The notes under the pieces were generated by a model. The model saw nothing but the letters and a program-made list of their open reading frames with translations, was not told where the DNA came from and did not search any database. The position numbers and the translations under genes are program-made. A stretch of DNA of 64,000 nt from Ornithinimicrobium faecis. Lineage in GTDB: Bacteria > Actinomycetota > Actinomycetes > Actinomycetales > Dermatophilaceae. The stretch lies in assembly GCF_023923225.1 (NCBI RefSeq), contig NZ_CP099489.1:3844001-3908000 (forward strand). The letters are read 5' to 3'. Positions 1 to 64,000 of the stretch are shown here, piece after piece. Each line of letters starts with the position of its first letter. Positions within the stretch are counted from its first letter, which is position 1.

Positions 1-428
1 AACGGATGGATGATCGAGACGAGGAGCTGGCCGCCGGGCGTGAGGACTCGGCGCAGCTCGGCGAGGGTCGGAGCCCAGTCCTTCACGTAGTGCAGCGCGA
101 GCGACACCGTGACGAGGTCGAACTCGCCCTCGCCATAGGGCAGCGGGTCGCTCAGGTCGCCCACCCGCACGTCTGCCTCGCTGCCCAGGCGTTCCTTGGC
201 CAGGGCCACCATCGCGGGGCTGAGGTCGAAGCCAGAGACGAGCGCACCCCGATCGCGCAGCGCCTGGGTGAGTGGCCCAGACCCGCACCCGGCATCGAGC
301 ACCCGCAGGCCCTCGACCTCGCCTGCCAGGCGCAGCATCTCTGGGCGCTCATACCAGGCGTTGAACAGCCCGTGCTCGTTCGCCTCGTCGTATGCAGCGG
401 CGAAGTCGTCGTAGTCGGCGGTGGTCAT
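1..428 (-). CDS. class I SAM-dependent methyltransferase (3' end beyond window)
   Basis: The minus-strand frame opens with ATG at 428 (MTTADYDDFAAAYDEANEHG) and runs off the left edge, so about 142 N-terminal residues are visible. Motif I of Rossmann methyltransferases is clear (VLDAGCGSGPLT), followed by the acidic end of strand beta-2 (GFDLSPAM) and the motif IV/post-motif region (FDLVTVSLALHYV, then LRRVLTPGGQLLVS). This is the methyltransf_11/25 type, which methylates small molecules; the substrate cannot be inferred. A weak AGGA lies 9 nt before the start. The gene stands directly upstream of nothing co-oriented within the window, so no operon role can be given. Family assignment is secure, function is not. 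Confidence 0.85.
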   Translation of the reverse strand, partial: MTTADYDDFAAAYDEANEHGLFNAWYERPEMLRLAGEVEGLRVLDAGCGSGPLTQALRDRGALVSGFDLSPAMVALAKERLGSEADVRVGDLSDPLPYGEGEFDLVTVSLALHYVKDWAPTLAELRRVLTPGGQLLVSIIHP

Positions 429-474
429 ACTCGCGATCCTGCCAGGCCCGCTTCGGCGTGGGCTGAATGCAGGC

Positions 475-2976
475 TCATCCGGCAGGGACCAGGGGTCCCC
501 GCCTCCGCAACAGGTGGCGGGTCGGCACCAGCGTCGCGACATAGGCGGCTGCCGTGACCACGAGCACGGTGGCGCCCACGACCCACGCTGGCCCCTGCGG
601 CCAGGGAGTGCCGAGGAAGCCCAGCGCCACCAGACTCATCGGCACCAGCGCGATCATCAGTCCGGCGGCCGTTGCCCCGAGAGCGATCAGCCCGGTCTCC
701 GTCGCGACCATGGCCCACAACTGACGCGGGGTGGCACCCAGTGCACCGAGCAGCTGCCACTCACGTCGACGACGCAACGTGGTGGCCACCAGCCTGTTGG
801 CGACGCCGAGCAGGATGTAGCCGAAGAGGACAACAGACGCTCCGAGGTTGATCCACACCGCGGGGTCCAGCGCAGCCGGGTCCGAGTCTTCCTGTGTCAG
901 CGGATGACTCGCCTCAAGGCCGGGATGGGTTGCCGCGAGTGTCGTGAGGTCTCGGTCCACCGCTGCTGCCTCCGGCCCCTGCACCAGCACCGAGTCGTAG
1001 GGTCCGGCGCCACCGGACACGAGATCGCCCGAGGCGACGACCTTGCCGAACCCAAAGCCGTGACGATAGGTCGCCACCACGGTGGGCTGCACACGGGTGC
1101 CGTCGGCGAGAGCGAGCGGCAGGGTGTCCCCGACCTCGATGGTGCCGGGCCACGCCAGGCTGGCGTCCACGGCCACCGTGTCACCCACGAGATCGGCCAG
1201 GTCTCCGTCCACCACCCCCAGGTCAAGCACCTCGGCCACACCCGGGCCGACCGCCAGGATCTCCTGGGCGTCTGCGTCGACGAGCGCCTGGGTGCCATCG
1301 GCGGAGGTGCGCACCCCACTGGTATGCCGCGCGGTCACCGCTGCGGACACCGAGGACAGGTCCTCGATCTCCTCCACGACACTCGCTGGCACACCTCCGG
1401 TCTGGTCCGCCGTGACCTGGGCGGTCGCGATCGTGCCCTCGCGGGCCTCGTGGGCGGCGACCGATGACAGCGTGGTGGTCGCAAAGATCTGTGTCACGGT
1501 CAGCCCGACCGCCAGGGCCAGGACCGCGAGGGCTCCACCGGTCCGCAGGGCAAAGCTCCCGCTGTTGCGCACGGCGAGCCAGCGACTGACGGTGCGCTGT
1601 CTCGGAGCGAGCCACCGGGTCAGCCGACGCACGACGGTCGGCGCGATCAGGGCGACACCGATGCTGGCCAGGAGCGCACCGGAGGCCGCGCCGATGATGG
1701 CTGCCTCGGTGCGGGTGATCAGTGGCGCCAGCGCTGTCCCCAGGGAAAGCGCCAGCAGGACGGCACCGACCCTGGTGCGGGCCTGGCCACCGGAGCGCGG
1801 CTCGGCCTCGGTCTCGACGACCGCCGTGGTGGCTGACAGGCGGGACACCCGCCACGAGGCTGTCCCGGCCGCAACCTGCACGATGCCCACCAGGAGCAGC
1901 ACGGTGACCAGCGCCGGCCAAGGACTCCAACTCAGCTGCTGGCCGGTCGCGAGCAGACCGAGACCGACCAGGGAGTCCTGCGCCCACCAGGCCAGCAGAT
2001 GACCCAGGGCGGCACCACCCACCGCGGCCACGAGCGCGACGGTGCTCGCCTGTCGCGCCATCAGGGAGCGGACCTGGGCCGGCGTTGCCCCGATCGCCCG
2101 CAGCAGGGCGAGCTCTCTCGCCCGGTTGGCGACCATGACGCTGACGGCTCCCCCGGTGATGAAGCCGACCAGGATCACCACGACCCCTGCTGCCGAGAGC
2201 ACGAGGAGCACGAGCATCCCGGTGGTGGCCGCCGCGGCGGGCCGCTCGGCCGCCCCGAGGTCTGATCCGGAGCTGACCACGAGGTCCTCGCCGACCACTT
2301 GTTGGACGCGCTCGGCAACCGCTGCCGGATCGGTGCCTGGCTCGGTCGTGGCCGTGATCAGGTCCACCGTGCCCGGTGCGAGGGAAGCGACTGTCCGGGC
2401 CAGGTCGTCACTGAAGAAGATCCCGGCGTGGGACCAGGTCGGGTCCAGCACTCCGGTGAGTCGCATCGTCTGCGGCTCACCCGCGAGAGCCACCTCGACC
2501 TGATCGCCCACCGACACACCAGCGGTGGCTGCGGTCGCCTCATCGAGGACCACGTCGTGGGCACCGGCCGGCGGTCGGCCGACGAGGGCGACCTCGCCGA
2601 ACAGCGAGCCCCACCCGTGTCCGGCGCGGCGGGGGTCCGCGCCGGGCTGGAAGCCTCCAGCACCGTCGCTGACTGCCGCCGGAAAGCTGAGATCGCCTGC
2701 CGCAGCGGCCACACCGGGCACCCCAGCGACCTCGTTGATCAGGTCAGCCGGCACCCCGACGTGCTCGGGCAGAGCAACGTCGAGGTCCTCGGCCCGCGGG
2801 ACACTCTGCTCACCGCCAATGATCAGGTCGGCCGTCACGAGACGTTGCGGGGGCACCGGCGAGCGCAGACCGGTGTCGAGCAGGACCAGGCACAGGCTGG
2901 CGAGGACGGCGCCCACGAGGACGGCGGTCGCCACGGCCAGAACCTCGCTGAGGCGGTGCGGCGGGCGGACTCTCAT
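475..2976 (-). CDS. FtsX/MacB-type ABC transporter permease
   Basis: An 833-residue membrane protein with two FtsX-like permease domains. A first membrane helix (about residues 12-35) is followed by a large extracytoplasmic MacB-PCD-like region (about 40-230) and three helices around residues 250-370. A second copy of the same plan starts near residue 480 and ends with helices near 700-820. The N-terminal ATG overlaps the stop of the ATPase gene upstream by 4 nt (ATGA), so the two are translationally coupled. Known members extrude lipoproteins, peptides or antibiotics, or act mechanically on the envelope; the substrate here is unknown. The neighbouring two-component system suggests an antimicrobial-peptide or envelope-stress module, which is inference. 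Confidence 0.88.
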   Translation of the reverse strand: MRVRPPHRLSEVLAVATAVLVGAVLASLCLVLLDTGLRSPVPPQRLVTADLIIGGEQSVPRAEDLDVALPEHVGVPADLINEVAGVPGVAAAAGDLSFPAAVSDGAGGFQPGADPRRAGHGWGSLFGEVALVGRPPAGAHDVVLDEATAATAGVSVGDQVEVALAGEPQTMRLTGVLDPTWSHAGIFFSDDLARTVASLAPGTVDLITATTEPGTDPAAVAERVQQVVGEDLVVSSGSDLGAAERPAAAATTGMLVLLVLSAAGVVVILVGFITGGAVSVMVANRARELALLRAIGATPAQVRSLMARQASTVALVAAVGGAALGHLLAWWAQDSLVGLGLLATGQQLSWSPWPALVTVLLLVGIVQVAAGTASWRVSRLSATTAVVETEAEPRSGGQARTRVGAVLLALSLGTALAPLITRTEAAIIGAASGALLASIGVALIAPTVVRRLTRWLAPRQRTVSRWLAVRNSGSFALRTGGALAVLALAVGLTVTQIFATTTLSSVAAHEAREGTIATAQVTADQTGGVPASVVEEIEDLSSVSAAVTARHTSGVRTSADGTQALVDADAQEILAVGPGVAEVLDLGVVDGDLADLVGDTVAVDASLAWPGTIEVGDTLPLALADGTRVQPTVVATYRHGFGFGKVVASGDLVSGGAGPYDSVLVQGPEAAAVDRDLTTLAATHPGLEASHPLTQEDSDPAALDPAVWINLGASVVLFGYILLGVANRLVATTLRRRREWQLLGALGATPRQLWAMVATETGLIALGATAAGLMIALVPMSLVALGFLGTPWPQGPAWVVGATVLVVTAAAYVATLVPTRHLLRRRGPLVPAG

Positions 2977-3842
2977 CGCTGCCCACCCAGCACGCCCTGC
3001 GCATCCAGGACGCCCTCCCCATCCGGGACGCCCTGCGCACCCGCATCCGGGCCGCCCTGCGCATCCAGGACGCTCTGCTCCCCGAGGACAGCCGCCAGCG
3101 ACTCGGCGTCGGGAGACAACAGCACCTCGCGGATCCGCCCGTCGGCCATCACCACCGTGTCGTGAGCGAAGGCGGCTGCGCCGGGGTCGTGGGTGACCAT
3201 CACCACCGTCTGTCCGTGCTCGGCCACCAACTCACCCAGCAGCGCCAGCACCCGTTGACCGGTGGCCAGGTCCAGCGCCCCGGTGGGCTCGTCCGCGAAG
3301 ACCACGTCGGGCCGCGGCCCCAGGGCCCGGGTGATGGCCACCCGCTGCTGCTGACCGCCGGACAGCTCACCCGGAAGCCGGTGCAACAGGTCGGCCAGGC
3401 CGGTCTGCTCCACCAGCGTGCCGACCCACGCACGGTCCACCGCCGTCCCGGCCAGGCGCAGCGGGAGGGTGATGTTCTCCTCGACGGTCAGGGAGGGCAG
3501 CAGGTTGTAGCCCTGGAACACGAAGCCCACCCGGTCCCGACGAAACCGGGTGCGCGGCGTCTCCCGCAGGGAGCTCACCTCGGTGTCGCCGATCCAGACC
3601 GAGCCGCTGGTGGGCACATCGAGCCCGGCCGCGATCTGCAGGAGGGTGCTCTTGCCCGAGCCCGACCGGCCCATCACGGCGAGGAAGGAACCGCGCGGCA
3701 CCGACAGCGAGACCCCGTCCAGTGCCTTGACCTCACCACCGCGCCGGAACACCCGGCTCACGTCCTCAAGTCGCACCGCAACATCACGAGCATCCGCGGA
3801 TCGCGGGTCACGCCGGACCGGTGCCTGTGTCTGGGTGCTCAT
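2973..3842 (-). CDS. ABC transporter ATP-binding protein (MacB/LolD type)
   Basis: A 289-residue ATPase with Walker A GRSGSGKST (about residue 59), Q-loop FVFQGYNLL, signature LSGGQQQRVA, Walker B VVFADEPTGALD and H-loop VMVTHD. The residue order and the TGALD box are typical of LolD/MacB/FtsE-like ATPases that energise FtsX permeases. It overlaps the permease downstream by 4 nt and the small membrane gene upstream by 4 nt, giving a three-gene coupled unit. The last 30 residues are an odd low-complexity tail rich in DAQG/GVPD/GVLD, encoded by imperfect DNA repeats at about 2990-3080; this tail is not part of the ATPase fold. Confidence 0.92.
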   Translation of the reverse strand: MSTQTQAPVRRDPRSADARDVAVRLEDVSRVFRRGGEVKALDGVSLSVPRGSFLAVMGRSGSGKSTLLQIAAGLDVPTSGSVWIGDTEVSSLRETPRTRFRRDRVGFVFQGYNLLPSLTVEENITLPLRLAGTAVDRAWVGTLVEQTGLADLLHRLPGELSGGQQQRVAITRALGPRPDVVFADEPTGALDLATGQRVLALLGELVAEHGQTVVMVTHDPGAAAFAHDTVVMADGRIREVLLSPDAESLAAVLGEQSVLDAQGGPDAGAQGVPDGEGVLDAQGVLGGQR

Positions 3843-4117
3843 GGCTGCCGCCGCCGGAGACGACGGGCCACGAGCAGTCCCACGCAGCCGAGCGCCGCGA
3901 CCCCAAAGGCCAGGGACGGCAGCAGGTTGTCCGGACTGATCACCGAGAACATCGCATTGAGCCCGACACAGATGGCCAGCGCCACCCAGAGCAGGCCGGT
4001 GAGGCGGTCCCTGTCCGCGGGAGGCACGGCGGGCGACGGGCCGTCATCCCCGACGGTGGGCGACGGGCCGGCACCCCCGCGAGCGGGTGCGTCGGTGAGG
4101 CAGTAGGGGTCGTTCAT
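3839..4117 (-). CDS. small two-helix membrane protein
   Basis: A 92-residue protein starting MNDPYCLTDAPARGG. The first 35 residues are polar and Pro/Gly-rich with a short internal duplication (GPSPTVGDDGPSPAV). Two hydrophobic segments follow (about 41-60 and 64-83), then a basic end (RRLRRRQP). No family was recognised. It is the first gene of a minus-strand unit with the ABC ATPase and permease, overlapping the ATPase start by 4 nt, so it may be an accessory subunit or sensor of that exporter. That role is inferred only from position. Confidence 0.7.
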   Translation of the reverse strand: MNDPYCLTDAPARGGAGPSPTVGDDGPSPAVPPADRDRLTGLLWVALAICVGLNAMFSVISPDNLLPSLAFGVAALGCVGLLVARRLRRRQP

Positions 4118-4204
4118 GGGTGCTCCTGAGTCGTGGTGGTCAACGTGCTCTCCACGCTAGAAATCTCGAAGGCCGGCGACCATCCCGTGAACTACCCGAT
4201 CGCA

Positions 4205-4222
4205 GGTACAGCAGGCTGTACC
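4205..4222. promoter_or_regulatory. 18-bp palindrome, likely operator between ABC unit and kinase
   Basis: The sequence GGTACAGC-AG-GCTGTACC is a perfect inverted repeat with 8-bp arms and a 2-nt centre. It lies in the divergent intergenic region, 88 nt before the small membrane protein start (4117) and 102 nt before the kinase start (4324). Arms spaced by 2 nt match the 7-2-7 layout bound by NarL/LuxR-type response regulators, and such a regulator is encoded at 5583. That this regulator binds here and controls the exporter is inference. Confidence 0.55.
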
Positions 4223-4323
4223 TTTTGCCGCTCTCCGGACCCAGGGAGTCGGCGGACATGGACGCTGACTTGCCATTCGGCATACGTTGGGCACTCACTG
4301 CCCAGTCCAGCCCAGGAGGACCC

Positions 4324-5592
4324 GTGTCGACCGGTGCCCCCGCGCGTCCCGGTCTCTGGGCGACCCTCAGGTCCCAGGTCGTGGCGGCCGCTGTCGCCAC
4401 CCAGTGGTTGGTGCTCGGCCTGGGCACGGCCCTGCTGGCGCTGCTGACCGTCGTGGTCCTGCTCCTGGTCGCCGCACTGTGCCTGATCGCCGTCGGGCTG
4501 GCACTGGTCGGTCCTGCGCTGCGCGTGGTGCGCTGGGTGGCTGATCTGGAGCGCCGTCGGCTGACGGCCATGGGACACCCGACGGCCTCGCCGTATGGCC
4601 CGGTCCCGACGGGGTGGGCGGAGATCCTGCGCTTCGTCCGGGCCGACGTCAGCACCCGACGGGACCTGGGGTGGCTCGTCCTGCACGCGACGGTGGGGCT
4701 CGTCCTCGGGCTGCTGCCGCTGGAACTGCTGTCCAGCGCGGTCCAGGAGATCAGCACTCCGTTGTGGTGGCAGTTGGCGCCGGGTCAGGCCACCCTCGCT
4801 GGTGGGTTCGTGACCGTGGACACCTGGGCCGGAGCCCGTTGGGCGGTCGTCACCGGCATCGTGTGGGCCCTGCTCTGGCTGCTGCTGTCCCCGCTGCTGG
4901 CCCGTGGCCAGGCGGCGCCCGGGCTGCGGCTGCTGGCCCCACACCCCGGCCAGGACCTGCCGGCCCTCGTGGCCCGGCTCAGCGCGACCCGGGCGGCCGC
5001 CCTCGACGCGCACGCGGTGGAGCTGCGCCGCATCGAGCGCGCCCTGCACGACGGCACCCAGAACCGACTCGTCGCGGTCACCGTCCTCGCGGCAGCTGCC
5101 CGCCGGGCCCTGACCCGGGACCCCGCGAGCGCCGAGCCCATCCTGGAGCGGGTCCAGGACAGCGCCGAGCTCGCGCTGGCCGAGCTGCGCTCTGTGGTGC
5201 GCAGCATCCTGCCCCCCGTCCTGGAGGCCGACGGCCTGCCCGGTGCGCTGGCTGCGCTGGTCGCTCAGTGCGCGGTCCCGACGCGCCTGGAGGTGTCGGT
5301 GCCGGTGCGGCTGCCGGTGTCGGTCGAGGCCGTGGCCTACTACGCGGTGGCCGAGGCGCTCACCAATGTGACCCGGCACAGCGCAGCACAGGGAGCCCTC
5401 GTCAGCGTGCAGCAGCGCGGTGACCAGTTGTGGATCGAGGTGACCGACGACGGCTCCGGTGGGGCCGCTGTCGGGCAGGGATCCGGGCTGAGCGGCATCC
5501 GCGACCGGGTGGAGGCACACGACGGCACCCTTGAGGTGCGCAGCCCCATCGGTGGCCCGACACTGGTGCAGGTGGTGCTCCCGTGCGGATAG
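4324..5592 (+). CDS. two-component sensor histidine kinase (NarL-partner class)
   Basis: A 422-residue kinase. I chose the GTG at 4324 because AGGAGGA (4314-4320) stands just upstream; an in-frame ATG at 4258 would add 22 residues but lacks a good ribosome site. Hydrophobic segments near the N-terminus (about residues 20-60) and at about 115-200 give a four-helix membrane sensor with little external loop. The HisKA_3 box is LRRIERALHDGTQNRLVA, and the ATPase part has an N-box (AEALTNVTRHS) and a G-box (DDGSGGA, then GSGLSGIRDRVE). It overlaps the response regulator by 10 nt. Kinases of this class (DesK/LiaS-like) often respond to membrane or cell-wall stress; the signal here is unknown. Confidence 0.92.
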   Translation: MSTGAPARPGLWATLRSQVVAAAVATQWLVLGLGTALLALLTVVVLLLVAALCLIAVGLALVGPALRVVRWVADLERRRLTAMGHPTASPYGPVPTGWAEILRFVRADVSTRRDLGWLVLHATVGLVLGLLPLELLSSAVQEISTPLWWQLAPGQATLAGGFVTVDTWAGARWAVVTGIVWALLWLLLSPLLARGQAAPGLRLLAPHPGQDLPALVARLSATRAAALDAHAVELRRIERALHDGTQNRLVAVTVLAAAARRALTRDPASAEPILERVQDSAELALAELRSVVRSILPPVLEADGLPGALAALVAQCAVPTRLEVSVPVRLPVSVEAVAYYAVAEALTNVTRHSAAQGALVSVQQRGDQLWIEVTDDGSGGAAVGQGSGLSGIRDRVEAHDGTLEVRSPIGGPTLVQVVLPCG

Positions 5593-6242
5593 TGGTCGCT
5601 GAGGACGACGCCCTCCTGCGGGAGGGCCTGGTCCTGTTGCTGCGTGGTGAGGGCCTGGACGTCGTGGCCGCTGTGGAGGACGGTGCGGCCTTCCTCGCGG
5701 CCGTCACTGAACACCGGCCGGAGGTGGCCATCGTGGATGTGCGGATGCCACCCACCCACACCGACGAGGGCATCCGAGCCGCAGTGGCGGCCCGGGCGGA
5801 CCAGCCGGACCTGGCCGTCCTGGTGCTGTCCGCCCACGTCGAGCAGAGCTTCGCCACCGAGCTGCTCGCCGGCAGCGCCCGTGGGCTCGGCTATCTGCTC
5901 AAGGAGCGCGTGGGACGAGTCGAGACCTTCCTGGAGGCCCTGGACCGGGTGGCCCGCGGTGGCACAGCGATCGACCCGGACGTGGTGGCCCAACTGTTCG
6001 CCCGCCGACGTGCCGCCGACCGCCTGGCGGCGCTGACCAACCGGGAGCGCGAGGTGCTGGCCCTGATGGCGCAGGGACTGGGCAACACCGCGATCTCCCA
6101 GCAGTTGTTCATCACCGACAACGCGGTGCACAAACACATCCGCAACATCTTCGCCAAGCTCGACCTGCCGGTGGGAGAGGACAGTGACCGTCGGGTCGTG
6201 GCGGTCCTGCGCCACCTCGAGGCGAGCGGCGGGGTGGGCTGA
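5583..6242 (+). CDS. LuxR/NarL-family response regulator
   Basis: A 219-residue regulator starting with GTG at 5583 inside the end of the kinase gene. The receiver domain (1-120) has the acidic pair EDD near residue 7-9, phospho-acceptor Asp in VAIVDVRMPP (about residue 51), the conserved Ser/Thr region (VLVLSAH) and Lys in YLLKERV. The C-terminal LuxR helix-turn-helix is LTNREREVLALMAQGLGNTAIS followed by a recognition helix ending NAVHKHIRNIFAKL. It is the cognate partner of the kinase. The 18-bp palindrome at 4205-4222 is its most likely binding site, which would link it to the divergent ABC exporter. Confidence 0.94.
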   Translation: MRIVVAEDDALLREGLVLLLRGEGLDVVAAVEDGAAFLAAVTEHRPEVAIVDVRMPPTHTDEGIRAAVAARADQPDLAVLVLSAHVEQSFATELLAGSARGLGYLLKERVGRVETFLEALDRVARGGTAIDPDVVAQLFARRRAADRLAALTNREREVLALMAQGLGNTAISQQLFITDNAVHKHIRNIFAKLDLPVGEDSDRRVVAVLRHLEASGGVG

Positions 6243-6296
6243 GCACGGATAATCGGTGGTCAGCTCCCTGCGAACAGCCGTACTCTTAGCCAAGCC

Positions 6297-8240
6297 ATGC
6301 AAGACTTTCCGCCCGAGATCCGGGCCTACTCAGCACGCGACGACGCCGCGCCAGACACCCGCAGCCCGAGGCACTTCCTCTGGTGGATGATCCGGCTCGA
6401 GGGCACGCTCGCGCTGGCTGGCGTGGGCATCGCTCTGGTGTGGATGCTCCCCCAGGTGCTCGGCCCGTGGCTGGTCGGCCGGGCCATCGACGACGGCATC
6501 GTCGGCGGTGACTCCGGCGCCTTCCTGCAGTGGGTGCTGGTGCTGCTGGCCATCACCGTGGTCGGTGGCCTCAGCGGCACCGTCTATCACACGGTGATCG
6601 TGCGCGAGTGGCTCGTGGCGCTGTATGGCACGACCAAGTTGGTCACCCGCAAGACGCTCCAACTCGGTCACATCCTGCCGCGCCGCACCCCCACCGGTGA
6701 GGTCCTGTCCGTGTCCGGCAGCGACAGTGACCAGTTCGGCGGCTTCATCGAGATCGTCACCCGAGCACTCTCCGAGGTCGTCGCCTTCCTGTGCGTGGCC
6801 GCCATCGTGCTCACCATCAGCCCCACCATGGGTGTGTTGGTGCTCCTGTCCGCGCCGCTGCTCGTCCTGTGCGGGATGCCGCTGTTGCGCCCGATGCAGC
6901 GCTGGCAGGGCATCGAGCGCTCCCGCAACTCCGAGCTCACCTCGCAGGCAACCGACATTGTCGGCGGGCTGCGGATCCTGCGCGGCATCGGCGGCGAGAA
7001 CACCTTCGGTGGCAACTACGCCCGACAGTCCCAGCGGGTGCGCCAGTCCGGCGTCTCGGCAGGCTCCTGGCAGGCGGCGGTGGAAGCCGTCGGTGTGCTG
7101 CTCAGCGGCATCTTCGTCGTTGCCCTGATGTGGGTTGGGGTCCGAGAGGTCATCAACGGACAACTCAGTGTGGGTCAGCTCATCAGCATCCTGGGCTACG
7201 GCCTGTTCCTGATCCAGCCGATGCGCACCTTCGTGGAGTTCGCCCAGAAGATGACCCGCGCGGTCGTGTCGGCCCGTAAGGCCATCGCGGTGCTGGAGCA
7301 GCGCCCGCCCTGGCTGCCGCCCACCGCTCCGCAGACGCTGCCGCACGACGCGCCGATCACCGACGATGCCTCGGGACTGGTGGTCACGCCGGGGCTGCTG
7401 ACGATGGTCGTCTCCGGGGTGCCCGATGACTCGGCAGCACTGGCCGACCGGCTCGGTCGCTATCTGCCCGAGGAGCAGGACGCCCGCATCGCCCTCGAGC
7501 TGCCCGAGGACCTCAAGGGTCGCGCGGCTCGTCGCGAGCGCGCACGTCGCGTGATCGCCCGCGCCGAGCAGGCCGTCCGTGATGAGGAGCGCGCCCGTCA
7601 GGCCTGGGGCGTGCTCGTCGGTGACGTCGACCTCGGCGCCGTCGAGCTGCCCGAGGTGCGCTCCCACATCCTGGTCAGCGACACCAGCCCGCACCTGTTC
7701 GCCGGCACCCTGCGGTCGGCGGTGGACCCGCACGGCCGACTCAGCCGGGAGGCTGCAGAGGCCGCGCTGTGGGCCGCCTCGGCCGACGACGTCTTCGACG
7801 CCGTCCCGGGTGGCTGGGCCGGCGAGCTCGACGAGCGCGGCCGCGGCCTGTCCGGCGGACAACGCCAACGCCTGGTGCTCATGCGCGCCCTCGCCGCCGA
7901 CCCGGAGGTCCTCGTCCTGGTCGAGCCCACCTCAGCCGTGGACGCCCACACCGAGGCCCGCATCGCAGCACGCCTGGGGAGGGCCCGCCAGGGCCGCACC
8001 ACCGTGGTGATGACCGCCTCCCCGCTCCTGCTGCACCACGCCGATGAGGTCGTCCTCCTGCAGGACGGTCAGGTGACCGCCCGGGGAACGCACACCGACC
8101 TGCTCGCCGAGCACTCGGCATACCGCTCGGTCGTGGTGCGGGGTGAGGAGTCGGCCACCATCGACCCGCCCGAGCCGGACGACACCCACCCCGAGACCCA
8201 CCGCCAGATGACCCGACCCGCCCCCCAGGAGGTGCTGTGA
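6297..8240 (+). CDS. ABC exporter half-transporter with degenerate ATP site
   Basis: A 647-residue membrane-ATPase fusion: six helices in residues 30-330 (ABC_membrane fold) and a nucleotide-binding domain from about 345. The ATPase is odd. No Walker A motif is present where expected (LLTMVVSGVPDDSAALADR, about 367), and the Walker B aspartate is replaced by Val (VLVLVEPTSAVD, about 538). The signature LSGGQRQRL (about 518) is intact. About 40 charged residues rich in Arg/Glu/Ala (410-450) replace the normal Q-loop approach. It overlaps the next gene by 4 nt (GTGA), and the two complement each other, so it is a working partner, not a pseudogene. Substrate unknown. Confidence 0.9.
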   Translation: MQDFPPEIRAYSARDDAAPDTRSPRHFLWWMIRLEGTLALAGVGIALVWMLPQVLGPWLVGRAIDDGIVGGDSGAFLQWVLVLLAITVVGGLSGTVYHTVIVREWLVALYGTTKLVTRKTLQLGHILPRRTPTGEVLSVSGSDSDQFGGFIEIVTRALSEVVAFLCVAAIVLTISPTMGVLVLLSAPLLVLCGMPLLRPMQRWQGIERSRNSELTSQATDIVGGLRILRGIGGENTFGGNYARQSQRVRQSGVSAGSWQAAVEAVGVLLSGIFVVALMWVGVREVINGQLSVGQLISILGYGLFLIQPMRTFVEFAQKMTRAVVSARKAIAVLEQRPPWLPPTAPQTLPHDAPITDDASGLVVTPGLLTMVVSGVPDDSAALADRLGRYLPEEQDARIALELPEDLKGRAARRERARRVIARAEQAVRDEERARQAWGVLVGDVDLGAVELPEVRSHILVSDTSPHLFAGTLRSAVDPHGRLSREAAEAALWAASADDVFDAVPGGWAGELDERGRGLSGGQRQRLVLMRALAADPEVLVLVEPTSAVDAHTEARIAARLGRARQGRTTVVMTASPLLLHHADEVVLLQDGQVTARGTHTDLLAEHSAYRSVVVRGEESATIDPPEPDDTHPETHRQMTRPAPQEVL

Positions 8241-10204
8241 GCACAACACACGCTCCCCTGCTGCCCCCTGAGCTGGCAGCTGAGTCGGCACGCACCTGGG
8301 ATGCCGCTGACCAGCAGGGTCCGGTGATCCCCGCGGAGCTCATCCCCCCGACCGAGGCCACCGTGGCCGAGCGCGCGTCGGCGATGCGACAGCGTCACCT
8401 GCTGCGCGAGCGCCGGGCCGCGGACTTCGTCGCCGAGACGATGAGCTCGACCAAGGGACTGCCCATCGCGCAGCCCCGGCAGGTCGTGCGCTTCATCGGC
8501 CGACTCCTGGGCGAGCGACGCCTCTGGGTGGTCGCCGTCGTCCTGGGCAACGCCCTCGCCGCGGTCGCCGGGCTGCTCGTGCCCTGGTGGCTGGGCCGGC
8601 TGGTCGACAGCACCGTGGCCGATGTCGAGGCTGGTCGCACGAGTGCGGCACTGGCCACGGCCGACTTGGTGGCCCTGATCGTCGCCGGGATCGTCGTGCT
8701 GCAGGCGCTGCTGACCCTGGCGGCCAAGAGCGCCTCCGCCGTCCTTGGCCAGGGCATCCTTGCGTCGGCCCGCGAGTTTGTGGTGCGCGCGATCCTGCGT
8801 CTGCCGCTGTCCCGGGTGGAGAGCGCCAGCTCCGGTGACCTCGTCACGCGCGTGACCCGGGATGTCGGCACGATGAGCGAGACGGTGCGCTGGGCGCTGC
8901 CGCAGGTCATCGTGGCCGGCACCACCGTGATCGCCACGCTGCTGGCGATGATCGTCAACAGCTGGCTGCTCGCGCTCCCCTCGCTGGTGCTGCTGGCGAT
9001 CTCGCTGGTGCAGGTGCGCCGCTATCTCCAGCGGGCGCCCAACGGCTATCTGACCGAGGGCGGCACCTATTCGCGCATCAACACGCACCTGACCGAGACC
9101 GTCGAGGGTGCCCGCACCGTCGAGGCCCTCGAGATCGGTGACGAGCGCAAGCGGGTCGGCGACGACGACATTGAGGTGTCCGCACAGGCCGAGCGCTATG
9201 GGATCACGCTGCGCAACCTGCTGTTCCTGGTGATGGACCTGGCCTTCTCCCTGCCGCGGGTGCTGGTCCTGGCCGTGGGCGCCTTCGCCTACTCCCAGGA
9301 CTGGGTCACCATCGGTCAGATCACCACGGCCGTGCTCTACACCGAGGCGCTGTGGGGCCCCTTCGACATGCTCGTGCACACCCTCGACAACGTGCAGGTC
9401 GGCGTGGCCTCGACGACCCGTCTGCTCGGGATCGCGACCGTGCCGCCGGACCGTGAGGAGGGCCGGGGCGAGCCGGCCGACGCCACGTTGGTCGGGCAGG
9501 ATCTGCGCTATGCCTACCGTCCCGGGCATGACGTCCTGCACGGCATCGACCTGACCCTTGAGCCGGGAGAGCGCCTGGCGATCGTTGGCCCCAGCGGATC
9601 GGGCAAGTCGACCCTGGGCCGGCTGCTCGCCGGCATCCACGGGCCACGCACCGGCTCGGTCGCCGTCGGCGGCGTGGAGCTGACTGACCTGCCGCTGGCC
9701 CTGTTGCGCCGCGAGGTCGCCCTGGTCACCCAGGAGCACCACGTCTTCATCGGCACGGTGCGCGACAACATCGTGCTGGCCAAGGAGGGCTCGGACGACA
9801 CCGCGGTGGAGCAGGCGTTGCGCGCGGTCGGAGCCTGGGACTGGGTGCAACGACTCCCGCAGGGGCTCGACGCCCGCATCGGCTCCGGGTCGCAGGAGTT
9901 GACTCCGGGGCAGGCGCAACAGGTCGCGCTGGCCCGCCTGATCCTGGCCAACCCGCACACCATCGTGCTCGACGAGGCCACCTCGCTGATCGACCCGCAC
10001 ACGGCCCGCAGCGTGGAGGGCTCGATGAACGCCCTATTGTCGGAGCGGACCGTTGTCGCCATCGCACACCGGCTGCACACCGCGCACGACGCCGACCGCA
10101 TCGCCGTCGTCATCGACGGGCGGGTCGCCGAGCTCGGCAGCCACGACGAGCTGGTCGCCCTGGACGGGGAGTATGCCGCACTCTGGCGGGCCTGGACGAC
10201 CTGA
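8237..10204 (+). CDS. ABC exporter half-transporter, catalytic partner
   Basis: A 655-residue half-exporter with a soluble N-terminal stretch (about 1-75), six membrane helices (about 90-370) and an ATPase domain. Walker A GPSGSGKST (about 451) and Walker B TIVLDEATSLID (about 575) are canonical, as is the H-loop (VVAIAHRLHTA). Its signature is altered to LTPGQAQQVALARL instead of LSGGQ. In a head-to-tail dimer with the preceding protein, this Walker A would meet the partner's intact LSGGQ to form one working site, while the two defective motifs would form the other. This asymmetry is known for TM287/288, TAP and CFTR. Starts with GTG overlapping the upstream stop. Confidence 0.92.
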   Translation: MSTTHAPLLPPELAAESARTWDAADQQGPVIPAELIPPTEATVAERASAMRQRHLLRERRAADFVAETMSSTKGLPIAQPRQVVRFIGRLLGERRLWVVAVVLGNALAAVAGLLVPWWLGRLVDSTVADVEAGRTSAALATADLVALIVAGIVVLQALLTLAAKSASAVLGQGILASAREFVVRAILRLPLSRVESASSGDLVTRVTRDVGTMSETVRWALPQVIVAGTTVIATLLAMIVNSWLLALPSLVLLAISLVQVRRYLQRAPNGYLTEGGTYSRINTHLTETVEGARTVEALEIGDERKRVGDDDIEVSAQAERYGITLRNLLFLVMDLAFSLPRVLVLAVGAFAYSQDWVTIGQITTAVLYTEALWGPFDMLVHTLDNVQVGVASTTRLLGIATVPPDREEGRGEPADATLVGQDLRYAYRPGHDVLHGIDLTLEPGERLAIVGPSGSGKSTLGRLLAGIHGPRTGSVAVGGVELTDLPLALLRREVALVTQEHHVFIGTVRDNIVLAKEGSDDTAVEQALRAVGAWDWVQRLPQGLDARIGSGSQELTPGQAQQVALARLILANPHTIVLDEATSLIDPHTARSVEGSMNALLSERTVVAIAHRLHTAHDADRIAVVIDGRVAELGSHDELVALDGEYAALWRAWTT

Positions 10205-10270
10205 CCTGCCGCCTGCGCTTGCACGGCGACGGCCACAGCCACAGTCACGGCCACCGAGCCGCTGGCGAAA

Positions 10271-10370
10271 CGTGCACCCAGACAGGCGACGTCATCTCGC
10301 CCTGCGCATCGCTGCAGGTCAGCGACGTCCCGCTCGCTCACAGCAGTGACGTCGCCTGCCTTGGTGCACG
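10271..10370 (+). repeat. 100-bp palindromic dispersed repeat, copy A
   Basis: This 100-bp element begins CGTGCACCCAGACAGGCGAC and ends with the near-complement (GTCGCCTGCC then TTGGTGCACG), giving 24-bp imperfect terminal inverted repeats. It aligns without a gap to copy C (37712-37811) and to the reverse complement of copy B (29193-29292). A central motif CTGCAGGTCAG at positions 42-52 is shared. It fills most of the gap between the ABC exporter and the small gene at 10401, ending 30 nt before that start. Confidence 0.85.
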
Positions 10371-10400
10371 CCGACGCTCCGTGCACCTACGCTTGCGTCC

Positions 10401-10835
10401 ATGAGTTCCCTGCAGCAGACCCTGCTCGAGCCCGCCCGTCGACCCGCCGTCGTGAAGACCCTGGTCGCGGTCGTCGACGCCGAGGTGGCGAGCAAATCCG
10501 GCATCAGCGGTCGCATCATCAAGACCGGCTATGCGGCCGTCACCAAAGTGTCCGACGGGTTCGTGGCCAAGGCGGTCAACAAGTTGCTGCCCGGCTTCAG
10601 TGCCGCGCTGGACCCGTTCTGGCAGGAGCGGGGAGACCGCGCCTTCGCCGACACCCTGGTCGCCCGACAGGATGAGGCCGCCGAGGCCCTGCTCGCCGTC
10701 ACCGACAGCAACGTGGCCGGCTCAAGCAACGGCGTGGTCAAGAAGGTTTACGGCTCGCTGCGCGGCAAGGCCAAGGACAACGTCATCGCCGCCCTCCCCC
10801 GCGTCGGCGCCGCGATCGAGAGCCACGCCGCCTGA
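10401..10835 (+). CDS. conserved small actinobacterial protein (DUF6918-like)
   Basis: A 144-residue soluble protein, MSSLQQTLLEPARRPAVVKT. It is largely helical by composition, with no signal peptide or membrane segment; Lys/Arg-rich parts include KKVYGSLRGKAKDN near residue 115. From memory it matches a conserved actinobacterial family of unknown function (DUF6918); I cannot confirm the number. No ribosome-binding site precedes the ATG. Instead TACGCT (10388-10393) ends 7 nt before it, so the transcript is probably leaderless. It stands alone between the 100-bp repeat and a convergent ABC unit. Function unknown. Confidence 0.75.
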   Translation: MSSLQQTLLEPARRPAVVKTLVAVVDAEVASKSGISGRIIKTGYAAVTKVSDGFVAKAVNKLLPGFSAALDPFWQERGDRAFADTLVARQDEAAEALLAVTDSNVAGSSNGVVKKVYGSLRGKAKDNVIAALPRVGAAIESHAA

Positions 10836-10929
10836 GTGAGCCGATTGCGGAAGGGATAGCGGGGTGCGCCGGGCCCACGGGATCGCGGGCCGGCGGGCAC
10901 GAGCACGACCACGGCGCCGATGCGAGAGC

Positions 10930-11679
10930 TCAGTCGGTCCGCCGACGCAGGGTGAACGTCCCGAGGGCGAGCACCACAACCGCGATGCCCACCACGATCA
11001 GCAGGTCGGTCCAGGTCCCGCTGGCAACCTGCCCGTCGACACCGGCCTGCACGCCCTGCATGGCGTTGATCGCATAGGTCAGCGGGAGGAAATCAGAGAT
11101 CGCCTGGGCGGCGCCCGGCATGTTTTCGCGCGGGATGAACAACCCGCACAGCAGGAGCTGGGGAAAGACCAGTGCAGGCATGAACTGCACAGCCTGGAAC
11201 TCGGTGCGGGCAAAGGCGGAGACGGCCAGGCCCAGCGCTGTGCCGAGGAAGGAGTCGGCCAGCGCCACCAGCAGCAGCGCCCAGATCGGGCCGCCCACCT
11301 CCATGCCGAGGATGCCAACACCGAGGCCGATCACCAGGGCCGACTGCACGAAACACACGGCCAGCAGGGCGAGCGCATAGCCGAGGAGGATGTCGGCCCG
11401 GCCGGTGGGCATGGCCAGCATCCGCTCCAGGGTCCCCGCTGTGCGCTCGCGCAGCATCGTGACCGACGTGACGATGAACATGACGGTGAAGGGCATGAAG
11501 GCGATCAGCGCCGGGCCGAAACTGTTGATGATGTTGCCGCCGGCCACCTCGGAGAAGACCCACCACAGCAGCAGGAGCACCAGGCACGGGACGAGCAGGA
11601 GCAGGGCGATGGTCCGCGGGTCCCGACGCAACTGGTGCAGAACCCGGCGGGCCACGGCCAGGGTGATGCGCGGGGTCAC
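10930..11679 (-). CDS. ABC-2 type transporter permease (DrrB-like)
   Basis: A 249-residue membrane protein with the six-helix ABC-2 plan: helices at about 25-45, 58-78, 105-130, 140-165, 170-190 and 220-240. The motif region PALVFPQLLLCGLFIPRENMP is typical of the ABC2_membrane signature. The start overlaps the ATPase stop by 4 nt. ABC-2 exporters of this type move antibiotics, lipids or polysaccharides outward. No biosynthetic genes sit nearby, so self-resistance or lipid export cannot be told apart. Confidence 0.9.
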   Translation of the reverse strand: MTPRITLAVARRVLHQLRRDPRTIALLLLVPCLVLLLLWWVFSEVAGGNIINSFGPALIAFMPFTVMFIVTSVTMLRERTAGTLERMLAMPTGRADILLGYALALLAVCFVQSALVIGLGVGILGMEVGGPIWALLLVALADSFLGTALGLAVSAFARTEFQAVQFMPALVFPQLLLCGLFIPRENMPGAAQAISDFLPLTYAINAMQGVQAGVDGQVASGTWTDLLIVVGIAVVVLALGTFTLRRRTD

Positions 11680-12392
11680 GCCGCAGCCTCGTCGATGAGG
11701 ACCAGGAAGGCAGCCTCGACGCTGTCGGCGCCGGTGCGCTCGAGCAGCTCGGCCGGAGTCCCGGTCGCCATCACCTCGCCCTCGCGCAGGAGCGCGATCC
11801 GGTCACAGCGCTCCGCCTCGTCCATCACGTGGGTGGACACCAGCACGCCCGCCCCTCGGGAGGCGAGGTCACCGAAGGTGGCCCACAGCGAGCGCCGGAG
11901 CACCGGGTCAAGGCCGACGGTGGGCTCGTCCAGCACCAGGAGCGGGGGGTCGTTGAGCAGCGCCGTGGCCAGGGAGACGCGCGACTGCTGACCACCGGAC
12001 ATCGTGCCCACCACCTGGTCAGCCGCGTGCGCGAGATCGACCGTTGCCAGGGCAGCCCGCACCTCGGCCGTGCCCACTCCCAGGATGGCGGCAAAGAACT
12101 CCAGGTTCTCCCGGGCGGTCAGATCGTGATAGATCGACGCTGCCTGGGTCACATAGCCCACGCGGCCTCGCACCCCCGGACTCCCGGCCTCCTCGCCAAG
12201 CACCCGCAACGACCCCTGCACGCCGCTCTGCACCCCCACGATGGAGCGCATCAGCGTCGATTTGCCGCCCCCGGAGGGCCCGACAACACCGACCAGCTCA
12301 CCCGCACCAACGCTCAGATCAACACCGTGGAGGACCTCACGACCACCGCGCGTGACCCGCAGGTCCGTGACCTCGACAACGTGCTGCTCCAC
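11676..12392 (-). CDS. ABC transporter ATP-binding protein (DrrA-like)
   Basis: A 238-residue ATPase. I chose the GTG at 12392 because GAGGAGGAG lies 4 nt upstream; an upstream ATG (12440) would add 16 basic residues without a ribosome site. Walker A GPSGGGKST (about 38), Q-loop GYVTQAASIY, signature MSGGQQSRVSLATALL, Walker B LLVLDEPTVGLD and H-loop VLVSTHVMDEAERCD are all present. The MDEAERCDR run is characteristic of drug-resistance (DrrA/CcmA) ATPases. It forms a two-gene unit with the ABC-2 permease. Confidence 0.92.
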   Translation of the reverse strand: MEQHVVEVTDLRVTRGGREVLHGVDLSVGAGELVGVVGPSGGGKSTLMRSIVGVQSGVQGSLRVLGEEAGSPGVRGRVGYVTQAASIYHDLTARENLEFFAAILGVGTAEVRAALATVDLAHAADQVVGTMSGGQQSRVSLATALLNDPPLLVLDEPTVGLDPVLRRSLWATFGDLASRGAGVLVSTHVMDEAERCDRIALLREGEVMATGTPAELLERTGADSVEAAFLVLIDEAAA

Positions 12393-12501
12393 GGCGCTCC
12401 TCCTCGGCCGTCGGCGCTGCTGACGCACCACCGGTGCCACTGCACCACGCTAGACCCGCGGGCACCGACCGCGCGACCCCACGCCCAGCAGGCGAGCGCG
12501 G

Positions 12502-13185
12502 TCAGCGACCCGCCCCAGGACCCCCGCTGCTCGACCGGTTCTGCCAGGTGCAGATGCAGATCTCGTTGCCCTCGACATCGGCGAGGACCCAGAACGCCGG
12601 TGCGCGCCGGTCCGAGACCAGTCGTCCACCCGCCGCCAGCGCGGCAGCAAGCCGCTCCTCGGCGACATCGTGCGGCACGGTGATGTCGAAGTGGATGCGG
12701 TTGCGGTCAGTGCGCGGCGGATCCATCTCCTGGAACCAGAGGCTGGGGAGGTGACCATCCGGGTCGAGCAGGTCACCGCGAGCATTCGCCTGCAGCCCGA
12801 GCACGGCCTGCCAGAACGGCCGGATCGCGTCAGCATCCACCGTGTCGATCGCGAGCTCGAGCGAGGAGACCAGCTCCGGGCGGGCCGTCGCGCCTGCCTC
12901 GTCCGCCAGCTCGCTGACCACCCTCGCCAGGTCGAGGTCGCGTTGGGTCACGCCGTCGACCGACTCCGTGTGGGTGCGGACCACGACGTGGTCGGAGCGC
13001 AGGTCCAGGGCGGGGTGGTGGTGCAGCCGGTGGCCCGCCGCGACGATGGCCGTCGCGAGGGCGGCCCCTGCGGCGGGGGTGCCGGTGTCGAACCGCGCGA
13101 CCAGGACACCGAGCAAGAAGCGCCAGTCCCCCATCCCCTCGGCGTGCATCGCGTCATAGGGCGTCACCACGAGATCCTCAGCCAT
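12502..13185 (-). CDS. carbinolamine dehydratase-like domain fused to VOC domain
   Basis: A 227-residue two-domain protein. Residues about 8-100 carry the pterin-4a-carbinolamine dehydratase pattern: GDWRFLLGVLVARFDTG, then HRLHHHPALDL (about 52-62), then THTESVDGVTQRDLDLA. Residues about 110-220 form a vicinal-oxygen-chelate (glyoxalase/bleomycin-resistance) fold with NRIHFDITVPHD and AFWVLADVEGNEICICTW. I started at the internal ATG at 13185 (MAEDLVV), next to GGTGAG. Such fusions exist in Actinobacteria but no biochemical role is established. It is transcribed alone between DUF2332 and the ABC pair. Confidence 0.8.
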   Translation of the reverse strand: MAEDLVVTPYDAMHAEGMGDWRFLLGVLVARFDTGTPAAGAALATAIVAAGHRLHHHPALDLRSDHVVVRTHTESVDGVTQRDLDLARVVSELADEAGATARPELVSSLELAIDTVDADAIRPFWQAVLGLQANARGDLLDPDGHLPSLWFQEMDPPRTDRNRIHFDITVPHDVAEERLAAALAAGGRLVSDRRAPAFWVLADVEGNEICICTWQNRSSSGGPGAGR

Positions 13186-13230
13186 CTCACCAGCGTGGCA
13201 CACGGTCCCGACAGCGCGCCATGCTGACCG

Positions 13231-14340
13231 TCAGCGCGTGGGGTCGCCCCAGCGCACCGGGACACCGTGCGGCGGAGCCTCACCGAGCAGACACTCAGTG
13301 CCCCCGGGCCAGGTGGTGGCCGCGACGACGAAGCGGTGCGGCGCGCCTGGCGCGAGGCGACGCGGCTCGAAGGCGAGGTGCGTCAGCGGCCGATCGGGTG
13401 TGGCGGCGTCACCCAGCGTCGTGAGCCGGGCGAGCATGCGCTGCTGCTCCTCGAGCGACACGTATTGCCACATCACCGAGTGCCACACGACGGTGTGCTG
13501 GCCCTCCACCAGCTCCAGTCGGTCCAGGAAGTCGCCACCGCCCGCCCGCTCGAGACGCACGGCGTGCTCCGCGGCGAGGGACAGGGCGCCGCGCAGCCGG
13601 TCGAGACGATGCGTCTGGTCCGGCCACACACAGCTGAGCAGTGACAGCGCACCCTCCTGGGAGCGTGCGTCGATCGGCGCGAGGTCGCAGCCCAGTCGTT
13701 CGACCACCTCGACCCCCTCCGGTATGCCGAGGGGCCGGCTCTCCCAGGCAGGGTCCAGCACGACGGTGGCTGGGCGCGCACCCCCTGGTGTGACTCCTTC
13801 TGTGCTGCCGCCACCGGCTGGCCGCGGCCACTGTCCGCCGTCCGCAGCGAGGTAGGTGAAGTGATCGGCCAGCAGGTTCAACCCCGCCGACGCACCGATC
13901 TCCACGAGCCGGACCGGCAGGTCCGGTCGCTGTGCGCGGGCGAGCACCTGCAGCAGACCACCGAACAGGGCCGCGGAGCGACCGACCTCGTTGGTCTGTG
14001 GCGGCGAAGCCAGTCCGGCGCGGATGAGCTCCTGGTGCTCCTCCAGAACCTCGCGGAAGGCAGGCCAAGCGGCCGCAGCATCCCCGTCGCCGCCGACGCT
14101 TGGATAGTGGGCCGCGAGCGCCGGTGCTCGCTCGGTCAGCACGAGACGGTGCACGGCTGCCATCAGTCGCAGGGCCAGGGCCGAGGGGCCAGGTGCGTCC
14201 TCGTGTCCCGCCAGCACCGCGGCAGCCGGCCCACCCGCCGCGACATCGTCGGCCACCTGCTCGAGCAGGTGGGCGTAGAACGGTGAGCCCAGGCTCTCGC
14301 AGGCACCGGCCTGTGCCCGGATCAGCTCAACCTGGCGCAA
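13231..14340 (-). CDS. DUF2332 family protein
   Basis: A 369-residue protein of the DUF2332 family. Landmarks are the N-terminal helix region (CESLGSPFYAHLLEQVADDV), the central VEIGASAGLNLLADHFTY, which resembles a Rossmann glycine-rich strand of methyltransferases, and TVVWHSVMWQYVSLEEQQRM. The probable start is TTG at 14340, which lies inside the last codons of mfd (stop at 14327), so translation is coupled to mfd. The family is uncharacterised; the methyltransferase-like motif is an observation, not proof of activity. Confidence 0.82.
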   Translation of the reverse strand: MRQVELIRAQAGACESLGSPFYAHLLEQVADDVAAGGPAAAVLAGHEDAPGPSALALRLMAAVHRLVLTERAPALAAHYPSVGGDGDAAAAWPAFREVLEEHQELIRAGLASPPQTNEVGRSAALFGGLLQVLARAQRPDLPVRLVEIGASAGLNLLADHFTYLAADGGQWPRPAGGGSTEGVTPGGARPATVVLDPAWESRPLGIPEGVEVVERLGCDLAPIDARSQEGALSLLSCVWPDQTHRLDRLRGALSLAAEHAVRLERAGGGDFLDRLELVEGQHTVVWHSVMWQYVSLEEQQRMLARLTTLGDAATPDRPLTHLAFEPRRLAPGAPHRFVVAATTWPGGTECLLGEAPPHGVPVRWGDPTR

Positions 14341-17300
14341 CGGCGCTCATGTCGTCCAGCAGGACGTGCCTGATGAGTGCGCTCGCCCAGTCCAGGATCT
14401 CCTTGTCGCGCAACACCTTCCCACCCACGCGGGCGGTCTTGGGCACGGGCACGAGGATGGTGCGCGTCGCGGCCTTGAGGATGGTGCCCGGGAACAGCCG
14501 GTTGAGCCGCAACTGCTGGCTCTCGCGCAGCTCGACCGGCCCGAAGCGGATGGTCGAGCCCTGCAACGAGATGTCGCTGATCCCCGCGCTGCGAGCCAGG
14601 GTGCGCAGTCGGGCGACCTCGAGCAGCGTCTGGACGGGCACCGGCGGGGCGCCATAGCGGTCGACCAGCTCCGCCTCGATCTCGGCCAGCTCGACCTCGT
14701 CGGTCACCTTGGCCAACTTGGTGTAGGCCTCCAGACGCAGTCGCTCACCGGGGATGTAGGCATGGGGCAGGTGCGCGTCGACGGGCAGCTCGATCTTGAT
14801 CTCCGTGGGGGTCTCGTCCTTCTCGCCCTTGAAGTTGGCGACCGCCTCGCCGACCAACCGGATGTAGAGGTCGAAACCGACGCCCTCGATGTGGCCGGAC
14901 TGCTCACCACCGAGCAGGTTGCCGGCGCCGCGGATCTCCAGGTCCTTCATCGCCACGGCCGTGCCGGCCCCCAGGTCGGTGTTGGCCGCGATCGTCTGCA
15001 GTCGGTCGACCGCGGTCTCGGTCAGCGGCTTCTCCGGCGGATACAGGAAATAGGCGTAGGCCCGCTCCCGCCCGCGGCCCACGCGGCCCCGCAGCTGGTG
15101 CAACTGGGACAGCCCGAACTGGTCGGCGCGGTCCACGATCAGGGTGTTGGCGTTGGAGATGTCCAGGCCGGTCTCCACGATCGTGGTGCACACCATCACA
15201 TCGAAACTGCCCTCCCAGAAGTCGACGACGACCTGCTCGAGCTGGTGCTCCCCCATCTGCCCGTGCGCGGTGGCCACCCGGGCCTCGGGGACCAGGTCGC
15301 GCAGCCGCGCGGCGACCTTCTCGATCGAGGTCACCTTGTTGTGCACAAAGAAGACCTGCCCGTCCCGCAGCAGCTCGCGCCGGATCGCGGCGCCGATCTG
15401 CTTCTCGTCATAGCCGCCGACGAAGGTGAGCACCGGGTGCCGCTCCTCCGGGGGTGTGGCCAGCGTCGACATCTCGCGGATGCCGGTGATGGCCATCTCC
15501 AGCGTGCGCGGGATCGGCGTGGCCGACATGGCCAGCACATCGACATTGGTGCGCATCGCCTTGAGCTGCTCCTTGTGCTCCACGCCGAAGCGCTGCTCCT
15601 CATCGATGACGACCAGCCCCAGGTCCTTGAAGGTCACCGAGGTGGACAACAGTCGGTGGGTGCCGATGACCAGGTCCACGCTGCCGTCGGCCAGGCCCTT
15701 GATGACCTCCCGCGCCTCCTTGTCGGACTGGAAGCGGGACAACGCCTTCACCACGACCGGGAACTGGGCATAGCGCTCGGTGAAGGTCTGGAAGTGCTGC
15801 TGCACCAACAGGGTGGTCGGCACCAGCACGGCCACCTGCTTGCCGTCCTGGATGGCCTTGAAGGCCGCGCGGACCGCGATCTCGGTCTTGCCATAGCCCA
15901 CGTCGCCACTGATCAGCCGGTCCATCGGGACCGCCTTCTCCATGTCGGCCTTGACCTCGTCGATGCTGGAGAGCTGGTCGGTCGTCTCGACGAACGCAAA
16001 GGCGTCCTCGAGCTCGCGCTGCCACGGGGTGTCCGGGCCGAACGCGTGGCCCTGGGTGGCCATCCGGGCGCTGTAGAGCCGGATCAGCTCGGAGGCGATC
16101 TGCCGGACATACTTGCGGGCGCGCGACTTGGTCTTCTGCCAGTCGGCACCACCGAGTCGGTTCAGCGTCGGGGACTCTCCGCCAACGTATTTGGTGATCT
16201 GGTCCAGCTGATCGGTCGGCACATAGAGCCGGTCGGCCGGTTGCCCGCGCTTCGCGGAGGCGTACTCCAGCACGAGATACTCCCGCACCGCCCCCTGCAC
16301 CTGGCGCTGGGCCATCTCGACGAACTTGCCGACGCCGTGCTGCTCGTGGACCACGTGATCACCCGGCCGCAGCTGCAGGGGATCGACCTGCGCCCGCCGG
16401 CGCGACGGCATACGCCGCATGTCCTTGGTCGAGCCTCCGGTGCTCACCGAGCCGGTCAGGTCGGTCTCGCCGACCACCACCAGGTGGGCGCCGGGCAGCA
16501 CAAAACCGCGCCCCACCGAGCCGGTCGTGATCTGCACGACCTCGGGCACGAGCCGCTCGAGGTCGGGGACGAGCCGGTGAGGGACGTCCTGCTCGGCCAG
16601 CACCTCGCTGACCCGGCGGGCCAGACCCGGCCCCTCGAGCGAGAGCACCACGTGCTGGTCATCGGCGAGCCAGCGGCGCAACGCTGTCGCGATCGCCTCG
16701 GCGTCGCTGCGGAAGGCCTCGACGGGGGACGACTCGACGGTGATCCGGCGGGCCACCACGTCGTCAGCGGCGTCGTCCTCGACAAACTCCGCGAGCTCCT
16801 CGTCACCGGCGAACGCAGTCATGGTCCACCAGTCGCGACCCCGCTCCAGCGCCCGGGCACGCAGGTCACCCAGGGACCAGTAGGACGCGGTGCCGAGCAC
16901 GTCCTGCAGGTCGACCGGCACCACATTGCCGGCCACGGCGTTGGCCCAACTCGCACCGAGGAACTCCAGGCTGGTCTCGACCAGATCGTGCGCCCGGGTC
17001 GAGATCCGCTCCGGGTCGAGCAGGACGACGCGCGTGCCCTCCGCGAGGACGTCGGGCAGCGTCTCCATCGAGTCCACCAGCGCCGGGGTCAGCGACTCCA
17101 TGCCCTCCACGGCGATGCCCTCGGCCACCTTGCCGAGCAGGTCCGCCACACCGGGCAACTGCTCAGCCAGCTCGGCGGCTCGCTCACGCACCTGGTCGGT
17201 CAGCAGCAGCTCGCGGCACGGCGGGGCCCACAACCCGCCCTCGGCGATCTCCAGCGAGCGCTGGTCGGCCACCTTGAACCACCGGACCTCCTCGATCGTG

Positions 17301-17929
17301 TCGCCCCAGAACTCCACCCGCAACGGGTGCTCCTCCGTCGGCGGGAAGACGTCGAGGATGCCGCCGCGCACCGAGAACTCACCGCGCCGCTCGACCAGGT
17401 CGGTGCGCACATAGGCGGCCGCGGACAGGGCCTCCACGACCTCCTCGAACACGTGCGTCTCCCCCGCCTGCAGCCGCACCGGCACCAGCTCACCGAGGCC
17501 GGCCACGAACGGCTGCAACAGGGCCCGGGCCGAGGCCACCACGACCCGCACCGGACCGTATGCCGAGGTGCCGGTGCTCTCCTCACTCACCTCCGGGTGG
17601 GCGAGGCGGCGCAGCACGGCCAACCGCTGACCGACCGTGTCGGAGCGGGGGCTGAGTCGCTCGTGGGGCAGCGTCTCCCAGCTCGGGAAGGTCGTGATCG
17701 TCTCGGCGGGCAGAAACTCGGCGAGTGCGGACGCCAGGTCGTCGGCCTCCCGGCCCGTCGCGGTGACCGCCAGCAGCGGCGCCTTCGCGGCGAGCGAGGC
17801 CACCAGTGACGGACGGGCACCCGCCGTGACTGCCACGTCGACCAGCGGCTCCCGCTCGTCGGCGGCAGCCAGGACGGCGGCGACGCCCGGATCGGTGATC
17901 AGGCCGGCTAGCACTGGGGTGAGACTCAC
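14327..17929 (-). CDS. mfd: transcription-repair coupling factor Mfd
   Basis: A 1,200-residue protein, normal for Mfd, which removes RNA polymerase stalled at lesions and recruits UvrA. In order: a UvrB-like N-terminal domain (FPSWETLPHERLSPRSDTVGQR), the CarD-like RNA-polymerase interaction domain (LRPGDHVVHEQHGVGKF), then the RecG-like translocase with Walker A DVGYGKTE (about 675), DEEQRFG box, SATPIPRTL and GRVGRGRERAYAYF, and the TRCF C-terminal domain. I chose GTG 17929 because AGAGGG lies 6 nt upstream; the open frame extends much further but only as a shadow of the opposite gene. Divergent from the TPM gene across 186 nt. Confidence 0.96.
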   Translation of the reverse strand: MSLTPVLAGLITDPGVAAVLAAADEREPLVDVAVTAGARPSLVASLAAKAPLLAVTATGREADDLASALAEFLPAETITTFPSWETLPHERLSPRSDTVGQRLAVLRRLAHPEVSEESTGTSAYGPVRVVVASARALLQPFVAGLGELVPVRLQAGETHVFEEVVEALSAAAYVRTDLVERRGEFSVRGGILDVFPPTEEHPLRVEFWGDTIEEVRWFKVADQRSLEIAEGGLWAPPCRELLLTDQVRERAAELAEQLPGVADLLGKVAEGIAVEGMESLTPALVDSMETLPDVLAEGTRVVLLDPERISTRAHDLVETSLEFLGASWANAVAGNVVPVDLQDVLGTASYWSLGDLRARALERGRDWWTMTAFAGDEELAEFVEDDAADDVVARRITVESSPVEAFRSDAEAIATALRRWLADDQHVVLSLEGPGLARRVSEVLAEQDVPHRLVPDLERLVPEVVQITTGSVGRGFVLPGAHLVVVGETDLTGSVSTGGSTKDMRRMPSRRRAQVDPLQLRPGDHVVHEQHGVGKFVEMAQRQVQGAVREYLVLEYASAKRGQPADRLYVPTDQLDQITKYVGGESPTLNRLGGADWQKTKSRARKYVRQIASELIRLYSARMATQGHAFGPDTPWQRELEDAFAFVETTDQLSSIDEVKADMEKAVPMDRLISGDVGYGKTEIAVRAAFKAIQDGKQVAVLVPTTLLVQQHFQTFTERYAQFPVVVKALSRFQSDKEAREVIKGLADGSVDLVIGTHRLLSTSVTFKDLGLVVIDEEQRFGVEHKEQLKAMRTNVDVLAMSATPIPRTLEMAITGIREMSTLATPPEERHPVLTFVGGYDEKQIGAAIRRELLRDGQVFFVHNKVTSIEKVAARLRDLVPEARVATAHGQMGEHQLEQVVVDFWEGSFDVMVCTTIVETGLDISNANTLIVDRADQFGLSQLHQLRGRVGRGRERAYAYFLYPPEKPLTETAVDRLQTIAANTDLGAGTAVAMKDLEIRGAGNLLGGEQSGHIEGVGFDLYIRLVGEAVANFKGEKDETPTEIKIELPVDAHLPHAYIPGERLRLEAYTKLAKVTDEVELAEIEAELVDRYGAPPVPVQTLLEVARLRTLARSAGISDISLQGSTIRFGPVELRESQQLRLNRLFPGTILKAATRTILVPVPKTARVGGKVLRDKEILDWASALIRHVLLDDMSAVAPG

Positions 17930-18115
17930 GAGGGGCCCTCTCTGCGGCAACATGGGCAGTGTGGTGGCGGCCGGCGACACACCTGCCGACAGCACAAACG
18001 ACCCCGATCTGGGAACTGAGCGGGGTTTCTGCCAGTCTAAAGGCCACAACCGACAGGGAGACTGATGCGGCCGGGGGCGCTTGCGCTGCCGGGCCGGGGA
18101 CAGGAAGATCACATC

Positions 18116-20194
18116 GTGACCCAGATTGCCGAGCCGAGCCGCCGCACGACCAGATCCTGGGGTGCGGCGCTGGCCGTCGGGGCCGCCCTCGCCGTGCCGC
18201 TGGCGCTCACGGCCGAGGTGGCCATGGCCGAGGAAGCACCCCTGGAGATCACCGAGTCGATCAACGACCTGGCCGGTGTGCTGAGCGGCAGCGAGGGCGA
18301 GATCGAGGAGGCCATCGCCGACCTGCGCGACGACACGGGCCTGCAGCTGTTCGTGATCTATGTCGACGAGTTCGACCGGGCGGACGGTCCGGGCTGGTCC
18401 GATGAGACCTACAACCTCAACGGCTTCGGCGGTGACGACATCCTGCTGTCTGTGGCCGTGGACCAGCGGGCCTATGGGCTGACCGGCAGCTCGGCCATCC
18501 CCGAGAGCACCCTGAACGAGGTGGCGAGCAACTACGTCGAGCCGGCGCTGGGTGATGACGACTGGGCCGGCGCCTCGATCGCCGCGACCCAGGGGCTGGC
18601 CGACGTGCTGCCCGACGGTGTGAACACCCCGGTCAACTCCGGCGGGCAGGGCAACTCCGAAGGGTCCCACAGCGGCTCCTCCGGTGGCGGCTTCGACATC
18701 CCGTGGCTGTTTGCGGTGCCGGTCGTGGCCATCGCGGGCTCGAAGGTGATCTCCGCGATGGGCAACAAGAGCGCCCGGCAGAGCCGGGAACGTGCCGGCG
18801 ACCTGCCCACCGAGTCGAGCCAGACGTCGCAGGTGCCCACCCAGGAGCTCCAGCGCGTCTCCGCGGCCGCCCTGGTCGACCTGGACAACTCGCTGCGCAG
18901 CGCCGAGGAGGAGCTCACCTTCGCCGAGGCGCAGTTCGGCCAGCAGCGCACCGAGCAGTTCCGCACGGTCCTCGGCGAGGCACGGCGCAAGTCCCAGGAG
19001 GCCTTCCGGATCCGCCAGCAGCTCGACGACTCCGACAAGGAGGCCGAGCCGGTCGCCCGCAACATGTTGGGTCAGATCATCGAGCTGTGCTCCAGCGCCA
19101 AGGCCAGCCTGGACGCCCACGCCGCCGAGTTCGCCGACATGCGCGCCCTGCAGGACACCGTGCCGCAGTTCCTCGAGGAGCTGGCCGGCCGGGCCCAGGA
19201 GGTGCGCGGACGACTGCCCGTCGCCGACCAGCAGATCAACAGTCTCGCCGCGCGCTATCCGCAGCAGGCTCTCGGGACGGTGCGCGACCACCGCGCCCAG
19301 GCCGAGCGGCTGCTGGGCAGCGCCGATGGGTTTGTTGACGCCGGCCGCCAGGCCGTGGACAGCGACCGCCCGTCAGCGGTGGCCGCGGCCCGTGCCGCCG
19401 AGGAGGCCCTCGGCCAGGCCGTGCGGCTGCTGGACGCCATCGGCTCCGCCGACAACGACCTGGCCAACGCCCAGGACGTGCTGGCCAAGGCCATCGCGTC
19501 ACTGACCTCCGACATCCAGGACGCCCAGCGACTCGCCCCCAAGGACCCGGTCATCCAGCCCGTCGTGGAGCGCGCCCGTGCCGCAATCACGCAGGGACAG
19601 AGCGCCGACACCTCCGGCGACCCGCTGGCTGCCCTGGCCACCCTGGACGCCACCGAGCACGACCTGGACACCCTGCTCGACCCGCTGCGCGACGCCGAGA
19701 GCCAGCGCACCAAGGTGCGCGAGGACCTCAACGCTCGGGTCAACCGGGTCGGCGCACGGCTGCGCAGCATCGACGAGACCATCGCCACGCGGCGCGGGGC
19801 CGTCAACAGCGGAGCCCGCACCCGCATCTCCGAGGCGATGCGGCTGTTCGAACAGGCCCAGGGACTCACCCGGGACGACCCCCAACAGGCGGCCAACCTG
19901 CTGCACCAGGCCGAGCAACTCGGCGAGCGGGCCCTCAGCGAGGCCCAGCAGGACCTCGACCGCTGGAACGGCCCGATGGGTGGCGGCATGGGCGGCGGGG
20001 GTCGGCGCGGCGGCATCGACCCGCTGTCGGTCATCCTCGGCGGCATCCTGGCCGGCGGAGGCAACCGGCACAGCGGCGGCTGGGGTGGCGGCGGTTTCGG
20101 AGGGGGCGGCTTTGGCGGAGGCGGCGGTGGTTTCGGCGGGGGCGGCGGCTTCGGCGGGGGCGGCGGCTCGACCTCGGTGGGAGGGCGCTTCTGA
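18116..20194 (+). CDS. TPM-domain membrane protein with coiled coil and Gly-rich tail
   Basis: A 692-residue protein; GTG 18116 is chosen because AGGAAG lies 8 nt upstream. A signal-like segment (WGAALAVGAALAVPLALTA, about 15-33) is followed by a TPM domain (about 38-155; ITESINDLAGVLSGSE, GLQLFVIYVDEFD, GDDILLSVAVDQRAYG). A Gly/Ser linker leads to one membrane helix (about 193-212; WLFAVPVVAIAGSKVISAM). The rest is about 400 residues of Glu/Ala/Gln/Arg helical sequence, likely cytoplasmic coiled coil, and a tail of FGGGG repeats ending VGGRF. It is first in a run with pspA and a second TPM protein. TPM domains include phosphatases and photosystem assembly factors. Confidence 0.88.
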   Translation: MTQIAEPSRRTTRSWGAALAVGAALAVPLALTAEVAMAEEAPLEITESINDLAGVLSGSEGEIEEAIADLRDDTGLQLFVIYVDEFDRADGPGWSDETYNLNGFGGDDILLSVAVDQRAYGLTGSSAIPESTLNEVASNYVEPALGDDDWAGASIAATQGLADVLPDGVNTPVNSGGQGNSEGSHSGSSGGGFDIPWLFAVPVVAIAGSKVISAMGNKSARQSRERAGDLPTESSQTSQVPTQELQRVSAAALVDLDNSLRSAEEELTFAEAQFGQQRTEQFRTVLGEARRKSQEAFRIRQQLDDSDKEAEPVARNMLGQIIELCSSAKASLDAHAAEFADMRALQDTVPQFLEELAGRAQEVRGRLPVADQQINSLAARYPQQALGTVRDHRAQAERLLGSADGFVDAGRQAVDSDRPSAVAAARAAEEALGQAVRLLDAIGSADNDLANAQDVLAKAIASLTSDIQDAQRLAPKDPVIQPVVERARAAITQGQSADTSGDPLAALATLDATEHDLDTLLDPLRDAESQRTKVREDLNARVNRVGARLRSIDETIATRRGAVNSGARTRISEAMRLFEQAQGLTRDDPQQAANLLHQAEQLGERALSEAQQDLDRWNGPMGGGMGGGGRRGGIDPLSVILGGILAGGGNRHSGGWGGGGFGGGGFGGGGGGFGGGGGFGGGGGSTSVGGRF

Positions 20195-20314
20195 CGTTTC
20201 ACCTCGCCGATCGGCTTGACTGGACGGAACCATTCGACGGCGCTGACCGTCAATACACAGGAACTGGCACGACGACCTCGCACCACACCTGTCCCACGAA
20301 AGGACACTTGGACC

Positions 20315-21031
20315 ATGACTCAGAAGCAGACCATCCTGGGCCGCATCAGCCAGCTCGCGAAGGCCAACATCAACTCCCTCCTGGACCGCGCCGAGGACCC
20401 GGAGAAGATGCTCGACCAGTTGGTGCGTGACTACACCAACTCCATCGCCGAGGCCGAGGAGGCCGTCGCGCAGACCATCGCCAACGTGCGCATGGCCGAG
20501 GCTGACCTGCGCAGCGACGAGGAGGCCGCACAGGAGTGGGGCCGCAAGGCTGGCGCCGCCAACCGCAAGGCCGACGAGCTGCGCGGCAGCGGTGACACTG
20601 CGGGCGCCGACAAGTTCGACAACCTGACTCGGGTGGCCCTGCAGCGTCAGATCCAGCACGAGAACGAGGCCAACGCCGCCCGCCCGGCCATCGAGCAGCA
20701 GAACGCGACGGTCGACAAGCTCAAGGAGGGCCTGGTCAGCATGAAGACCAAGCTCGGCGAGCTGAAGTCCAAGCGCGGCACCCTGGTCGCCCGGGCCCGC
20801 TCCGTCGAGGCGCAGGGCAAGGTCAACGAGGCCATGCGCTCCATCGACGTCATGGACCCGACCAGCGACCTGGGCCGCTTCGAGGAGAAGATCAAGCGCG
20901 AGGAGGCCCTCGTCGCCGGTCGCGCCGAGGCCCACGCCACGAGCATCGAGGACCAGTTCGACGAGCTCGAGGACCACAGCGACGACGCCGAGATCGAGGC
21001 GCGCCTGGCCGCTCTGCGGAGCAAGGGCTGA
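20315..21031 (+). CDS. pspA: PspA/IM30 family membrane-remodelling protein
   Basis: A 238-residue PspA/IM30 (ESCRT-III-like) protein. I chose the ATG at 20315, giving MTQKQTILGRISQLAKANIN, the standard amphipathic first helix; GAAAGGAC lies 10 nt upstream. The next helices carry the family pattern LLDRAEDPEKMLDQLVRDY and a long alpha-hairpin (about 25-150), followed by helices with FEEKIKREEALVAGRAEA. These proteins bind stressed membranes and form rods or rings. There is no PspF, PspBC or LiaI gene nearby. Instead two TPM-domain membrane proteins flank it, which points to an envelope-stress complex. Confidence 0.95.
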   Translation: MTQKQTILGRISQLAKANINSLLDRAEDPEKMLDQLVRDYTNSIAEAEEAVAQTIANVRMAEADLRSDEEAAQEWGRKAGAANRKADELRGSGDTAGADKFDNLTRVALQRQIQHENEANAARPAIEQQNATVDKLKEGLVSMKTKLGELKSKRGTLVARARSVEAQGKVNEAMRSIDVMDPTSDLGRFEEKIKREEALVAGRAEAHATSIEDQFDELEDHSDDAEIEARLAALRSKG

Positions 21032-21077
21032 CCCGCTCCGCACCACGGTCGGGCACGCCCTGACCAGCAGCACCCCT

Positions 21078-21109
21078 GCGGGCCCGCCGGAAGTTTCCGG
21101 TGGGCCCGC
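21078..21109 (+). terminator. strong hairpin between pspA and second TPM gene
   Basis: GCGGGCCCGCCGGAA, a GT loop, and TTCCGGTGGGCCCGC form a 15-bp stem with one G-T pair. There is no U-tract, as usual in Actinobacteria. It lies 47 nt after the pspA stop and 40 nt before the second TPM gene, so it likely lowers read-through between them. Confidence 0.65.
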
Positions 21110-21148
21110 GGTCGGTCTCGAACACTCCACCGGGGGAAGGACTCACCC

Positions 21149-23071
21149 ATGCCTGCCGTGACACCTCAGCTCCGCACACCCCTGACCGTCCTGGCCACCC
21201 TCGTGGCCGGCGGTGTGCTGCTGACCGGCCCCTCGGCATACGCCCAGGAGCCGTTCCCGTTGCCCGACGAGCTGGTCGACCAGACCGGCGCGATCCAGGA
21301 TGAGGCCGCGGTCCGCGCGGCCCAGGACCAGCTCTTCGACGAGGCCGGGCTGCAGCTGTTCGTGGTCTATGTCGACGACTTCGGCGGACTCAGCGGGCCC
21401 GAGTGGGCCGACCGCACCGCCGAGCTCTCCCACCTCGGCGACCAGGACCTGCTGGTCGCCGTCGCCACCGACGAACGGTCCTGGGGCGACAGCATCTCCG
21501 AGGACTCCGGGCTGTCCGACAGCCAGCTCGACGACGTGGCCTCCGAGCACATCGAGCCCGCCCTGCGCGACGACGACTGGGACGGGGCCGCGATCGGCGC
21601 GGCCGAGGGCTATCTCGAGGCGGCCACCGAGTCGTCGAGCGGGTGGGTCGGCATCGCCGGTGTGGGTGGGGTGGCCCTGCTCGGGTTCGGCGCCTATCGC
21701 GGCCGCCGGTGGCACCGCCAGCGTCAGGAGCGGGCGGAGGTGGCAGAGGAGCTCGCCGAGACGTCGCAACGCGTCGGGGGGCAACTGGTCGCGCTGGACA
21801 CCGCGCTCGCCGCCGCTGAGGGAGAGTTGCAGTATGCCGAGGCCGAGTTCGCCCCCGACCTCACCGCCCCCTTCCGGGAGGCCCTGACCACGTCCCGGCA
21901 GGAAGCGCTCGAGGCCTTCCGCCTGCAGGAGCAGATCGCCGCGCAGGACCCGGTGGAGGAGTCCGCGAGCGTGCGGGACCGCTATCGCAACCTGGAGCAG
22001 TTGATCTCCCGGGCCGGTTCCCGGCTCGACGAGCACGCCGCCGCCTTCAACGAGTTGCGAGCCCTCGCCGACCGGGCACCGCAACGCGTCGAGGAGCTGA
22101 CCGCAGGCCTTGCGGAGGTCACGACACGGTTGCTCGACGTGATGGCCCTGGCGACCACGCGGACTGACCTGCGCGCAGGCCAGCGTGCGCAGGTGGAGGC
22201 GATGGCCCAGGAGTCCCAGACGATGCTGGCCCACGGTGAGACGGCACTCGAGCAGGCACGGGAGCGGATCGGCGCCAGCGAGCCCGAGGACGCGGTCCTG
22301 CCCCTCAAAGCTGCCGAGGAGTCGCTGACGGGACTCACCGCACGCGCCGAACAACTCGCCGACCTCGACACCCTGATCACGCAGTGGCAGGGGCTGCTGA
22401 CAGCGGCGACGGACTCGCTGAGCCAGGACGTGGCCGACGCCGAGCGCCTCGCCCCACAGGACGCGGCAGTCTCCGGCCCAGCACAGCAGGCCCGGGCTGC
22501 CCTGGCCAGGGTCGGTGACGCGGCCGAGGACCCGGTGGAGCTGGCGGAGGATCTCGGCGATATCGAGCGCGTGCTGGACGCGGCCCTCAGCGGTCATCGG
22601 GAGACCGAGGAGCGGCGACTCAAGGAGCTCAAGACCGCCCGTGCCCAGCTGGCCCGCACCGAGTCGCGGGTGCGCTCGATGGAGTCCGAGCTGCGCGTCA
22701 ACCAGGCGCATGTCACGGCCACGGCGCTGACGCGGTCCAGTGAGGCCCGCGCGCTGCTCACCGAGGGGCGCTCGATCCTGGAGTCCGACCCGGCCAGGGC
22801 CGACACGGTGCTGCGCGACGCCGCCAGTCGGGCCGGCAGTGCGCTGAGCTCGATCCACGACGTGCGCCACAGGGCCGAGGCCAGCACGTCATCCGGCGGT
22901 TGGGGCTCATCCTGGGGCTCGTCCTGGGGCGGCTCCCGGTCGAGCTCCCGGTCGAGCTCACGGTCCAGCAGGTCTCGCCGCTCGCGCTCCAGCAGCCGCT
23001 CGCGCAGTCGCTCGAGCAGTTCGCGCCGGTCCTCGCGCTCGTCGCGCAGTTCCCGCGGCGGGCGCTTCTAG
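21149..23071 (+). CDS. second TPM-domain membrane protein, coiled coil, Ser/Arg tail
   Basis: A 640-residue paralogue of the protein at 18116. A signal peptide (LRTPLTVLATLVAGGVLLTG, probable cut after AYA near residue 32) is followed by a TPM domain (about 38-160; LVDQTGAIQDEAAV, GLQLFVVYVDDFG, DQDLLVAVATDERSWG), one membrane helix (about 170-190), and about 390 residues of coiled-coil sequence. The tail (about 580-640) is a Ser/Arg-repeat region unlike the Gly-rich tail of its partner, yet both proteins end in GGRF. GGGGGAAGG lies just upstream of the ATG. It probably works with PspA at the membrane; this is inferred from linkage. Confidence 0.87.
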   Translation: MPAVTPQLRTPLTVLATLVAGGVLLTGPSAYAQEPFPLPDELVDQTGAIQDEAAVRAAQDQLFDEAGLQLFVVYVDDFGGLSGPEWADRTAELSHLGDQDLLVAVATDERSWGDSISEDSGLSDSQLDDVASEHIEPALRDDDWDGAAIGAAEGYLEAATESSSGWVGIAGVGGVALLGFGAYRGRRWHRQRQERAEVAEELAETSQRVGGQLVALDTALAAAEGELQYAEAEFAPDLTAPFREALTTSRQEALEAFRLQEQIAAQDPVEESASVRDRYRNLEQLISRAGSRLDEHAAAFNELRALADRAPQRVEELTAGLAEVTTRLLDVMALATTRTDLRAGQRAQVEAMAQESQTMLAHGETALEQARERIGASEPEDAVLPLKAAEESLTGLTARAEQLADLDTLITQWQGLLTAATDSLSQDVADAERLAPQDAAVSGPAQQARAALARVGDAAEDPVELAEDLGDIERVLDAALSGHRETEERRLKELKTARAQLARTESRVRSMESELRVNQAHVTATALTRSSEARALLTEGRSILESDPARADTVLRDAASRAGSALSSIHDVRHRAEASTSSGGWGSSWGSSWGGSRSSSRSSSRSSRSRRSRSSSRSRSRSSSSRRSSRSSRSSRGGRF

Positions 23072-23095
23072 CCCGGGCCGCTCCCGTGAGCGACT

Positions 23096-23567
23096 CCAGC
23101 GACCAGCAGGCAAGCCGACGACCAGCAGATGATCCAGCGGCCAGCAGGTGCAGATGCATGCATCCTTCACACGATGTTCCAGATTCCTGTGAATGATCCG
23201 TTCACCTGCACCGTCGCCGCCGACCGGCGAAGGCGACTGGCGCGTGTCCCCGCTCAGCGGGCGATCCAGCGACCAGCAGGCAATCCAACGACCAGCAGAT
23301 GATCCAGCGGCCAGCAGGTGCAGATGCATGCATCCTTCACACGATGTTCCAGATTCCTGTGAATGATCCGTTCACATGCACCGTCGCCGCCGACCGGCGA
23401 AGGCGACTGGCGCGTGTCCCCGCTCAGCGGGCGATCCAGCGACCAGCAGGCAATCCAACGACCAGCAGATGATCCAGCGGCCAGCAGGTGCAGATGCATG
23501 CATCCTTCACACGATGTTCCAGATTCCTGTGAATGATCCGTTCACCTGCACCGTCGCCGCCGACCGG
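23096..23567. repeat. 170-bp tandem repeat, 2.8 copies
   Basis: Units start at 23096, 23266 and 23436, exactly 170 bp apart; the last is cut at 23567. Copies differ by only a few bases. Each unit opens with three 19-bp degenerate subrepeats of CCAGCRACCAGCAG type, then a segment bounded by GGTGCA and TGCACC that contains TTCACA...TGTGAA and GTGAA...TTCAC inverted repeats and ATGCATGCAT. The array fills the convergent gap between the second TPM gene and pth. It has no spacers, so it is not CRISPR, and no coding signal. It accounts for the 509-nt gene-free stretch. Confidence 0.92.
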
Positions 23568-23580
23568 TTCAGTGCGGCAG

Positions 23581-24171
23581 TCAGCGGGAGTGGAACCGCC
23601 CCTGGGTCGCTTCGAGGCCGGTGTGCACCAGGTCGGTGACGGCATCGACGCCATCGCCGATCAGCAACTCCACCTCGACCCGGTCGCGGGCCGGGAAGTC
23701 GGACAACACATAGGCGGCCGGGTCCTGCCGTCCCGGCGGCCGTCCGACCCCCAGGCGGACCCGCAGATAGTCCTTGGTGCCCAGGGACTGGCTGATGGAG
23801 CGCAGCCCGTTGTGCCCGCCCTCACCGCCCCCGCGCTTGAGCTTGATGGAGCCGAAGTCGATGTCGAGCTCGTCGTGCACCACGATGATCTGCTCCAGCG
23901 GCACCTTGTAGAACTGCACGAGCGAGGCGACGGGCCCACCGGACACGTTCATGTAGGTCATCGGTTGGGCCAGGACGGCCCGGGGCCCGGGAGCACCGCC
24001 GGGCAGGGTGCCGAGCCGGATCTCACTGACCCAGGCGCGGGACTTGTGCTGCTTGGCCGAGACCCCGGCAGCGGCGGCCAGGTCGGCGATCACCATGGCA
24101 CCGATGTTGTGCCGGTTGCCGGCATATTTCGGCCCGGGGTTGCCGAGCCCGACCACCAACCAGGGGTCCAT
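23581..24171 (-). CDS. pth: peptidyl-tRNA hydrolase
   Basis: A 196-residue Pth, which cleaves peptidyl-tRNA released from stalled ribosomes. Conserved residues are visible: Asn11 in [11 protein letters not shown], catalytic His21 in NRHNIG, the [10 protein letters not shown] loop, Asp in VVHDELDI and Asn in GGHNGLRS. Start ATG at 24171 ([10 protein letters not shown]) is standard. It follows rplY with a 90-nt gap, an order kept across Actinobacteria. Downstream is the 170-bp tandem array; the stop lies 14 nt past it. Confidence 0.97.
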
Positions 24172-24261
24172 GAGTCCTCCAAGAATGACGGCGGGGCCGC
24201 CTCAGACGTGCTGTCCGAGGCGACCCCGATCGTATGCCGTGTGGTCCGGCAGGTGCGCCGG

Positions 24262-24942
24262 TCAGGCGTCCTCGGACTTGGCCTCTTCCTCGCCCTCGGC
24301 CTTGTCCTCGTCGCCGCCCTCGGCAGCCTCCTCGTCGGACTCCTCGTGCTCGATGCCGGCCTCTTCCTCGGCCTCGGCAAGCTCGGCCTCCAGGGCCTCC
24401 TCGGAGATGGCCTGGGTGACGTTGACCAGCAGCGCCTCCGGGTCGGTGATCAGCGTGACGCCCTCCGGCAGCTTGATGTCGCCAGCCAGGATCTGGTTGC
24501 CGGCCTCCAGGCCCTCCACCGTGACCACGAAGGACTCCGGGATGCTGGTGAAGTCGGTCTCGACCGAGACCTCGGTGTAGTCGGTGGTCACCAGCGTGTC
24601 CGGTGCGGCCTCGCCCTCGACGTGGACCGCGACGTCGACGATGACCTTCTCGCCCTTGCGGACGATGACCAGGTCAACGTGCTCGATGGTGCGCTTGATC
24701 GGGTCGCGCTGCACGTCCTTGACCAGGGCCAGGTGCTCGTCACCCTCGACGTCCAGGGACAGGACGGCGTTGGTGTGCTTCAGCGCCATCATCGTGGCGT
24801 GGCCCGGCAGCGTCAGGTGGAACGGGTCGGTGCCGTGGCCATAGAGGACGGCGGGGATCTTGTCGGCGCGGCGCACGCGGCGGGCAGCGCCCTTGCCAAA
24901 CTCGGTGCGCTTCTCGGCGGTGATGGAAAGCTTGTCAGCCAT
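24262..24942 (-). CDS. rplY: 50S ribosomal protein L25 (TL5/Ctc type)
   Basis: A 226-residue long-form L25 that binds 5S rRNA. The N-terminal L25 beta-barrel (about 1-95) begins KLSITAEKRTEFGKGAARRVR, and the C-terminal TL5/Ctc domain (about 95-185) includes DLVIVRKGEKVIVDV. The last 35 residues are almost wholly Glu/Asp/Ala, longer than in E. coli, as often in Actinobacteria. GGAGG precedes the start. A good sigma-70-like promoter lies upstream at 25098-25127, so rplY-pth can be transcribed apart from prs. Confidence 0.96.
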   Translation of the reverse strand: MADKLSITAEKRTEFGKGAARRVRRADKIPAVLYGHGTDPFHLTLPGHATMMALKHTNAVLSLDVEGDEHLALVKDVQRDPIKRTIEHVDLVIVRKGEKVIVDVAVHVEGEAAPDTLVTTDYTEVSVETDFTSIPESFVVTVEGLEAGNQILAGDIKLPEGVTLITDPEALLVNVTQAISEEALEAELAEAEEEAGIEHEESDEEAAEGGDEDKAEGEEEAKSEDA

Positions 24943-25097
24943 GTCGGGGCCTCCGTGGTTGGTGGATCATCGGGTGGGCCTCGACGCGGGGCGCGGCACG
25001 ACGCGGCAGCAGGGCCGGATCATCGGCACAGACCGCGTCGATTCACGGACGCAGCCACATCTTCGTGCAGCGTCCCTCGCCGAGGCAACAGTGGGCC

Positions 25098-25127
25098 AGT
25101 CTAGGGCAGCCGCACCCCGCCGACCAA
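25098..25127 (-). promoter_or_regulatory. candidate promoter for rplY-pth
   Basis: On the minus strand, TTGGTC (25127-25122) and TAGACT (25103-25098) stand 18 bp apart. The predicted start site would leave a leader of about 150 nt before the rplY ATG. No terminator-like or riboswitch structure was evident in that leader. Confidence 0.5.
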
Positions 25128-25157
25128 CTCGCTTTTGCGCTCACACCTGACCCGCCC

Positions 25158-25697
25158 TCACGCCCACCGCCGCACCAGCTCTGCCAGCACCCCCGCGGTG
25201 CGGGCCGTGGTCACTCCGAGCAGGCGTGAGGTCGCCGCTCCCAGCGGATCGACATCGCCGGGGACGGCGTGTTCCCACATCTGGTGCACGCTGCGCCCAC
25301 GGACCACGACGGTCACCTTCTCCCCGGAGACCGACTCGACGCGCGCCACAGACTCGGCCGAGAGGGGCTCGCGCAGCAGGGAGACGTAGTGCCGCTGCAG
25401 GGGACCGTGTCGCTCCCCCAGCCCCTCGGCATACGAGGAGATCTCGGCCAGCTCGGCGAGCCCGAAGACGATGGTGGGCACCGCAAACCCACGGTCGCGC
25501 TCAAAGGCCGACTCCAGCGCGTCCTCGACCCGGGTCAGGGAGCGCATCCGTGAGGTGACGCGCAGGTTGCCGGTGTTCAGATAGGTCTGCACGTCGGTGA
25601 ACCCGGCGGCCTCGGCCACCGCGCGCAGGTCATCCTTGGGGAACTTGCGGCGCGCGCCGAGGTTGACGGCCCGCAGGAATCCGACATAGCTGGGCAT
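25158..25697 (-). CDS. DUF1697 family protein
   Basis: A 179-residue protein with the DUF1697 start MPSYVGFLRAVNLGARRKFPKDDLRAVAEAAGFTDVQTYLNTGNL, which is nearly diagnostic. The fold is thought to be ferredoxin-like; function is unknown. It lies 27 nt after prs on the same strand and before rplY, an accessory gene placed inside the conserved prs-rplY-pth run. Confidence 0.9.
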   Translation of the reverse strand: MPSYVGFLRAVNLGARRKFPKDDLRAVAEAAGFTDVQTYLNTGNLRVTSRMRSLTRVEDALESAFERDRGFAVPTIVFGLAELAEISSYAEGLGERHGPLQRHYVSLLREPLSAESVARVESVSGEKVTVVVRGRSVHQMWEHAVPGDVDPLGAATSRLLGVTTARTAGVLAELVRRWA

Positions 25698-25724
25698 CAG
25701 CGGAGGGGCGGGTCGAGACGACCG

Positions 25725-26708
25725 TCAGGCGTTGCCGTCAAACATGCTGGTGACCGAGCCATCCTCGAAGACCGCGCGGATCGCCTGGCTGATCAGCGGG
25801 GCGATCGACAACTCGGTGATCTTGTCCAGCGCGCGTGCCTCGGCCGAGAGCGGCAGCGTGTTGGTGACGATCACCTCGCGGGCGATGGAGTTGGACAGCC
25901 GCTCCACCGCCGGACCGCTGAAGATCGGGTGGGTGGCCGCGATGACGACGCTGTTGGCACCGTCGTTCATCAGGGCGTCCGCCGCCTGGCAGATGGTGCC
26001 GCCGGAGTCGATCATGTCGTCAACCAGGATGCAGGTGCGCCCGGCGACCTCACCGACGACGCGGTTGGCCACGCTCTGGTTGGGGCGGGTGATGTCACGG
26101 GTCTTGTGGATGAAGGCCAGCGGGGCACCGCCCAGGCGCTGGCTCCACTGCTCGGCGACCTTGATGCGGCCGGCGTCGGGCGAGACGATCGCCAGCTCCT
26201 CCTTGCCATAGTGCTTCTTGACATAGGAGCTCAGGATCGGCAGCGCCATCAGGTGGTCGACCGGGCCGTCGAAGAAGCCCTGGATCTGCGAGGTGTGCAG
26301 GTCCACGCACATGAGCCGATCGGCACCGGCGGTCTTGAACAGGTCGGCCATCAGGCGGGCCGAGATCGGCTCGCGGCCGCGGTGCTTCTTGTCCTGGCGG
26401 GCATAGCCATAGAACGGGAGCACCACACTGATCCGCTTGGCCGAGGCGCGTTTGAGCGCGTCGACCATGATCAGGTGCTCCATGATCCACTCGTTGATCG
26501 GCGCCGTGTGGCTCTGGATCACGAACGCGTCGGAGCCGCGGACCGACTCGTCGAAGCGGACATAGATCTCGCTGTTGGCAAAGGAGTAGGCATCCGTCGG
26601 CACCAGGTCGGTGCCCAGGATCGTGGTGACCTCCTCAGCCAGGCCAGGGTGCGCCCGCCCGCTGAAGATCATCAGGTTCTTCTGGGTGGTCTTCTGGATG
26701 CCGGTCAC
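25725..26708 (-). CDS. prs: ribose-phosphate pyrophosphokinase
   Basis: A 327-residue PRPP synthetase (ribose-5-phosphate + ATP to PRPP + AMP), which feeds purine, pyrimidine, His and Trp synthesis. Visible motifs: FSGRAHPGLAEEV near the start, the divalent-ion and ATP loop DLHTSQIQGFFDGPVDHL, the flexible-loop PDAGRIKVAEQW and the PRPP-binding CILVDDMIDSGGT. Its ATG overlaps the glmU stop by 4 nt, so glmU-prs is a coupled operon as in Mycobacterium. Confidence 0.97.
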   Translation of the reverse strand: MTGIQKTTQKNLMIFSGRAHPGLAEEVTTILGTDLVPTDAYSFANSEIYVRFDESVRGSDAFVIQSHTAPINEWIMEHLIMVDALKRASAKRISVVLPFYGYARQDKKHRGREPISARLMADLFKTAGADRLMCVDLHTSQIQGFFDGPVDHLMALPILSSYVKKHYGKEELAIVSPDAGRIKVAEQWSQRLGGAPLAFIHKTRDITRPNQSVANRVVGEVAGRTCILVDDMIDSGGTICQAADALMNDGANSVVIAATHPIFSGPAVERLSNSIAREVIVTNTLPLSAEARALDKITELSIAPLISQAIRAVFEDGSVTSMFDGNA

Positions 26709-28285
26709 GCCTGGCCCCCTTCGGGTTCGCTGGCCGTATGCCGAGGGGCGGGTTGGTCCTGCCCGCTCGCCGGGGCGTCGGTCCCTGGTGCGTCGGTCCC
26801 TGGTGCGTCGGTCTGCGGGGCGTCAGTCTGCTGGGCGCCCGCCGCCTCGGCCGCCGCCGCTGTGCTGGTGCCGGCGCGCTTGCGCTCGACCCAGCCGTCG
26901 ATGTTGCGCTGGCGGGCCCGGGAGACCGCGATCTGCCCGGGCTCGACGTCGTTGGTCACGGCGGAGCCGGCCCCGATGTAGGCACCGTCAGCGACGTTCA
27001 CCGGGGCCACGAGCACCGAGTTAGAGCCCACGAAGGAGTGTCGCCCGATCGTGGTGTGGTGCTTGTTGACGCCGTCGTAGTTGGCGAAGATCGTGCCGGC
27101 GCCGATGTTGGCGCCCTCCTTGATGGTGGCGTCACCGGCGTAGGTCAGGTGCGGGACCTTGGCACCGTCCTCGATGACGGCGTTCTTGGTCTCCACGAAG
27201 CCGCCGATCTTGCCCTTGGCGCCCAGCTCGGTGCCCGGGCGCAGATAGCTGAACGGGCCCACGGTCGCCTCGGGTCCGATCACGGCGAGCTCGGCCTGGG
27301 TGCGCACCACGCTGGCACCGTCCCCGACCTGCACGCTGGTCAGCGTCGTGTCCGGACCGACCACAGCCCCCTCGCCGATGGTGGTGGCGCCCAGCAGCTG
27401 GGTGCCGGGTCGGATGACTGTGTCCTGGCCGATGGTGACGTCCGAGTCGATCCAGGTGGTCGCCGGGTCCACGATCGTGACCCCCTCGCGCTGCCAGCGC
27501 TCGACAGTGCGCTCGTTGAGGATCCGCCCCAGGTTGGAGAGCTGGACTCGGTCGTTGACGCCCTCGGACTGCCAGCGGTCATCGACCACGTGGGCCCGCA
27601 CCGGGCGGCCCGCCGCACGGGCCAGACCGAGCACGTCCGTGAGGTACTTCTCGCCCTGGGCATTGTCGGTGCCGACCTGGGTCAGCGAGTCGCGCAGGAC
27701 CTGGGCGTCGAACGCATAGATCCCGGAGTTGATCTCCTTGATGTCGAGCGCACCAGCGTCCGCACCACCGCTCTCTCGGGCGGCGATCGCGTCCTTCTGC
27801 TCCACGATCTTGAGCACCTGCCCGTCCTGGTCACGCACCACGCGGCCATAGCCGTGCGGGTCGTCCAGGATCGAGGTGATCACGGTGACGGCGTTGCCGG
27901 CCTCCTCGTGCGCTGCGGTCAGCGCGCGGAGGGTCTGCGTGGTCAGCAGCGGCACGTCGCCGTAGGTCACCAGGACCGTGCCGGTCAGATCCGGGGGCAG
28001 GACCTCAAGGCCGCACTCGACCGCGCGGCCGGTGCCCTTGACCTCGTCCTGATCGGCGATCAGCGCCTCGGCATCAACCTCAGAGACGTGCGGTGCGACC
28101 ACCTCGCGCTGGTGCCGCACCACGACGGCCAGGTGGGCCGGGTCGGTGCCGCGGGCGGCATGGATGGCATGTCCGACCAGGGTGCGCCCACCGATGGGGT
28201 GCAGCACCTTGGGTGTCTTGGACTTCATCCGGGTGCCCTCGCCCGCTGCGAGGATGATGACGGCTGCCGGGCGGTTCTCGCTCAC
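26705..28285 (-). CDS. glmU: bifunctional GlmU (GlcN-1-P acetyltransferase / GlcNAc-1-P uridyltransferase)
   Basis: A 526-residue enzyme that makes UDP-GlcNAc for peptidoglycan. I chose GTG 28285 because GGGAG lies 9 nt upstream and VSENRPAAVIILAAGEGTRMKS places the uridyltransferase motif correctly. The N-terminal pyrophosphorylase domain covers about 1-240; the left-handed beta-helix of hexapeptide repeats covers about 260-470. The catalytic histidine of the acetyltransferase is in the NYDGVNKHHTTIG region. The last 50 residues are an Ala/Pro-rich tail with repeated TDAP units (26760-26830), which is not needed for either fold. Confidence 0.97.
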   Translation of the reverse strand: MSENRPAAVIILAAGEGTRMKSKTPKVLHPIGGRTLVGHAIHAARGTDPAHLAVVVRHQREVVAPHVSEVDAEALIADQDEVKGTGRAVECGLEVLPPDLTGTVLVTYGDVPLLTTQTLRALTAAHEEAGNAVTVITSILDDPHGYGRVVRDQDGQVLKIVEQKDAIAARESGGADAGALDIKEINSGIYAFDAQVLRDSLTQVGTDNAQGEKYLTDVLGLARAAGRPVRAHVVDDRWQSEGVNDRVQLSNLGRILNERTVERWQREGVTIVDPATTWIDSDVTIGQDTVIRPGTQLLGATTIGEGAVVGPDTTLTSVQVGDGASVVRTQAELAVIGPEATVGPFSYLRPGTELGAKGKIGGFVETKNAVIEDGAKVPHLTYAGDATIKEGANIGAGTIFANYDGVNKHHTTIGRHSFVGSNSVLVAPVNVADGAYIGAGSAVTNDVEPGQIAVSRARQRNIDGWVERKRAGTSTAAAAEAAGAQQTDAPQTDAPGTDAPGTDAPASGQDQPAPRHTASEPEGGQA

Positions 28286-28539
28286 GCGAAGTCGCTCCCA
28301 TGTCTCGGGGACTGAACAGTGGTGGCGGCCCACGGGGTCACCCTGGTGGATGCTACCCGTCTCCTGGGGGTGGTGTCTCCCGGCCCCGCCTCCAGGGAAT
28401 CTTTCCGGCCCGATCGGCGTTGAAACAGTTGTCGGTCCGCGACGGGACCGCGCTCCGTGAGGAGCACGATGTGCGTCGCCCCGGGCCTGACGTTGTTTAT
28501 CGAAATCTGACGTTCTGCGTCGGAGAAGGGTCACAGTCA

Positions 28540-29061
28540 ATGCAGTTCAACACCGGTCAGCTCCTCATCCACCCCCACCACGGCCCGGCACGTGTCGAGG
28601 GCACGATGACGCGGGTCGTCGGCGGCACCGAGCGCAAGTATGTGACCCTGCGCGTGCAACGCAGCGACCTGACGGTCTCGCTGCCGGCCGACACCGCCGA
28701 GGAGGCCGGCATCCGGCTCATCCTCTCGGGTGAGCAGTTGCAGGAGGTGCTCGACGAGCTCAGGGCACCCAGCGTGCCGTTCGACCGGCAGTTCTCCCGC
28801 CGCATGAAGAACCAGCAGGACCGGTTGCTCCAGGGCGACCTCCGGGTCACAGCTGGCGTGGTGCGCGACCTGATCCGACGAGACCGGGCCGACGGCGTGT
28901 CGCCCGCGGAGAAGGACCTGCTCAAGCGTGCCAAGGAGCCGTTGCTCGGCGAACTCGTCGAGGCGCTCCGCGTCACCGAGGAGCGGGCCGAGGAGCTGGT
29001 TCTCGGCGCCGTCACCGGCGAGGACATCCCCACCCCCGCCGAGCTGGCGATCGCCGGCTGA
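28540..29061 (+). CDS. carD: CarD/CdnL-family RNA polymerase-binding regulator
   Basis: A 173-residue CarD-type protein. I chose the ATG at 28540, with GGAGAAGGG 9 nt upstream. The N-terminal Tudor-like RNA-polymerase domain is MQFNTGQLLIHPHHGPARVEG, then YVTLRVQRSDLTVSLPADTAEEAGIR. The helical DNA-binding part follows (about 75-173). CarD stabilises open promoter complexes and is often essential. The divergent partner is glmU; the 254 nt between them hold the promoters of both. It is unlike the Mycobacterium setting, where carD is next to ispD. It could be a second, diverged CarD paralogue. Confidence 0.88.
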   Translation: MQFNTGQLLIHPHHGPARVEGTMTRVVGGTERKYVTLRVQRSDLTVSLPADTAEEAGIRLILSGEQLQEVLDELRAPSVPFDRQFSRRMKNQQDRLLQGDLRVTAGVVRDLIRRDRADGVSPAEKDLLKRAKEPLLGELVEALRVTEERAEELVLGAVTGEDIPTPAELAIAG

Positions 29062-29087
29062 CGCGCCCCACCCGCCCCGCGAGCCGC

Positions 29088-29185
29088 CCCCACTCGCCGG
29101 CCCCGGGGCACATTCACACCACCCACCCCGCGCCGGCCCCACTCGCCGGCCCCGGCGCACGTTCACACCACCCGCCCCGCGCGGC
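29088..29185. repeat. 49-bp direct repeat, two copies
   Basis: Two near-identical 49-bp units (29088-29136 and 29137-29185) begin CCCCACTCGCCGGCCCCGG and contain a TTCACACCACCC core. A partial third copy of the end (CACCCGCCCCGCG) precedes them. The array directly follows carD and abuts the 100-bp repeat copy B. Confidence 0.7.
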
Positions 29186-29192
29186 GCCCGGC

Positions 29193-29292
29193 CGTGCATT
29201 CAAACAGGAAACGTCACGCTCGATCCCCGGGCGCAGCCTGCTGACCTGCAGGTTTGCCCTGGAGCCGACGACGTTACCTGTTTGAATGTGCG
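29193..29292 (-). repeat. 100-bp palindromic dispersed repeat, copy B
   Basis: This copy is inverted relative to copies A and C. It begins CGTGCATTCAAACAGGAAAC and ends ACGTTACCTG then TTTGAATGTGCG. The reverse complement aligns base for base over 100 positions with the others, including the central CTGCAGGTCAG. The outermost 13 bases of the two ends pair better here than in A or C. It ends 32 nt before the tRNA-Gln 3' end. Confidence 0.85.
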
Positions 29293-29324
29293 GGGCCGCG
29301 CCCAGATGGCGCGCCCACAGCAAG

Positions 29325-29403
29325 CTCCCCGGGAAGGAATCGAACCTTCGTCGCTAATCCTGATTCAAAGTCAGGCGGCCCCTGCCAGCAGAGCAACCGG
29401 GGA
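29325..29403 (-). tRNA. tRNA-Gln (anticodon TTG), long variable region
   Basis: Folding by eye gives acceptor TCCCCGG/CCGGGGA, D-arm GCTC/GGGC with TGG in the loop, anticodon stem CCTGA/TCAGG around CTTTGAA (anticodon TTG) and T-arm GAAGG-TTCGATT-CCTTC. The discriminator is G and CCA is not encoded. The length is 79 nt: the region between anticodon and T stems is 9 nt rather than about 5, and one extra base follows the D stem. The position near glmU and a TetR gene matches the tRNA-Gln locus of Mycobacterium. Confidence 0.85.
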
Positions 29404-29486
29404 ACACCCGATGCACACGCACCGGACCGGACAAGGTTAGGACAGATCCGGCCCGGGACGACACCCGCGGTCGTTGACAAGGCAGA

Positions 29487-30149
29487 ATGGGCCCCGTGAG
29501 CCGCCCCGATCCCAAGTTGACTGTGCCCGCTGCGCGCCATCGAATGACTGGCCCGCAGCGGCGTGAGCAGTTGATCTCAATCGGGCGGGCACTCTTCTCC
29601 GAGAAGGGGTTCGAGGGGACCACGGTCGAGGAGATCGCGGCGAATGCCGAGGTGTCCAAGCCGGTGATCTATGAGCACTTCGGGGGCAAGGAGGGGCTCT
29701 ATGCCGTGGTCGTCGACCGCGAGATCCAGGCCCTGCTCAATGCGATCACCAACGCCCTGTCCGAGCCGGGCCACCCGCGAGCACTGCTCGAGCGCGCTGC
29801 CCTCTCGCTGCTGGACTACATCGAGAACTCCACCGATGGGTTCCGGATCCTGGTGCGAGACAGCCCACCTGGGCAGTCCACCGGCTCCTTCGCCTCGCTG
29901 ATCAGCGACGTCGCCAGCCAGGTCGAGCACATCCTCGCCGCCGAGTTCAAGCGTCAGCGGCTCGATCCCAAGATGGCGCCGCTGTATGCACAGATGCTGG
30001 TCGGCATGGTCGCCACCCCCGGTGGCTGGTGGTTGGACTCCCGCAAGATCAAGAAGGAGGATGTGGCCTCCCACGTCGTCAATCTGGCTTGGAACGGGCT
30101 GTCCGGCCTGGAGTCCAAGCCGAGCCTGCGCCTGATCAACCCGCGGTAG
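29487..30149 (+). CDS. TetR/AcrR family regulator
   Basis: A 220-residue TetR protein. The N-terminal helix-turn-helix is RREQLISIGRALFSEKGFEGTTVEEIAANAEVSKPVIYEHFGGKEGLYAVVV (about 18-70); the C-terminal ligand domain includes DSPPGQSTGSFASLISDVASQV. It corresponds in position and form to Rv1019 of Mycobacterium, which lies between glmU and mfd; here mfd has moved away. The last codons overlap the end of padR on the other strand by 14 nt. The target genes are unknown. Confidence 0.93.
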   Translation: MGPVSRPDPKLTVPAARHRMTGPQRREQLISIGRALFSEKGFEGTTVEEIAANAEVSKPVIYEHFGGKEGLYAVVVDREIQALLNAITNALSEPGHPRALLERAALSLLDYIENSTDGFRILVRDSPPGQSTGSFASLISDVASQVEHILAAEFKRQRLDPKMAPLYAQMLVGMVATPGGWWLDSRKIKKEDVASHVVNLAWNGLSGLESKPSLRLINPR

Positions 30150-30777
30150 ACCCGGGGTCAGCGCTACGCCCAGCGTTGGCGATATCCGCGGGGTCGCCGT
30201 CACCCCCGGGGTCGCCGTCACCCCTGGCCTCGACGTCACCCCCAAGAACGACCTCGCCCCCAACGTGGTCGCGCGCCCAGCGCGCCCACTGCGCGGTGGC
30301 GCGGAAACTGAGGATGCCGAACTGGGCCGTGATCCCGAGCGGCCCGCCTGACGCGCTGCCCGTCCGTTCCTGCAGGGCCGCGAACTCAGCCTCAAGGTGC
30401 TCAACCTGCGCCACTGCACCAGCCTCGGTCTGCCGGAGGACCTCGAGTGCGTCGTCAGGCTCGAGCGCCGGGAGGAGAAAGAGTCGCAGCGCGTGCTCAT
30501 TCTTGACTCCGCCGGTTGAGGCCGGGGCGGCCATCAACCAGGCACGCAGGGCGGCCAGCCCCTCCTTCGTGCAGCGGTACGTGACGCGCCCCCGCGCCCC
30601 CCGATCGACAACCTCGACCAGCCCCTCCAGATCGAGACGGCGCAACTCGGGATAGATCTGGCTGTGCTTGGCATCCCAGGCGTAGGCGCCAATGACATCC
30701 TCGAAACGTCCCGTCAGGTCATAGCCACTGCTCGGACGGTCCAGCAGCAGGCCGAGAATCGCGTATCGGAGGGCCAC
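30136..30777 (-). CDS. PadR family transcriptional repressor
   Basis: A 213-residue PadR protein. The winged helix is MALRYAILGLLLDRPSSGYDLTGRF, then HSQIYPELRRLDLEGLVE and GRVTYRCTKEGLAALRAWL. The C-terminal helical half (about 90-160) is of the PadR_C type. The tail (165-213) repeats GDPGGDGDP-like residues. The start is GTG at 30777; TAGGCT (30789-30784) ends 6 nt before it, so the mRNA is probably leaderless. A textbook PadR operator lies just upstream (30801-30824). Confidence 0.94.
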   Translation of the reverse strand: MALRYAILGLLLDRPSSGYDLTGRFEDVIGAYAWDAKHSQIYPELRRLDLEGLVEVVDRGARGRVTYRCTKEGLAALRAWLMAAPASTGGVKNEHALRLFLLPALEPDDALEVLRQTEAGAVAQVEHLEAEFAALQERTGSASGGPLGITAQFGILSFRATAQWARWARDHVGGEVVLGGDVEARGDGDPGGDGDPADIANAGRSADPGSTAG

Positions 30778-30800
30778 GTCAGGAGCCTATATGACGATCT

Positions 30801-30824
30801 TGACATGTCGAACTCGACATGTCA
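30801..30824. promoter_or_regulatory. PadR operator with ATGT-N8-ACAT core
   Basis: Two 11-bp arms, TGACATGTCGA and its exact complement, flank AC. The core ATGT-N8-ACAT is the known PadR consensus. A perfect -35 TTGACA (30800-30805) and the -10 CAGTCT (30823-30828) for the rightward gene are 17 bp apart, so the operator fills the spacer; +1 would be the ATG at 30835. The leftward padR -10 (30784-30789) lies 11 bp away. Repressor binding should block the membrane gene and probably padR itself. Confidence 0.85.
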
Positions 30825-30834
30825 GTCTCATCGT

Positions 30835-31590
30835 ATGGGGTCATCGACGACTGTCACCGACAGCGAGGTCACCGACAGCGAGGAGATGTCGTCCCGACGC
30901 TCCTCCTCGTGGGTCGGCGCACTGGCCGGTGAGCTCGCCCTCGATGTCGGGCTGTCCCTCGCGGCGTTCTGGCTCGCCATCGCCGCAGGGTGGGGCACAG
31001 TGGGCGCCATCCTGGCCGCTGGCACGGTCGCGGTGGCGCGGGCTGTCTGGACAGCTGTCATCCGCGGCACCCTCGACACCTCGCTGCTGCTGGTCGTGCT
31101 GGGTTTCCTGACCTCCCTGATCCTCGCGCTCGTGAGCGGAGACGCCAGGGTGCTGCTGCTGAAGGGGTCGGTCGGGCTCGCCCTGTTCGGGGTGGTGGCC
31201 ACCGCGAGCCTGGTGTGGGGTCGGCCGCTGCTGTTCTGGCTGGTGCGGCGCTTCGTGGCGCCTGGATCTGAGGGACGTCACCAGTGGGAGGAGCTGTGGC
31301 ACGGGAGCACACCGTTCCGCTGGCTGTATCGCCGGCTCACCGTCGTGTGGGCGCTGGTCTACCTCCTGGCAGCCGCCGGTCATGTGACGGCGGTCCTGAC
31401 CCTGCCCGTGGAGGTGGCCGCCCCCTGGTTGCGGGCCGCCACACCCCTGCTGAGCGTCTCGATGATTGCCTGGACGGCCTGGTTCTCCGCTCGCGCCGAA
31501 GGTCGCCTGGAGGGTCCTCTGCTGGATGAAGCCGAGGGAGCCTCGTCGGTGGAAGCCTCGCGGGTGGAGACCGAGTCGGCCTCGTCCTAG
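30835..31590 (+). CDS. septation protein A-like / VC0807-type membrane protein
   Basis: A 251-residue protein; ATG 30835 (MGSSTTVTDSEVTDSEE) is chosen because it lies at the predicted transcription start. After a polar N-terminus it has six hydrophobic stretches (about 28-50, 55-70, 80-100, 108-130, 165-190, 195-215) and an acidic C-terminus. The pattern WTAVIRGTLDTSLLLVVLGFLTSLILALVSGDARVLLLKGSVG resembles the VC0807/intracellular septation A family. A PadR-family target in this position suggests transport or envelope defence, but no substrate is known. Its stop shares the CTAG at 31587-31590 with the convergent marR. Confidence 0.75.
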   Translation: MGSSTTVTDSEVTDSEEMSSRRSSSWVGALAGELALDVGLSLAAFWLAIAAGWGTVGAILAAGTVAVARAVWTAVIRGTLDTSLLLVVLGFLTSLILALVSGDARVLLLKGSVGLALFGVVATASLVWGRPLLFWLVRRFVAPGSEGRHQWEELWHGSTPFRWLYRRLTVVWALVYLLAAAGHVTAVLTLPVEVAAPWLRAATPLLSVSMIAWTAWFSARAEGRLEGPLLDEAEGASSVEASRVETESASS

Positions 31591-32099
31591 TCCTGCTCGA
31601 AGGGTGTCAGCAGGCGGCGGAGCAGGGCGGCGAGCTCGCCACGCTCCTGCGGCGACAGGCCGATCAGCAGGTCGCGCTCATCGTCGACGAGACCGGCCAG
31701 GGCTCCGTCGACCGCTTCGCGGCCCTGGGCGGTGAGCGTGATGAGCACCGTGCGGCGGTCGCTCGGTGACGCGGTGCGCGCCACCATGCCGTGCGAGACC
31801 AGCCGGTCGATCCGGTTGGTCATGGTGCCGCTGGTCACCAGCGTCTCGCGGACGAGCTCCCCGGCCGACAACTGATAGGGCTCCCCCGACCGGCGCAGCG
31901 CGGACAGCACGTCAAACTCCCAGGCCACCAGTCCCCACTGGTCAAACGCGTGCCGCCGTGCCAGGTCCAGGTGGCGAGCCAGCCGACTCACCCGCGAGAG
32001 CACCTCGAGGGGTGAGACATCCAGGTCCGGGCGCTCGCGCCGCCAGGCCGCGACGATGCCGTCAACCTGATCGGGAGCGGTGCGCTCGGTGTCAGCCAT
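31587..32099 (-). CDS. MarR family transcriptional regulator
   Basis: A 170-residue MarR protein with a winged helix (LVAWEFDVLSALRRSGEPYQLSAGELVRETLVTSGTMTNRIDRLVSHGMVARTASPSDRRTVLITLT, about 50-115) and flanking dimerisation helices. The start at 32099 has no ribosome site; TACAGT (32111-32106) ends 6 nt before it, within a palindrome. It lies just upstream of a repeat array and the EamA exporter on the same strand order (EamA is upstream in transcription, marR downstream), so a MarR-exporter link is likely but unproved. Confidence 0.93.
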   Translation of the reverse strand: MADTERTAPDQVDGIVAAWRRERPDLDVSPLEVLSRVSRLARHLDLARRHAFDQWGLVAWEFDVLSALRRSGEPYQLSAGELVRETLVTSGTMTNRIDRLVSHGMVARTASPSDRRTVLITLTAQGREAVDGALAGLVDDERDLLIGLSPQERGELAALLRRLLTPFEQD

Positions 32100-32102
32100 G
32101 GC

Positions 32103-32116
32103 CTCACTGTAGTGAG
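32103..32116. promoter_or_regulatory. palindrome over the marR -10 box
   Basis: CTCACT-GT-AGTGAG is a perfect 14-bp palindrome that contains the marR -10 hexamer (TACAGT on the minus strand, 32111-32106). It ends 4 nt before the start codon. Its place fits MarR autorepression. The inference rests on position and symmetry only. Confidence 0.55.
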
Positions 32117-32133
32117 CCTCAAGATTCTTGGCG

Positions 32134-32230
32134 TCAAGACACCGAAGCGTGCGTCAAGACACCGGGCGGGCCGCAAGACACTGGGCTGGGGTCAAGACAC
32201 TGGGCTGGGGTCAAGACACCGAAGCGCGCC
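32134..32230. repeat. 19-20 bp tandem repeat, five copies
   Basis: Five units start at 32134, 32154, 32173, 32192 and 32211, each beginning TCAAGACAC (GCAAGACAC in the third). Units 3 and 4 are nearly identical (CAAGACACTGGGCTGGGG). The array lies between the EamA stop and the marR promoter. The first three bases of unit 5 are the EamA stop codon, so the array has entered the end of that gene. On the minus strand each unit carries TGTCTTGAC, which resembles a -35 box. Confidence 0.88.
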
Positions 32231-33146
32231 CCCGGCGGAGCACCGGGACGTTGGTGACGATGACTCCGACGATCACGATCAGCCCGCCGACGAGCTGGGC
32301 GAGTGAGTAGGGCTGACCGGCCAGGAGCGTGAAGGCGGCGACGAACACGGTGATCAGGTTGAGGAAGACTCCCGCACTCCCCGCGGGCAGATCGCTCAGC
32401 GCACGACTCCACAGCAGATAGGCCAGCACCGACGGGAAGACGGCGATGAACAGCACCGCACCCGCGGCCTGCGGGGTCATCGGCAGGCTCGGCCCTCCGG
32501 TGGCCAGACTGACCGGAGCAACCACGACCACAGTGATCGCCGCCTGCACCGCGACAGCAGTCACCGGCGGCACACGCAGACGGCCCTGCCCGGCGCGACC
32601 GATGATCGTGTAGGCCGTCCAGGCCACGACGGCCCCCAGCATGACCAGCTCACCCGCCCCGAACCGGGCACCGGCCAGGACCCCCAGGTCGCCGCGGCTG
32701 AGCACAACGAGGGCTCCCGCCATCGCGATGATCACCCCGAGCAGCGTCAGAGGACGGAGCCGCTCGCGCAGCGTGAGCGCCGCCACCAGGACGATCAGCG
32801 CGGGGTTGGTGGCGTTGACCAGCGAGGCACTCAGCGCCGTCGTGTGCTCCAGCGCCACATAAACCAGCAGCGGATAGCCCAGCAGCCCGGTCAGGCTCAG
32901 TGCCACCAACCAGCGCCACTGCGAGAGCACCTCACGCCAGGCCGGCCGTTCCAGCCGCTGGGCCAGCAGCACCAGCAACGGGAGGGCCACCAGCCAGCGG
33001 AGCAGGACCAGGTCGAGCGGGGTGATGCTCTGCACGGCGGCAGCACCCACGAGGTAGTTGCCTGCCCAGCACACGGTGGCGCCCAGCAGTGCCAGCACGG
33101 CGACCAGACGCCCGTGCCGGTGGCGGCTGGGCAGGGTGTGCGGCAC
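32211..33146 (-). CDS. EamA/DMT-family exporter
   Basis: A 311-residue protein with ten membrane helices in two EamA halves (about 12-140 and 155-300), for example ATVCWAGNYLVGAAAVQSITPLDLVLLRWLVALPLLVL and the repeat VLAYLLWSRALSDLPAGSAGVFLNLITVFVAAF. The family exports amino acids, nucleosides or other metabolites. GTG start at 33146, four nt after the ABC-F stop, so it is in the rsmA-ispE-ABC-F operon. The C-terminus (LRRGRASVS) is encoded by the last unit of a tandem repeat. Confidence 0.93.
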   Translation of the reverse strand: MPHTLPSRHRHGRLVAVLALLGATVCWAGNYLVGAAAVQSITPLDLVLLRWLVALPLLVLLAQRLERPAWREVLSQWRWLVALSLTGLLGYPLLVYVALEHTTALSASLVNATNPALIVLVAALTLRERLRPLTLLGVIIAMAGALVVLSRGDLGVLAGARFGAGELVMLGAVVAWTAYTIIGRAGQGRLRVPPVTAVAVQAAITVVVVAPVSLATGGPSLPMTPQAAGAVLFIAVFPSVLAYLLWSRALSDLPAGSAGVFLNLITVFVAAFTLLAGQPYSLAQLVGGLIVIVGVIVTNVPVLRRGRASVS

Positions 33147-33150
33147 CTGG

Positions 33151-35004
<1,854 letters not shown>

Positions 35005-35008
35005 CCGC

Positions 35009-35971
35009 TCAGCCGGTGAAGTTCTGTGGGCCGGTCGGCGAGACGGACTGGATCACCTGAGCACCGGCAACGGGGCCGGTGGCGCGACGGATGTCACCGG
35101 CCGGACCGCGAGCGGCCAGGCCGACGGACAGATCAATCGCCTCGGCCTGCGTGCCCACCAGGAAGACCACGGTCGGTCCGGAGCCGGAGACGATCGCCCC
35201 CTGTGCCCCCAGCGTGGTGCCCGCCTCGAGCACCTCACTGAGCACCGGTCGCAGGGAGATCGCGGCCTCCTGCAGGTCGTTGCGCAGCGCGGCACCCACC
35301 TCGCCCGGGTGCATCGTGCGCAACGCAGCCACCAACGCACCCGACGGTGTCGGGTCACCCACCTCGATCCCGGCGGCCTCACGCAGTCGGTCGCACTCGG
35401 CATACACCTGCGGGGTGGACAGGCCCGCCTCCGGGCTCACCCACAGGACCCAGTGCAACTCTCCACGGGCCAGGACCGGGGCCAGGCGCTCCCCACGCCC
35501 GGAGCCGATCGCGGTGCCGCCGTGCAGCAGGAAGGGCACGTCCGAGCCCAGCTTGGCCGCGATCGGCTCGAGCTCGTCGCGGGTCAGCTGCAGCTCCCAC
35601 AGCGCCTCGCAGGCGACCAGCGCCGCCGCCGCGTCCGCCGACCCACCGGCCATGCCGCCAGCGACCGGGATGTTCTTGTCGATGCTCAGCGCGACCGCGC
35701 CCTCGACACCGAAGCGCCGGGCGAGCATCTTGGCGGCCTTGAGTGCCAGGTTGGTCCCGTTGGCGGGCACCCCCTCGGCCGTGGCGCCGGTGACCTCGAC
35801 GGACCACGACTCGGCCTCGATCGCGGTGACATAGTCATAGATGCCCACGGCGTGATAGATCGTGGCCAGCTCGTGATAGCTGTCCTCACGGAGCGGCCCC
35901 ACCACCAGCTCCAGGTTGATTTTCCCGGGGACACGGACGGTGACGCCCCGGGACTCGACGGCCAGACTCAT
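35009..35971 (-). CDS. ispE: 4-diphosphocytidyl-2-C-methyl-D-erythritol kinase
   Basis: A 320-residue GHMP kinase that phosphorylates CDP-methylerythritol in the MEP isoprenoid pathway. Motifs: VRVPGKINLELVVGPLREDSYHEL at the N-terminus, the ATP-binding VAGGMAGGSADAAAALVA (about 100), and IVSGSGPTVVFLV near the end. It lies 9 nt after rsmA and 4 nt before the ABC-F gene, the rsmA-ispE order common to Actinobacteria. Confidence 0.97.
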   Translation of the reverse strand: MSLAVESRGVTVRVPGKINLELVVGPLREDSYHELATIYHAVGIYDYVTAIEAESWSVEVTGATAEGVPANGTNLALKAAKMLARRFGVEGAVALSIDKNIPVAGGMAGGSADAAAALVACEALWELQLTRDELEPIAAKLGSDVPFLLHGGTAIGSGRGERLAPVLARGELHWVLWVSPEAGLSTPQVYAECDRLREAAGIEVGDPTPSGALVAALRTMHPGEVGAALRNDLQEAAISLRPVLSEVLEAGTTLGAQGAIVSGSGPTVVFLVGTQAEAIDLSVGLAARGPAGDIRRATGPVAGAQVIQSVSPTGPQNFTG

Positions 35972-35980
35972 GCCGCCACC

Positions 35981-36847
35981 CTATGCGTCGGCATCCCGGG
36001 CAGCAGCGATGGCCGCGAACTCCTCGATGGTCAGCCGCTCACCGCGAGCGCTCGGATCCACCCCCGCAGCCCGCAACACCTGCTCGGCTGCGGCGGGGGA
36101 GCCGGCCCATCCGGCCAGGGCGGCCCGCAGGGTCTTGCGGCGCTGGGCGAAGGCAGCGTCGATCACCGCAAACACCTCGCGCCGGGAGGCAGTGGTGACC
36201 GGCGGGTCGCGGCGGACCATGCGCACCAACCCGGAGTCGACGTTGGGCGCTGGCCAGAAGACGTTGCGGCCGACCTTCCCCGCCGGTGACACCTCCGCAT
36301 ACCAGGCTGCTTTGACGCTGGGCACGCCATAGACCCGGTTGCCCGGAGGAGCCGCCAACCGGTCGGCGACCTCGAGCTGCACCATCACCAGCACCCGCTC
36401 CAGACTGGGCAGCATCTCCAACAGGTGGAGCACGACGGGCACGGCCACGTTGTAGGGCAGGTTGGCAACCAGCGCGGTGGGCTGCGGGTCCGCGAGCGCG
36501 GTCACAGTCAGGGCGTCCTGGTGCAGGACGGTGAGCCGATCCGCACGGTCGGGGGCGAGCTCGGCGACGGTCCTGGGGAGCTGCTCGGCCAGGACCGGGT
36601 CGATCTCGACGGCGACGACCCGGTCGACGGTGTGCAGCAGGGCGAGGGTGAGGCTGCCCAGACCGGGCCCGACCTCGACCACCACGTCGTCTGGTCCAAC
36701 ACCGGCCTGGCGCACAATCTTGCGGACCGTGTTGGCGTCGATGACGAAGTTCTGGCCCCAGTTCTTGGTGGGGCGCACTCCCAACCGGCCGGCCAGCTCG
36801 CGGATCTGCGCAGGGCCGAGCAACTGGCCTTCAGGGTGTGGCTCCAT
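35981..36847 (-). CDS. rsmA: 16S rRNA dimethyladenosine transferase RsmA (KsgA)
   Basis: A 288-residue enzyme that dimethylates A1518/A1519 of 16S rRNA during 30S maturation. Motifs: [19 protein letters not shown]-binding [15 protein letters not shown], acidic VAVEIDP and catalytic [11 protein letters not shown]. The ATG at 36847 has no ribosome site; TAGGCT (36861-36856) ends 8 nt before it, so the leader is only one or two nt. It heads the operon with ispE, ABC-F and EamA. The rpfB gene that usually precedes it is absent. Confidence 0.97.
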
Positions 36848-36952
36848 GATCGGTCAGCCTAGCCGCCGCCAGGGCCGGTCTGGTGCGGGCGCCGTCGCGC
36901 AACAGGCCCCGCCGAGGGAATGCTCCACGGTTGCAACTACGTTGTAGGTAGG

Positions 36953-36969
36953 ACAGGCTCGAAGCCTGT
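36953..36969. promoter_or_regulatory. inverted repeat in the sodA leader
   Basis: ACAGGCT-CGA-AGCCTGT has perfect 7-bp arms with a 3-nt centre. It lies 29 nt before the sodA start and just after a TTGCAA/TAGGAC-like region (36930-36953). It could be an operator for a metal- or redox-responsive repressor, or a small mRNA hairpin. The binding protein is unknown. Confidence 0.4.
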
Positions 36970-36998
36970 GGACATCGACAACTGAGGAGCTGTTTGCT

Positions 36999-37628
36999 GT
37001 GGCTGACTATGCACTGCCCGAACTTCCCTACGACTACGGCGCACTCGCCCCGCACATCTCTGGCGAGATCATGGAGTTGCACCACTCCAAGCACCACAAC
37101 GCCTACGTCACCGGCGCCAACACCGCCCTCGAGCAGCTGGCCGAGTCCCGCGACAAGGACTCCTTCGGCAACGTGAACATGCTGTCCAAGAACCTCGCGT
37201 TCAACCTGGCCGGCCACGTGAACCACTCGGTCTTCTGGCCGAACATGTCCCCGGACGGCGGCGACAAGCCGGTCGGTGAGCTCGCTGCCGCGATCGACGA
37301 CAACTTCGGCTCCTTCGACGCCTTCCGCGCGCACTTCACCGCCAACGCGCTGGGCATCCAGGGCTCCGGCTGGTCGATCCTGGCCTGGGACACCCTGGGC
37401 CAGAAGCTCATCCTGTGCCAGCTCTATGACCACCAGGGCAACCTGCCGGCCGGCATCGTGCCGCTGCTGATGCTGGACATGTGGGAGCACGCGTTCTACC
37501 TGCAGTACAAGAACGTCAAGGCCGACTACGTCACCGCCTGGTGGAATGTCGCCAACTGGGCCGACGTGCAGGAGCGCTTCGCGGCAGCCCGGACCGCCAC
37601 CAACGGTCTGATCGTCCCCAAGGCCTGA
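36999..37628 (+). CDS. sodA: superoxide dismutase (Fe/Mn family)
   Basis: A 209-residue SOD. GTG start at 36999 has GAGGAG 9 nt upstream. Metal ligands are visible: His28 in [13 protein letters not shown], His in GHVNHSVFW (about 76), and Asp/His in [10 protein letters not shown] (about 165-169). [10 protein letters not shown] near residue 125 is more like the Mn than the Fe form, though the metal cannot be fixed from this. Tyr codons are nearly all TAC, unlike many neighbours, which fits high expression. It lies where rpfB would stand between rsmA and tatD. Confidence 0.96.
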
Positions 37629-37640
37629 TCACAGCAACTC

Positions 37641-37692
37641 TGGTCAGCGCTCGCTGACCACGGCCTCGGCCCTGGTGCATCGCACCGGGGCC
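37641..37692 (+). terminator. double hairpin terminator after sodA
   Basis: TGGTCAGC-GCTC-GCTGACCA (37641-37660) is a perfect 8-bp stem. A second GC-rich hairpin follows (37668-37692) with arms GGCCCTGGTGC and GCACCGGGGCC. They start 13 nt after the sodA stop and precede the 100-bp repeat copy C. They probably end sodA transcription. Confidence 0.7.
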
Positions 37693-37711
37693 GTTGTCAT
37701 GCCCGGATGGT

Positions 37712-37811
37712 CGAGCATTCAGACAGGCGACGTCAAACCCTCGGTGACATCGCTGCTGGTCAGGGCGTTGCGACTCGGCGACCACCGCGACGTTGCCTGT
37801 CCGGGTGCACG
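37712..37811 (+). repeat. 100-bp palindromic dispersed repeat, copy C
   Basis: It begins CGAGCATTCAGACAGGCGAC and ends GACGTTGCCTG then TCCGGGTGCACG. It aligns with copy A in the same orientation over 100 positions without gaps; positions 38-51 (ATCGCTGCTGGTCA) match copy A with one change. It sits in the convergent gap between sodA and tatD, ending 31 nt before the tatD stop. Confidence 0.85.
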
Positions 37812-37842
37812 CGTCGGGCGGCTGGAGAGCTCAGCACGCGGA

Positions 37843-38685
37843 TCACCAGGGGCCGTAGACGCGCTCCGAGTTGGCCGACAGCGCCTCGCACAGGGTGGGG
37901 ACCGCGACGTTCAGGGTGGTCGCCATGGCACGCACTGTCAGCGGGATCAGATAGGGCGCATTGACCTGGCCGCGGTGGGGGCTCGGCGTCAGGTAGGGCG
38001 CATCGGTCTCCACGAGCAGGTGCTCCAGCGGGGTCACGGCGAGCGCATCGCGCAGGGCTCGCGCGTTCTTGAAGGTCACCGTGCCCGCGATCGAGAGGTA
38101 GTAGCCGCGGCGCACACACTCGCGCGCCATCGCCATGTCCCCGGAGAAGCAGTGCAGCACCACCGTGTCCGGAGCCCCCTCCTCTGCCAGGATGCGCAGC
38201 ACGTCCTCATGAGCGTCCCGGTCGTGGATCTGCAGGGCGAGACCGGTCCGCTTGGCGATCTCGATGTGCCCACGGAACGACTCCTGCTGGGCACCGACCC
38301 CCTCGGGTCCGGTCCGGAAATAGTCCAGGCCGCTCTCCCCGATCACGCGCATGCGTGGGTGTGCGGAGAGGGCCTCGATCTCGGTGAGCGCCTCAGCGAG
38401 GTCGCCGGCCGTCTCGTGCCCGGGCGCCTCGTTGGGGTGGATCGCGACACCACCGAGCAGCGCGGGGTGCTGGTCGATGATCTCGGCCGTCCACCGGGCG
38501 CTGCCCAGGTCACAGCCGATCTGCACCAGCCGGTTGACCCCCACCCGGGCCGCGGCGCTGATCTGCTCGGCGATGTCGACCGCGTGCCCGTCCCGGTCGA
38601 TGTCCAGGTGGCAGTGGTTGTCCACCACCGGGATCGGCAGCGGCTCGGGGGCGGGCGGGGCCTGCGCCAGGCGGTCGTCGGGCAT
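37843..38685 (-). CDS. tatD: TatD family metal-dependent DNase
   Basis: A 280-residue TIM-barrel hydrolase. Metal ligands: HCHLDID near residue 23, Glu in GESGLDYFR, His in LQIHDRDAHED, His in VVLHCFSGD and the Asp of VETDAPYLTP. Members are 3'-5' exonucleases or deacylases. The start codon overlaps the metG stop by one base (TGATG), so the two are coupled; metG-tatD is a conserved pair in Actinobacteria. Confidence 0.96.
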   Translation of the reverse strand: MPDDRLAQAPPAPEPLPIPVVDNHCHLDIDRDGHAVDIAEQISAAARVGVNRLVQIGCDLGSARWTAEIIDQHPALLGGVAIHPNEAPGHETAGDLAEALTEIEALSAHPRMRVIGESGLDYFRTGPEGVGAQQESFRGHIEIAKRTGLALQIHDRDAHEDVLRILAEEGAPDTVVLHCFSGDMAMARECVRRGYYLSIAGTVTFKNARALRDALAVTPLEHLLVETDAPYLTPSPHRGQVNAPYLIPLTVRAMATTLNVAVPTLCEALSANSERVYGPW

Positions 38686-40583
38686 CAGGCCTGCGGGTCC
38701 TTGGGGTTGTCGCCCTCGGCATCGGGATCGTCGCCGTCGGCGCCGGGGTCGTCGGGACTGTCCCCGTCGGCATCGGGATCGTCGAGCAGGCCGAGTCGGC
38801 GCCGCTCCTCGTCGATCACCGAGGGGTCGAGCTTGGTGAAGATCGGGGTCGGCTTGATCACCGGTGCCCCGGCCGTGATCGGCCGGCTCGCCCAGCGCGG
38901 CATGCCCGAATAGTCGCCAGTGATGACCGGGTATGCCGATCGGTCGGGTTCGTCGAGGTCAGTCACCTCCTCGACGTGCGGCATCGGCATGAACTGACCC
39001 GACCCGCCCAGGGCGAGGTGCACCGCGTTGGAGCTGTGCGGCAGGAAGGGCGACAGCATCGTGTTGAGGTCGCTGACGACCTGAGCCAGGACGTGCAGCA
39101 CCGTGGCGAGCCGCTCGCGCTGGTCATCGCCCTTGAGCTTGAACGGCTCGGTGGTCGAGACATAGGCGTTGGCCTCGCCGACGAGTCGCATGGCCTCGGC
39201 CAGCGCCGCCTTCTGCTTGTGGGTGCCGATCAACTTGCCGACGGTCGTGAAGCCCTCGGCGACCTGACTCAGCAGGGCGCGGTCGACCTCCTCAAGCTCA
39301 ACCGCCGCCGGGATCTCGCCGAAGTTCTTGGCGATCATCGAGGCGGTCCGGTTGACCAGGTTGCCCCAGCCGGCCACCAGCTCGTTGTTGGTCCGCTTGA
39401 CGAACTCCGGCCAGGAAAAGTCAGAGTCGGCCGTCTCGGGGGCCGCAGCCGACAGGAAATAGCGCAGCGCATCGGGCTGATAACGATCCAGGATGTCCCG
39501 GACGTAGATGACGATCGAGCGGGAGGTGGAGAACGCCCGCCCTTCCATGGTCAGGAACTCGCTCGAGACCACCTCGGTCGGCAGGTTGAGCTCACCGTAA
39601 GGACCCTGCTCGCCGCCTCGGCTCCCCTGCCCGTTGTGCGCCAGCATCTCTGCGGGCCAGATCTGGGAGTGGAAGGTGATGTTGTCCTTGCCCATGAAGT
39701 AGTACGTCAGCGCCTCCGGGTCGTTCCACCACTGGCGCCATGACTCCGGCTCCCCCTGCCGACGGGCCCACTCCACCGAGGCCGACAGATAGCCGATGAC
39801 CGCGTCGAACCAGACATACAGCTTCTTGGTCGGGTTGTCCTCCCACCCCGGCAGCGGGATGGTGATGCCCCAGTCGATGTCACGCGTCATCGCGCGAGGG
39901 CGGATCTCCTCCAGGATGTTCTGGGAGAACTTGATGACGTTGGGCCGCCACAGACCACTGGCCTCGCGGCCGTCGAGCCACTCCGTCAAGGCCTCGGCCA
40001 GCGCGGGCAGGTCGAGGAAGAAGTGCTGGGTGTCGGTGAACTCGGGGGTCTCGCCGTTGATCTTGCTGCGCGGCTCGATGAGGTCGACCGGGTCGAGCTG
40101 GTTGCCGCAGTTGTCGCACTGGTCACCGCGCGCCTCGGCATACTTGCAGATCGGGCAGGTGCCCTCGATGTAGCGGTCCGGCAGCGTGCGCCCTGTCGAG
40201 GGACTGATCGCCACCTGCTGGCTCTGCTCGACCATGTAGCCGTTGCGGTGGCAGGCCAGGAACATCTGTTGCACCACCTGGTCGTGGTTGGCGGTCGTGG
40301 TCCGGGTGTAGAGGTCGTAGGAGACTCCGAGGGCGGTGAGGTCCTCGACGATCAGCCGGTGGTTGACGTCGATGAACTCCTGAGCGCTCATGCCGGCCTT
40401 GTCGGCCTGCACCAGGATCGGGGTGCCGTGCTCGTCTGAGCCGGACACCATGAGCACGTCGTGCCCGGCCATGCGCATGTACCTGCTGAACACGTCGGAA
40501 GGGACACCAAAACCGGCCACGTGGCCGATGTGGCGGGGGCCGTTGGCATACGGCCAGGCGACGGAAGACAGGACATGGCTCAT
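38685..40583 (-). CDS. metG: methionyl-tRNA synthetase
   Basis: A 632-residue class I synthetase. I chose ATG 40583 ([21 protein letters not shown]), which places the HIGH motif correctly. The connective zinc knuckle is [18 protein letters not shown]. The KMSKS position reads GRAFSTSRS, a variant with Ala for the first Lys; related actinobacterial enzymes use an FS-T/S-SR form. TAGACT (40597-40592) ends 8 nt before the ATG, so the leader is minimal. The last 32 residues are an acidic Asp/Gly/Pro repeat tail (38690-38780) and no tRNA-binding EMAP domain is present. Confidence 0.96.
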
Positions 40584-40800
40584 GGCTGGCGAGTCTAGTT
40601 GCCTCTCGCGCCGCCACCGACCGGCCCCGACGCTCTGACGAGGCCCACTCACACCGCCCAGCCCTGTTTAGGTCACGAATCGGTAACGGACCGGGCGCGG
40701 GGGTCTGGATTAACGGTGCAGACCTGCCTACTGTCGAGCAGTCGGTGGGATTCACCGGTGGGCACAGTGGTGTGCCCGTTTCTGATTCTGGGAGAAGCAC

Positions 40801-43800
40801 ATGAGACGAGTAGGTAGAGGGGCGCCCTCGCGGGGCCTGCGCCGCGTCGCGACAGCAGGGGTCGCATCAGTGGCCCTGGCCGTGACGACCGTCAGCAGTG
40901 GCGGCGCATTCGCGGACGAGGCTGATGGCGGCGCACGAGACCTCGGGGAGGCAGCTGACTACGGCGTCGTCGCCCCGGACGGCGGCACGAAGTTCCAGGA
41001 CGGCTCGATCGAGGGCCTGAAGGCCCAGCCGTCCGCATACTTCGTCCAGCTCGCCGCCACACCGGTGATCCAGGGCGGCTCGGCCGCCACGGTCACCTCG
41101 CAGACCGATGCCTTCCTGGCCCACGCTGCCTCGGTCGGGGCGGACCTCGAGGTCCGTGAGACCTACGAGTCGGTGTGGAGCGGCCTGTCCGTCTCCGGCT
41201 CGCGCGCAGATGTCGAGCTCGCAGCCGGCTCCGAGGACGTCGTGGCGGTCTTCCCGGTCCACCAGATCGAGGCCCCCGAGGTCAAGCTCGACCCAGAGAC
41301 GTCCCCGCAGATGCTCTATGCCAAGGGGATGACCGGCGTCAACGAGGCCCACGAGATGGGCTACACCGGTGAGGGCATGCGCATCTCCATCATCGACACC
41401 GGCGTCGACATCGACCACCCCGACTTCGGCGGCTCCGGCACGCCGGGAGACGGCATCACCGAGGACTGGAAGACCGAGCAGGTCCAGTTCGGTTACGACC
41501 TGGTGGGCGACGACTACGACGCCTCCACCCCCGAGACCGACTACCCGGTCCCGGACGTGAACCCCGACGACTGCCAGGGTCACGGCAGCCACGTGGCCGG
41601 CATCGCCGCCGGCAACGGTGACGAGGAGGCCGGCGGCGTCGAGGGTGTCGCCCCGGACGCTGTCATCGGCGCCTACCGCGTGTTCGGCTGTGAGGGCTCC
41701 ACCAACGCGGACATCATGCTGTCGGCGATGGAGCTGTCCTACGAGGACGGCATGGACGTGGTGAACATGTCCATCGGTTCCGGGTGGGCCTCCTGGCCGC
41801 AGTACCCGACCGCCGTGGCCGCAGACTCGCTGGTCGACGCCGGCGTCGTCGTCGCTGCCTCGATCGGCAACGAGGGCGCCAGTGGCACCTTCTCGGCCGG
41901 CGCCCCGGGCGTCTCCGAGAAGTCCATCGGCGTCGCGTCCTATGACAACGCGATGGTCACCCAGAACGCCTTCACCTACGGCGCCGACGCCGTGTCCGTG
42001 GGTTACGCCCCGGCCACCGGCGCCCCTGAGCCGCCCACCGAGGGCAGCGAGACGCTCGTCCGCCTGGGCGACCCTGGCTCGGTCGAGGGCATGGCCTGCA
42101 CCGCCGACGGCGGCATCAGCGAAGACCTCACGGGCACCATGGTCCTCGTCGACCGCGGCGTCTGCCCCTTCCACGAGAAGGCCGCCAACGCCCAGGAGGC
42201 TGGCGCGGTGGGTGTCGTCCTGGCCAACAACGTCCCTGGTGTCATCAACGCCACGGTCGAGGGCGATCCGGCGATCACCATCCCCGTCGTCTCGATCCAG
42301 CAGGGCGCTGGCAATGACCTCAACGCGGCCATTGCTGCCAACGGCGATGAGGTCGAGCTCACCTGGACCGACGAGGTGACCTCGGTCGAGAGCCCGACGG
42401 CCGGCCTGATCTCCTCGTTCAGCTCCTACGGGATGACCGCTGAGCTGGAGCTCAAGCCCGACATCGGCGCGCCCGGTGGCAACATCTTCTCGGCCTACCC
42501 GCTGGAGAAGGGTGGCTATGCCTCCCTCGGTGGCACCTCGATGTCGTCCCCGCACGTGGCGGGCACCGCCGCTCTGCTGTTGCAGGCACGGCCAAACCTG
42601 AAGACCGAGGACGTCCGCACCGTGCTGCAGAACAGCGCCGACCCGGCCATGTGGTTCGGTGACCCGAGCCTGGGCATCCTGGAGCCGGTGCACCGTCAGG
42701 GCGCCGGCATGGTGGACATCGACGACGCCATCACGGCTGGCGCGATGGTCAGCCCGGGCAAGATCTCCCTCGGTGAGACCGACGCGGGTCCGGTGACCCA
42801 GAGCGTGCAGGTCCGCAACACCAGCGACGAGCCGGTGACCTACGCCCTGGTCAACAACACCGCCACGATCGCCACCGACGGCCCCGACTACACACCGGGC
42901 TACTGGACGGCAGCGACCACGGTGGACGCTCCTGAGACGGTGACTGTCGCGGCTGGGAGCACCACGTCGGTGGAGGTCACCTTCACCGGCCCGACCCTCG
43001 AGGAGGAGATGACGGTCGGCCTGCAGTACGGCGGCTACCTCGAGTTCGAGCCGACCGGCGACACTGCTGGTGACGTCCTGCGGGTCCCCTACGCCGGTTA
43101 CGCCGGTGACTACCAGGCCCGCGAGGTGCTGCTGCCCGGACCCTACGATGATTTCGACCTCCCGGTGCTGGGCGTTTCCACCGACGGCGCCGGCAACTAC
43201 GACGTCTTCCCGGACACCGGCAACGGTGACGAGCCGATCTTCTCCCTGGTGGACTATGACGACCCGGCGATCCTCGCCGAGTTCGGCCACCAGGCCCGCA
43301 GCGTCGAGGTCACGGCCTTTAAGGCCAACGACGACGGCACGCAGGGCGAGGAGGTCGGCGTGGTCTACACGGAGGACTACCTGCGCCGCAGTGAGGCCCC
43401 GGGCGACTTCCTGTCGTTCACGTGGGACGGCACCTTCCAGGGTGCGACCGTCGAGGACGGCAAGTACCTCCTGGAGATGACCATCACCAAGGCCCAGTCG
43501 TTCAACGACGAGGGCGAGGCCGGCACCGAGGCCTGGACCGGTCAGCCGTTCACCATCAAGGACGCGCAGGAGGCACCCACCTCCCCGATCGTCTCCCGTG
43601 TTGACGGCACCGACCGCTACTCCACGGCCGCCAAGATCTCCGGGGCGAACTACGACCCGGGTGTCGAGACGGTCTACATCGCCACCGGTCTGACCTACCC
43701 GGATGCCCTCGCGGGCGCGGCCCGGGCGGGCGCCGAGGGCGTGCCGGTCCTGCTGGTCAAGCCGGACGCCATCCCGGCTGCCACCCGGTTCGAGCTCGAG

Positions 43801-44490
43801 CGGCTCGACGCCGGCAACGTGGTCCTCTTCGGCGGACCCGTGGCCATCAGCAACGAGGTCCTCTTCGAGCTCGATGGGCTCACCGACGGTGGCGTGCGCC
43901 GCGTGGCCGGTGACGACCGCTATGGCACGGCTGCAGCGATCTCGTCGAACATCGAGCCCGGCATCGACACGGTCTATGTCGCCACCGGCGAGGAGTTCGC
44001 CGACGCCCTCACGGGCGCGGCCCGCGCCGGCACCGACGAGAGCGCGGTCCTGCTGACCAAGGCGGACCGTCTCCCGCACGTGACCGCGGCCGAGCTCGAG
44101 CGGCTCGACCCGACCAACATCGTCATCCTGGGTGGCACGGAGGCGATCTCTCCGGAGGTCGCTGACGCACTGGCCGCCTATGGCGAGGTCGAGCGCACCG
44201 CGGGCGACAACCGCTATGAGACCGCCGCCGAGATCGCAGCCGAGTTCCCGGCGGGTCTGGACGATGTCTTCGTGGCGACCGGTCTGGACTATCCGGACGC
44301 GCTGACCGGTGCCGCTCTGGCGGGTCACCTGAACAGCCCCGTCCTGCTGGTCCAGCAGGATCACATCCCGCACGCCACGATGGGTGAGCTCACCCGGCTG
44401 GGCGCGGAAGAGATCCAGATCCTGGGTGGTCGCGTCGCGATCAGCCAGGGTGTCGAGGACGATCTGGGCGAGATTGTCTACACGCCCTGA
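40801..44490 (+). CDS. secreted S8 subtilase with PA domain and cell-wall-binding repeats
   Basis: A 1,229-residue extracellular protease. Signal peptide about 1-40. An inhibitor_I9-like propeptide covers about 75-160 (PSAYFVQLAATPVIQGG). Catalytic Asp in SIIDTGVDIDHP (about 199), His in CQGHGSHVAG (about 263) and Ser in GGTSMSSPHVAG (about 580). A PA domain (about 425-525) is inserted between His and Ser. A Fn3-like region follows, then three cell-wall-binding-2 repeats (about 935-1229) with DGTDRYSTA, GDDRYGTA and GDNRYETA starts. GGGAGAAG precedes the ATG. Tyr codons are mostly TAC, fitting high expression. Likely degrades proteins at the cell surface. Confidence 0.95.
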   Translation: MRRVGRGAPSRGLRRVATAGVASVALAVTTVSSGGAFADEADGGARDLGEAADYGVVAPDGGTKFQDGSIEGLKAQPSAYFVQLAATPVIQGGSAATVTSQTDAFLAHAASVGADLEVRETYESVWSGLSVSGSRADVELAAGSEDVVAVFPVHQIEAPEVKLDPETSPQMLYAKGMTGVNEAHEMGYTGEGMRISIIDTGVDIDHPDFGGSGTPGDGITEDWKTEQVQFGYDLVGDDYDASTPETDYPVPDVNPDDCQGHGSHVAGIAAGNGDEEAGGVEGVAPDAVIGAYRVFGCEGSTNADIMLSAMELSYEDGMDVVNMSIGSGWASWPQYPTAVAADSLVDAGVVVAASIGNEGASGTFSAGAPGVSEKSIGVASYDNAMVTQNAFTYGADAVSVGYAPATGAPEPPTEGSETLVRLGDPGSVEGMACTADGGISEDLTGTMVLVDRGVCPFHEKAANAQEAGAVGVVLANNVPGVINATVEGDPAITIPVVSIQQGAGNDLNAAIAANGDEVELTWTDEVTSVESPTAGLISSFSSYGMTAELELKPDIGAPGGNIFSAYPLEKGGYASLGGTSMSSPHVAGTAALLLQARPNLKTEDVRTVLQNSADPAMWFGDPSLGILEPVHRQGAGMVDIDDAITAGAMVSPGKISLGETDAGPVTQSVQVRNTSDEPVTYALVNNTATIATDGPDYTPGYWTAATTVDAPETVTVAAGSTTSVEVTFTGPTLEEEMTVGLQYGGYLEFEPTGDTAGDVLRVPYAGYAGDYQAREVLLPGPYDDFDLPVLGVSTDGAGNYDVFPDTGNGDEPIFSLVDYDDPAILAEFGHQARSVEVTAFKANDDGTQGEEVGVVYTEDYLRRSEAPGDFLSFTWDGTFQGATVEDGKYLLEMTITKAQSFNDEGEAGTEAWTGQPFTIKDAQEAPTSPIVSRVDGTDRYSTAAKISGANYDPGVETVYIATGLTYPDALAGAARAGAEGVPVLLVKPDAIPAATRFELERLDAGNVVLFGGPVAISNEVLFELDGLTDGGVRRVAGDDRYGTAAAISSNIEPGIDTVYVATGEEFADALTGAARAGTDESAVLLTKADRLPHVTAAELERLDPTNIVILGGTEAISPEVADALAAYGEVERTAGDNRYETAAEIAAEFPAGLDDVFVATGLDYPDALTGAALAGHLNSPVLLVQQDHIPHATMGELTRLGAEEIQILGGRVAISQGVEDDLGEIVYTP

Positions 44491-44505
44491 GTGAACCGTT
44501 CGACC

Positions 44506-44543
44506 GGTGGGCCCGCTCCGAGTTTGCTCGGGGCGGGCCCACC
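44506..44543 (+). terminator. strong GC-rich hairpin after the subtilase
   Basis: Arms GGTGGGCCCGCtCCGAG and CTCGGgGCGGGCCCACC close around a TTTG loop, 16 nt after the stop. There is no U-tract. It probably ends the subtilase transcript; the next gene (44674) needs its own promoter. Confidence 0.75.
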
Positions 44544-44673
44544 GTCGTTGGCTAGGTCACATCAGCGTGACGGAACCGGTGCTGACGAGAACACGTCCTA
44601 GGCCCGTCATGGTTGACTGACTGCAACGGGCCCCGCCGGGGCCCGCCGATCGACGAAGGGGGCGAGGCTGACC

Positions 44674-45282
44674 ATGCTCGCTGCACTCACTGGGGCCGGG
44701 CTCTCTGCCGCGGCCGGGCTCAATGCCTACATCCCGTTCCTGATCGTGGCGGTGGTCGCCCGGTTCACGGAGGTCCTCAACCTGCCGTCGCAATATGCCT
44801 GGATCGAGTCCGACTGGGCCATTGGCGGCGCGGCGGTGCTGCTCGTCGGTGAGGTGGTCTTCGACAAGATCCCCGTCGTCGACCACATCAATGATGCCGT
44901 CGGCACCTTCATCCGCCCGGCCTCTGGTGGTCTGATCTTCGCCGCCACCCAGGCCGCTGAGGACCTGGAGCAGGGCTCCTCCTTCATGCAGGACAACCCC
45001 TGGATCGGTGTGGTCCTGGGCATCGTCACAGCGGGCATCGTGCACACCGGCAAGGCCGTCACTCGTCCGGTCGTCAACGCGAGCACCCTGGGGATCGGCG
45101 CACCCCTGATGTCGACCGCCGAGGACACCGCCTCGGTGGGCCTGAGTTTCGTGGCGATCTTCTTCCCGATCATCGTGATCTTCGCGCTGCTGCTCATGCT
45201 GTGGGGCGCCGTCGTGCTGTGGCGCAAGGGTCGCAAGCGGCGCCGCGAGCGCGAGCAGGCCGTCGCGGCCTACTACGGCTGA
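44674..45282 (+). CDS. DUF4126 family membrane protein
   Basis: A 202-residue membrane protein, MLAALTGAGLSAAAGLNAYIPFLIVAV, which is the DUF4126 pattern (Gly-rich helix with LNAY). Helices: about 3-30, 48-65, 105-125, 150-180. A re-entrant Ala/Gly stretch (ASGGLIFAATQAAED) lies at about 88-102. The C-terminus is basic (RKGRKRRRERE). The function of the family is unknown. It stands alone after the subtilase terminator. Confidence 0.85.
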   Translation: MLAALTGAGLSAAAGLNAYIPFLIVAVVARFTEVLNLPSQYAWIESDWAIGGAAVLLVGEVVFDKIPVVDHINDAVGTFIRPASGGLIFAATQAAEDLEQGSSFMQDNPWIGVVLGIVTAGIVHTGKAVTRPVVNASTLGIGAPLMSTAEDTASVGLSFVAIFFPIIVIFALLLMLWGAVVLWRKGRKRRREREQAVAAYYG

Positions 45283-45332
45283 CGCCTGCCTACAGGCAGC
45301 ACCAACTACTCAGCACCGGGCCAGGAGAGGCC

Positions 45333-46193
45333 TCAGCGGGCAGCCAGGACCGCGTCATACAGCGCCTTGGCCGACAGGCCGGTGCGCCGGGAGACGTCCT
45401 TGCAGACGTCCTTGAGCCGCTCCCCAGCCTCCGTGCGCTCCCGGATCTCTGGGACGACGTCGGCGACCTCGGTGACCGGCCCGGCGGCGGGATCCACCCC
45501 CGCGACCACGACCGTGATCTCCCCCCGCACGCCGTCAGCGGCCCAGGCAGCGAGCTCAGCCAACCCACCGCGGCGGACCTCCTCGTAGGTCTTGGTGAGC
45601 TCACGGCATACGGCCGCTGGTCGGTCCTCCCCCAGGACGGTGGCCATCGAGGTGAGGGTCGCGGCCAACCGGTGCGGCGCCTCAAAGAAGACCATCGTGC
45701 GCGGCTCGGCCACGAGTTGGGCCAGGGCCCGCTCGCGCTCGCCGGTCTTGCGGGGCAGGAAGCCCTCAAAGCAGAACCGGTCGACGGGCAGGGCGCTGAC
45801 GGCCAGGGCCATCAGCACGGCGGAGGGACCGGGCACGCAGGTGACTGCCAGGTCCTCGGCCACCGAGGCGGCCACGAGGCGATAGCCAGGGTCGGACACC
45901 GACGGCATGCCCGCGTCCGTGACCAGCAGCACCCGCTCCCCCGCCGCGATCCGCGCGACCAGATCGGGTGTGCGCGAGGCCTCGTTGTGCTCGTGATAGG
46001 AGATGACGTCGCCCGTGACCGTGACCCCGAGGCGGTCGGTGAGGCGACGCAGCCGGCGGGTGTCCTCGGCGGCGACGACGTCGGCGGTCGTCAGCTCCTC
46101 CAGCAGGCGCGGTGAGGCATCCCGGGAGTCGCCGATCGGGGTTGCCGCCAACACGAGTGCCGCGCGCCCGACGCCGGGCGAGTCCTGGGTCAC
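45333..46193 (-). CDS. rsmI: 16S rRNA 2'-O-methyltransferase RsmI
   Basis: A 286-residue enzyme that methylates the 2'-OH of C1402 in 16S rRNA. I chose GTG 46193 (VTQDSPGVGRAALVLAATPIGD) because GGAGGG lies 7 nt upstream; an earlier ATG at 46235 adds 14 residues lacking support. Motifs: LAATPIGDSRDAS, VAAEDTRR, ISYHEHNE, VTDAGMPSVSDPG and the VPGPSA loop, all of the tetrapyrrole-methylase-like fold. A 32-bp repeat array precedes it. The C-terminal domain ends LSAKALYDAVLAAR. Confidence 0.96.
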   Translation of the reverse strand: MTQDSPGVGRAALVLAATPIGDSRDASPRLLEELTTADVVAAEDTRRLRRLTDRLGVTVTGDVISYHEHNEASRTPDLVARIAAGERVLLVTDAGMPSVSDPGYRLVAASVAEDLAVTCVPGPSAVLMALAVSALPVDRFCFEGFLPRKTGERERALAQLVAEPRTMVFFEAPHRLAATLTSMATVLGEDRPAAVCRELTKTYEEVRRGGLAELAAWAADGVRGEITVVVAGVDPAAGPVTEVADVVPEIRERTEAGERLKDVCKDVSRRTGLSAKALYDAVLAAR

Positions 46194-46251
46194 AGGCGAT
46201 CCCTCCACGGTGCCGGGCCCGAGCAGGATCGCCACGAGCGACCCGGTCGGT

Positions 46252-46337
46252 GTGCGAAACCTCTACGAAAATGCGGGGTAGGCGTACGAAACCTCTATCA
46301 AAATGCGGGGTGGGCGTACGAAACCTCTATCAAAATT
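46252..46337. repeat. 32-bp tandem repeat, 2.7 copies, between sdhB and rsmI
   Basis: Units start at 46252, 46284 and 46316. Each reads GTRCGAAACCTCTAYCAAAA followed by TGCGGGGTRGGC; the third stops where sdhB begins. The A+T content is well above that of the neighbourhood. The array fills the gap between the sdhB stop and the rsmI leader, and rsmI's GTG lies 59 nt downstream in its transcription direction. No spacer variation, so not CRISPR. Confidence 0.9.
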
Positions 46338-46339
46338 GG

Positions 46340-47083
46340 TCAGGCCTGGTGCCGCGTGGCGCGGAGCAGGTCGCCGTTCATCTGCGAGATGACGTTGAGC
46401 GGGATGCCCTTCGGGCAGGCGCGGGAGCACTCGCCGAGGTTGGTGCACCCACCGAAGCCCTCCTCGTCGTGCTGCGCCGTCATGGACAGCACGCGCGCGT
46501 CACGCTCGGGCTGGCCCTGCGGGAACTCGCCGAGGTGGGTGATCTTGGCGCCCATGAACAACATGCCCGAGGCGTTGGGGCACGCGGCGACGCACGCGCC
46601 GCAGCCGATGCACTCGGCCGCCATGAACGCACGGTCTGCGTCCTCCTTGGGGACCGGTGTGGCGTGGGCGTCCGGGGCCGAGCCGGTGTTGGCCGAGATG
46701 TAGCCGCCGGACTGGATGATCCGGTCGAGGGAGCCACGGTCGACACACAGGTCCTTGATCACCGGGAAGGCGTCGGCCCGCCAGGGCTCGATGACGATCT
46801 CGTCGCCGTCGCGGAAGGAGCGCATGTGCAGCTGGCAGGTGGTGGTGCGCTCGGGGCCGTGCGCCTCGCCGTTGATCATCACGCCACACATGCCGCAGAT
46901 GCCTTCACGGCAGTCGCTGTCGAAGGCGACCGGCTCCTCGCCCTTGGCGATCAGGTCCTCGTTGAGCACGTCCAGCATCTCGAGGAAGGACATGTCCTCG
47001 GAGACGTCATTGATCGGATAGGTGACGACACCGCCCTTGTCCTCCGGGCCGGTCTGCCGCCAGATCTTCAGGGTGAGTTTCAT
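46340..47083 (-). CDS. sdhB: succinate dehydrogenase iron-sulfur subunit
   Basis: A 247-residue subunit. The N-terminal 2Fe-2S ferredoxin domain has [10 protein letters not shown] and a fourth Cys in TTTCQLH; the C-terminal part carries the 4Fe-4S and 3Fe-4S motifs [14 protein letters not shown] and [12 protein letters not shown]. It passes electrons from SdhA to the membrane subunit. It is the last gene of sdhCAB, 55 nt after sdhA. The length matches the Sdh1-type of Actinobacteria. Confidence 0.97.
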
Positions 47084-47138
47084 CGGGTCCCTCCACGAGA
47101 GTCGAAGTGGGCAACGGTCGGGGCACTGCTGGGGCTGA

Positions 47139-49109
<1,971 letters not shown>

Positions 49110-49155
49110 CGTGTGTGCTCCGTCCTGGTGCGCCCGGCAGTCAGTGAGTGTGCGG

Positions 49156-49851
49156 TCATGGGATCAGTCCGAGGAGGATGGCCACCGGGGGCAGCGCGAA
49201 GCCGACCACGACGACCACCGCGACGAGGATGGCCACGAGCCGCAGGCGCTCGGCCATGTCGAGGCTGGTGTTCAGGCCCAGCGTCATGCCCGCTGACCAG
49301 ATGCCGTGCAGCAGGTGCATGCCCAGGGCGGCCACGGCAAGGAGGTAGAGCAGGACGGCCCACCACTCACCGAAGCTGGCCACCAGGCGGTCGGCCGGGT
49401 TGTCGAAGTCGCCACCGATCTGGATGGTGTTGGTCGTGAAGTGCAGGATGTGGAAGACCACGAAGATCAGCAGGGCAACGCCGCCCCAGCGCATGGAGCG
49501 CTTGACGAAGGTCGCCCACTCACCCTTGCGCGCGACATAGCGCGTGGTGCGGGCCTGACCGGCACGGCCCCACAGCATGAAGGCCGAGGCCGCGTGCAGC
49601 ACGACGCTGGCCAGCAGCACGATGCGCATGACCCAGAGGAAACCCTTCTCTGGGAGCATCGGGGTGCCGAACTCGCGCAGGTGGTGCGCGTACTCATTGA
49701 AGCTGTCCGTGCCGGCAAAGATCATCAGGTTGCCGTACATGTGGGCAAGGATGAACCCGACAAAGATCAACCCTGTGACGGCCATCACCGTCTTGAGCAG
49801 GATGCTCGATGTCTTGGGCCGCTTGCCTGCGGAGATTGTTGAGGTGGCCAC
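49156..49851 (-). CDS. sdhC: succinate dehydrogenase cytochrome b subunit
   Basis: A 231-residue membrane anchor of the SdhC/FrdC b558 type. Five membrane helices are seen (about 20-42, 75-95, 125-148, 160-180, 205-227), with candidate haem His residues in [28 protein letters not shown] and LGMHLLHGI. There is no sdhD, so the enzyme is a three-subunit CAB form. GTG start at 49851; TACAGT (49863-49858) ends 6 nt before it, so it is probably leaderless. Divergent from the mannosyltransferase. Confidence 0.94.
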
Positions 49852-49857
49852 GTCAGG

Positions 49858-49863
49858 ACTGTA
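49858..49863 (-). promoter_or_regulatory. -10 box of the sdhCAB operon (leaderless)
   Basis: TACAGT on the minus strand lies 6 nt before the sdhC GTG, so the first base of the start codon should be +1. No ribosome-binding site is present. No clear -35 was seen. Confidence 0.55.
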
Positions 49864-49940
49864 CTACTGGCGACACGCCGCCTGACGGATACCCGCCGCG
49901 ACCGGGCGACGGGAGCGGTGATTGGGACAGGTTCGCGGCC

Positions 49941-49946
49941 TACTAT
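49941..49946 (+). promoter_or_regulatory. -10 box of the mannosyltransferase gene (leaderless)
   Basis: TACTAT is followed by six bases and then the chosen GTG at 49953. This is the mirror of the sdhC arrangement on the other strand, 78 bp away. It supports the GTG as the true start. Confidence 0.5.
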
Positions 49947-49952
49947 GACGCG

Positions 49953-51530
49953 GTGACCGAACCGACCGGGGGGCCGACCCGCCTGCGCGCGCGCCTGCTC
50001 GGACCGTCGGTGAGTGCCCGGTCCGCGGCCTGGGCGTGGTGGGGGCCGCTGATCGTGATGGTGCTCGGGGGCGTCATCCGACTCATCAACCTGGGGCACC
50101 CCTCCTCGCTGATCTTCGACGAGACCTACTACGTCAAGCAGGGCTGGTCCCTCATCAAGTTCGGCACCGAGATGGAGGTGCGCGACGGGCTGGAGGAGCC
50201 CGACGTCCTGTTCACCGCCGGCAACCCCGACGTCTTCGGCGACACCCCCGACATGGTGGTGCACCCGCCCGTCGGCAAGTGGATGATCGGCCTGGGCGAG
50301 TGGATGTTCGGGGTGGACAACGCGTTCAGCTGGCGCATCATCGCCGCCGTGGTGGGCACCCTGTCGATCCTGATGGTCGGCCGCGCCGCGTGGCGGATGT
50401 TCCACAACCCCCTGCTGGCCACGGCCGCAGCCACCCTGCTGGCGGCTGACGGTCACCACTTCGTGCACTCGCGCACGGGGCTGCTCGACATCTTCGTCAT
50501 GTTCTGGGCGCTCGCCGCGTTCTGCCTGCTGCTCATCGACCGTGAGGACGGCCGCAAGCGCCTGGCGGCACGGGTCAACGCGCTGGCACCGACACCCGGC
50601 AGTATGCAGTGGGGCCCGGGCCTCGGGATCCGCTGGTGGCGGGTGGCCGCCGGGGTCAGCCTGGGGCTGTGCATCGGGACCAAGTGGTCTGGCCTGTTCT
50701 TCCTGGCGGCCTTCGGCCTGATGACCGTCTGGTGGGACATGGGCGCTCGCCGAGCCGCCGGGGCACAGAAGTGGTTCATCGGCTCAGCGGTGCGCGACGG
50801 CATACCGGCCTTCCTGCAGACCGTGCCCGTCGCGCTGGTGACCTATCTGGTCAGCTGGGTGGGCTGGTTCGGGACCGACCACGGCTACAAGCGGCAGTGG
50901 GCCGCCGACAACCCCGCCCTGGGGCTGGCGTCCCTCGTGCCCGACCCGCTGCGGTCGCTGTGGGCCTACCACCAAGAGATCATGACCTTCCACGTCGGGC
51001 TGCACAACGAGCACGCGTGGTCCTCCAACCCGTGGTCCTGGATCGTCCAGGGCCGGCCCACGCTGTTCTACTCCCGGTGGCCAAAACTCGGCGAGGACGG
51101 CTGCGGAGCGGCCGACTGCGTCACCTACATCGCCTCCCTGGGCAACCTGTTCATCTGGTGGGGCGCCACCCTGGGGCTGCTCGTCGTGGCCTTCATGTGG
51201 TTGATCGGGCGGGACTGGCGGGCCGGGGCCGCGCTGTCCGGGCTGATCGCCGGGTGGCTGCCGTGGTTCATGTATCAGACCCGCACGATCTACAGCTTCT
51301 ATGCCGTGGCGTTCGTGCCGTGGCTGGTGCTGATCGTCACCTATTGCCTGTCCCTGGCGCTCGGTCGCGCCGAGGACCCGCTGATCCGGCGCCGGTGGGG
51401 TGCGGCGATCGTGATCCTCTATGTGACCGCCGCCGTGGCCCTGTTCGTCTGGTACTACCCGGTCTACACCGCCTCGACCATCCCGCGCGATCAGTGGGAG
51501 CTGCGCATGTGGTTCGACTTCTGGACCTAG
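49953..51530 (+). CDS. pmt: polyprenyl-phosphate mannose-protein O-mannosyltransferase
   Basis: A 525-residue GT39 membrane enzyme that O-mannosylates secreted proteins with polyprenyl-P-mannose. GTG 49953 is chosen because of the -10 box 6 nt upstream; the open frame to 49809 would run into sdhC. The first extracytoplasmic loop has the catalytic acidic pair LIFDETYYVKQG, then VHPPVGKWMIG. About eleven helices follow, with MIR-like SRTGLLDIF and WSSNPWSW motifs. The pmt-rsmI pair is conserved in Actinobacteria; here sdh is inserted between them. Confidence 0.94.
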   Translation: MTEPTGGPTRLRARLLGPSVSARSAAWAWWGPLIVMVLGGVIRLINLGHPSSLIFDETYYVKQGWSLIKFGTEMEVRDGLEEPDVLFTAGNPDVFGDTPDMVVHPPVGKWMIGLGEWMFGVDNAFSWRIIAAVVGTLSILMVGRAAWRMFHNPLLATAAATLLAADGHHFVHSRTGLLDIFVMFWALAAFCLLLIDREDGRKRLAARVNALAPTPGSMQWGPGLGIRWWRVAAGVSLGLCIGTKWSGLFFLAAFGLMTVWWDMGARRAAGAQKWFIGSAVRDGIPAFLQTVPVALVTYLVSWVGWFGTDHGYKRQWAADNPALGLASLVPDPLRSLWAYHQEIMTFHVGLHNEHAWSSNPWSWIVQGRPTLFYSRWPKLGEDGCGAADCVTYIASLGNLFIWWGATLGLLVVAFMWLIGRDWRAGAALSGLIAGWLPWFMYQTRTIYSFYAVAFVPWLVLIVTYCLSLALGRAEDPLIRRRWGAAIVILYVTAAVALFVWYYPVYTASTIPRDQWELRMWFDFWT

Positions 51531-51558
51531 CCGGACCTGACTCCGCGCCGACCTGCTC

Positions 51559-52047
51559 TCACCGGCCGTAGCGGTAGGGACGCTCCCACGGCCAGTCGGC
51601 GTCGATCCAGGCGACCAGGGCGTCCGCGAGCGGCCCATCGAGGTCGGCGTGGCTGGCCCGGACCCAGGACTGGACGCTGACGTCGTGGCCCTCCTCCTTG
51701 GTCGGATAGAGGTAGACGCACCCGATGACGTCGTTGTCGCGCGGGTCGAGCACCGTGAAGGTGAACCCCTTGGCGGCCTCGAAATGGGCCTCGTGACGCG
51801 TCAGGTCCTTGAGGTTGTCCTCCAGTGACATCCCCTCGGGGCGCGGCCAGCTGCCGTCCGGATAGCCCGGTGTGGCCCGGATGTGCTCGACGCTGCTCAT
51901 CCACGCGGCCCGGTCGGCCTCGTTGTGCTGCGGGCCGAGAGGCTCGAGGCGGAAGCGGTCGGTGGTCAGCGAGCGCGGGGGCTCAAATCCCGCGGGCACG
52001 AAGTCGTTGGGCACAGAGTCCTTGGGCACGGGGTCGGTGGTGGCCAT
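51559..52047 (-). CDS. GNAT-family acetyltransferase-like protein
   Basis: A 162-residue protein with an acetyltransferase-like pattern (TDRFRLEPLGPQHNEADRAAWMSS, then FTFTVLDPRDNDVIGCVYLYPTKEEGHDVSVQSWVRASH, then LVAWIDADWPWERPYRYGR). The acetyl-CoA loop is not of the standard RxxGxG/A form, so it may be a divergent member. The first 25 residues are repeats of DSVPNDFVPAG type, encoded by short DNA repeats at 51995-52045. It follows the TPR gene on the same strand with a 57-nt gap. Confidence 0.75.
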   Translation of the reverse strand: MATTDPVPKDSVPNDFVPAGFEPPRSLTTDRFRLEPLGPQHNEADRAAWMSSVEHIRATPGYPDGSWPRPEGMSLEDNLKDLTRHEAHFEAAKGFTFTVLDPRDNDVIGCVYLYPTKEEGHDVSVQSWVRASHADLDGPLADALVAWIDADWPWERPYRYGR

Positions 52048-52104
52048 GCCTCGAACGTAGCCGCGCGTCCACTCAGGCGCCTCAGGTTTTCCGCAGCCGC
52101 AGGA

Positions 52105-52425
52105 CTACTGCGTCAGGCCCATCGCCTCAGCGAGCAGCAGGTGCTGGCGGCCCTCCTCGGCCCGGCCGGCACGTTGCAGGGTCCGGGCCAGCAGCAGGTG
52201 GGCATAGGCCTCGCTCGGCCAGCGTCCGACGACCACGACGAGCACCTCCTCCGCCCGGCCGAGCTGGGCGGAGTGGTAGTAGGAGCGGGCCAGCCACATC
52301 CGGGACTCGAGATGGTCCGGCTCCTCCTCGACCAGTCGCGCGAACAGCTCGGCGGCCTTGGCGAACTCCTTGTTCTCGAACAGGAAGGTGGCCCGGTCAT
52401 AGGTCTGCGTGAGGTCCTCGGCCAT
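52105..52425 (-). CDS. small TPR-repeat protein
   Basis: A 106-residue protein of about three tetratricopeptide repeats: LTQTYDRATFLFENKEFAKAAELFARLVEEEPDHLESRMWLARSYYHSAQLGRAEEVLVVVV and a third repeat ending LLLAEAMGLTQ. It has no signal peptide. ATG 52425 overlaps the stop of the bacterial-PH gene by one base (TGATG). A scaffold role for the coupled PH-domain membrane proteins is likely but unproved. Confidence 0.82.
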   Translation of the reverse strand: MAEDLTQTYDRATFLFENKEFAKAAELFARLVEEEPDHLESRMWLARSYYHSAQLGRAEEVLVVVVGRWPSEAYAHLLLARTLQRAGRAEEGRQHLLLAEAMGLTQ

Positions 52426-54095
52426 CACGCCTCCTCTCTGGCCGACCGGAACTGGTCGACGACGTTGGGGGTGGTCTGGCTCGCGAGCTCGATGGCCCAC
52501 GGCAGGGGGATGTTGGAGACCCTGACGACCTCAGGACCGGCCGCCGTCGTGGCGAGCAGGTCAGCCAGCCCGCGCCGCCGCTGGAAGAAGGACTGGTGCA
52601 CCACCCACCCGATGATGCCCGCGCGCTCGAGGACGACCCGCTGACGCTGGAAGGCACCGGAGCGGCTCACCACGTGCTCCGGTGTCAGGCGGTGCCCGAG
52701 GTTGCGGAAGCTCAGCTCGGCCGAGAGGAGGCTGAGCAGACCGGTGCCACCGAAGACTGCACCGACGATCCACCACGGCCAGGCCAGCCACCAGGTCAGT
52801 CCCCCGACGATCGCGGTCAGGGTCAGGGTCGGCCACAGGCTCTGGAACAGCAGCCGGCGGTGCGCAGCATCTCCGTGGCTGCGCACGCCCACGGTCAGGG
52901 GCCCGTCCAGCGTGCCGTCACCGCCCGTGCCCGCGTCCTGGTCGTCTGCGCCGGTCGGGTCGACGAGGTGCTCGCCGGTGCCGAGCACGCTGTGCCCGAC
53001 CGACTCGGCCACCGGGCGCGGGCAGGGAGGCAGCAACTTGGTGGTGCCCCCGGAGCCGACACCGGTGGCCAGCGAGGACAGCTCGCCCCCGCCGACGGCC
53101 CGCAGCAGCAGCGGCTCGGTCAACTGGACCCCGCGGATCCGGGCCTCCTCGACGGTCGTGGAGGTGGTCGTCAGCAGGCCCCGGGTCAGCCGGATCGTGC
53201 CGCCCGACTCACGCACCAACCGCAGGTTCCACCACTGGATCACATAGTTGAGGGTCGAGACCACGAGCCAGCCGACGATCAGCACGATCAGGCCCACCAG
53301 CACAATCGCGATGATCGCCTGGGCCAGCACCCACTCGTAGGTGCCGGTCACCCGATCCTGGCTCAGGACCCCGAAGTCGTCACCGAACTGGAAGAGCACA
53401 CCCAGGGCGGTGGCCACGATGACCAGGCTGGAGAGGCTGAACGGCGCGAACCGCAACCAGGACCAGTCGATCTCGGCCAGCAGCTGCTCCTGGGGCAGAC
53501 CCACCGGACCCACGGACTGCGATGCGGCGCCCTGGGGGCCAGCCTGCGGCATACCGGGCTCTGTCGGTCCCGCCGGGGACGGCGAGCGCCCCTGGGCACC
53601 TCGCAGCAGCAGGTATTCGCGCAGCTGTGCGGCATCGGCCGTGGCCAGCCCGTCGAGCTCGACGCGCGACTCGTCGACGCCCGTGCCGATCTTGGCGCGG
53701 GACAGGCTGAGGACCCGGTGCAGCGGCGGCGACTCCAGGTCCACGCTGCGCACCCGGTCCAGCGGCGCGGTCTTCTCCGACTTGTTGAGCAGACCCTTGC
53801 GCACCTGCAGTTGGGTGTCGGTGAACCGATAGTGCGTGGTGAACCACGGGATCACACCGGCCGCGAGCGCGAGGATGACCAGCACCGGCAGCAACCGGAC
53901 CGACCAGCCGCCGTCCGAACGGCTGATCCCGATGAACGCGATGACGATGGGGACGGCCATCGACCACAGCACCCGGACCGGGTGCACGAGGAGCATCCGT
54001 GGGGACTGCCGGTGCCACTCCTGGTCCCGGACGGCCTGCGGCGCCGGGAGGTCGTATGCCGGACCGCTGGGTGGGGTGTCCGAGGGCACCGTCAC
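52425..54095 (-). CDS. bacterial PH-domain membrane protein (YdbT-like)
   Basis: A 556-residue protein with three bPH_2 domains, each behind a pair of helices. The first is at about 90-170 (HYRFTDTQLQVRKGLLNKSEKTAPLDRVRSVDLE), the second at about 295-360 (GGTIRLTRGLLTTTSTTVEEARIRGV) and the third at about 475-550 (LTPEHVVSRSGAFQRQRVVLERAGIIGW). Helix pairs lie at about 40-80, 215-290 and 430-465. It overlaps the smaller PH protein by 4 nt. In Bacillus, YdbS and YdbT protect against an antimicrobial peptide; the role here is inferred only. Confidence 0.9.
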   Translation of the reverse strand: MTVPSDTPPSGPAYDLPAPQAVRDQEWHRQSPRMLLVHPVRVLWSMAVPIVIAFIGISRSDGGWSVRLLPVLVILALAAGVIPWFTTHYRFTDTQLQVRKGLLNKSEKTAPLDRVRSVDLESPPLHRVLSLSRAKIGTGVDESRVELDGLATADAAQLREYLLLRGAQGRSPSPAGPTEPGMPQAGPQGAASQSVGPVGLPQEQLLAEIDWSWLRFAPFSLSSLVIVATALGVLFQFGDDFGVLSQDRVTGTYEWVLAQAIIAIVLVGLIVLIVGWLVVSTLNYVIQWWNLRLVRESGGTIRLTRGLLTTTSTTVEEARIRGVQLTEPLLLRAVGGGELSSLATGVGSGGTTKLLPPCPRPVAESVGHSVLGTGEHLVDPTGADDQDAGTGGDGTLDGPLTVGVRSHGDAAHRRLLFQSLWPTLTLTAIVGGLTWWLAWPWWIVGAVFGGTGLLSLLSAELSFRNLGHRLTPEHVVSRSGAFQRQRVVLERAGIIGWVVHQSFFQRRRGLADLLATTAAGPEVVRVSNIPLPWAIELASQTTPNVVDQFRSAREEA

Positions 54096-54598
54096 GTTGC
54101 GTCACCCTCGTCGCGGCCGGTGATCTCGGTCAGGTCGGCCACCACGCGGCGGGCCTCGTCCTGGTCCAGGCAGTTGATCTCGATCGCTCCGGCCGAGGAC
54201 GCCGTGGTCACCGTGATGGAGGCCAGGCCGAACATCCGCTGGATTGCGCCCTGCTCGGAGTCGACGGTCTGCACCCGCGACAGCGGCGCGATGCGCTGCT
54301 CGACGTTGAGCCAGCCCGATCGGGTGTAGATCGCGGTCTCGGTGACCTCCCAGCGGTGCACAGCGAACTTGAACCGCGGCACGATCAGGATCTCGACCAG
54401 GGCCATCACGACGGCGAGCGCCAGGATCACCGTGGCCCACCACCACCGGTCGGGGAGCACGACGAAATAGACGACCGCGAGGATCGCCAGGAAGATGCCC
54501 TCCCAGATCAGCGCGGTGGTCGTCCAATAGCCGATGGCGCTCCGGGAGACCTTGCGGGCCGGGTCGCGGAGGGCGGGGTCGCCCGTGGCCGTGCTCAT
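54092..54598 (-). CDS. bacterial PH-domain membrane protein (YdbS-like)
   Basis: A 168-residue protein with a helix pair (about 22-72; [28 protein letters not shown] and [21 protein letters not shown]) and one bPH_2 domain (about 78-150; [32 protein letters not shown]). ATG 54598 overlaps the argF stop by 4 nt (ATGA), and the end overlaps the larger PH gene by 4 nt. The gene pair is usual for the YdbS/YdbT type. Its coupling to a carbamoyltransferase is unusual. Confidence 0.9.
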
Positions 54599-55608
54599 GT
54601 GGTGCCCCCCAGGGTGGCGACCATCAGCGCCTTGATCGTGTGCATTCGGTTCTCGGCCTGGTCGAAGACAATGCTGGCCTCCGACTCGAAGACCTCGTCG
54701 GTGACCTCGGCGCCGTCGGCGAGGTGCGGATAGCGCCCAACGAGCTCGCGGGCGGTGTCCGTGCCGGTGTCGTGGAAGGCCGGCAGACAGTGCATGAACC
54801 TGACGTCCGGGTTGCCGGTCGCCTCCATCAGGGCGCTGTTGACCTGGAAGGGCAGGAGCACCTCGATGCGCTCGGCCCAGGCAGCCGCGGGCTCCCCCAT
54901 GGAGACCCAGATGTCGGTGTGCACGAAGTCGGTGCCCCGGACCGCCTCGAGCGGGTCCTCGGTGAGCGTGAGCCGCGCGCCGGTCTGCTCGGCGACCGCC
55001 TGGCACTGTGCGATGAGCTCGTCGGTCGGCTGCAGGGCCCGCGGCGCCCCGATGCGCACATCCATGCCGAGCTTGGCGCCGATCAGCAGCAGCGAGTTGC
55101 CCATGTTGTTGCGGGCATCGCCGAGGTAGGCGTAGGAGATCTGCTCCAGCGGCTTGTCGGAGTGCTCCATCATGGTGAGCGCATCGGCCAGCATCTGGGT
55201 GGGGTGCCAGTCGTCGGTGAGGCCGTTGTAGACCGGCACCCCGGCAAATGCAGCAAGCTCCTCGACGACACTCTGCTCGGAGCCGCGGTATTGGATCGCG
55301 TCGAACATCCGCCCCAGCACCCGTGCGGTGTCCTTGATGGACTCCTTGTGCCCGATCTGCGTGGACTTGGGCTCCAGGAAGGTGGTGGCGGCGCCCTGGT
55401 CAGCGGCAGCCACCTCGAAGGAGGACCGGGTGCGGGTGGAGGTCTTCTCAAAGATCAGCGCGATGTTGCGGCCCGCGAGGCGACGCTGCTCGGTCCCGGC
55501 TCGCTTGGCGGCCTTGAGGTCGGCGGCGAGGTCCAGCAGGTGCCGGATCTCCTCCGGGCTCTCCTCGACCAGGCTCAGCAGGCTGCGGCCCCGCAGGTCA
55601 ACTGCCAT
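54595..55608 (-). CDS. argF: ornithine carbamoyltransferase, long (ArcB/ArgF) type
   Basis: A 337-residue OTC (ornithine + carbamoyl phosphate to citrulline). ATG 55608 has GGAAGGAA upstream. The carbamoyl-phosphate loop STRTR is at residues 57-61, and [11 protein letters not shown], then [10 protein letters not shown] near 275 follow. HCLPAFHD and a length of about 335 mark the E. coli ArgF/ArcB-like branch; the usual actinobacterial biosynthetic enzyme is about 305 residues with HCLPAHRG. No other arginine gene is nearby. It could be catabolic (arginine deiminase route). It is coupled to the PH-domain genes. Confidence 0.93.
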
Positions 55609-55712
55609 CTCGTGTTCCTTCCCTGCCCATCGCCAGTTCTCGCATGCGTGCATCACGCTCCCCCAAGCATCGCACTGATGGACGCGTCGACCCGCACCCG
55701 TCCCGGCAGTGG

Positions 55713-56168
55713 TCAGACCAGCCAGGCGCCCTCGCGCATCAGCGTGCGACCGACCATCTCGTTGGCCTCGCGCCAGGCCTGCACCCGCTCGGGTCGCAGA
55801 ATCAGGTAGACGTAACCCTCCGCGCCGCGTGGATCCCAGTCAGCCTGCGCCGCATAGGCATCGGCCAGATCCTCGTCCGTCTCCACCCCGACCGCGCTGT
55901 CCAGGACGACATCGACCAGCACCACGTCACGGGTCGGTCCGACGCCGAGTCTGGCTCGTCCCGTCGCGACGATGTTGCGAGCCGTCACGGAGGACTCCGG
56001 CAGCGCGATCACCGCCGAGTCGTCCCGCCACAGCAGGGAGAGCGGGACCAGGTGCGGCGCGCCGTCCGTCGAAGCCGTCGCCACCCAGGCGTCGATTGCC
56101 TCGGTCGTGAGCAGGGTCAGGGAGTCCGCCTTGCGGGTGGCCGCGTCACGCGGCTCGGGGGAAGCCAT
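55713..56168 (-). CDS. PPOX-class (F420/flavin) oxidoreductase-like protein
   Basis: A 151-residue protein of the pyridoxamine-5'-phosphate-oxidase fold: [54 protein letters not shown], followed by [29 protein letters not shown]. The split-barrel pattern points to flavin or F420 binding. ATG 56168 was chosen as the start; the open frame upstream has no support. It lies 104 nt before argF in the same direction and may be in that operon. The substrate is unknown. Confidence 0.82.
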
Positions 56169-56341
56169 GCACCTCACGATAGCCAGCGGCCCCGGGCACT
56201 CCCCTGCTGCGGATGCCGGGCGACAGAACAGACGGTCTTTGACAGATTGCTCCACTGAGCCGCCACAAGAGTTGGGCGTGTCGGGTGAGATCTCGGCAGA
56301 ATGGACGCAGAACCTTGGACCTGCAACAGGGAGAACCAGCC

Positions 56342-56701
56342 ATGACGACGGTCGTTGACCACGACGCCTACATCGAGGCGGCGCCCGAGGCTTTCCAACC
56401 ATTGCTGACACGGTTGCGCGCGATCTTGGCTCGTGCCCTGCCCGAAGCGGAGGAGATGGTGGCCTACAACATGCCAGGATTCCGGATCGGTGGCACGGTC
56501 GTCGCGAGCTATGCAGCGTTCAGCAGGCAGTGCGGGCTGTATCTCCTCCCCGGCGCCATCGCCGAACAGGCAGACGAGATCGCAGCCGCTGGACTGAAGG
56601 CGACAAAGACCGGCATCACCTTCTCGCCGCGCAAACCGATCCCGGACGACCTCGTGGAACGGCTGGCACAGGCATCGAGCAAGGAGGCGGCCGGGGGCTG
56701 A
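56342..56701 (+). CDS. DUF1801 (YdhG-like) protein
   Basis: A 119-residue protein, MTTVVDHDAYIEAAPEAFQPLLTRLRAILARALPEAEEMVAYNMPGFRIGG, which is the DUF1801 pattern (iron-chaperone-like fold with an LLYNMPAF-type motif). AGGGAGAA lies 9 nt upstream of the ATG at 56342. Function in the family is not settled. It is divergent from the PPOX gene. The 178 nt after it contain no gene that I can support. Confidence 0.85.
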   Translation: MTTVVDHDAYIEAAPEAFQPLLTRLRAILARALPEAEEMVAYNMPGFRIGGTVVASYAAFSRQCGLYLLPGAIAEQADEIAAAGLKATKTGITFSPRKPIPDDLVERLAQASSKEAAGG

Positions 56702-56879
56702 CCTACAGCATCTGGGTCAGGCAACCGCAAGAGCCCCCTCTTCGGCATAGTCGTGATGCCACGACCGGCGATGCGAGGGCAAGGTTCATGCACGTCTCGC
56801 AATACGGGCGGGCATGGTGGAGTGGTTTCGATGATCCATTCCGCACCACTGTGTCTCCGGCGGGTGCTAGGCATGACCC

Positions 56880-57755
56880 ATGGACCAGGTGGAGTTGCCA
56901 GCCGTCGGCGGGCTGGAGGCAGGGGCGGTCCTGACGACCCTGGTCAACCACGCGACACCCGGCAGCGAGTCGGTGACGCTCGAGCCGCGCGCCGGCAACG
57001 TCGCCGACAACGCGACCGGCACCCACCGGCGTCTGCTGACCCTTGGCGGTGCACCAACCGCCATCACCGTGCTCATCCACCCCGGCGGGGTCACCCTCCG
57101 GGCGCCGGCTCCGGTCCTCGACGAGGCGACCGACGTCGTCACCTGGTGGTTCGATCTGACCACCGACCCAGGACCCGTGGCCGCCCGCCTGTCGCTCGAC
57201 CCACGCCTGGCCCCACTGGTCAGCCAGCGCCCCGCCCTGCGACCACTGCGTCACCCGGCCGGTTTCGAGGCGGCGATCGACACCGTCGTTGGTCAACAGG
57301 TGACCCTCTCCTCTGCCAGGCTGTTCGGAGAACGGTTGCGGGCGGCATACTCCCCCGGCGCTGTGGAGGGCCTGCGGATCTTCCCCTCCGCCGACACCCT
57401 GGTGCGGGCACCACTGGAGGAGTTGCGCGCCGCAGTCGGGCTGACCACCTCGCGGGCGCGGACGGTCCAGGCGGTCGCCCAGTTGTTCGCCGACGGGTTC
57501 CACCTCACCCCTGAGGCCGACCCGACCAGCGCACGGGCGCACCTCCTGGGCGTGCCCGGCGTCGGCCCGTGGACGGTGGAATACCTCGCGCTGCGCGCCC
57601 TGGGTGACCCAGACGCCTTCCCGTCCTCCGACGCCGTGGTGCGCCGTGCCCTCGACGGTGCCCCGGCCCCGCAGGCCCAGCGGGAGGCGGAGACGTGGCG
57701 ACCCCACCGCGCCTGGGCCACAGCGCACCTGTGGGCCGGTCAGACGGTGGGCTGA
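56880..57755 (+). CDS. alkA: DNA-3-methyladenine glycosylase (AlkA type)
   Basis: A 291-residue base-excision enzyme. The N-terminal AlkA domain (about 1-115) is followed by the HhH-GPD domain: FEAAIDTVVGQQVTLSSAR, then the helix-hairpin-helix LLGVPGVGPWTVEYLALRALGDPDAFPSSDAVVRRAL, where Asp of SSD is the likely catalytic residue. It removes alkylated bases. TAGGCA (56868-56873) lies 6 nt before the ATG, perhaps a leaderless promoter. There is no ada gene here. The next gene is a plus-strand oxidoreductase. Confidence 0.94.
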   Translation: MDQVELPAVGGLEAGAVLTTLVNHATPGSESVTLEPRAGNVADNATGTHRRLLTLGGAPTAITVLIHPGGVTLRAPAPVLDEATDVVTWWFDLTTDPGPVAARLSLDPRLAPLVSQRPALRPLRHPAGFEAAIDTVVGQQVTLSSARLFGERLRAAYSPGAVEGLRIFPSADTLVRAPLEELRAAVGLTTSRARTVQAVAQLFADGFHLTPEADPTSARAHLLGVPGVGPWTVEYLALRALGDPDAFPSSDAVVRRALDGAPAPQAQREAETWRPHRAWATAHLWAGQTVG

Positions 57756-57790
57756 CACCCAGGTGACCAGGCGGTAACCATCGTGGCAGC

Positions 57791-60043
57791 ATGACCGCCA
57801 TGCCCTATCTGGTCACGCAGCGCGACCGTGCCCCCGCCGTCACCGAGCGCGTGGAGCCCGACCTCTCGCTGCCCCGGGTCTGTGTCATCGGGGCAGGATC
57901 CAGCGGGCTGGCCGCCGCGAAGGCCCTCTATCTGGCGGGCGTGCCCTTCGACTGCTTCGAGATGGGCTCCGTGGTCGGCGGCAACTGGGTGCTCGACAAC
58001 CCCAACGATCAGTCCGCCTGCTACGAGACCCTGGAGATCAACACCTCGACCCGGCGGATGGCCTACTCCGACTTCCCGATGCCACCGGACTACCCGCCCT
58101 ACGCCAAGCACCACCAGGTCGCGGCCTATTTCGAGGCGTATGTCGACCACTTCGGCTTCCGCCACACCATCACGTTCGGCACGCGCGTCACCAGCGTCGA
58201 GCGAGGCGCTGAGGCACGCGGCTCGCTCGACGACCCCGTGGATCGCAACGACTGGCGGGTGATGACCGAGGGCCCCGAGGGCACCACGACCAGGGACTAT
58301 GCGGCGGTGCTCGTCGCCAACGGCCACCACTGGGACCAGCGATGGCCCGATCCGCCCTATCCCGGCACCTTCGACAGGGAGCAGATTCACTCCCACGACT
58401 ATCGCTCGAGCGAGCAGCTCCGGAATCGCCACGTGGTCGTCGTCGGCTCCGGCAACTCCGCCCTCGACATCGCCTCCGCCGGTGCGCAGGTCGCCGCGTC
58501 CACCACGTTGTCGCAGCGACGCGGCCAGTGGGTGCTGCCCAAGTTCACCGCTGGCATCGCCTCCGACCAGATCACCGCGCCGGGGTGGGCGCCCTGGCTG
58601 TTGACCCGCGCCCGCCTGCGCCTCGGCGCGCTCAGCGCCGGCAACATCGCCCGCCTCGGGCTCCCCCAACCCGCGCACTCTCCGGGCCAGTCGCACCCGG
58701 TGCAGTCCGAGGAGATCCGCGATGCGCTGCGCTCGGGCCGGGTCACCCCGCGCCCGGCCATCGAGCGACTGGCGGGAGACCGGGTGGACTTCGTCGACGG
58801 CAGCAGCACCCCCGCCGACCTGATCGTCTGGGCCACGGGCTATCGAGTGAGCTTCCCGTTCCTGGACCCCCAACTCCTCGCGGCCCCGGGCAACAACCTG
58901 CCGCTGTGGAAGCGCACCATCCACCCCGACCTGCCCGGGCTCTATTTCCTGGGCCTGCTGCAGCCCATCGGGGCAGTCATGCCACTGGCGGAGGCGCAGG
59001 CTCAGTGGATCACCGAGATCCTCACTGGCAGCTATGCGTTCCCCGCCGAGGATGAGGTGCGCACGCAGATGACCGCCGACCACGAGCGCAACGCCGCCCG
59101 GTTCTATGCCTCCCCGCGCCACACGATGGAGGTCGACTTCGATCACTATCTCTGGGACCTGTCCCGCGAGCGGCGTCGAGGGCGTCAGCGTGCCACCCGC
59201 CGGCGCCACGGCGCGGCGGTGGTCACCGGAGCGGGGCGGGGCCTGGGTCGGGAGATCGCGGTGCGCCTGGCCCGTGAGGGGTATGCCGTGCACGTCACCG
59301 ATGTGGACGGGGACCAGGCCCGCGCCACGGCGGAGGACATCAACGCCACCGCCCCGGCTCACCCAGCGGTGGGCGAGACCCTGGACGTGCGAGATCAGGA
59401 GGCCTGCCGCGCCTTGGCGCAACGGCTCGCTGACCCCGGCCTGGCGCTGTGGGTCAACAACGCGGGAGTGCTGGCGACCGGCCCGGTCTGGGAGCACGAC
59501 GACGCCACGCGCCGACTGATGCTCGAGGTCAACACGCTCGGGACGATGCACGGCACGATCGCCGCCCTGGAGGTGATGCGGCCGGCCGAGCGTGGGCACA
59601 TCATCAACATCGCCTCACTCGCCGGGCTGGTCACCGTGCCCGGGGAGGGCGTCTATGCCGGGTCCAAACATGCCGTCCTCGGGTTCAGCACCTCGGCCCT
59701 GGCCGACCTGCGGCTGGCCGGCCACACCGACATCCACATCAGCTGCCTCTGCCCGGACGGTCTGTGGACCCCCATGTTGTTCGACAAGCTCGACGACCCG
59801 GGCGCCTCAATGTCCTTCTCCGGCAAGCTGCTCCGGCCCGGAGAGCTCGCCGACGTGGTGATGCAGGTGGTGGCCAGGCCGCGCCCGGTGACGTCGGTGC
59901 CGCGCTGGCGCGGCCTCCAGGCCCGGGCCCTGGACCTGGCCCCCGGACTGGCCGTGCGGGTCGCGCCGCTCGTGGTGCGGGCCAGTCGGGCGCAGCAGAG
60001 GTCGATCGCGCGCCGCCTGCGTCGTTCCGGCGCGGCCCGCTGA
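57791..60043 (+). CDS. flavin monooxygenase fused to short-chain dehydrogenase
   Basis: A 750-residue fusion. Residues about 28-460 form an FMO: FAD site VIGAGSSGLAAAK (about 33), FMO identity stretch FDREQIHSHDYR (about 196), NADPH site VVGSGNSALDIASAG (about 218) and IVWATGYRVSF. A Lys/Arg-rich linker (RERRRGRQRATRRR) leads to an SDR domain (about 475-720): VTGAGRGLG, WVNNAGVL and active-site YAGSKHA. The FMO motif FDxxxxHSHxY differs from the Baeyer-Villiger FxGxxxHxxxW type. The SDR may act on the FMO product. No operon partners. Confidence 0.92.
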   Translation: MTAMPYLVTQRDRAPAVTERVEPDLSLPRVCVIGAGSSGLAAAKALYLAGVPFDCFEMGSVVGGNWVLDNPNDQSACYETLEINTSTRRMAYSDFPMPPDYPPYAKHHQVAAYFEAYVDHFGFRHTITFGTRVTSVERGAEARGSLDDPVDRNDWRVMTEGPEGTTTRDYAAVLVANGHHWDQRWPDPPYPGTFDREQIHSHDYRSSEQLRNRHVVVVGSGNSALDIASAGAQVAASTTLSQRRGQWVLPKFTAGIASDQITAPGWAPWLLTRARLRLGALSAGNIARLGLPQPAHSPGQSHPVQSEEIRDALRSGRVTPRPAIERLAGDRVDFVDGSSTPADLIVWATGYRVSFPFLDPQLLAAPGNNLPLWKRTIHPDLPGLYFLGLLQPIGAVMPLAEAQAQWITEILTGSYAFPAEDEVRTQMTADHERNAARFYASPRHTMEVDFDHYLWDLSRERRRGRQRATRRRHGAAVVTGAGRGLGREIAVRLAREGYAVHVTDVDGDQARATAEDINATAPAHPAVGETLDVRDQEACRALAQRLADPGLALWVNNAGVLATGPVWEHDDATRRLMLEVNTLGTMHGTIAALEVMRPAERGHIINIASLAGLVTVPGEGVYAGSKHAVLGFSTSALADLRLAGHTDIHISCLCPDGLWTPMLFDKLDDPGASMSFSGKLLRPGELADVVMQVVARPRPVTSVPRWRGLQARALDLAPGLAVRVAPLVVRASRAQQRSIARRLRRSGAAR

Positions 60044-60045
60044 GC

Positions 60046-60570
60046 CTAGAGTTGGCTGCCCGCGCTGATGTTGTCCGCGGCATGGCTGGCGCGGCGCTGG
60101 CCGGCGCCGCCCTGGTCGGCGCCGCCCTGGTCGATCGCACCCCCGACATTGCGGAACAGATAGATCCCCAGCGTGACACCGCTGACGGCGGACTCCTCGC
60201 CCGAGACAAACATCCGCTCGGTGCTGGACTGACCGGTCATCCGGAAGACATAGCCAGCGTGCTCCAGCCGCCACCCCAGACGCTCGATCTCACCGAGCAG
60301 CTCGGCGGAGCTGGTGATCTGCTCACTCGAGGCATAGTCCCGGGTCCCCCACATCGCCTGACCCTCGGCGCGACCCACCTCGACCTGGACCTCAAAGAAG
60401 GTCTGACCGCCCTCCTTCGCGAGGGTGGCCTGGCCGAGGGGTGAGGCGGCCCACTCCTGCCGGGCACGGGTCTCCGACTGCGCTTGCTGCTGATCGGCCA
60501 GCGCGCGCTCCCGCTCGACCCGCTCGGCCTCCTTGCGCGCCTTGTCCTCGTCGCTGCCAAACAGCCCCAT
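60046..60570 (-). CDS. uncharacterised charged coiled-coil/globular protein
   Basis: A 174-residue protein of no recognised family. Residues 7-45 are a strongly charged helix (DEDKARKEAERVERERALADQQQAQSETRARQEW). Residues about 55-145 look like a small globular alpha/beta domain (FFEVQVEVGRAEGQAMWGTRDYASSEQITSSAELLGEIERLGWRLEHAGYVFRM). The C-terminus repeats GGADQGGAGQ, encoded by CCTGGTCGGCGCCGC repeats at 60105-60130. Its stop is 2 nt from the FMO-SDR stop on the other strand. Function unknown. Confidence 0.72.
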   Translation of the reverse strand: MGLFGSDEDKARKEAERVERERALADQQQAQSETRARQEWAASPLGQATLAKEGGQTFFEVQVEVGRAEGQAMWGTRDYASSEQITSSAELLGEIERLGWRLEHAGYVFRMTGQSSTERMFVSGEESAVSGVTLGIYLFRNVGGAIDQGGADQGGAGQRRASHAADNISAGSQL

Positions 60571-60638
60571 GTCATGTCCCCGATCTCGCGCTCACGTGCC
60601 CAATGTGTCTGAGATCACTATGCCACCGGGCGAGCAGC

Positions 60639-60965
60639 TCACTCCCCCAGGCGGTCCAGCAGGTCGACGGCGGCGCGGGTGTAGTCCCCGATCCACCGGT
60701 CGTGAATGCGTTTGATGGGCTGCGGCGCCAGCGTGAGATGCCGCTCCCGGCCCACCTTGCGACCGATCACGAGGTCGGCGCGCTCCAGCACCCTCAGGTG
60801 CTGCAGCACGGTGGTCCGGTCCAGCGCCGGGAACTGATCGCAGAGCCCACCGGTGGTGCGGGGCGCGTCCCGCAGGACGTCAAGCATCTGCCGGCGGGTG
60901 GCCGAGGCGAGGGCCTTGAAGACGCGGTCGTCCTCGTCAAAGCTCTTGCCCTCTTCGCCATTCAT
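60639..60965 (-). CDS. ArsR family transcriptional regulator
   Basis: A 108-residue winged-helix protein: DDRVFKALASATRRQMLDVLRDAPRTTGGLCDQFPALDRTTVLQHLRVLERADLVIGRKVGRERHLTLAPQPIKRIHDRW. It lacks the Cys metal pairs of metal-sensing ArsR proteins. The divergent partner is an SRPBCC protein, the common non-metal ArsR pair (SdpR/SRPBCC type). Only 16 nt, including a 10-bp palindrome, separate the two start codons. Confidence 0.93.
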   Translation of the reverse strand: MNGEEGKSFDEDDRVFKALASATRRQMLDVLRDAPRTTGGLCDQFPALDRTTVLQHLRVLERADLVIGRKVGRERHLTLAPQPIKRIHDRWIGDYTRAAVDLLDRLGE

Positions 60966-60981
60966 GTTATATAACTATCAC
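60966..60981. promoter_or_regulatory. 16-bp divergent control region with palindrome
   Basis: GTTATATAAC (60966-60975) is a perfect palindrome right next to the arsR start codon. For the rightward gene, TATAAC (60970-60975) ends 6 nt before the ATG and TTGCCC (60946-60951) is 18 bp further up, within arsR. Repressor bound here would block both genes. Both transcripts are likely leaderless or nearly so. Confidence 0.7.
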
Positions 60982-61470
60982 ATGTTCTCTTCACCGCAGC
61001 TGACCGAACTGTCCTTCACCGTGTCCGGGCGCGTCGCGCGGCCGTGCGCCGAGGTCTACGACGCGGTGGCAGACCCAGAGCAGCTGTCCCGCTATTTCAC
61101 GACCGGTGGTGCCCGTGGGCGGCTCGAGGCCGGCGCCGACGTCACCTGGGACTTCCACGACGAGCCCGGCCGCTTCCCGGTGACCGTGCTCGAGGCGGGC
61201 CCGCCGCGCCGGATCGTGATCCAGTGGGGCGCCGACGGCGGCAGCGAGGCCACCACCGACCCGTCGGGGACCACCACGACGACCTTCGAGTTCGAGCCGC
61301 TGGACGACGACACCCGGACGCTGGTCACCATCACCGAGTCCAGCTGGAAACCCACGACCGCGGGGGCCAAGAACGCCTTCGGCAACTGCGAGGGCTGGAC
61401 CGGCATGCTGAGCGCTCTGAAGGTCTGGGTCGAGCACGGCATCAATCTGCGCGAGGGCTTCTACCGCTGA
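60982..61470 (+). CDS. SRPBCC (AHSA1-like) ligand-binding protein
   Basis: A 162-residue START-like protein, MFSSPQLTELSFTVSGRVARPCAEVYDAVADPEQLSRYFTTGG. The fold continues with EPGRFPVTVLEAGPPRRIVIQWG and TLVTITESSWKP, ending GWTGMLSALKVWVEHGINLREGFYR. These AHSA1-type proteins have a hydrophobic cavity for small ligands. Paired with a divergent ArsR gene it may bind the inducer. ATG 60982 is at the predicted transcription start. Confidence 0.9.
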   Translation: MFSSPQLTELSFTVSGRVARPCAEVYDAVADPEQLSRYFTTGGARGRLEAGADVTWDFHDEPGRFPVTVLEAGPPRRIVIQWGADGGSEATTDPSGTTTTTFEFEPLDDDTRTLVTITESSWKPTTAGAKNAFGNCEGWTGMLSALKVWVEHGINLREGFYR

Positions 61471-61504
61471 CCGCCCTTCCTCCAGGGCCCGGAGCCTGGA
61501 CGCC

Positions 61505-61510
61505 TACGCT
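61505..61510 (+). promoter_or_regulatory. -10 box of fhs (leaderless)
   Basis: TACGCT lies 6 nt before the fhs ATG (61517). The same CCTACGCT stands 7 nt before the start of the small gene at 10401. No ribosome-binding site is seen. Confidence 0.5.
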
Positions 61511-61516
61511 CGTCCC

Positions 61517-63217
61517 ATGACCCGTCCCACTCCCCTGCCCAGCGATCTGGAGATCGCGAGCGCCGCCACCCTGCGCCCGGTCGCCGAAGTTGCCAGTGAC
61601 CTCGGTGTGGCTCCCGAGCACGTCGAGCCCTATGGGCGCGATGTCGCCAAGATCGACCTGGCCGCGGCCGCGAACGAACCGCGAGGGAAGTATGTCGTGG
61701 TGTCAGCCATCACTCCGACTCCCCTGGGCGAGGGCAAGACCACGACGGTGGTCGGCCTGACCCAGGCGCTGCGGCGGCTCGGCTCCAACGCCGTGGCCAC
61801 GCTGCGGCAGCCGTCGATGGGCCCGACGTTCGGGATCAAGGGCGGGGCCGCCGGCGGTGGCTACAGCCAGGTGGTGCCGATGGAGCGGCTCAACCTGCAC
61901 CTGACCGGCGACTTCCACGCCATCACGGCCGCCCACAACCTGCTGGCCGCCGCGGTCGACAACCACCTGCACTTCGGCAACGAGCTCGACCTCGATCTGC
62001 GCAACATCACCTGGCGCCGGGTGATGGACGTCAACGACCGATCTCTGCGCAACATCGTCGTCGGGATGGGCGCCCGCGCGGACGGCCTGGTGCGCGAGAC
62101 CGGCTTCGACATCACCGCTGCGTCCGAGGTGATGGTGTTGATGACGCTGGCGACGTCCTATCAGGACCTGCGGGCCCGACTGGGCCGGATCGTGGTGGGC
62201 TACACCGGCGAGGGCAAGCCGGTCAGCGCGGAGGATCTGGGGGTGGCCGGCGCGATGGCGGTCATCCTGCGCGATGCGCTCAAACCCAATCTGCTGCAGA
62301 CCCTCGAGGGCGGCCCCGCGCTGGTGCACTGCGGCCCGTTCGGCAACATCGCGACCGGCACCTCCTCCGTCGTGGCCGACCAGATCGCGCTGAGCCACGC
62401 GGACCTGGTCGTGACCGAGGCGGGCTTCGGCGCCGACATGGGGGCGGAGCGCTTCTTCAACGTCAAGTGTCGCGTGGGTGGCCTCGAGCCTGACGCCGCC
62501 GTGATCGTCACGACGGTGCGCGCTCTGAAGGTCCACTCGGGCCGCTATGACATCAAGGCCGGGCGACCACTGCCCGAGAGCCTGCTCGCCGAGAACCCTG
62601 ACGAGGTGCGCGCGGGGCTGGACAACCTGCGGGCGCACATCGAGATCGTCCGTGCCTTCGGAGTCAGCCCGGTCGTGGCCATCAACGCCTTCCCGCAGGA
62701 CCACGACAGCGAGCACGAGGTCATCCGGGAGCTAGCCGCCGAGATGGGCGTGCGCTGCGCCGTGACGCGACACGTCGCGGAGGGTGGCGCCGGGGCGGAA
62801 GATCTCGCTCGTGAGGTCCTGGCCGCCGCCGAGGAGCCGGCGGCCTTCATCCCGACCTATGCCCTCGAGGACAGCCTCACCGACAAGATCGAGGCCATCG
62901 CCACACAGGTCTACGGCGCAGACGGGGTCGACTACGCCCCGGCCGCAGCCCGGGCCCTGGCGACCTATGAGAACGCCGGCTTCGGCGAGCTGCCGGTCGT
63001 CATCGCCAAGACCCATCTGTCGATCAGCTCGGATCCGAGCCTGATGGGCGCCCCCACGGGATGGCGGTTGCCGGTGCGCGAGGTCCGAGCCAACGTCGGC
63101 GCGGGGTATGTCTATGCCATCGCCGGTGACATGCGCACGATGCCCGGTCTGTCCCGGCACCCCAATGCCGAGCGCATCGAGCTGTCGGCGGACGGGACGA
63201 TCACTGGCCTGTCCTGA
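61517..63217 (+). CDS. fhs: formate-tetrahydrofolate ligase
   Basis: A 566-residue ATP-dependent enzyme (formate + THF + ATP to 10-formyl-THF). ATP-binding loop TPTPLGEGKTTTVVGL (about 68), then LRQPSMGPTFGIKGGAAGGGYSQV, and ITAAHNLLAAAVDNHL. The C-terminal KTHLSISSDPSLMGAPTGW is also conserved. The length is normal for the family. It supplies formyl groups for purine and fMet-tRNA synthesis. It follows the SRPBCC gene by 46 nt but has its own -10 box. Confidence 0.97.
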   Translation: MTRPTPLPSDLEIASAATLRPVAEVASDLGVAPEHVEPYGRDVAKIDLAAAANEPRGKYVVVSAITPTPLGEGKTTTVVGLTQALRRLGSNAVATLRQPSMGPTFGIKGGAAGGGYSQVVPMERLNLHLTGDFHAITAAHNLLAAAVDNHLHFGNELDLDLRNITWRRVMDVNDRSLRNIVVGMGARADGLVRETGFDITAASEVMVLMTLATSYQDLRARLGRIVVGYTGEGKPVSAEDLGVAGAMAVILRDALKPNLLQTLEGGPALVHCGPFGNIATGTSSVVADQIALSHADLVVTEAGFGADMGAERFFNVKCRVGGLEPDAAVIVTTVRALKVHSGRYDIKAGRPLPESLLAENPDEVRAGLDNLRAHIEIVRAFGVSPVVAINAFPQDHDSEHEVIRELAAEMGVRCAVTRHVAEGGAGAEDLAREVLAAAEEPAAFIPTYALEDSLTDKIEAIATQVYGADGVDYAPAAARALATYENAGFGELPVVIAKTHLSISSDPSLMGAPTGWRLPVREVRANVGAGYVYAIAGDMRTMPGLSRHPNAERIELSADGTITGLS

Positions 63218-63281
63218 GTCACTCCTGCCCCATCTGCTTGAGCCTGTGGACAACTCTCGGCACTGGTTCCGGATCTCAGCC

Positions 63282-63695
63282 ATGCTGTGCAAACGGCTGA
63301 TGAGAGGGGACGAGGATGGGTGCCCACCCCCGGAGGATCCGGCTGAGCTGCACACCGAGGCGCTCGCCGTCATCGATGAGATCGAGCAACTTGTCCGGCG
63401 GATCAACCGCACCAACGCTGCCACGAAGCTGGCGCCGAACCTGACCATCACTGACGCGCTCGCGCAACGGGACGCCCTGTCGGCCAAGCGCGCTCTGACC
63501 GCCACGCTGGCGGATGCTGCCAGCGGGCAGCGTCGTGAGTTGGGCTGGGGGCGGCAACTGCGATCAGAGCTGCGGGACGTGACTGATCTCTCGGTCCCGC
63601 AATTACGCCGCGAGGCAGATCAGCAGGCGCGTGCCCACCGCGAGCTGGACAGCACGTTGCAGGAGGCCAACTGGGCCACTGAGCTGATGGATTGA
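63282..63695 (+). pseudogene. shortened DIP1984-family gene
   Basis: From ATG 63282 the frame gives 137 residues. DEIEQLVRRINRTNAATKLAPNLTITDALAQRDALSAKRALTATLADAAS and LDSTLQEANWATELMD match the DIP1984 family (memory-based). The usual first 25-30 residues (MKLAEAL-type helix) are missing: upstream sequence in all three frames does not supply them. The DNA just before the homology (63217-63300) may mark a replaced 5' end. It could be a degenerate remnant or a short working protein. Confidence 0.6.
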
Positions 63696-63975
63696 ACACA
63701 CCGGACTGCGACCGAGTGAGTCGGTAGTCCGGGGACACGAGGCGAGCACACGCCGGGCTGGCGGCCAACCCAGCCATACCTCTGGAAAAGGTCGCGAGGG
63801 GCAGCGAGAGCCACTGAGCCGGGCAGCCCCGCACGAGGCACCTGTGACCGCTCAGAAGGAACAGCGCACCACCGCGTGCTGATCGCGTCTCCGGATGAGG
63901 GTGGGCATGGGGAACCCACTCGGTCGCGAGTCCAGCATCTTTTAATTGCGTCCGATGGACGCTATCGTTGCTCTC

Positions 63976-64000
63976 GTGAACGAACAGGGAGCGGCACAGC
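63976..64000 (+). CDS. possible gene start cut by the window edge
   Basis: GTG at 63976 opens VNEQGAAQ and runs off the end. TATCGT (63963-63968) ends 7 nt before it, like the other leaderless starts here. An in-frame-different ATG at 63954 is also possible. The preceding 280 nt (63696-63975) contain no gene, repeat or clear terminator that I can support. Confidence 0.3.

Follow-up and report, generated by a model that had tools for sequence, protein, structure and literature searches.

A family of fixed-length intergenic elements with inverted arms and a central core in Ornithinimicrobium faecis

Hairpins and transposon debris are the usual explanations for small dispersed palindromes. The closest described systems are summarized here. 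REPINs, which occur together with RAYT in Pseudomonas fluorescens and E. coli, have preferred spacings of 71 and 110 bp (PMC3116915, PMC8049555). The Correia/NEMIS elements of Neisseria are about 105-155 bp long, carry 24-bp terminal inverted repeats and are almost exclusively intergenic, with an internal site for the host protein IHF in the longer form (PMC2229807). RUP (~107 bp) and ERIC (~127 bp) have terminal inverted repeats of 9 and 7 bp, respectively, and TA ends (PMC2229807). Finally, the CGTC-tagged REPs, palindromes of 20-40 bp each, are described as apparently without a dedicated transposase and as arranged predominantly in head-to-head dimers (PMC3733652); that paper's main text contains no occurrence of the words actinobacteria, Streptomyces or Mycobacterium.

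Here we present an element family from Ornithinimicrobium faecis that shares features with each of these systems. It was recognized through three copies in the window, the whole 64,000-nucleotide stretch of O. faecis DNA that was analyzed, with the following parts:

10271..10370, + strand: copy 1, 100 bp (92 bits, E 2.3e-19), between same-strand genes for an ABC transporter and a DUF6918 protein
10271..10294, + strand: left arm of copy 1, 24 bp
10314..10322, + strand: central asymmetric core of copy 1, GCAGGTCAG
10347..10370, - strand: right arm of copy 1, inverted
29193..29292, - strand: copy 2, 100 bp (88.1 bits, E 2.3e-18), between convergent neighbours, a CarD-domain gene (+, ends 29061) and tRNA-Gln (-, 29324-29403)
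29269..29292, - strand: left arm of copy 2
29241..29249, - strand: central core of copy 2, GCAGGTCAG
29193..29216, + strand: right arm of copy 2, inverted
37712..37811, + strand: copy 3, 100 bp (92.3 bits, E 2.0e-19), between convergent genes for a superoxide dismutase (+) and a TatD-type DNase (-)
37712..37735, + strand: left arm of copy 3
37755..37763, + strand: central core of copy 3, GCTGGTCAG
37788..37811, - strand: right arm of copy 3, inverted

The coordinates, orientations and gap-free alignment of these copies are as the original prediction gave them, and the inverted 24-bp arms and the middle word that it described are present. All three copies agree in 50 of 100 columns; 2000 shuffles gave 7.9 on average and never more than 20. 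The distance of 30-32 nt to the neighbouring gene was also read correctly within the window (30, 31 and 31 nt, the feature next to copy 2 being the tRNA-Gln gene). It is a coincidence, however, because across all copies in the genome the gap to the closest called gene ranges from a 25-bp overlap up to 280 bp.

A covariance model (R1) found 47 copies in the complete 4.62 Mb O. faecis genome, and others were found in sister species, so that the family extends beyond the window as foreseen; the expectation of well over a hundred copies per genome was too high. Of the 47 O. faecis copies, 45 are exactly 100 bp long, one is 99 bp and one 101 bp. With E-values from 4.8e-21 to 2.7e-9 over the 47 places and no match to a reversed control pattern, the family is far beyond chance expectation. 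The count is formally a lower bound because R1 scored only 150 of 15,245 first-look candidates; a separate single-arm scan (at most one mismatch) added just one lone arm (815265) and one weak match (854566).

The element is built from two conserved, inverted ends at a fixed spacing with a variable spacer between them. The arm-core-arm spacing is constant in 45 of the 46 parsed O. faecis copies (one of the 47 was unparsed) and the same in 9/9 of the 100-bp copies from sister species. Between O. faecis copies, identity is 0.79 in the arms and 0.68 in the core, falling to 0.34 in the interiors (positions 25-35 and 61-76); independent sampling of interior letters would give 0.35 with the frequencies of each column and 0.29 with pooled composition. 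The profile of the left arm follows that of the right arm with a correlation of r = 0.96, which is lost when the two are shifted. In the 45 O. faecis copies of exactly 100 bp, Watson-Crick pairing between the arms is 0.780, compared to 0.771 +/- 0.008 with shuffled partners (87 of 500 shuffles reach 0.780) and to 0.907 as the highest value possible with the same columns. Both arms are thus one degenerate profile, each varying independently of its partner, and the compensatory changes that the original prediction had proposed to look for in the arms are not there.

Copies lie preferentially beyond gene 3' ends. Convergent genes flank 28 of the 47, whereas only 26 of 201 gene pairs in the background are convergent (Fisher p 1.6e-10), and no copy lies inside a called gene, a cruder gene call having placed one copy (954041) within an ORF. 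Promoter regions are not enriched, only 3 of 47 copies being found between divergent genes. From the approximately 94 neighbour proteins, 33 distinct ones were scanned, the first ten against NCBIfam, and three of those again plus the rest against Pfam. No transposase and no obvious common function were found among these 33, which included three glyoxalase-fold proteins, one TetR-type and one CarD-type DNA-binding protein, six proteins without a match and an otherwise mixed set.

Comparison with relatives revealed inherited, divergent and missing copies. Three sister species of the genus carry nine 100-bp copies, all nine at loci of O. faecis copies. In six O. faecis/O. murale locus pairs every copy is 100 bp long, and interior identity is 0.22-0.48, like that of unrelated copies; the flanking gaps at shared loci differ in length in 15/15 available comparisons (approximate, from BLAST ends). 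Furthermore, O. murale has different arms from O. faecis and retains the central GCWGGTCAG. At shared loci of two species, length is thus kept although most interior letters have changed, which separates selection on geometry from selection on sequence or pairing.

A second, longer class comprises nine elements, with seven in genome G006 and one each in G008 and G019. In all nine, the core is 11 bp further from the left arm, a shift of about one helical turn, and its distance to the right arm is the same in seven and 1 bp greater in two. None of the nine is at a locus of an O. faecis copy, and for at most 7 of the 47 O. faecis loci was a 100-bp copy detected in O. murale (assembly 75% complete); together these point to frequent gain and loss. 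No significant copy was found in G014, G018 and G023 (best E with model R2: 0.56, 0.40 and 0.08), which are seemingly about as close, with 81-82% identity in the best synteny match. The orthologous places inspected for window copies 2 and 3 show no recognisable counterpart and are too diverged to fix an insertion point. An apparent decayed relic at the locus of copy 3 in G014 was plausible by eye and was dropped because 45 of 500 shuffles and 8 of 46 other copies score equally. Additionally, G016 contains 100-102-bp pieces with related arms and no GGTCAG core.

Wider scans gave little more. The GTDB-wide pattern scan returned seven O. murale stretches, one from O. cavernae and one Micromonospora match, which has no inverted arms and was taken as chance. 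The outer-arm pattern, run over a draw of 89 family genomes (86 of other genera), recovered 32 O. faecis pairs and one match (G474) with no core word in the letters shown; the reversed control likewise gave one match (G475). The type II arm pattern matched 0 of 119 family genomes, a scan that ran without a positive control because neither G006 nor G008 was in the draw, and a slightly longer type II pattern finds both of these genomes. Phage, plasmid and viral collections yielded no match to the patterns or to the single copy tried, and literature searches of CC-licensed PMC text listed no paper recognisable as a report of this element.

Set against the described systems, the element differs from each. 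Like REPINs, it has conserved inverted ends, a variable spacer, preferred spacings, an extragenic location, mostly vertical persistence and a copy number varying between strains; unlike them, it comes with no Y1 transposase in 31 genomes, shows no compensatory changes in arms or interior, has a conserved asymmetric core in its middle and leaves almost no lone arms. It resembles Correia/NEMIS in size, in its 24-bp terminal inverted repeats and in being intergenic. The TA ends and target duplication reported for Correia/NEMIS were not seen here, however, and the present elements are not A+T-rich; their interiors are unrelated from copy to copy, and their arms are not the same in different species. 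RUP and ERIC are also small repeats in many copies, but they differ in their short terminal inverted repeats and TA ends; the RUP ends resemble IS630-Spn1, and an arm-pattern scan found no such partner for the O. faecis element. In most O. faecis and O. murale copies the arms have CGTC, the tag of the CGTC REPs, at their inner end, whereas CGTC is missing at that place in the arms of type II (G006, G008) and of G016.

The original prediction had offered three readings, namely a mobile palindrome, a structured RNA and a protein-binding site. We judge it slightly more probable than an even chance that the element is a DNA site of fixed geometry at which a protein docks, kept by selection and evolving together with a putative arm-binding protein, rather than an RNA or a recently active transposon. 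Protein binding is the best supported of the three because the arms are independent and yet share one profile, the arm-core spacing is fixed and the alternative spacing is about one helical turn off. A sequence-specific protein would bind both 24-bp arms, which are inverted and independent versions of a single degenerate motif, while a second protein or second domain would read the asymmetric centre (GCWGGTCAG plus bases next to it). The stretches separating arms and core would serve only as a ruler, free in its letters and constrained in its length because arms and core would have to stay in helical phase for bending or looping into one complex. The sites lie beyond gene 3' ends and many of them are inherited in place, and the arms would co-evolve with each lineage's arm-reading protein. 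As to origin, the O. faecis element is probably MITE- or REPIN-derived; a likely source would be a miniature repeat of the REPIN or Correia type, with the host having retained its transposase-like binding protein.

More tentatively, and with a clearly smaller probability, the copies may constitute a genome-wide network of three-part docking sites that keep their loci beyond gene 3' ends over long times, while at all loci of a lineage the arms change together, in step with a fast-evolving, host-retained protein. Such a network would be a bacterial counterpart, without RAYT, of the site networks of domesticated transposases; length and helical phase would be selected and letters left free, and its role might be the organisation of DNA or supercoiling where transcripts converge. 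If an arm-reading protein is found, O. faecis, O. murale and type II would provide a natural series of co-evolving protein-site pairs, in which one could also test if REPIN-like persistence in the absence of RAYT depends on a host-beneficial DNA-bending complex.

The strongest alternative, which we regard as possible though doubtful, is an ordinary MITE, non-autonomous and cut at its 24-bp terminal inverted repeats by a transposase acting in trans, with the convergent location reflecting insertion tolerance and the fixed length a transpososome requirement. Terminal inverted repeats, 47 dispersed copies that are patchy among close relatives, the avoidance of promoters and genes, and the occupation by the longer class of loci without O. 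faecis copies are all consistent with it, as are element-gene-element arrangements. The tandem arrays in G006 and the duplicated arm pieces in some O. faecis copies also hint at recombination or mobility. Against this, the target duplications suggested as a check gave no signal at lengths 2-10 over the 47 copies, with the reservations that old copies may have lost one and that a CG dinucleotide duplication is indistinguishable from the arm ends. No transposon or transposase gene with these ends was recognized by the arm pattern (at most one mismatch), which has one perfect match outside the 100-bp pairs, the lone arm being that at 815265. There is one relic against 47 complete copies, the only recent-looking copies are two pairs (0.78 and 0.74 identity; one pair 920 bp apart), and the nine 100-bp copies of the sister species have been inherited at their loci. 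Nevertheless, since most O. faecis loci are without a copy in relatives, mobility may still apply, and a MITE-like origin or past mobility may hold alongside the docking-site reading.

A structured RNA, or a bidirectional terminator or processing hairpin where convergent transcripts have their 3' ends, is improbable. The location beyond stop codons would suit it, and there is long hairpin potential, with single-strand folding z of -6.3, -5.5 and -10.5, and -1.0 in a fourth copy. The independent variation of the arms is not what such a hairpin predicts, however, and half-swapped chimeras fold as well as real copies (-49.3 versus -47.9 to -50.1 kcal/mol). Also, no interior helix stands out, mutual information lends no support, Rfam gave no match in the window or at six loci with elements, and a scan of 28500-38500 called no terminator-like site at copies 2 and 3; the RNA part of the original prediction is thus unsupported. 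Still less probable is that the copies act as operators for an ordinary transcription-factor regulon: the pair of inverted half-sites, both with the same degenerate profile, would fit, but divergent gaps hold 3 of the 47 copies, compared to 27 of 62 background gaps of at least 100 bp, and the scanned neighbours have no obvious common function.

A genuine REPIN population mobilised by a RAYT (Y1) transposase is the least probable of these alternatives. The shared plan of two inverted conserved ends, a variable spacer of relevant length and vertical persistence (PMC3116915, PMC8049555) speaks for it, but the compensatory changes reported for REPINs are absent here. The linked REP-type tyrosine transposase that had been proposed is likewise absent: Pfam Y1_Tnp matched none of the 31 genus genomes searched, including the complete O. 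faecis genome, with control matches in 5 of 14 named genomes, so that the RAYT reading is refuted as far as Y1_Tnp can detect. Tyrosine-recombinase sites, with core half-sites GCAGG/CCTGC around 7 bp plus arm sites, are unlikely because 47 such sites would have to exist in one genome.

An orientation bias of the kind seen in translocase-guiding sites was considered and rejected, the copies being 13 + / 8 - and 13 + / 13 - in the two contig halves, which served as assumed replichores regardless of where the origin lies. Along the chromosome the copies have a mean spacing of 98 kb, and their positions are compatible with a uniform spread (KS p 0.44).

The three 100-bp intergenic sequences of the window (copy 1, 10271..10370, forward; copy 2, 29193..29292, reverse; copy 3, 37712..37811, forward) align without gaps, as originally described, and carry the same letter at 50 of their 100 columns, against a mean of 7.9 and a maximum of 20 in 2000 shuffles. 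A sequence pattern matched copies 2 and 3 plus seven more, and R1, a covariance model built from ten copies, gave 94 rows on the complete 4.62-Mb genome of Ornithinimicrobium faecis, equivalent to 47 places on both strands, fewer than the well over a hundred predicted from the density in the window. Of these, 45 are exactly 100 bp long, one is 99 bp and one 101 bp. Their positions are compatible with a uniform spread over the genome, with no strand bias per chromosome half. A single-arm scan allowing at most one mismatch returned matches within the 47 copies, a weak match at 854566 and a lone perfect arm at 815265 (L135:9966-9985). The latter is probably a relic of the element, since the GGTCAG word lies ~6 bp nearer than normal and no right arm was visible on inspection; a CIRCE-like inverted repeat lies beside it.

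Anatomy of the 100-bp element
Positions 1-24: left arm, inverted relative to the right arm; O. faecis arm consensus CGTGCAYYCARACMGGCRACGTCR
Positions 36-60: core, with GGTCA at 47-51
Positions 25-35 and 61-76: free interior, letters variable between copies
Positions 77-100: right arm, inverted relative to the left arm; O. faecis arm consensus CGTGCAYYCARACMGGCRACGTCR

Mean identity between copies is 0.79 in the arms and 0.68 at 37-60, and falls to 0.35 at 25-35 and 0.33 at 61-76; for such free positions, independent draws by column frequency predict 0.35, and pooled base composition predicts 0.29. Core positions 48-51, in the asymmetric core word GCWGGTCAG, are invariant, and position 47 is A in one of 45 copies. 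The profile of the left arm matches that of the right arm with r = 0.96, a correlation that is lost on a shift by 1 or 2. The spacing is fixed: the arm-core distance is 35 and the core-arm distance 38 in 45 of the 46 parsable O. faecis copies (the exception is 34/38; one further 100-bp copy, with a changed right arm that the script could not parse, lies outside this count) and in all 100-bp copies of O. murale (7/7), O. cavernae (1/1) and a third relative, G006 (1/1). Two core sub-types also seem to be present in O. faecis, CAAA with GNCCTG and CATC with GCGTTG or GTCG, as a tendency in the counts.

Comparison with these sister species demonstrated that the length outlasts the letters. All nine of their 100-bp copies (seven from O. 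murale, one each from O. cavernae and G006) are flanked by the same genes as an O. faecis copy. Interior identity in six O. faecis/O. murale 100-bp pairs was 0.22, 0.26, 0.33, 0.33, 0.41 and 0.48 (the seventh pair, 101 vs 100 bp, falls outside this comparison), and mean interior identities to unrelated O. faecis copies are 0.33-0.39; the closer pairs gave 0.74 (O. cavernae) and 0.63 (G006). Element length differs by 0 bp in eight of the nine element pairs and by 1 bp in the other, one O. murale copy being taken as 100 bp after a 2-bp shift of its start. Thus the letters have been replaced and the length has not. Distances from the element to the nearest alignable flank, approximate because they are read from BLAST ends, differ in 15/15 comparisons, by 4 bp to >1 kb, with three flanks yielding no comparison. 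For at most 7 of the 47 O. faecis loci was a 100-bp copy detected in O. murale, whose assembly is 75% complete; places are kept, gained and lost. The seven O. murale left arms contain ACCGGAATCGT, with T at a position that is A in 45/45 O. faecis left arms, and the core word remains of the same kind; the arm difference may reflect co-evolution with a putative trans-acting arm reader. By eye, ~60 bp left of the O. faecis copy 1763612+ (L075) look unusually conserved in O. cavernae (L105), and other intergenic parts there do not.

In a second, longer class, left arm and core are 11 bp further apart in 9/9 elements examined, a step of roughly one helical turn, with the right distance unchanged in seven and one longer in two. 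Total length would be 111-112 bp if the arms extend outward as in the 100-bp type, by our own alignment. The arms contain CTGGCAGTTCG in G006 and O. cavernae (type II) and are of O. murale type at C4:43837 of O. murale. None of the nine lies at the locus of an O. faecis copy, and a pattern scan for type II arms added one O. cavernae and two G006 elements beyond them. In G006, two or three type II elements are arrayed in tandem at C1:51670-52046, 756414-756653 and 2100820-2101280 (L136, L137, L143); the DNA around them is repeated in part and holds additional incomplete arms, and the first array has an arm piece repeated as a short tandem. Just outside O. faecis copy 146066- (L059), the right arm is tandemly duplicated with a 23-bp period, and a partial duplicate of the left arm lies outside 1497554+ (L072).

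If the arms were obliged to pair, their variation would be compensated. The compensatory changes looked for were not found in the 45 O. faecis copies of exactly 100 bp (two others were left out for length): Watson-Crick pairing was 0.780, vs 0.771 +/- 0.008 with right arms re-dealt; 87/500 re-dealt sets reached the observed 0.780, and 0.907 is possible. The eight variable arm pairs were paired at 0.536 vs 0.507 (89/1000 reach it; 0.850 possible). Mutual information over the same copies revealed no interior helix; the best single interior pair, 27-66, was 0.71 paired vs 0.45 expected, with no stacked neighbour among the 45 strongest pairs listed. When left halves were joined to the right halves of other copies, the chimeras folded as well as real copies. 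Four single copies gave z of -6.3, -5.5, -1.0 and -10.5; strong folding of a single copy is still to be expected, since arms that are inverted will pair in any case. The arms do not vary as those of a helix would.

REPINs, as described in PMC3116915, likewise have two inverted ends and a spacer whose length matters, with preferred spacings of 71 and 110 bp; unlike our elements, they commonly show compensatory changes. The REP-type tyrosine (Y1) transposase sought as a partner was absent from the 31 genus genomes searched. The 24-bp TIRs and the putative internal host-factor site resemble the long Correia element with its IHF site (PMC2229807), but that element has TA ends and target duplications; neither was seen at the O. 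faecis copies, the duplications having been among the proposed checks. Because Y1, compensation, TA ends and target duplications are missing, we group the element with the small dispersed palindromic repeats, as a variant among them, and claim membership in neither REPIN nor MITE families. We infer that it works as a putative protein-docking site of fixed geometry; protein binding, DNA bending, origin and benefit are likewise inferred.

R1 found copies in 4 of 58 genomes, O. faecis included, and R2, a model also including O. murale arms, matched the 47 O. faecis copies plus copies in O. murale, G006 and O. cavernae. R2 matches in G016 (E 5e-7 to 3e-5) have related arms, CGTGCACTCAAACCGGCACTTT, and lack GGTCAG; of the weaker matches, up to E 1, six were inspected and none of these was accepted. 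In G016, two 100-102-bp palindromes with related arms and another interior flank a hemerythrin-domain gene (C1:411492-412550, L141). With R2, G014, G018 and G023, whose best synteny match has 81-82% identity, gave no significant copy. At the copy 3 locus the genes are kept in six relatives and no element was seen in any of the six; at the copy 2 locus it was not found in three relatives inspected.

Using a crude G+C-phase gene caller, we classed the gene pair around 28 O. faecis copies as convergent, around 16 as tandem and around 3 as divergent, vs 26, 132 and 43 background gene pairs in the same flanks (convergent excess, Fisher p 1.6e-10; divergent deficit among gaps of at least 100 bp, p 9.9e-6). 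None of the 47 lies inside a called gene and one shares 25 bp with the end of a gene; copy 954041 fell within an ORF under an earlier version of the caller. Copy 2 has a CarD-domain gene on one side and tRNA-Gln on the other, and these two are convergent; the caller scored them tandem, an error that ran against our convergent reading. The near-constant distance to the next feature holds for the window copies (30, 31 and 31 nt) and not genome-wide, where distances are scattered. Neighbour gene functions are mixed. Like the G016 palindromes around the hemerythrin-domain gene, O. faecis copies 2652463 and 2653383 stand on either side of a gene, here one for a protein with a CAAX-protease-like domain. 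A different repeat of ~130 bp, whose two occurrences are oppositely oriented and have 81-82% identity, touches and extends from the element ends at 339358+ (L061) and 714430- (L063).
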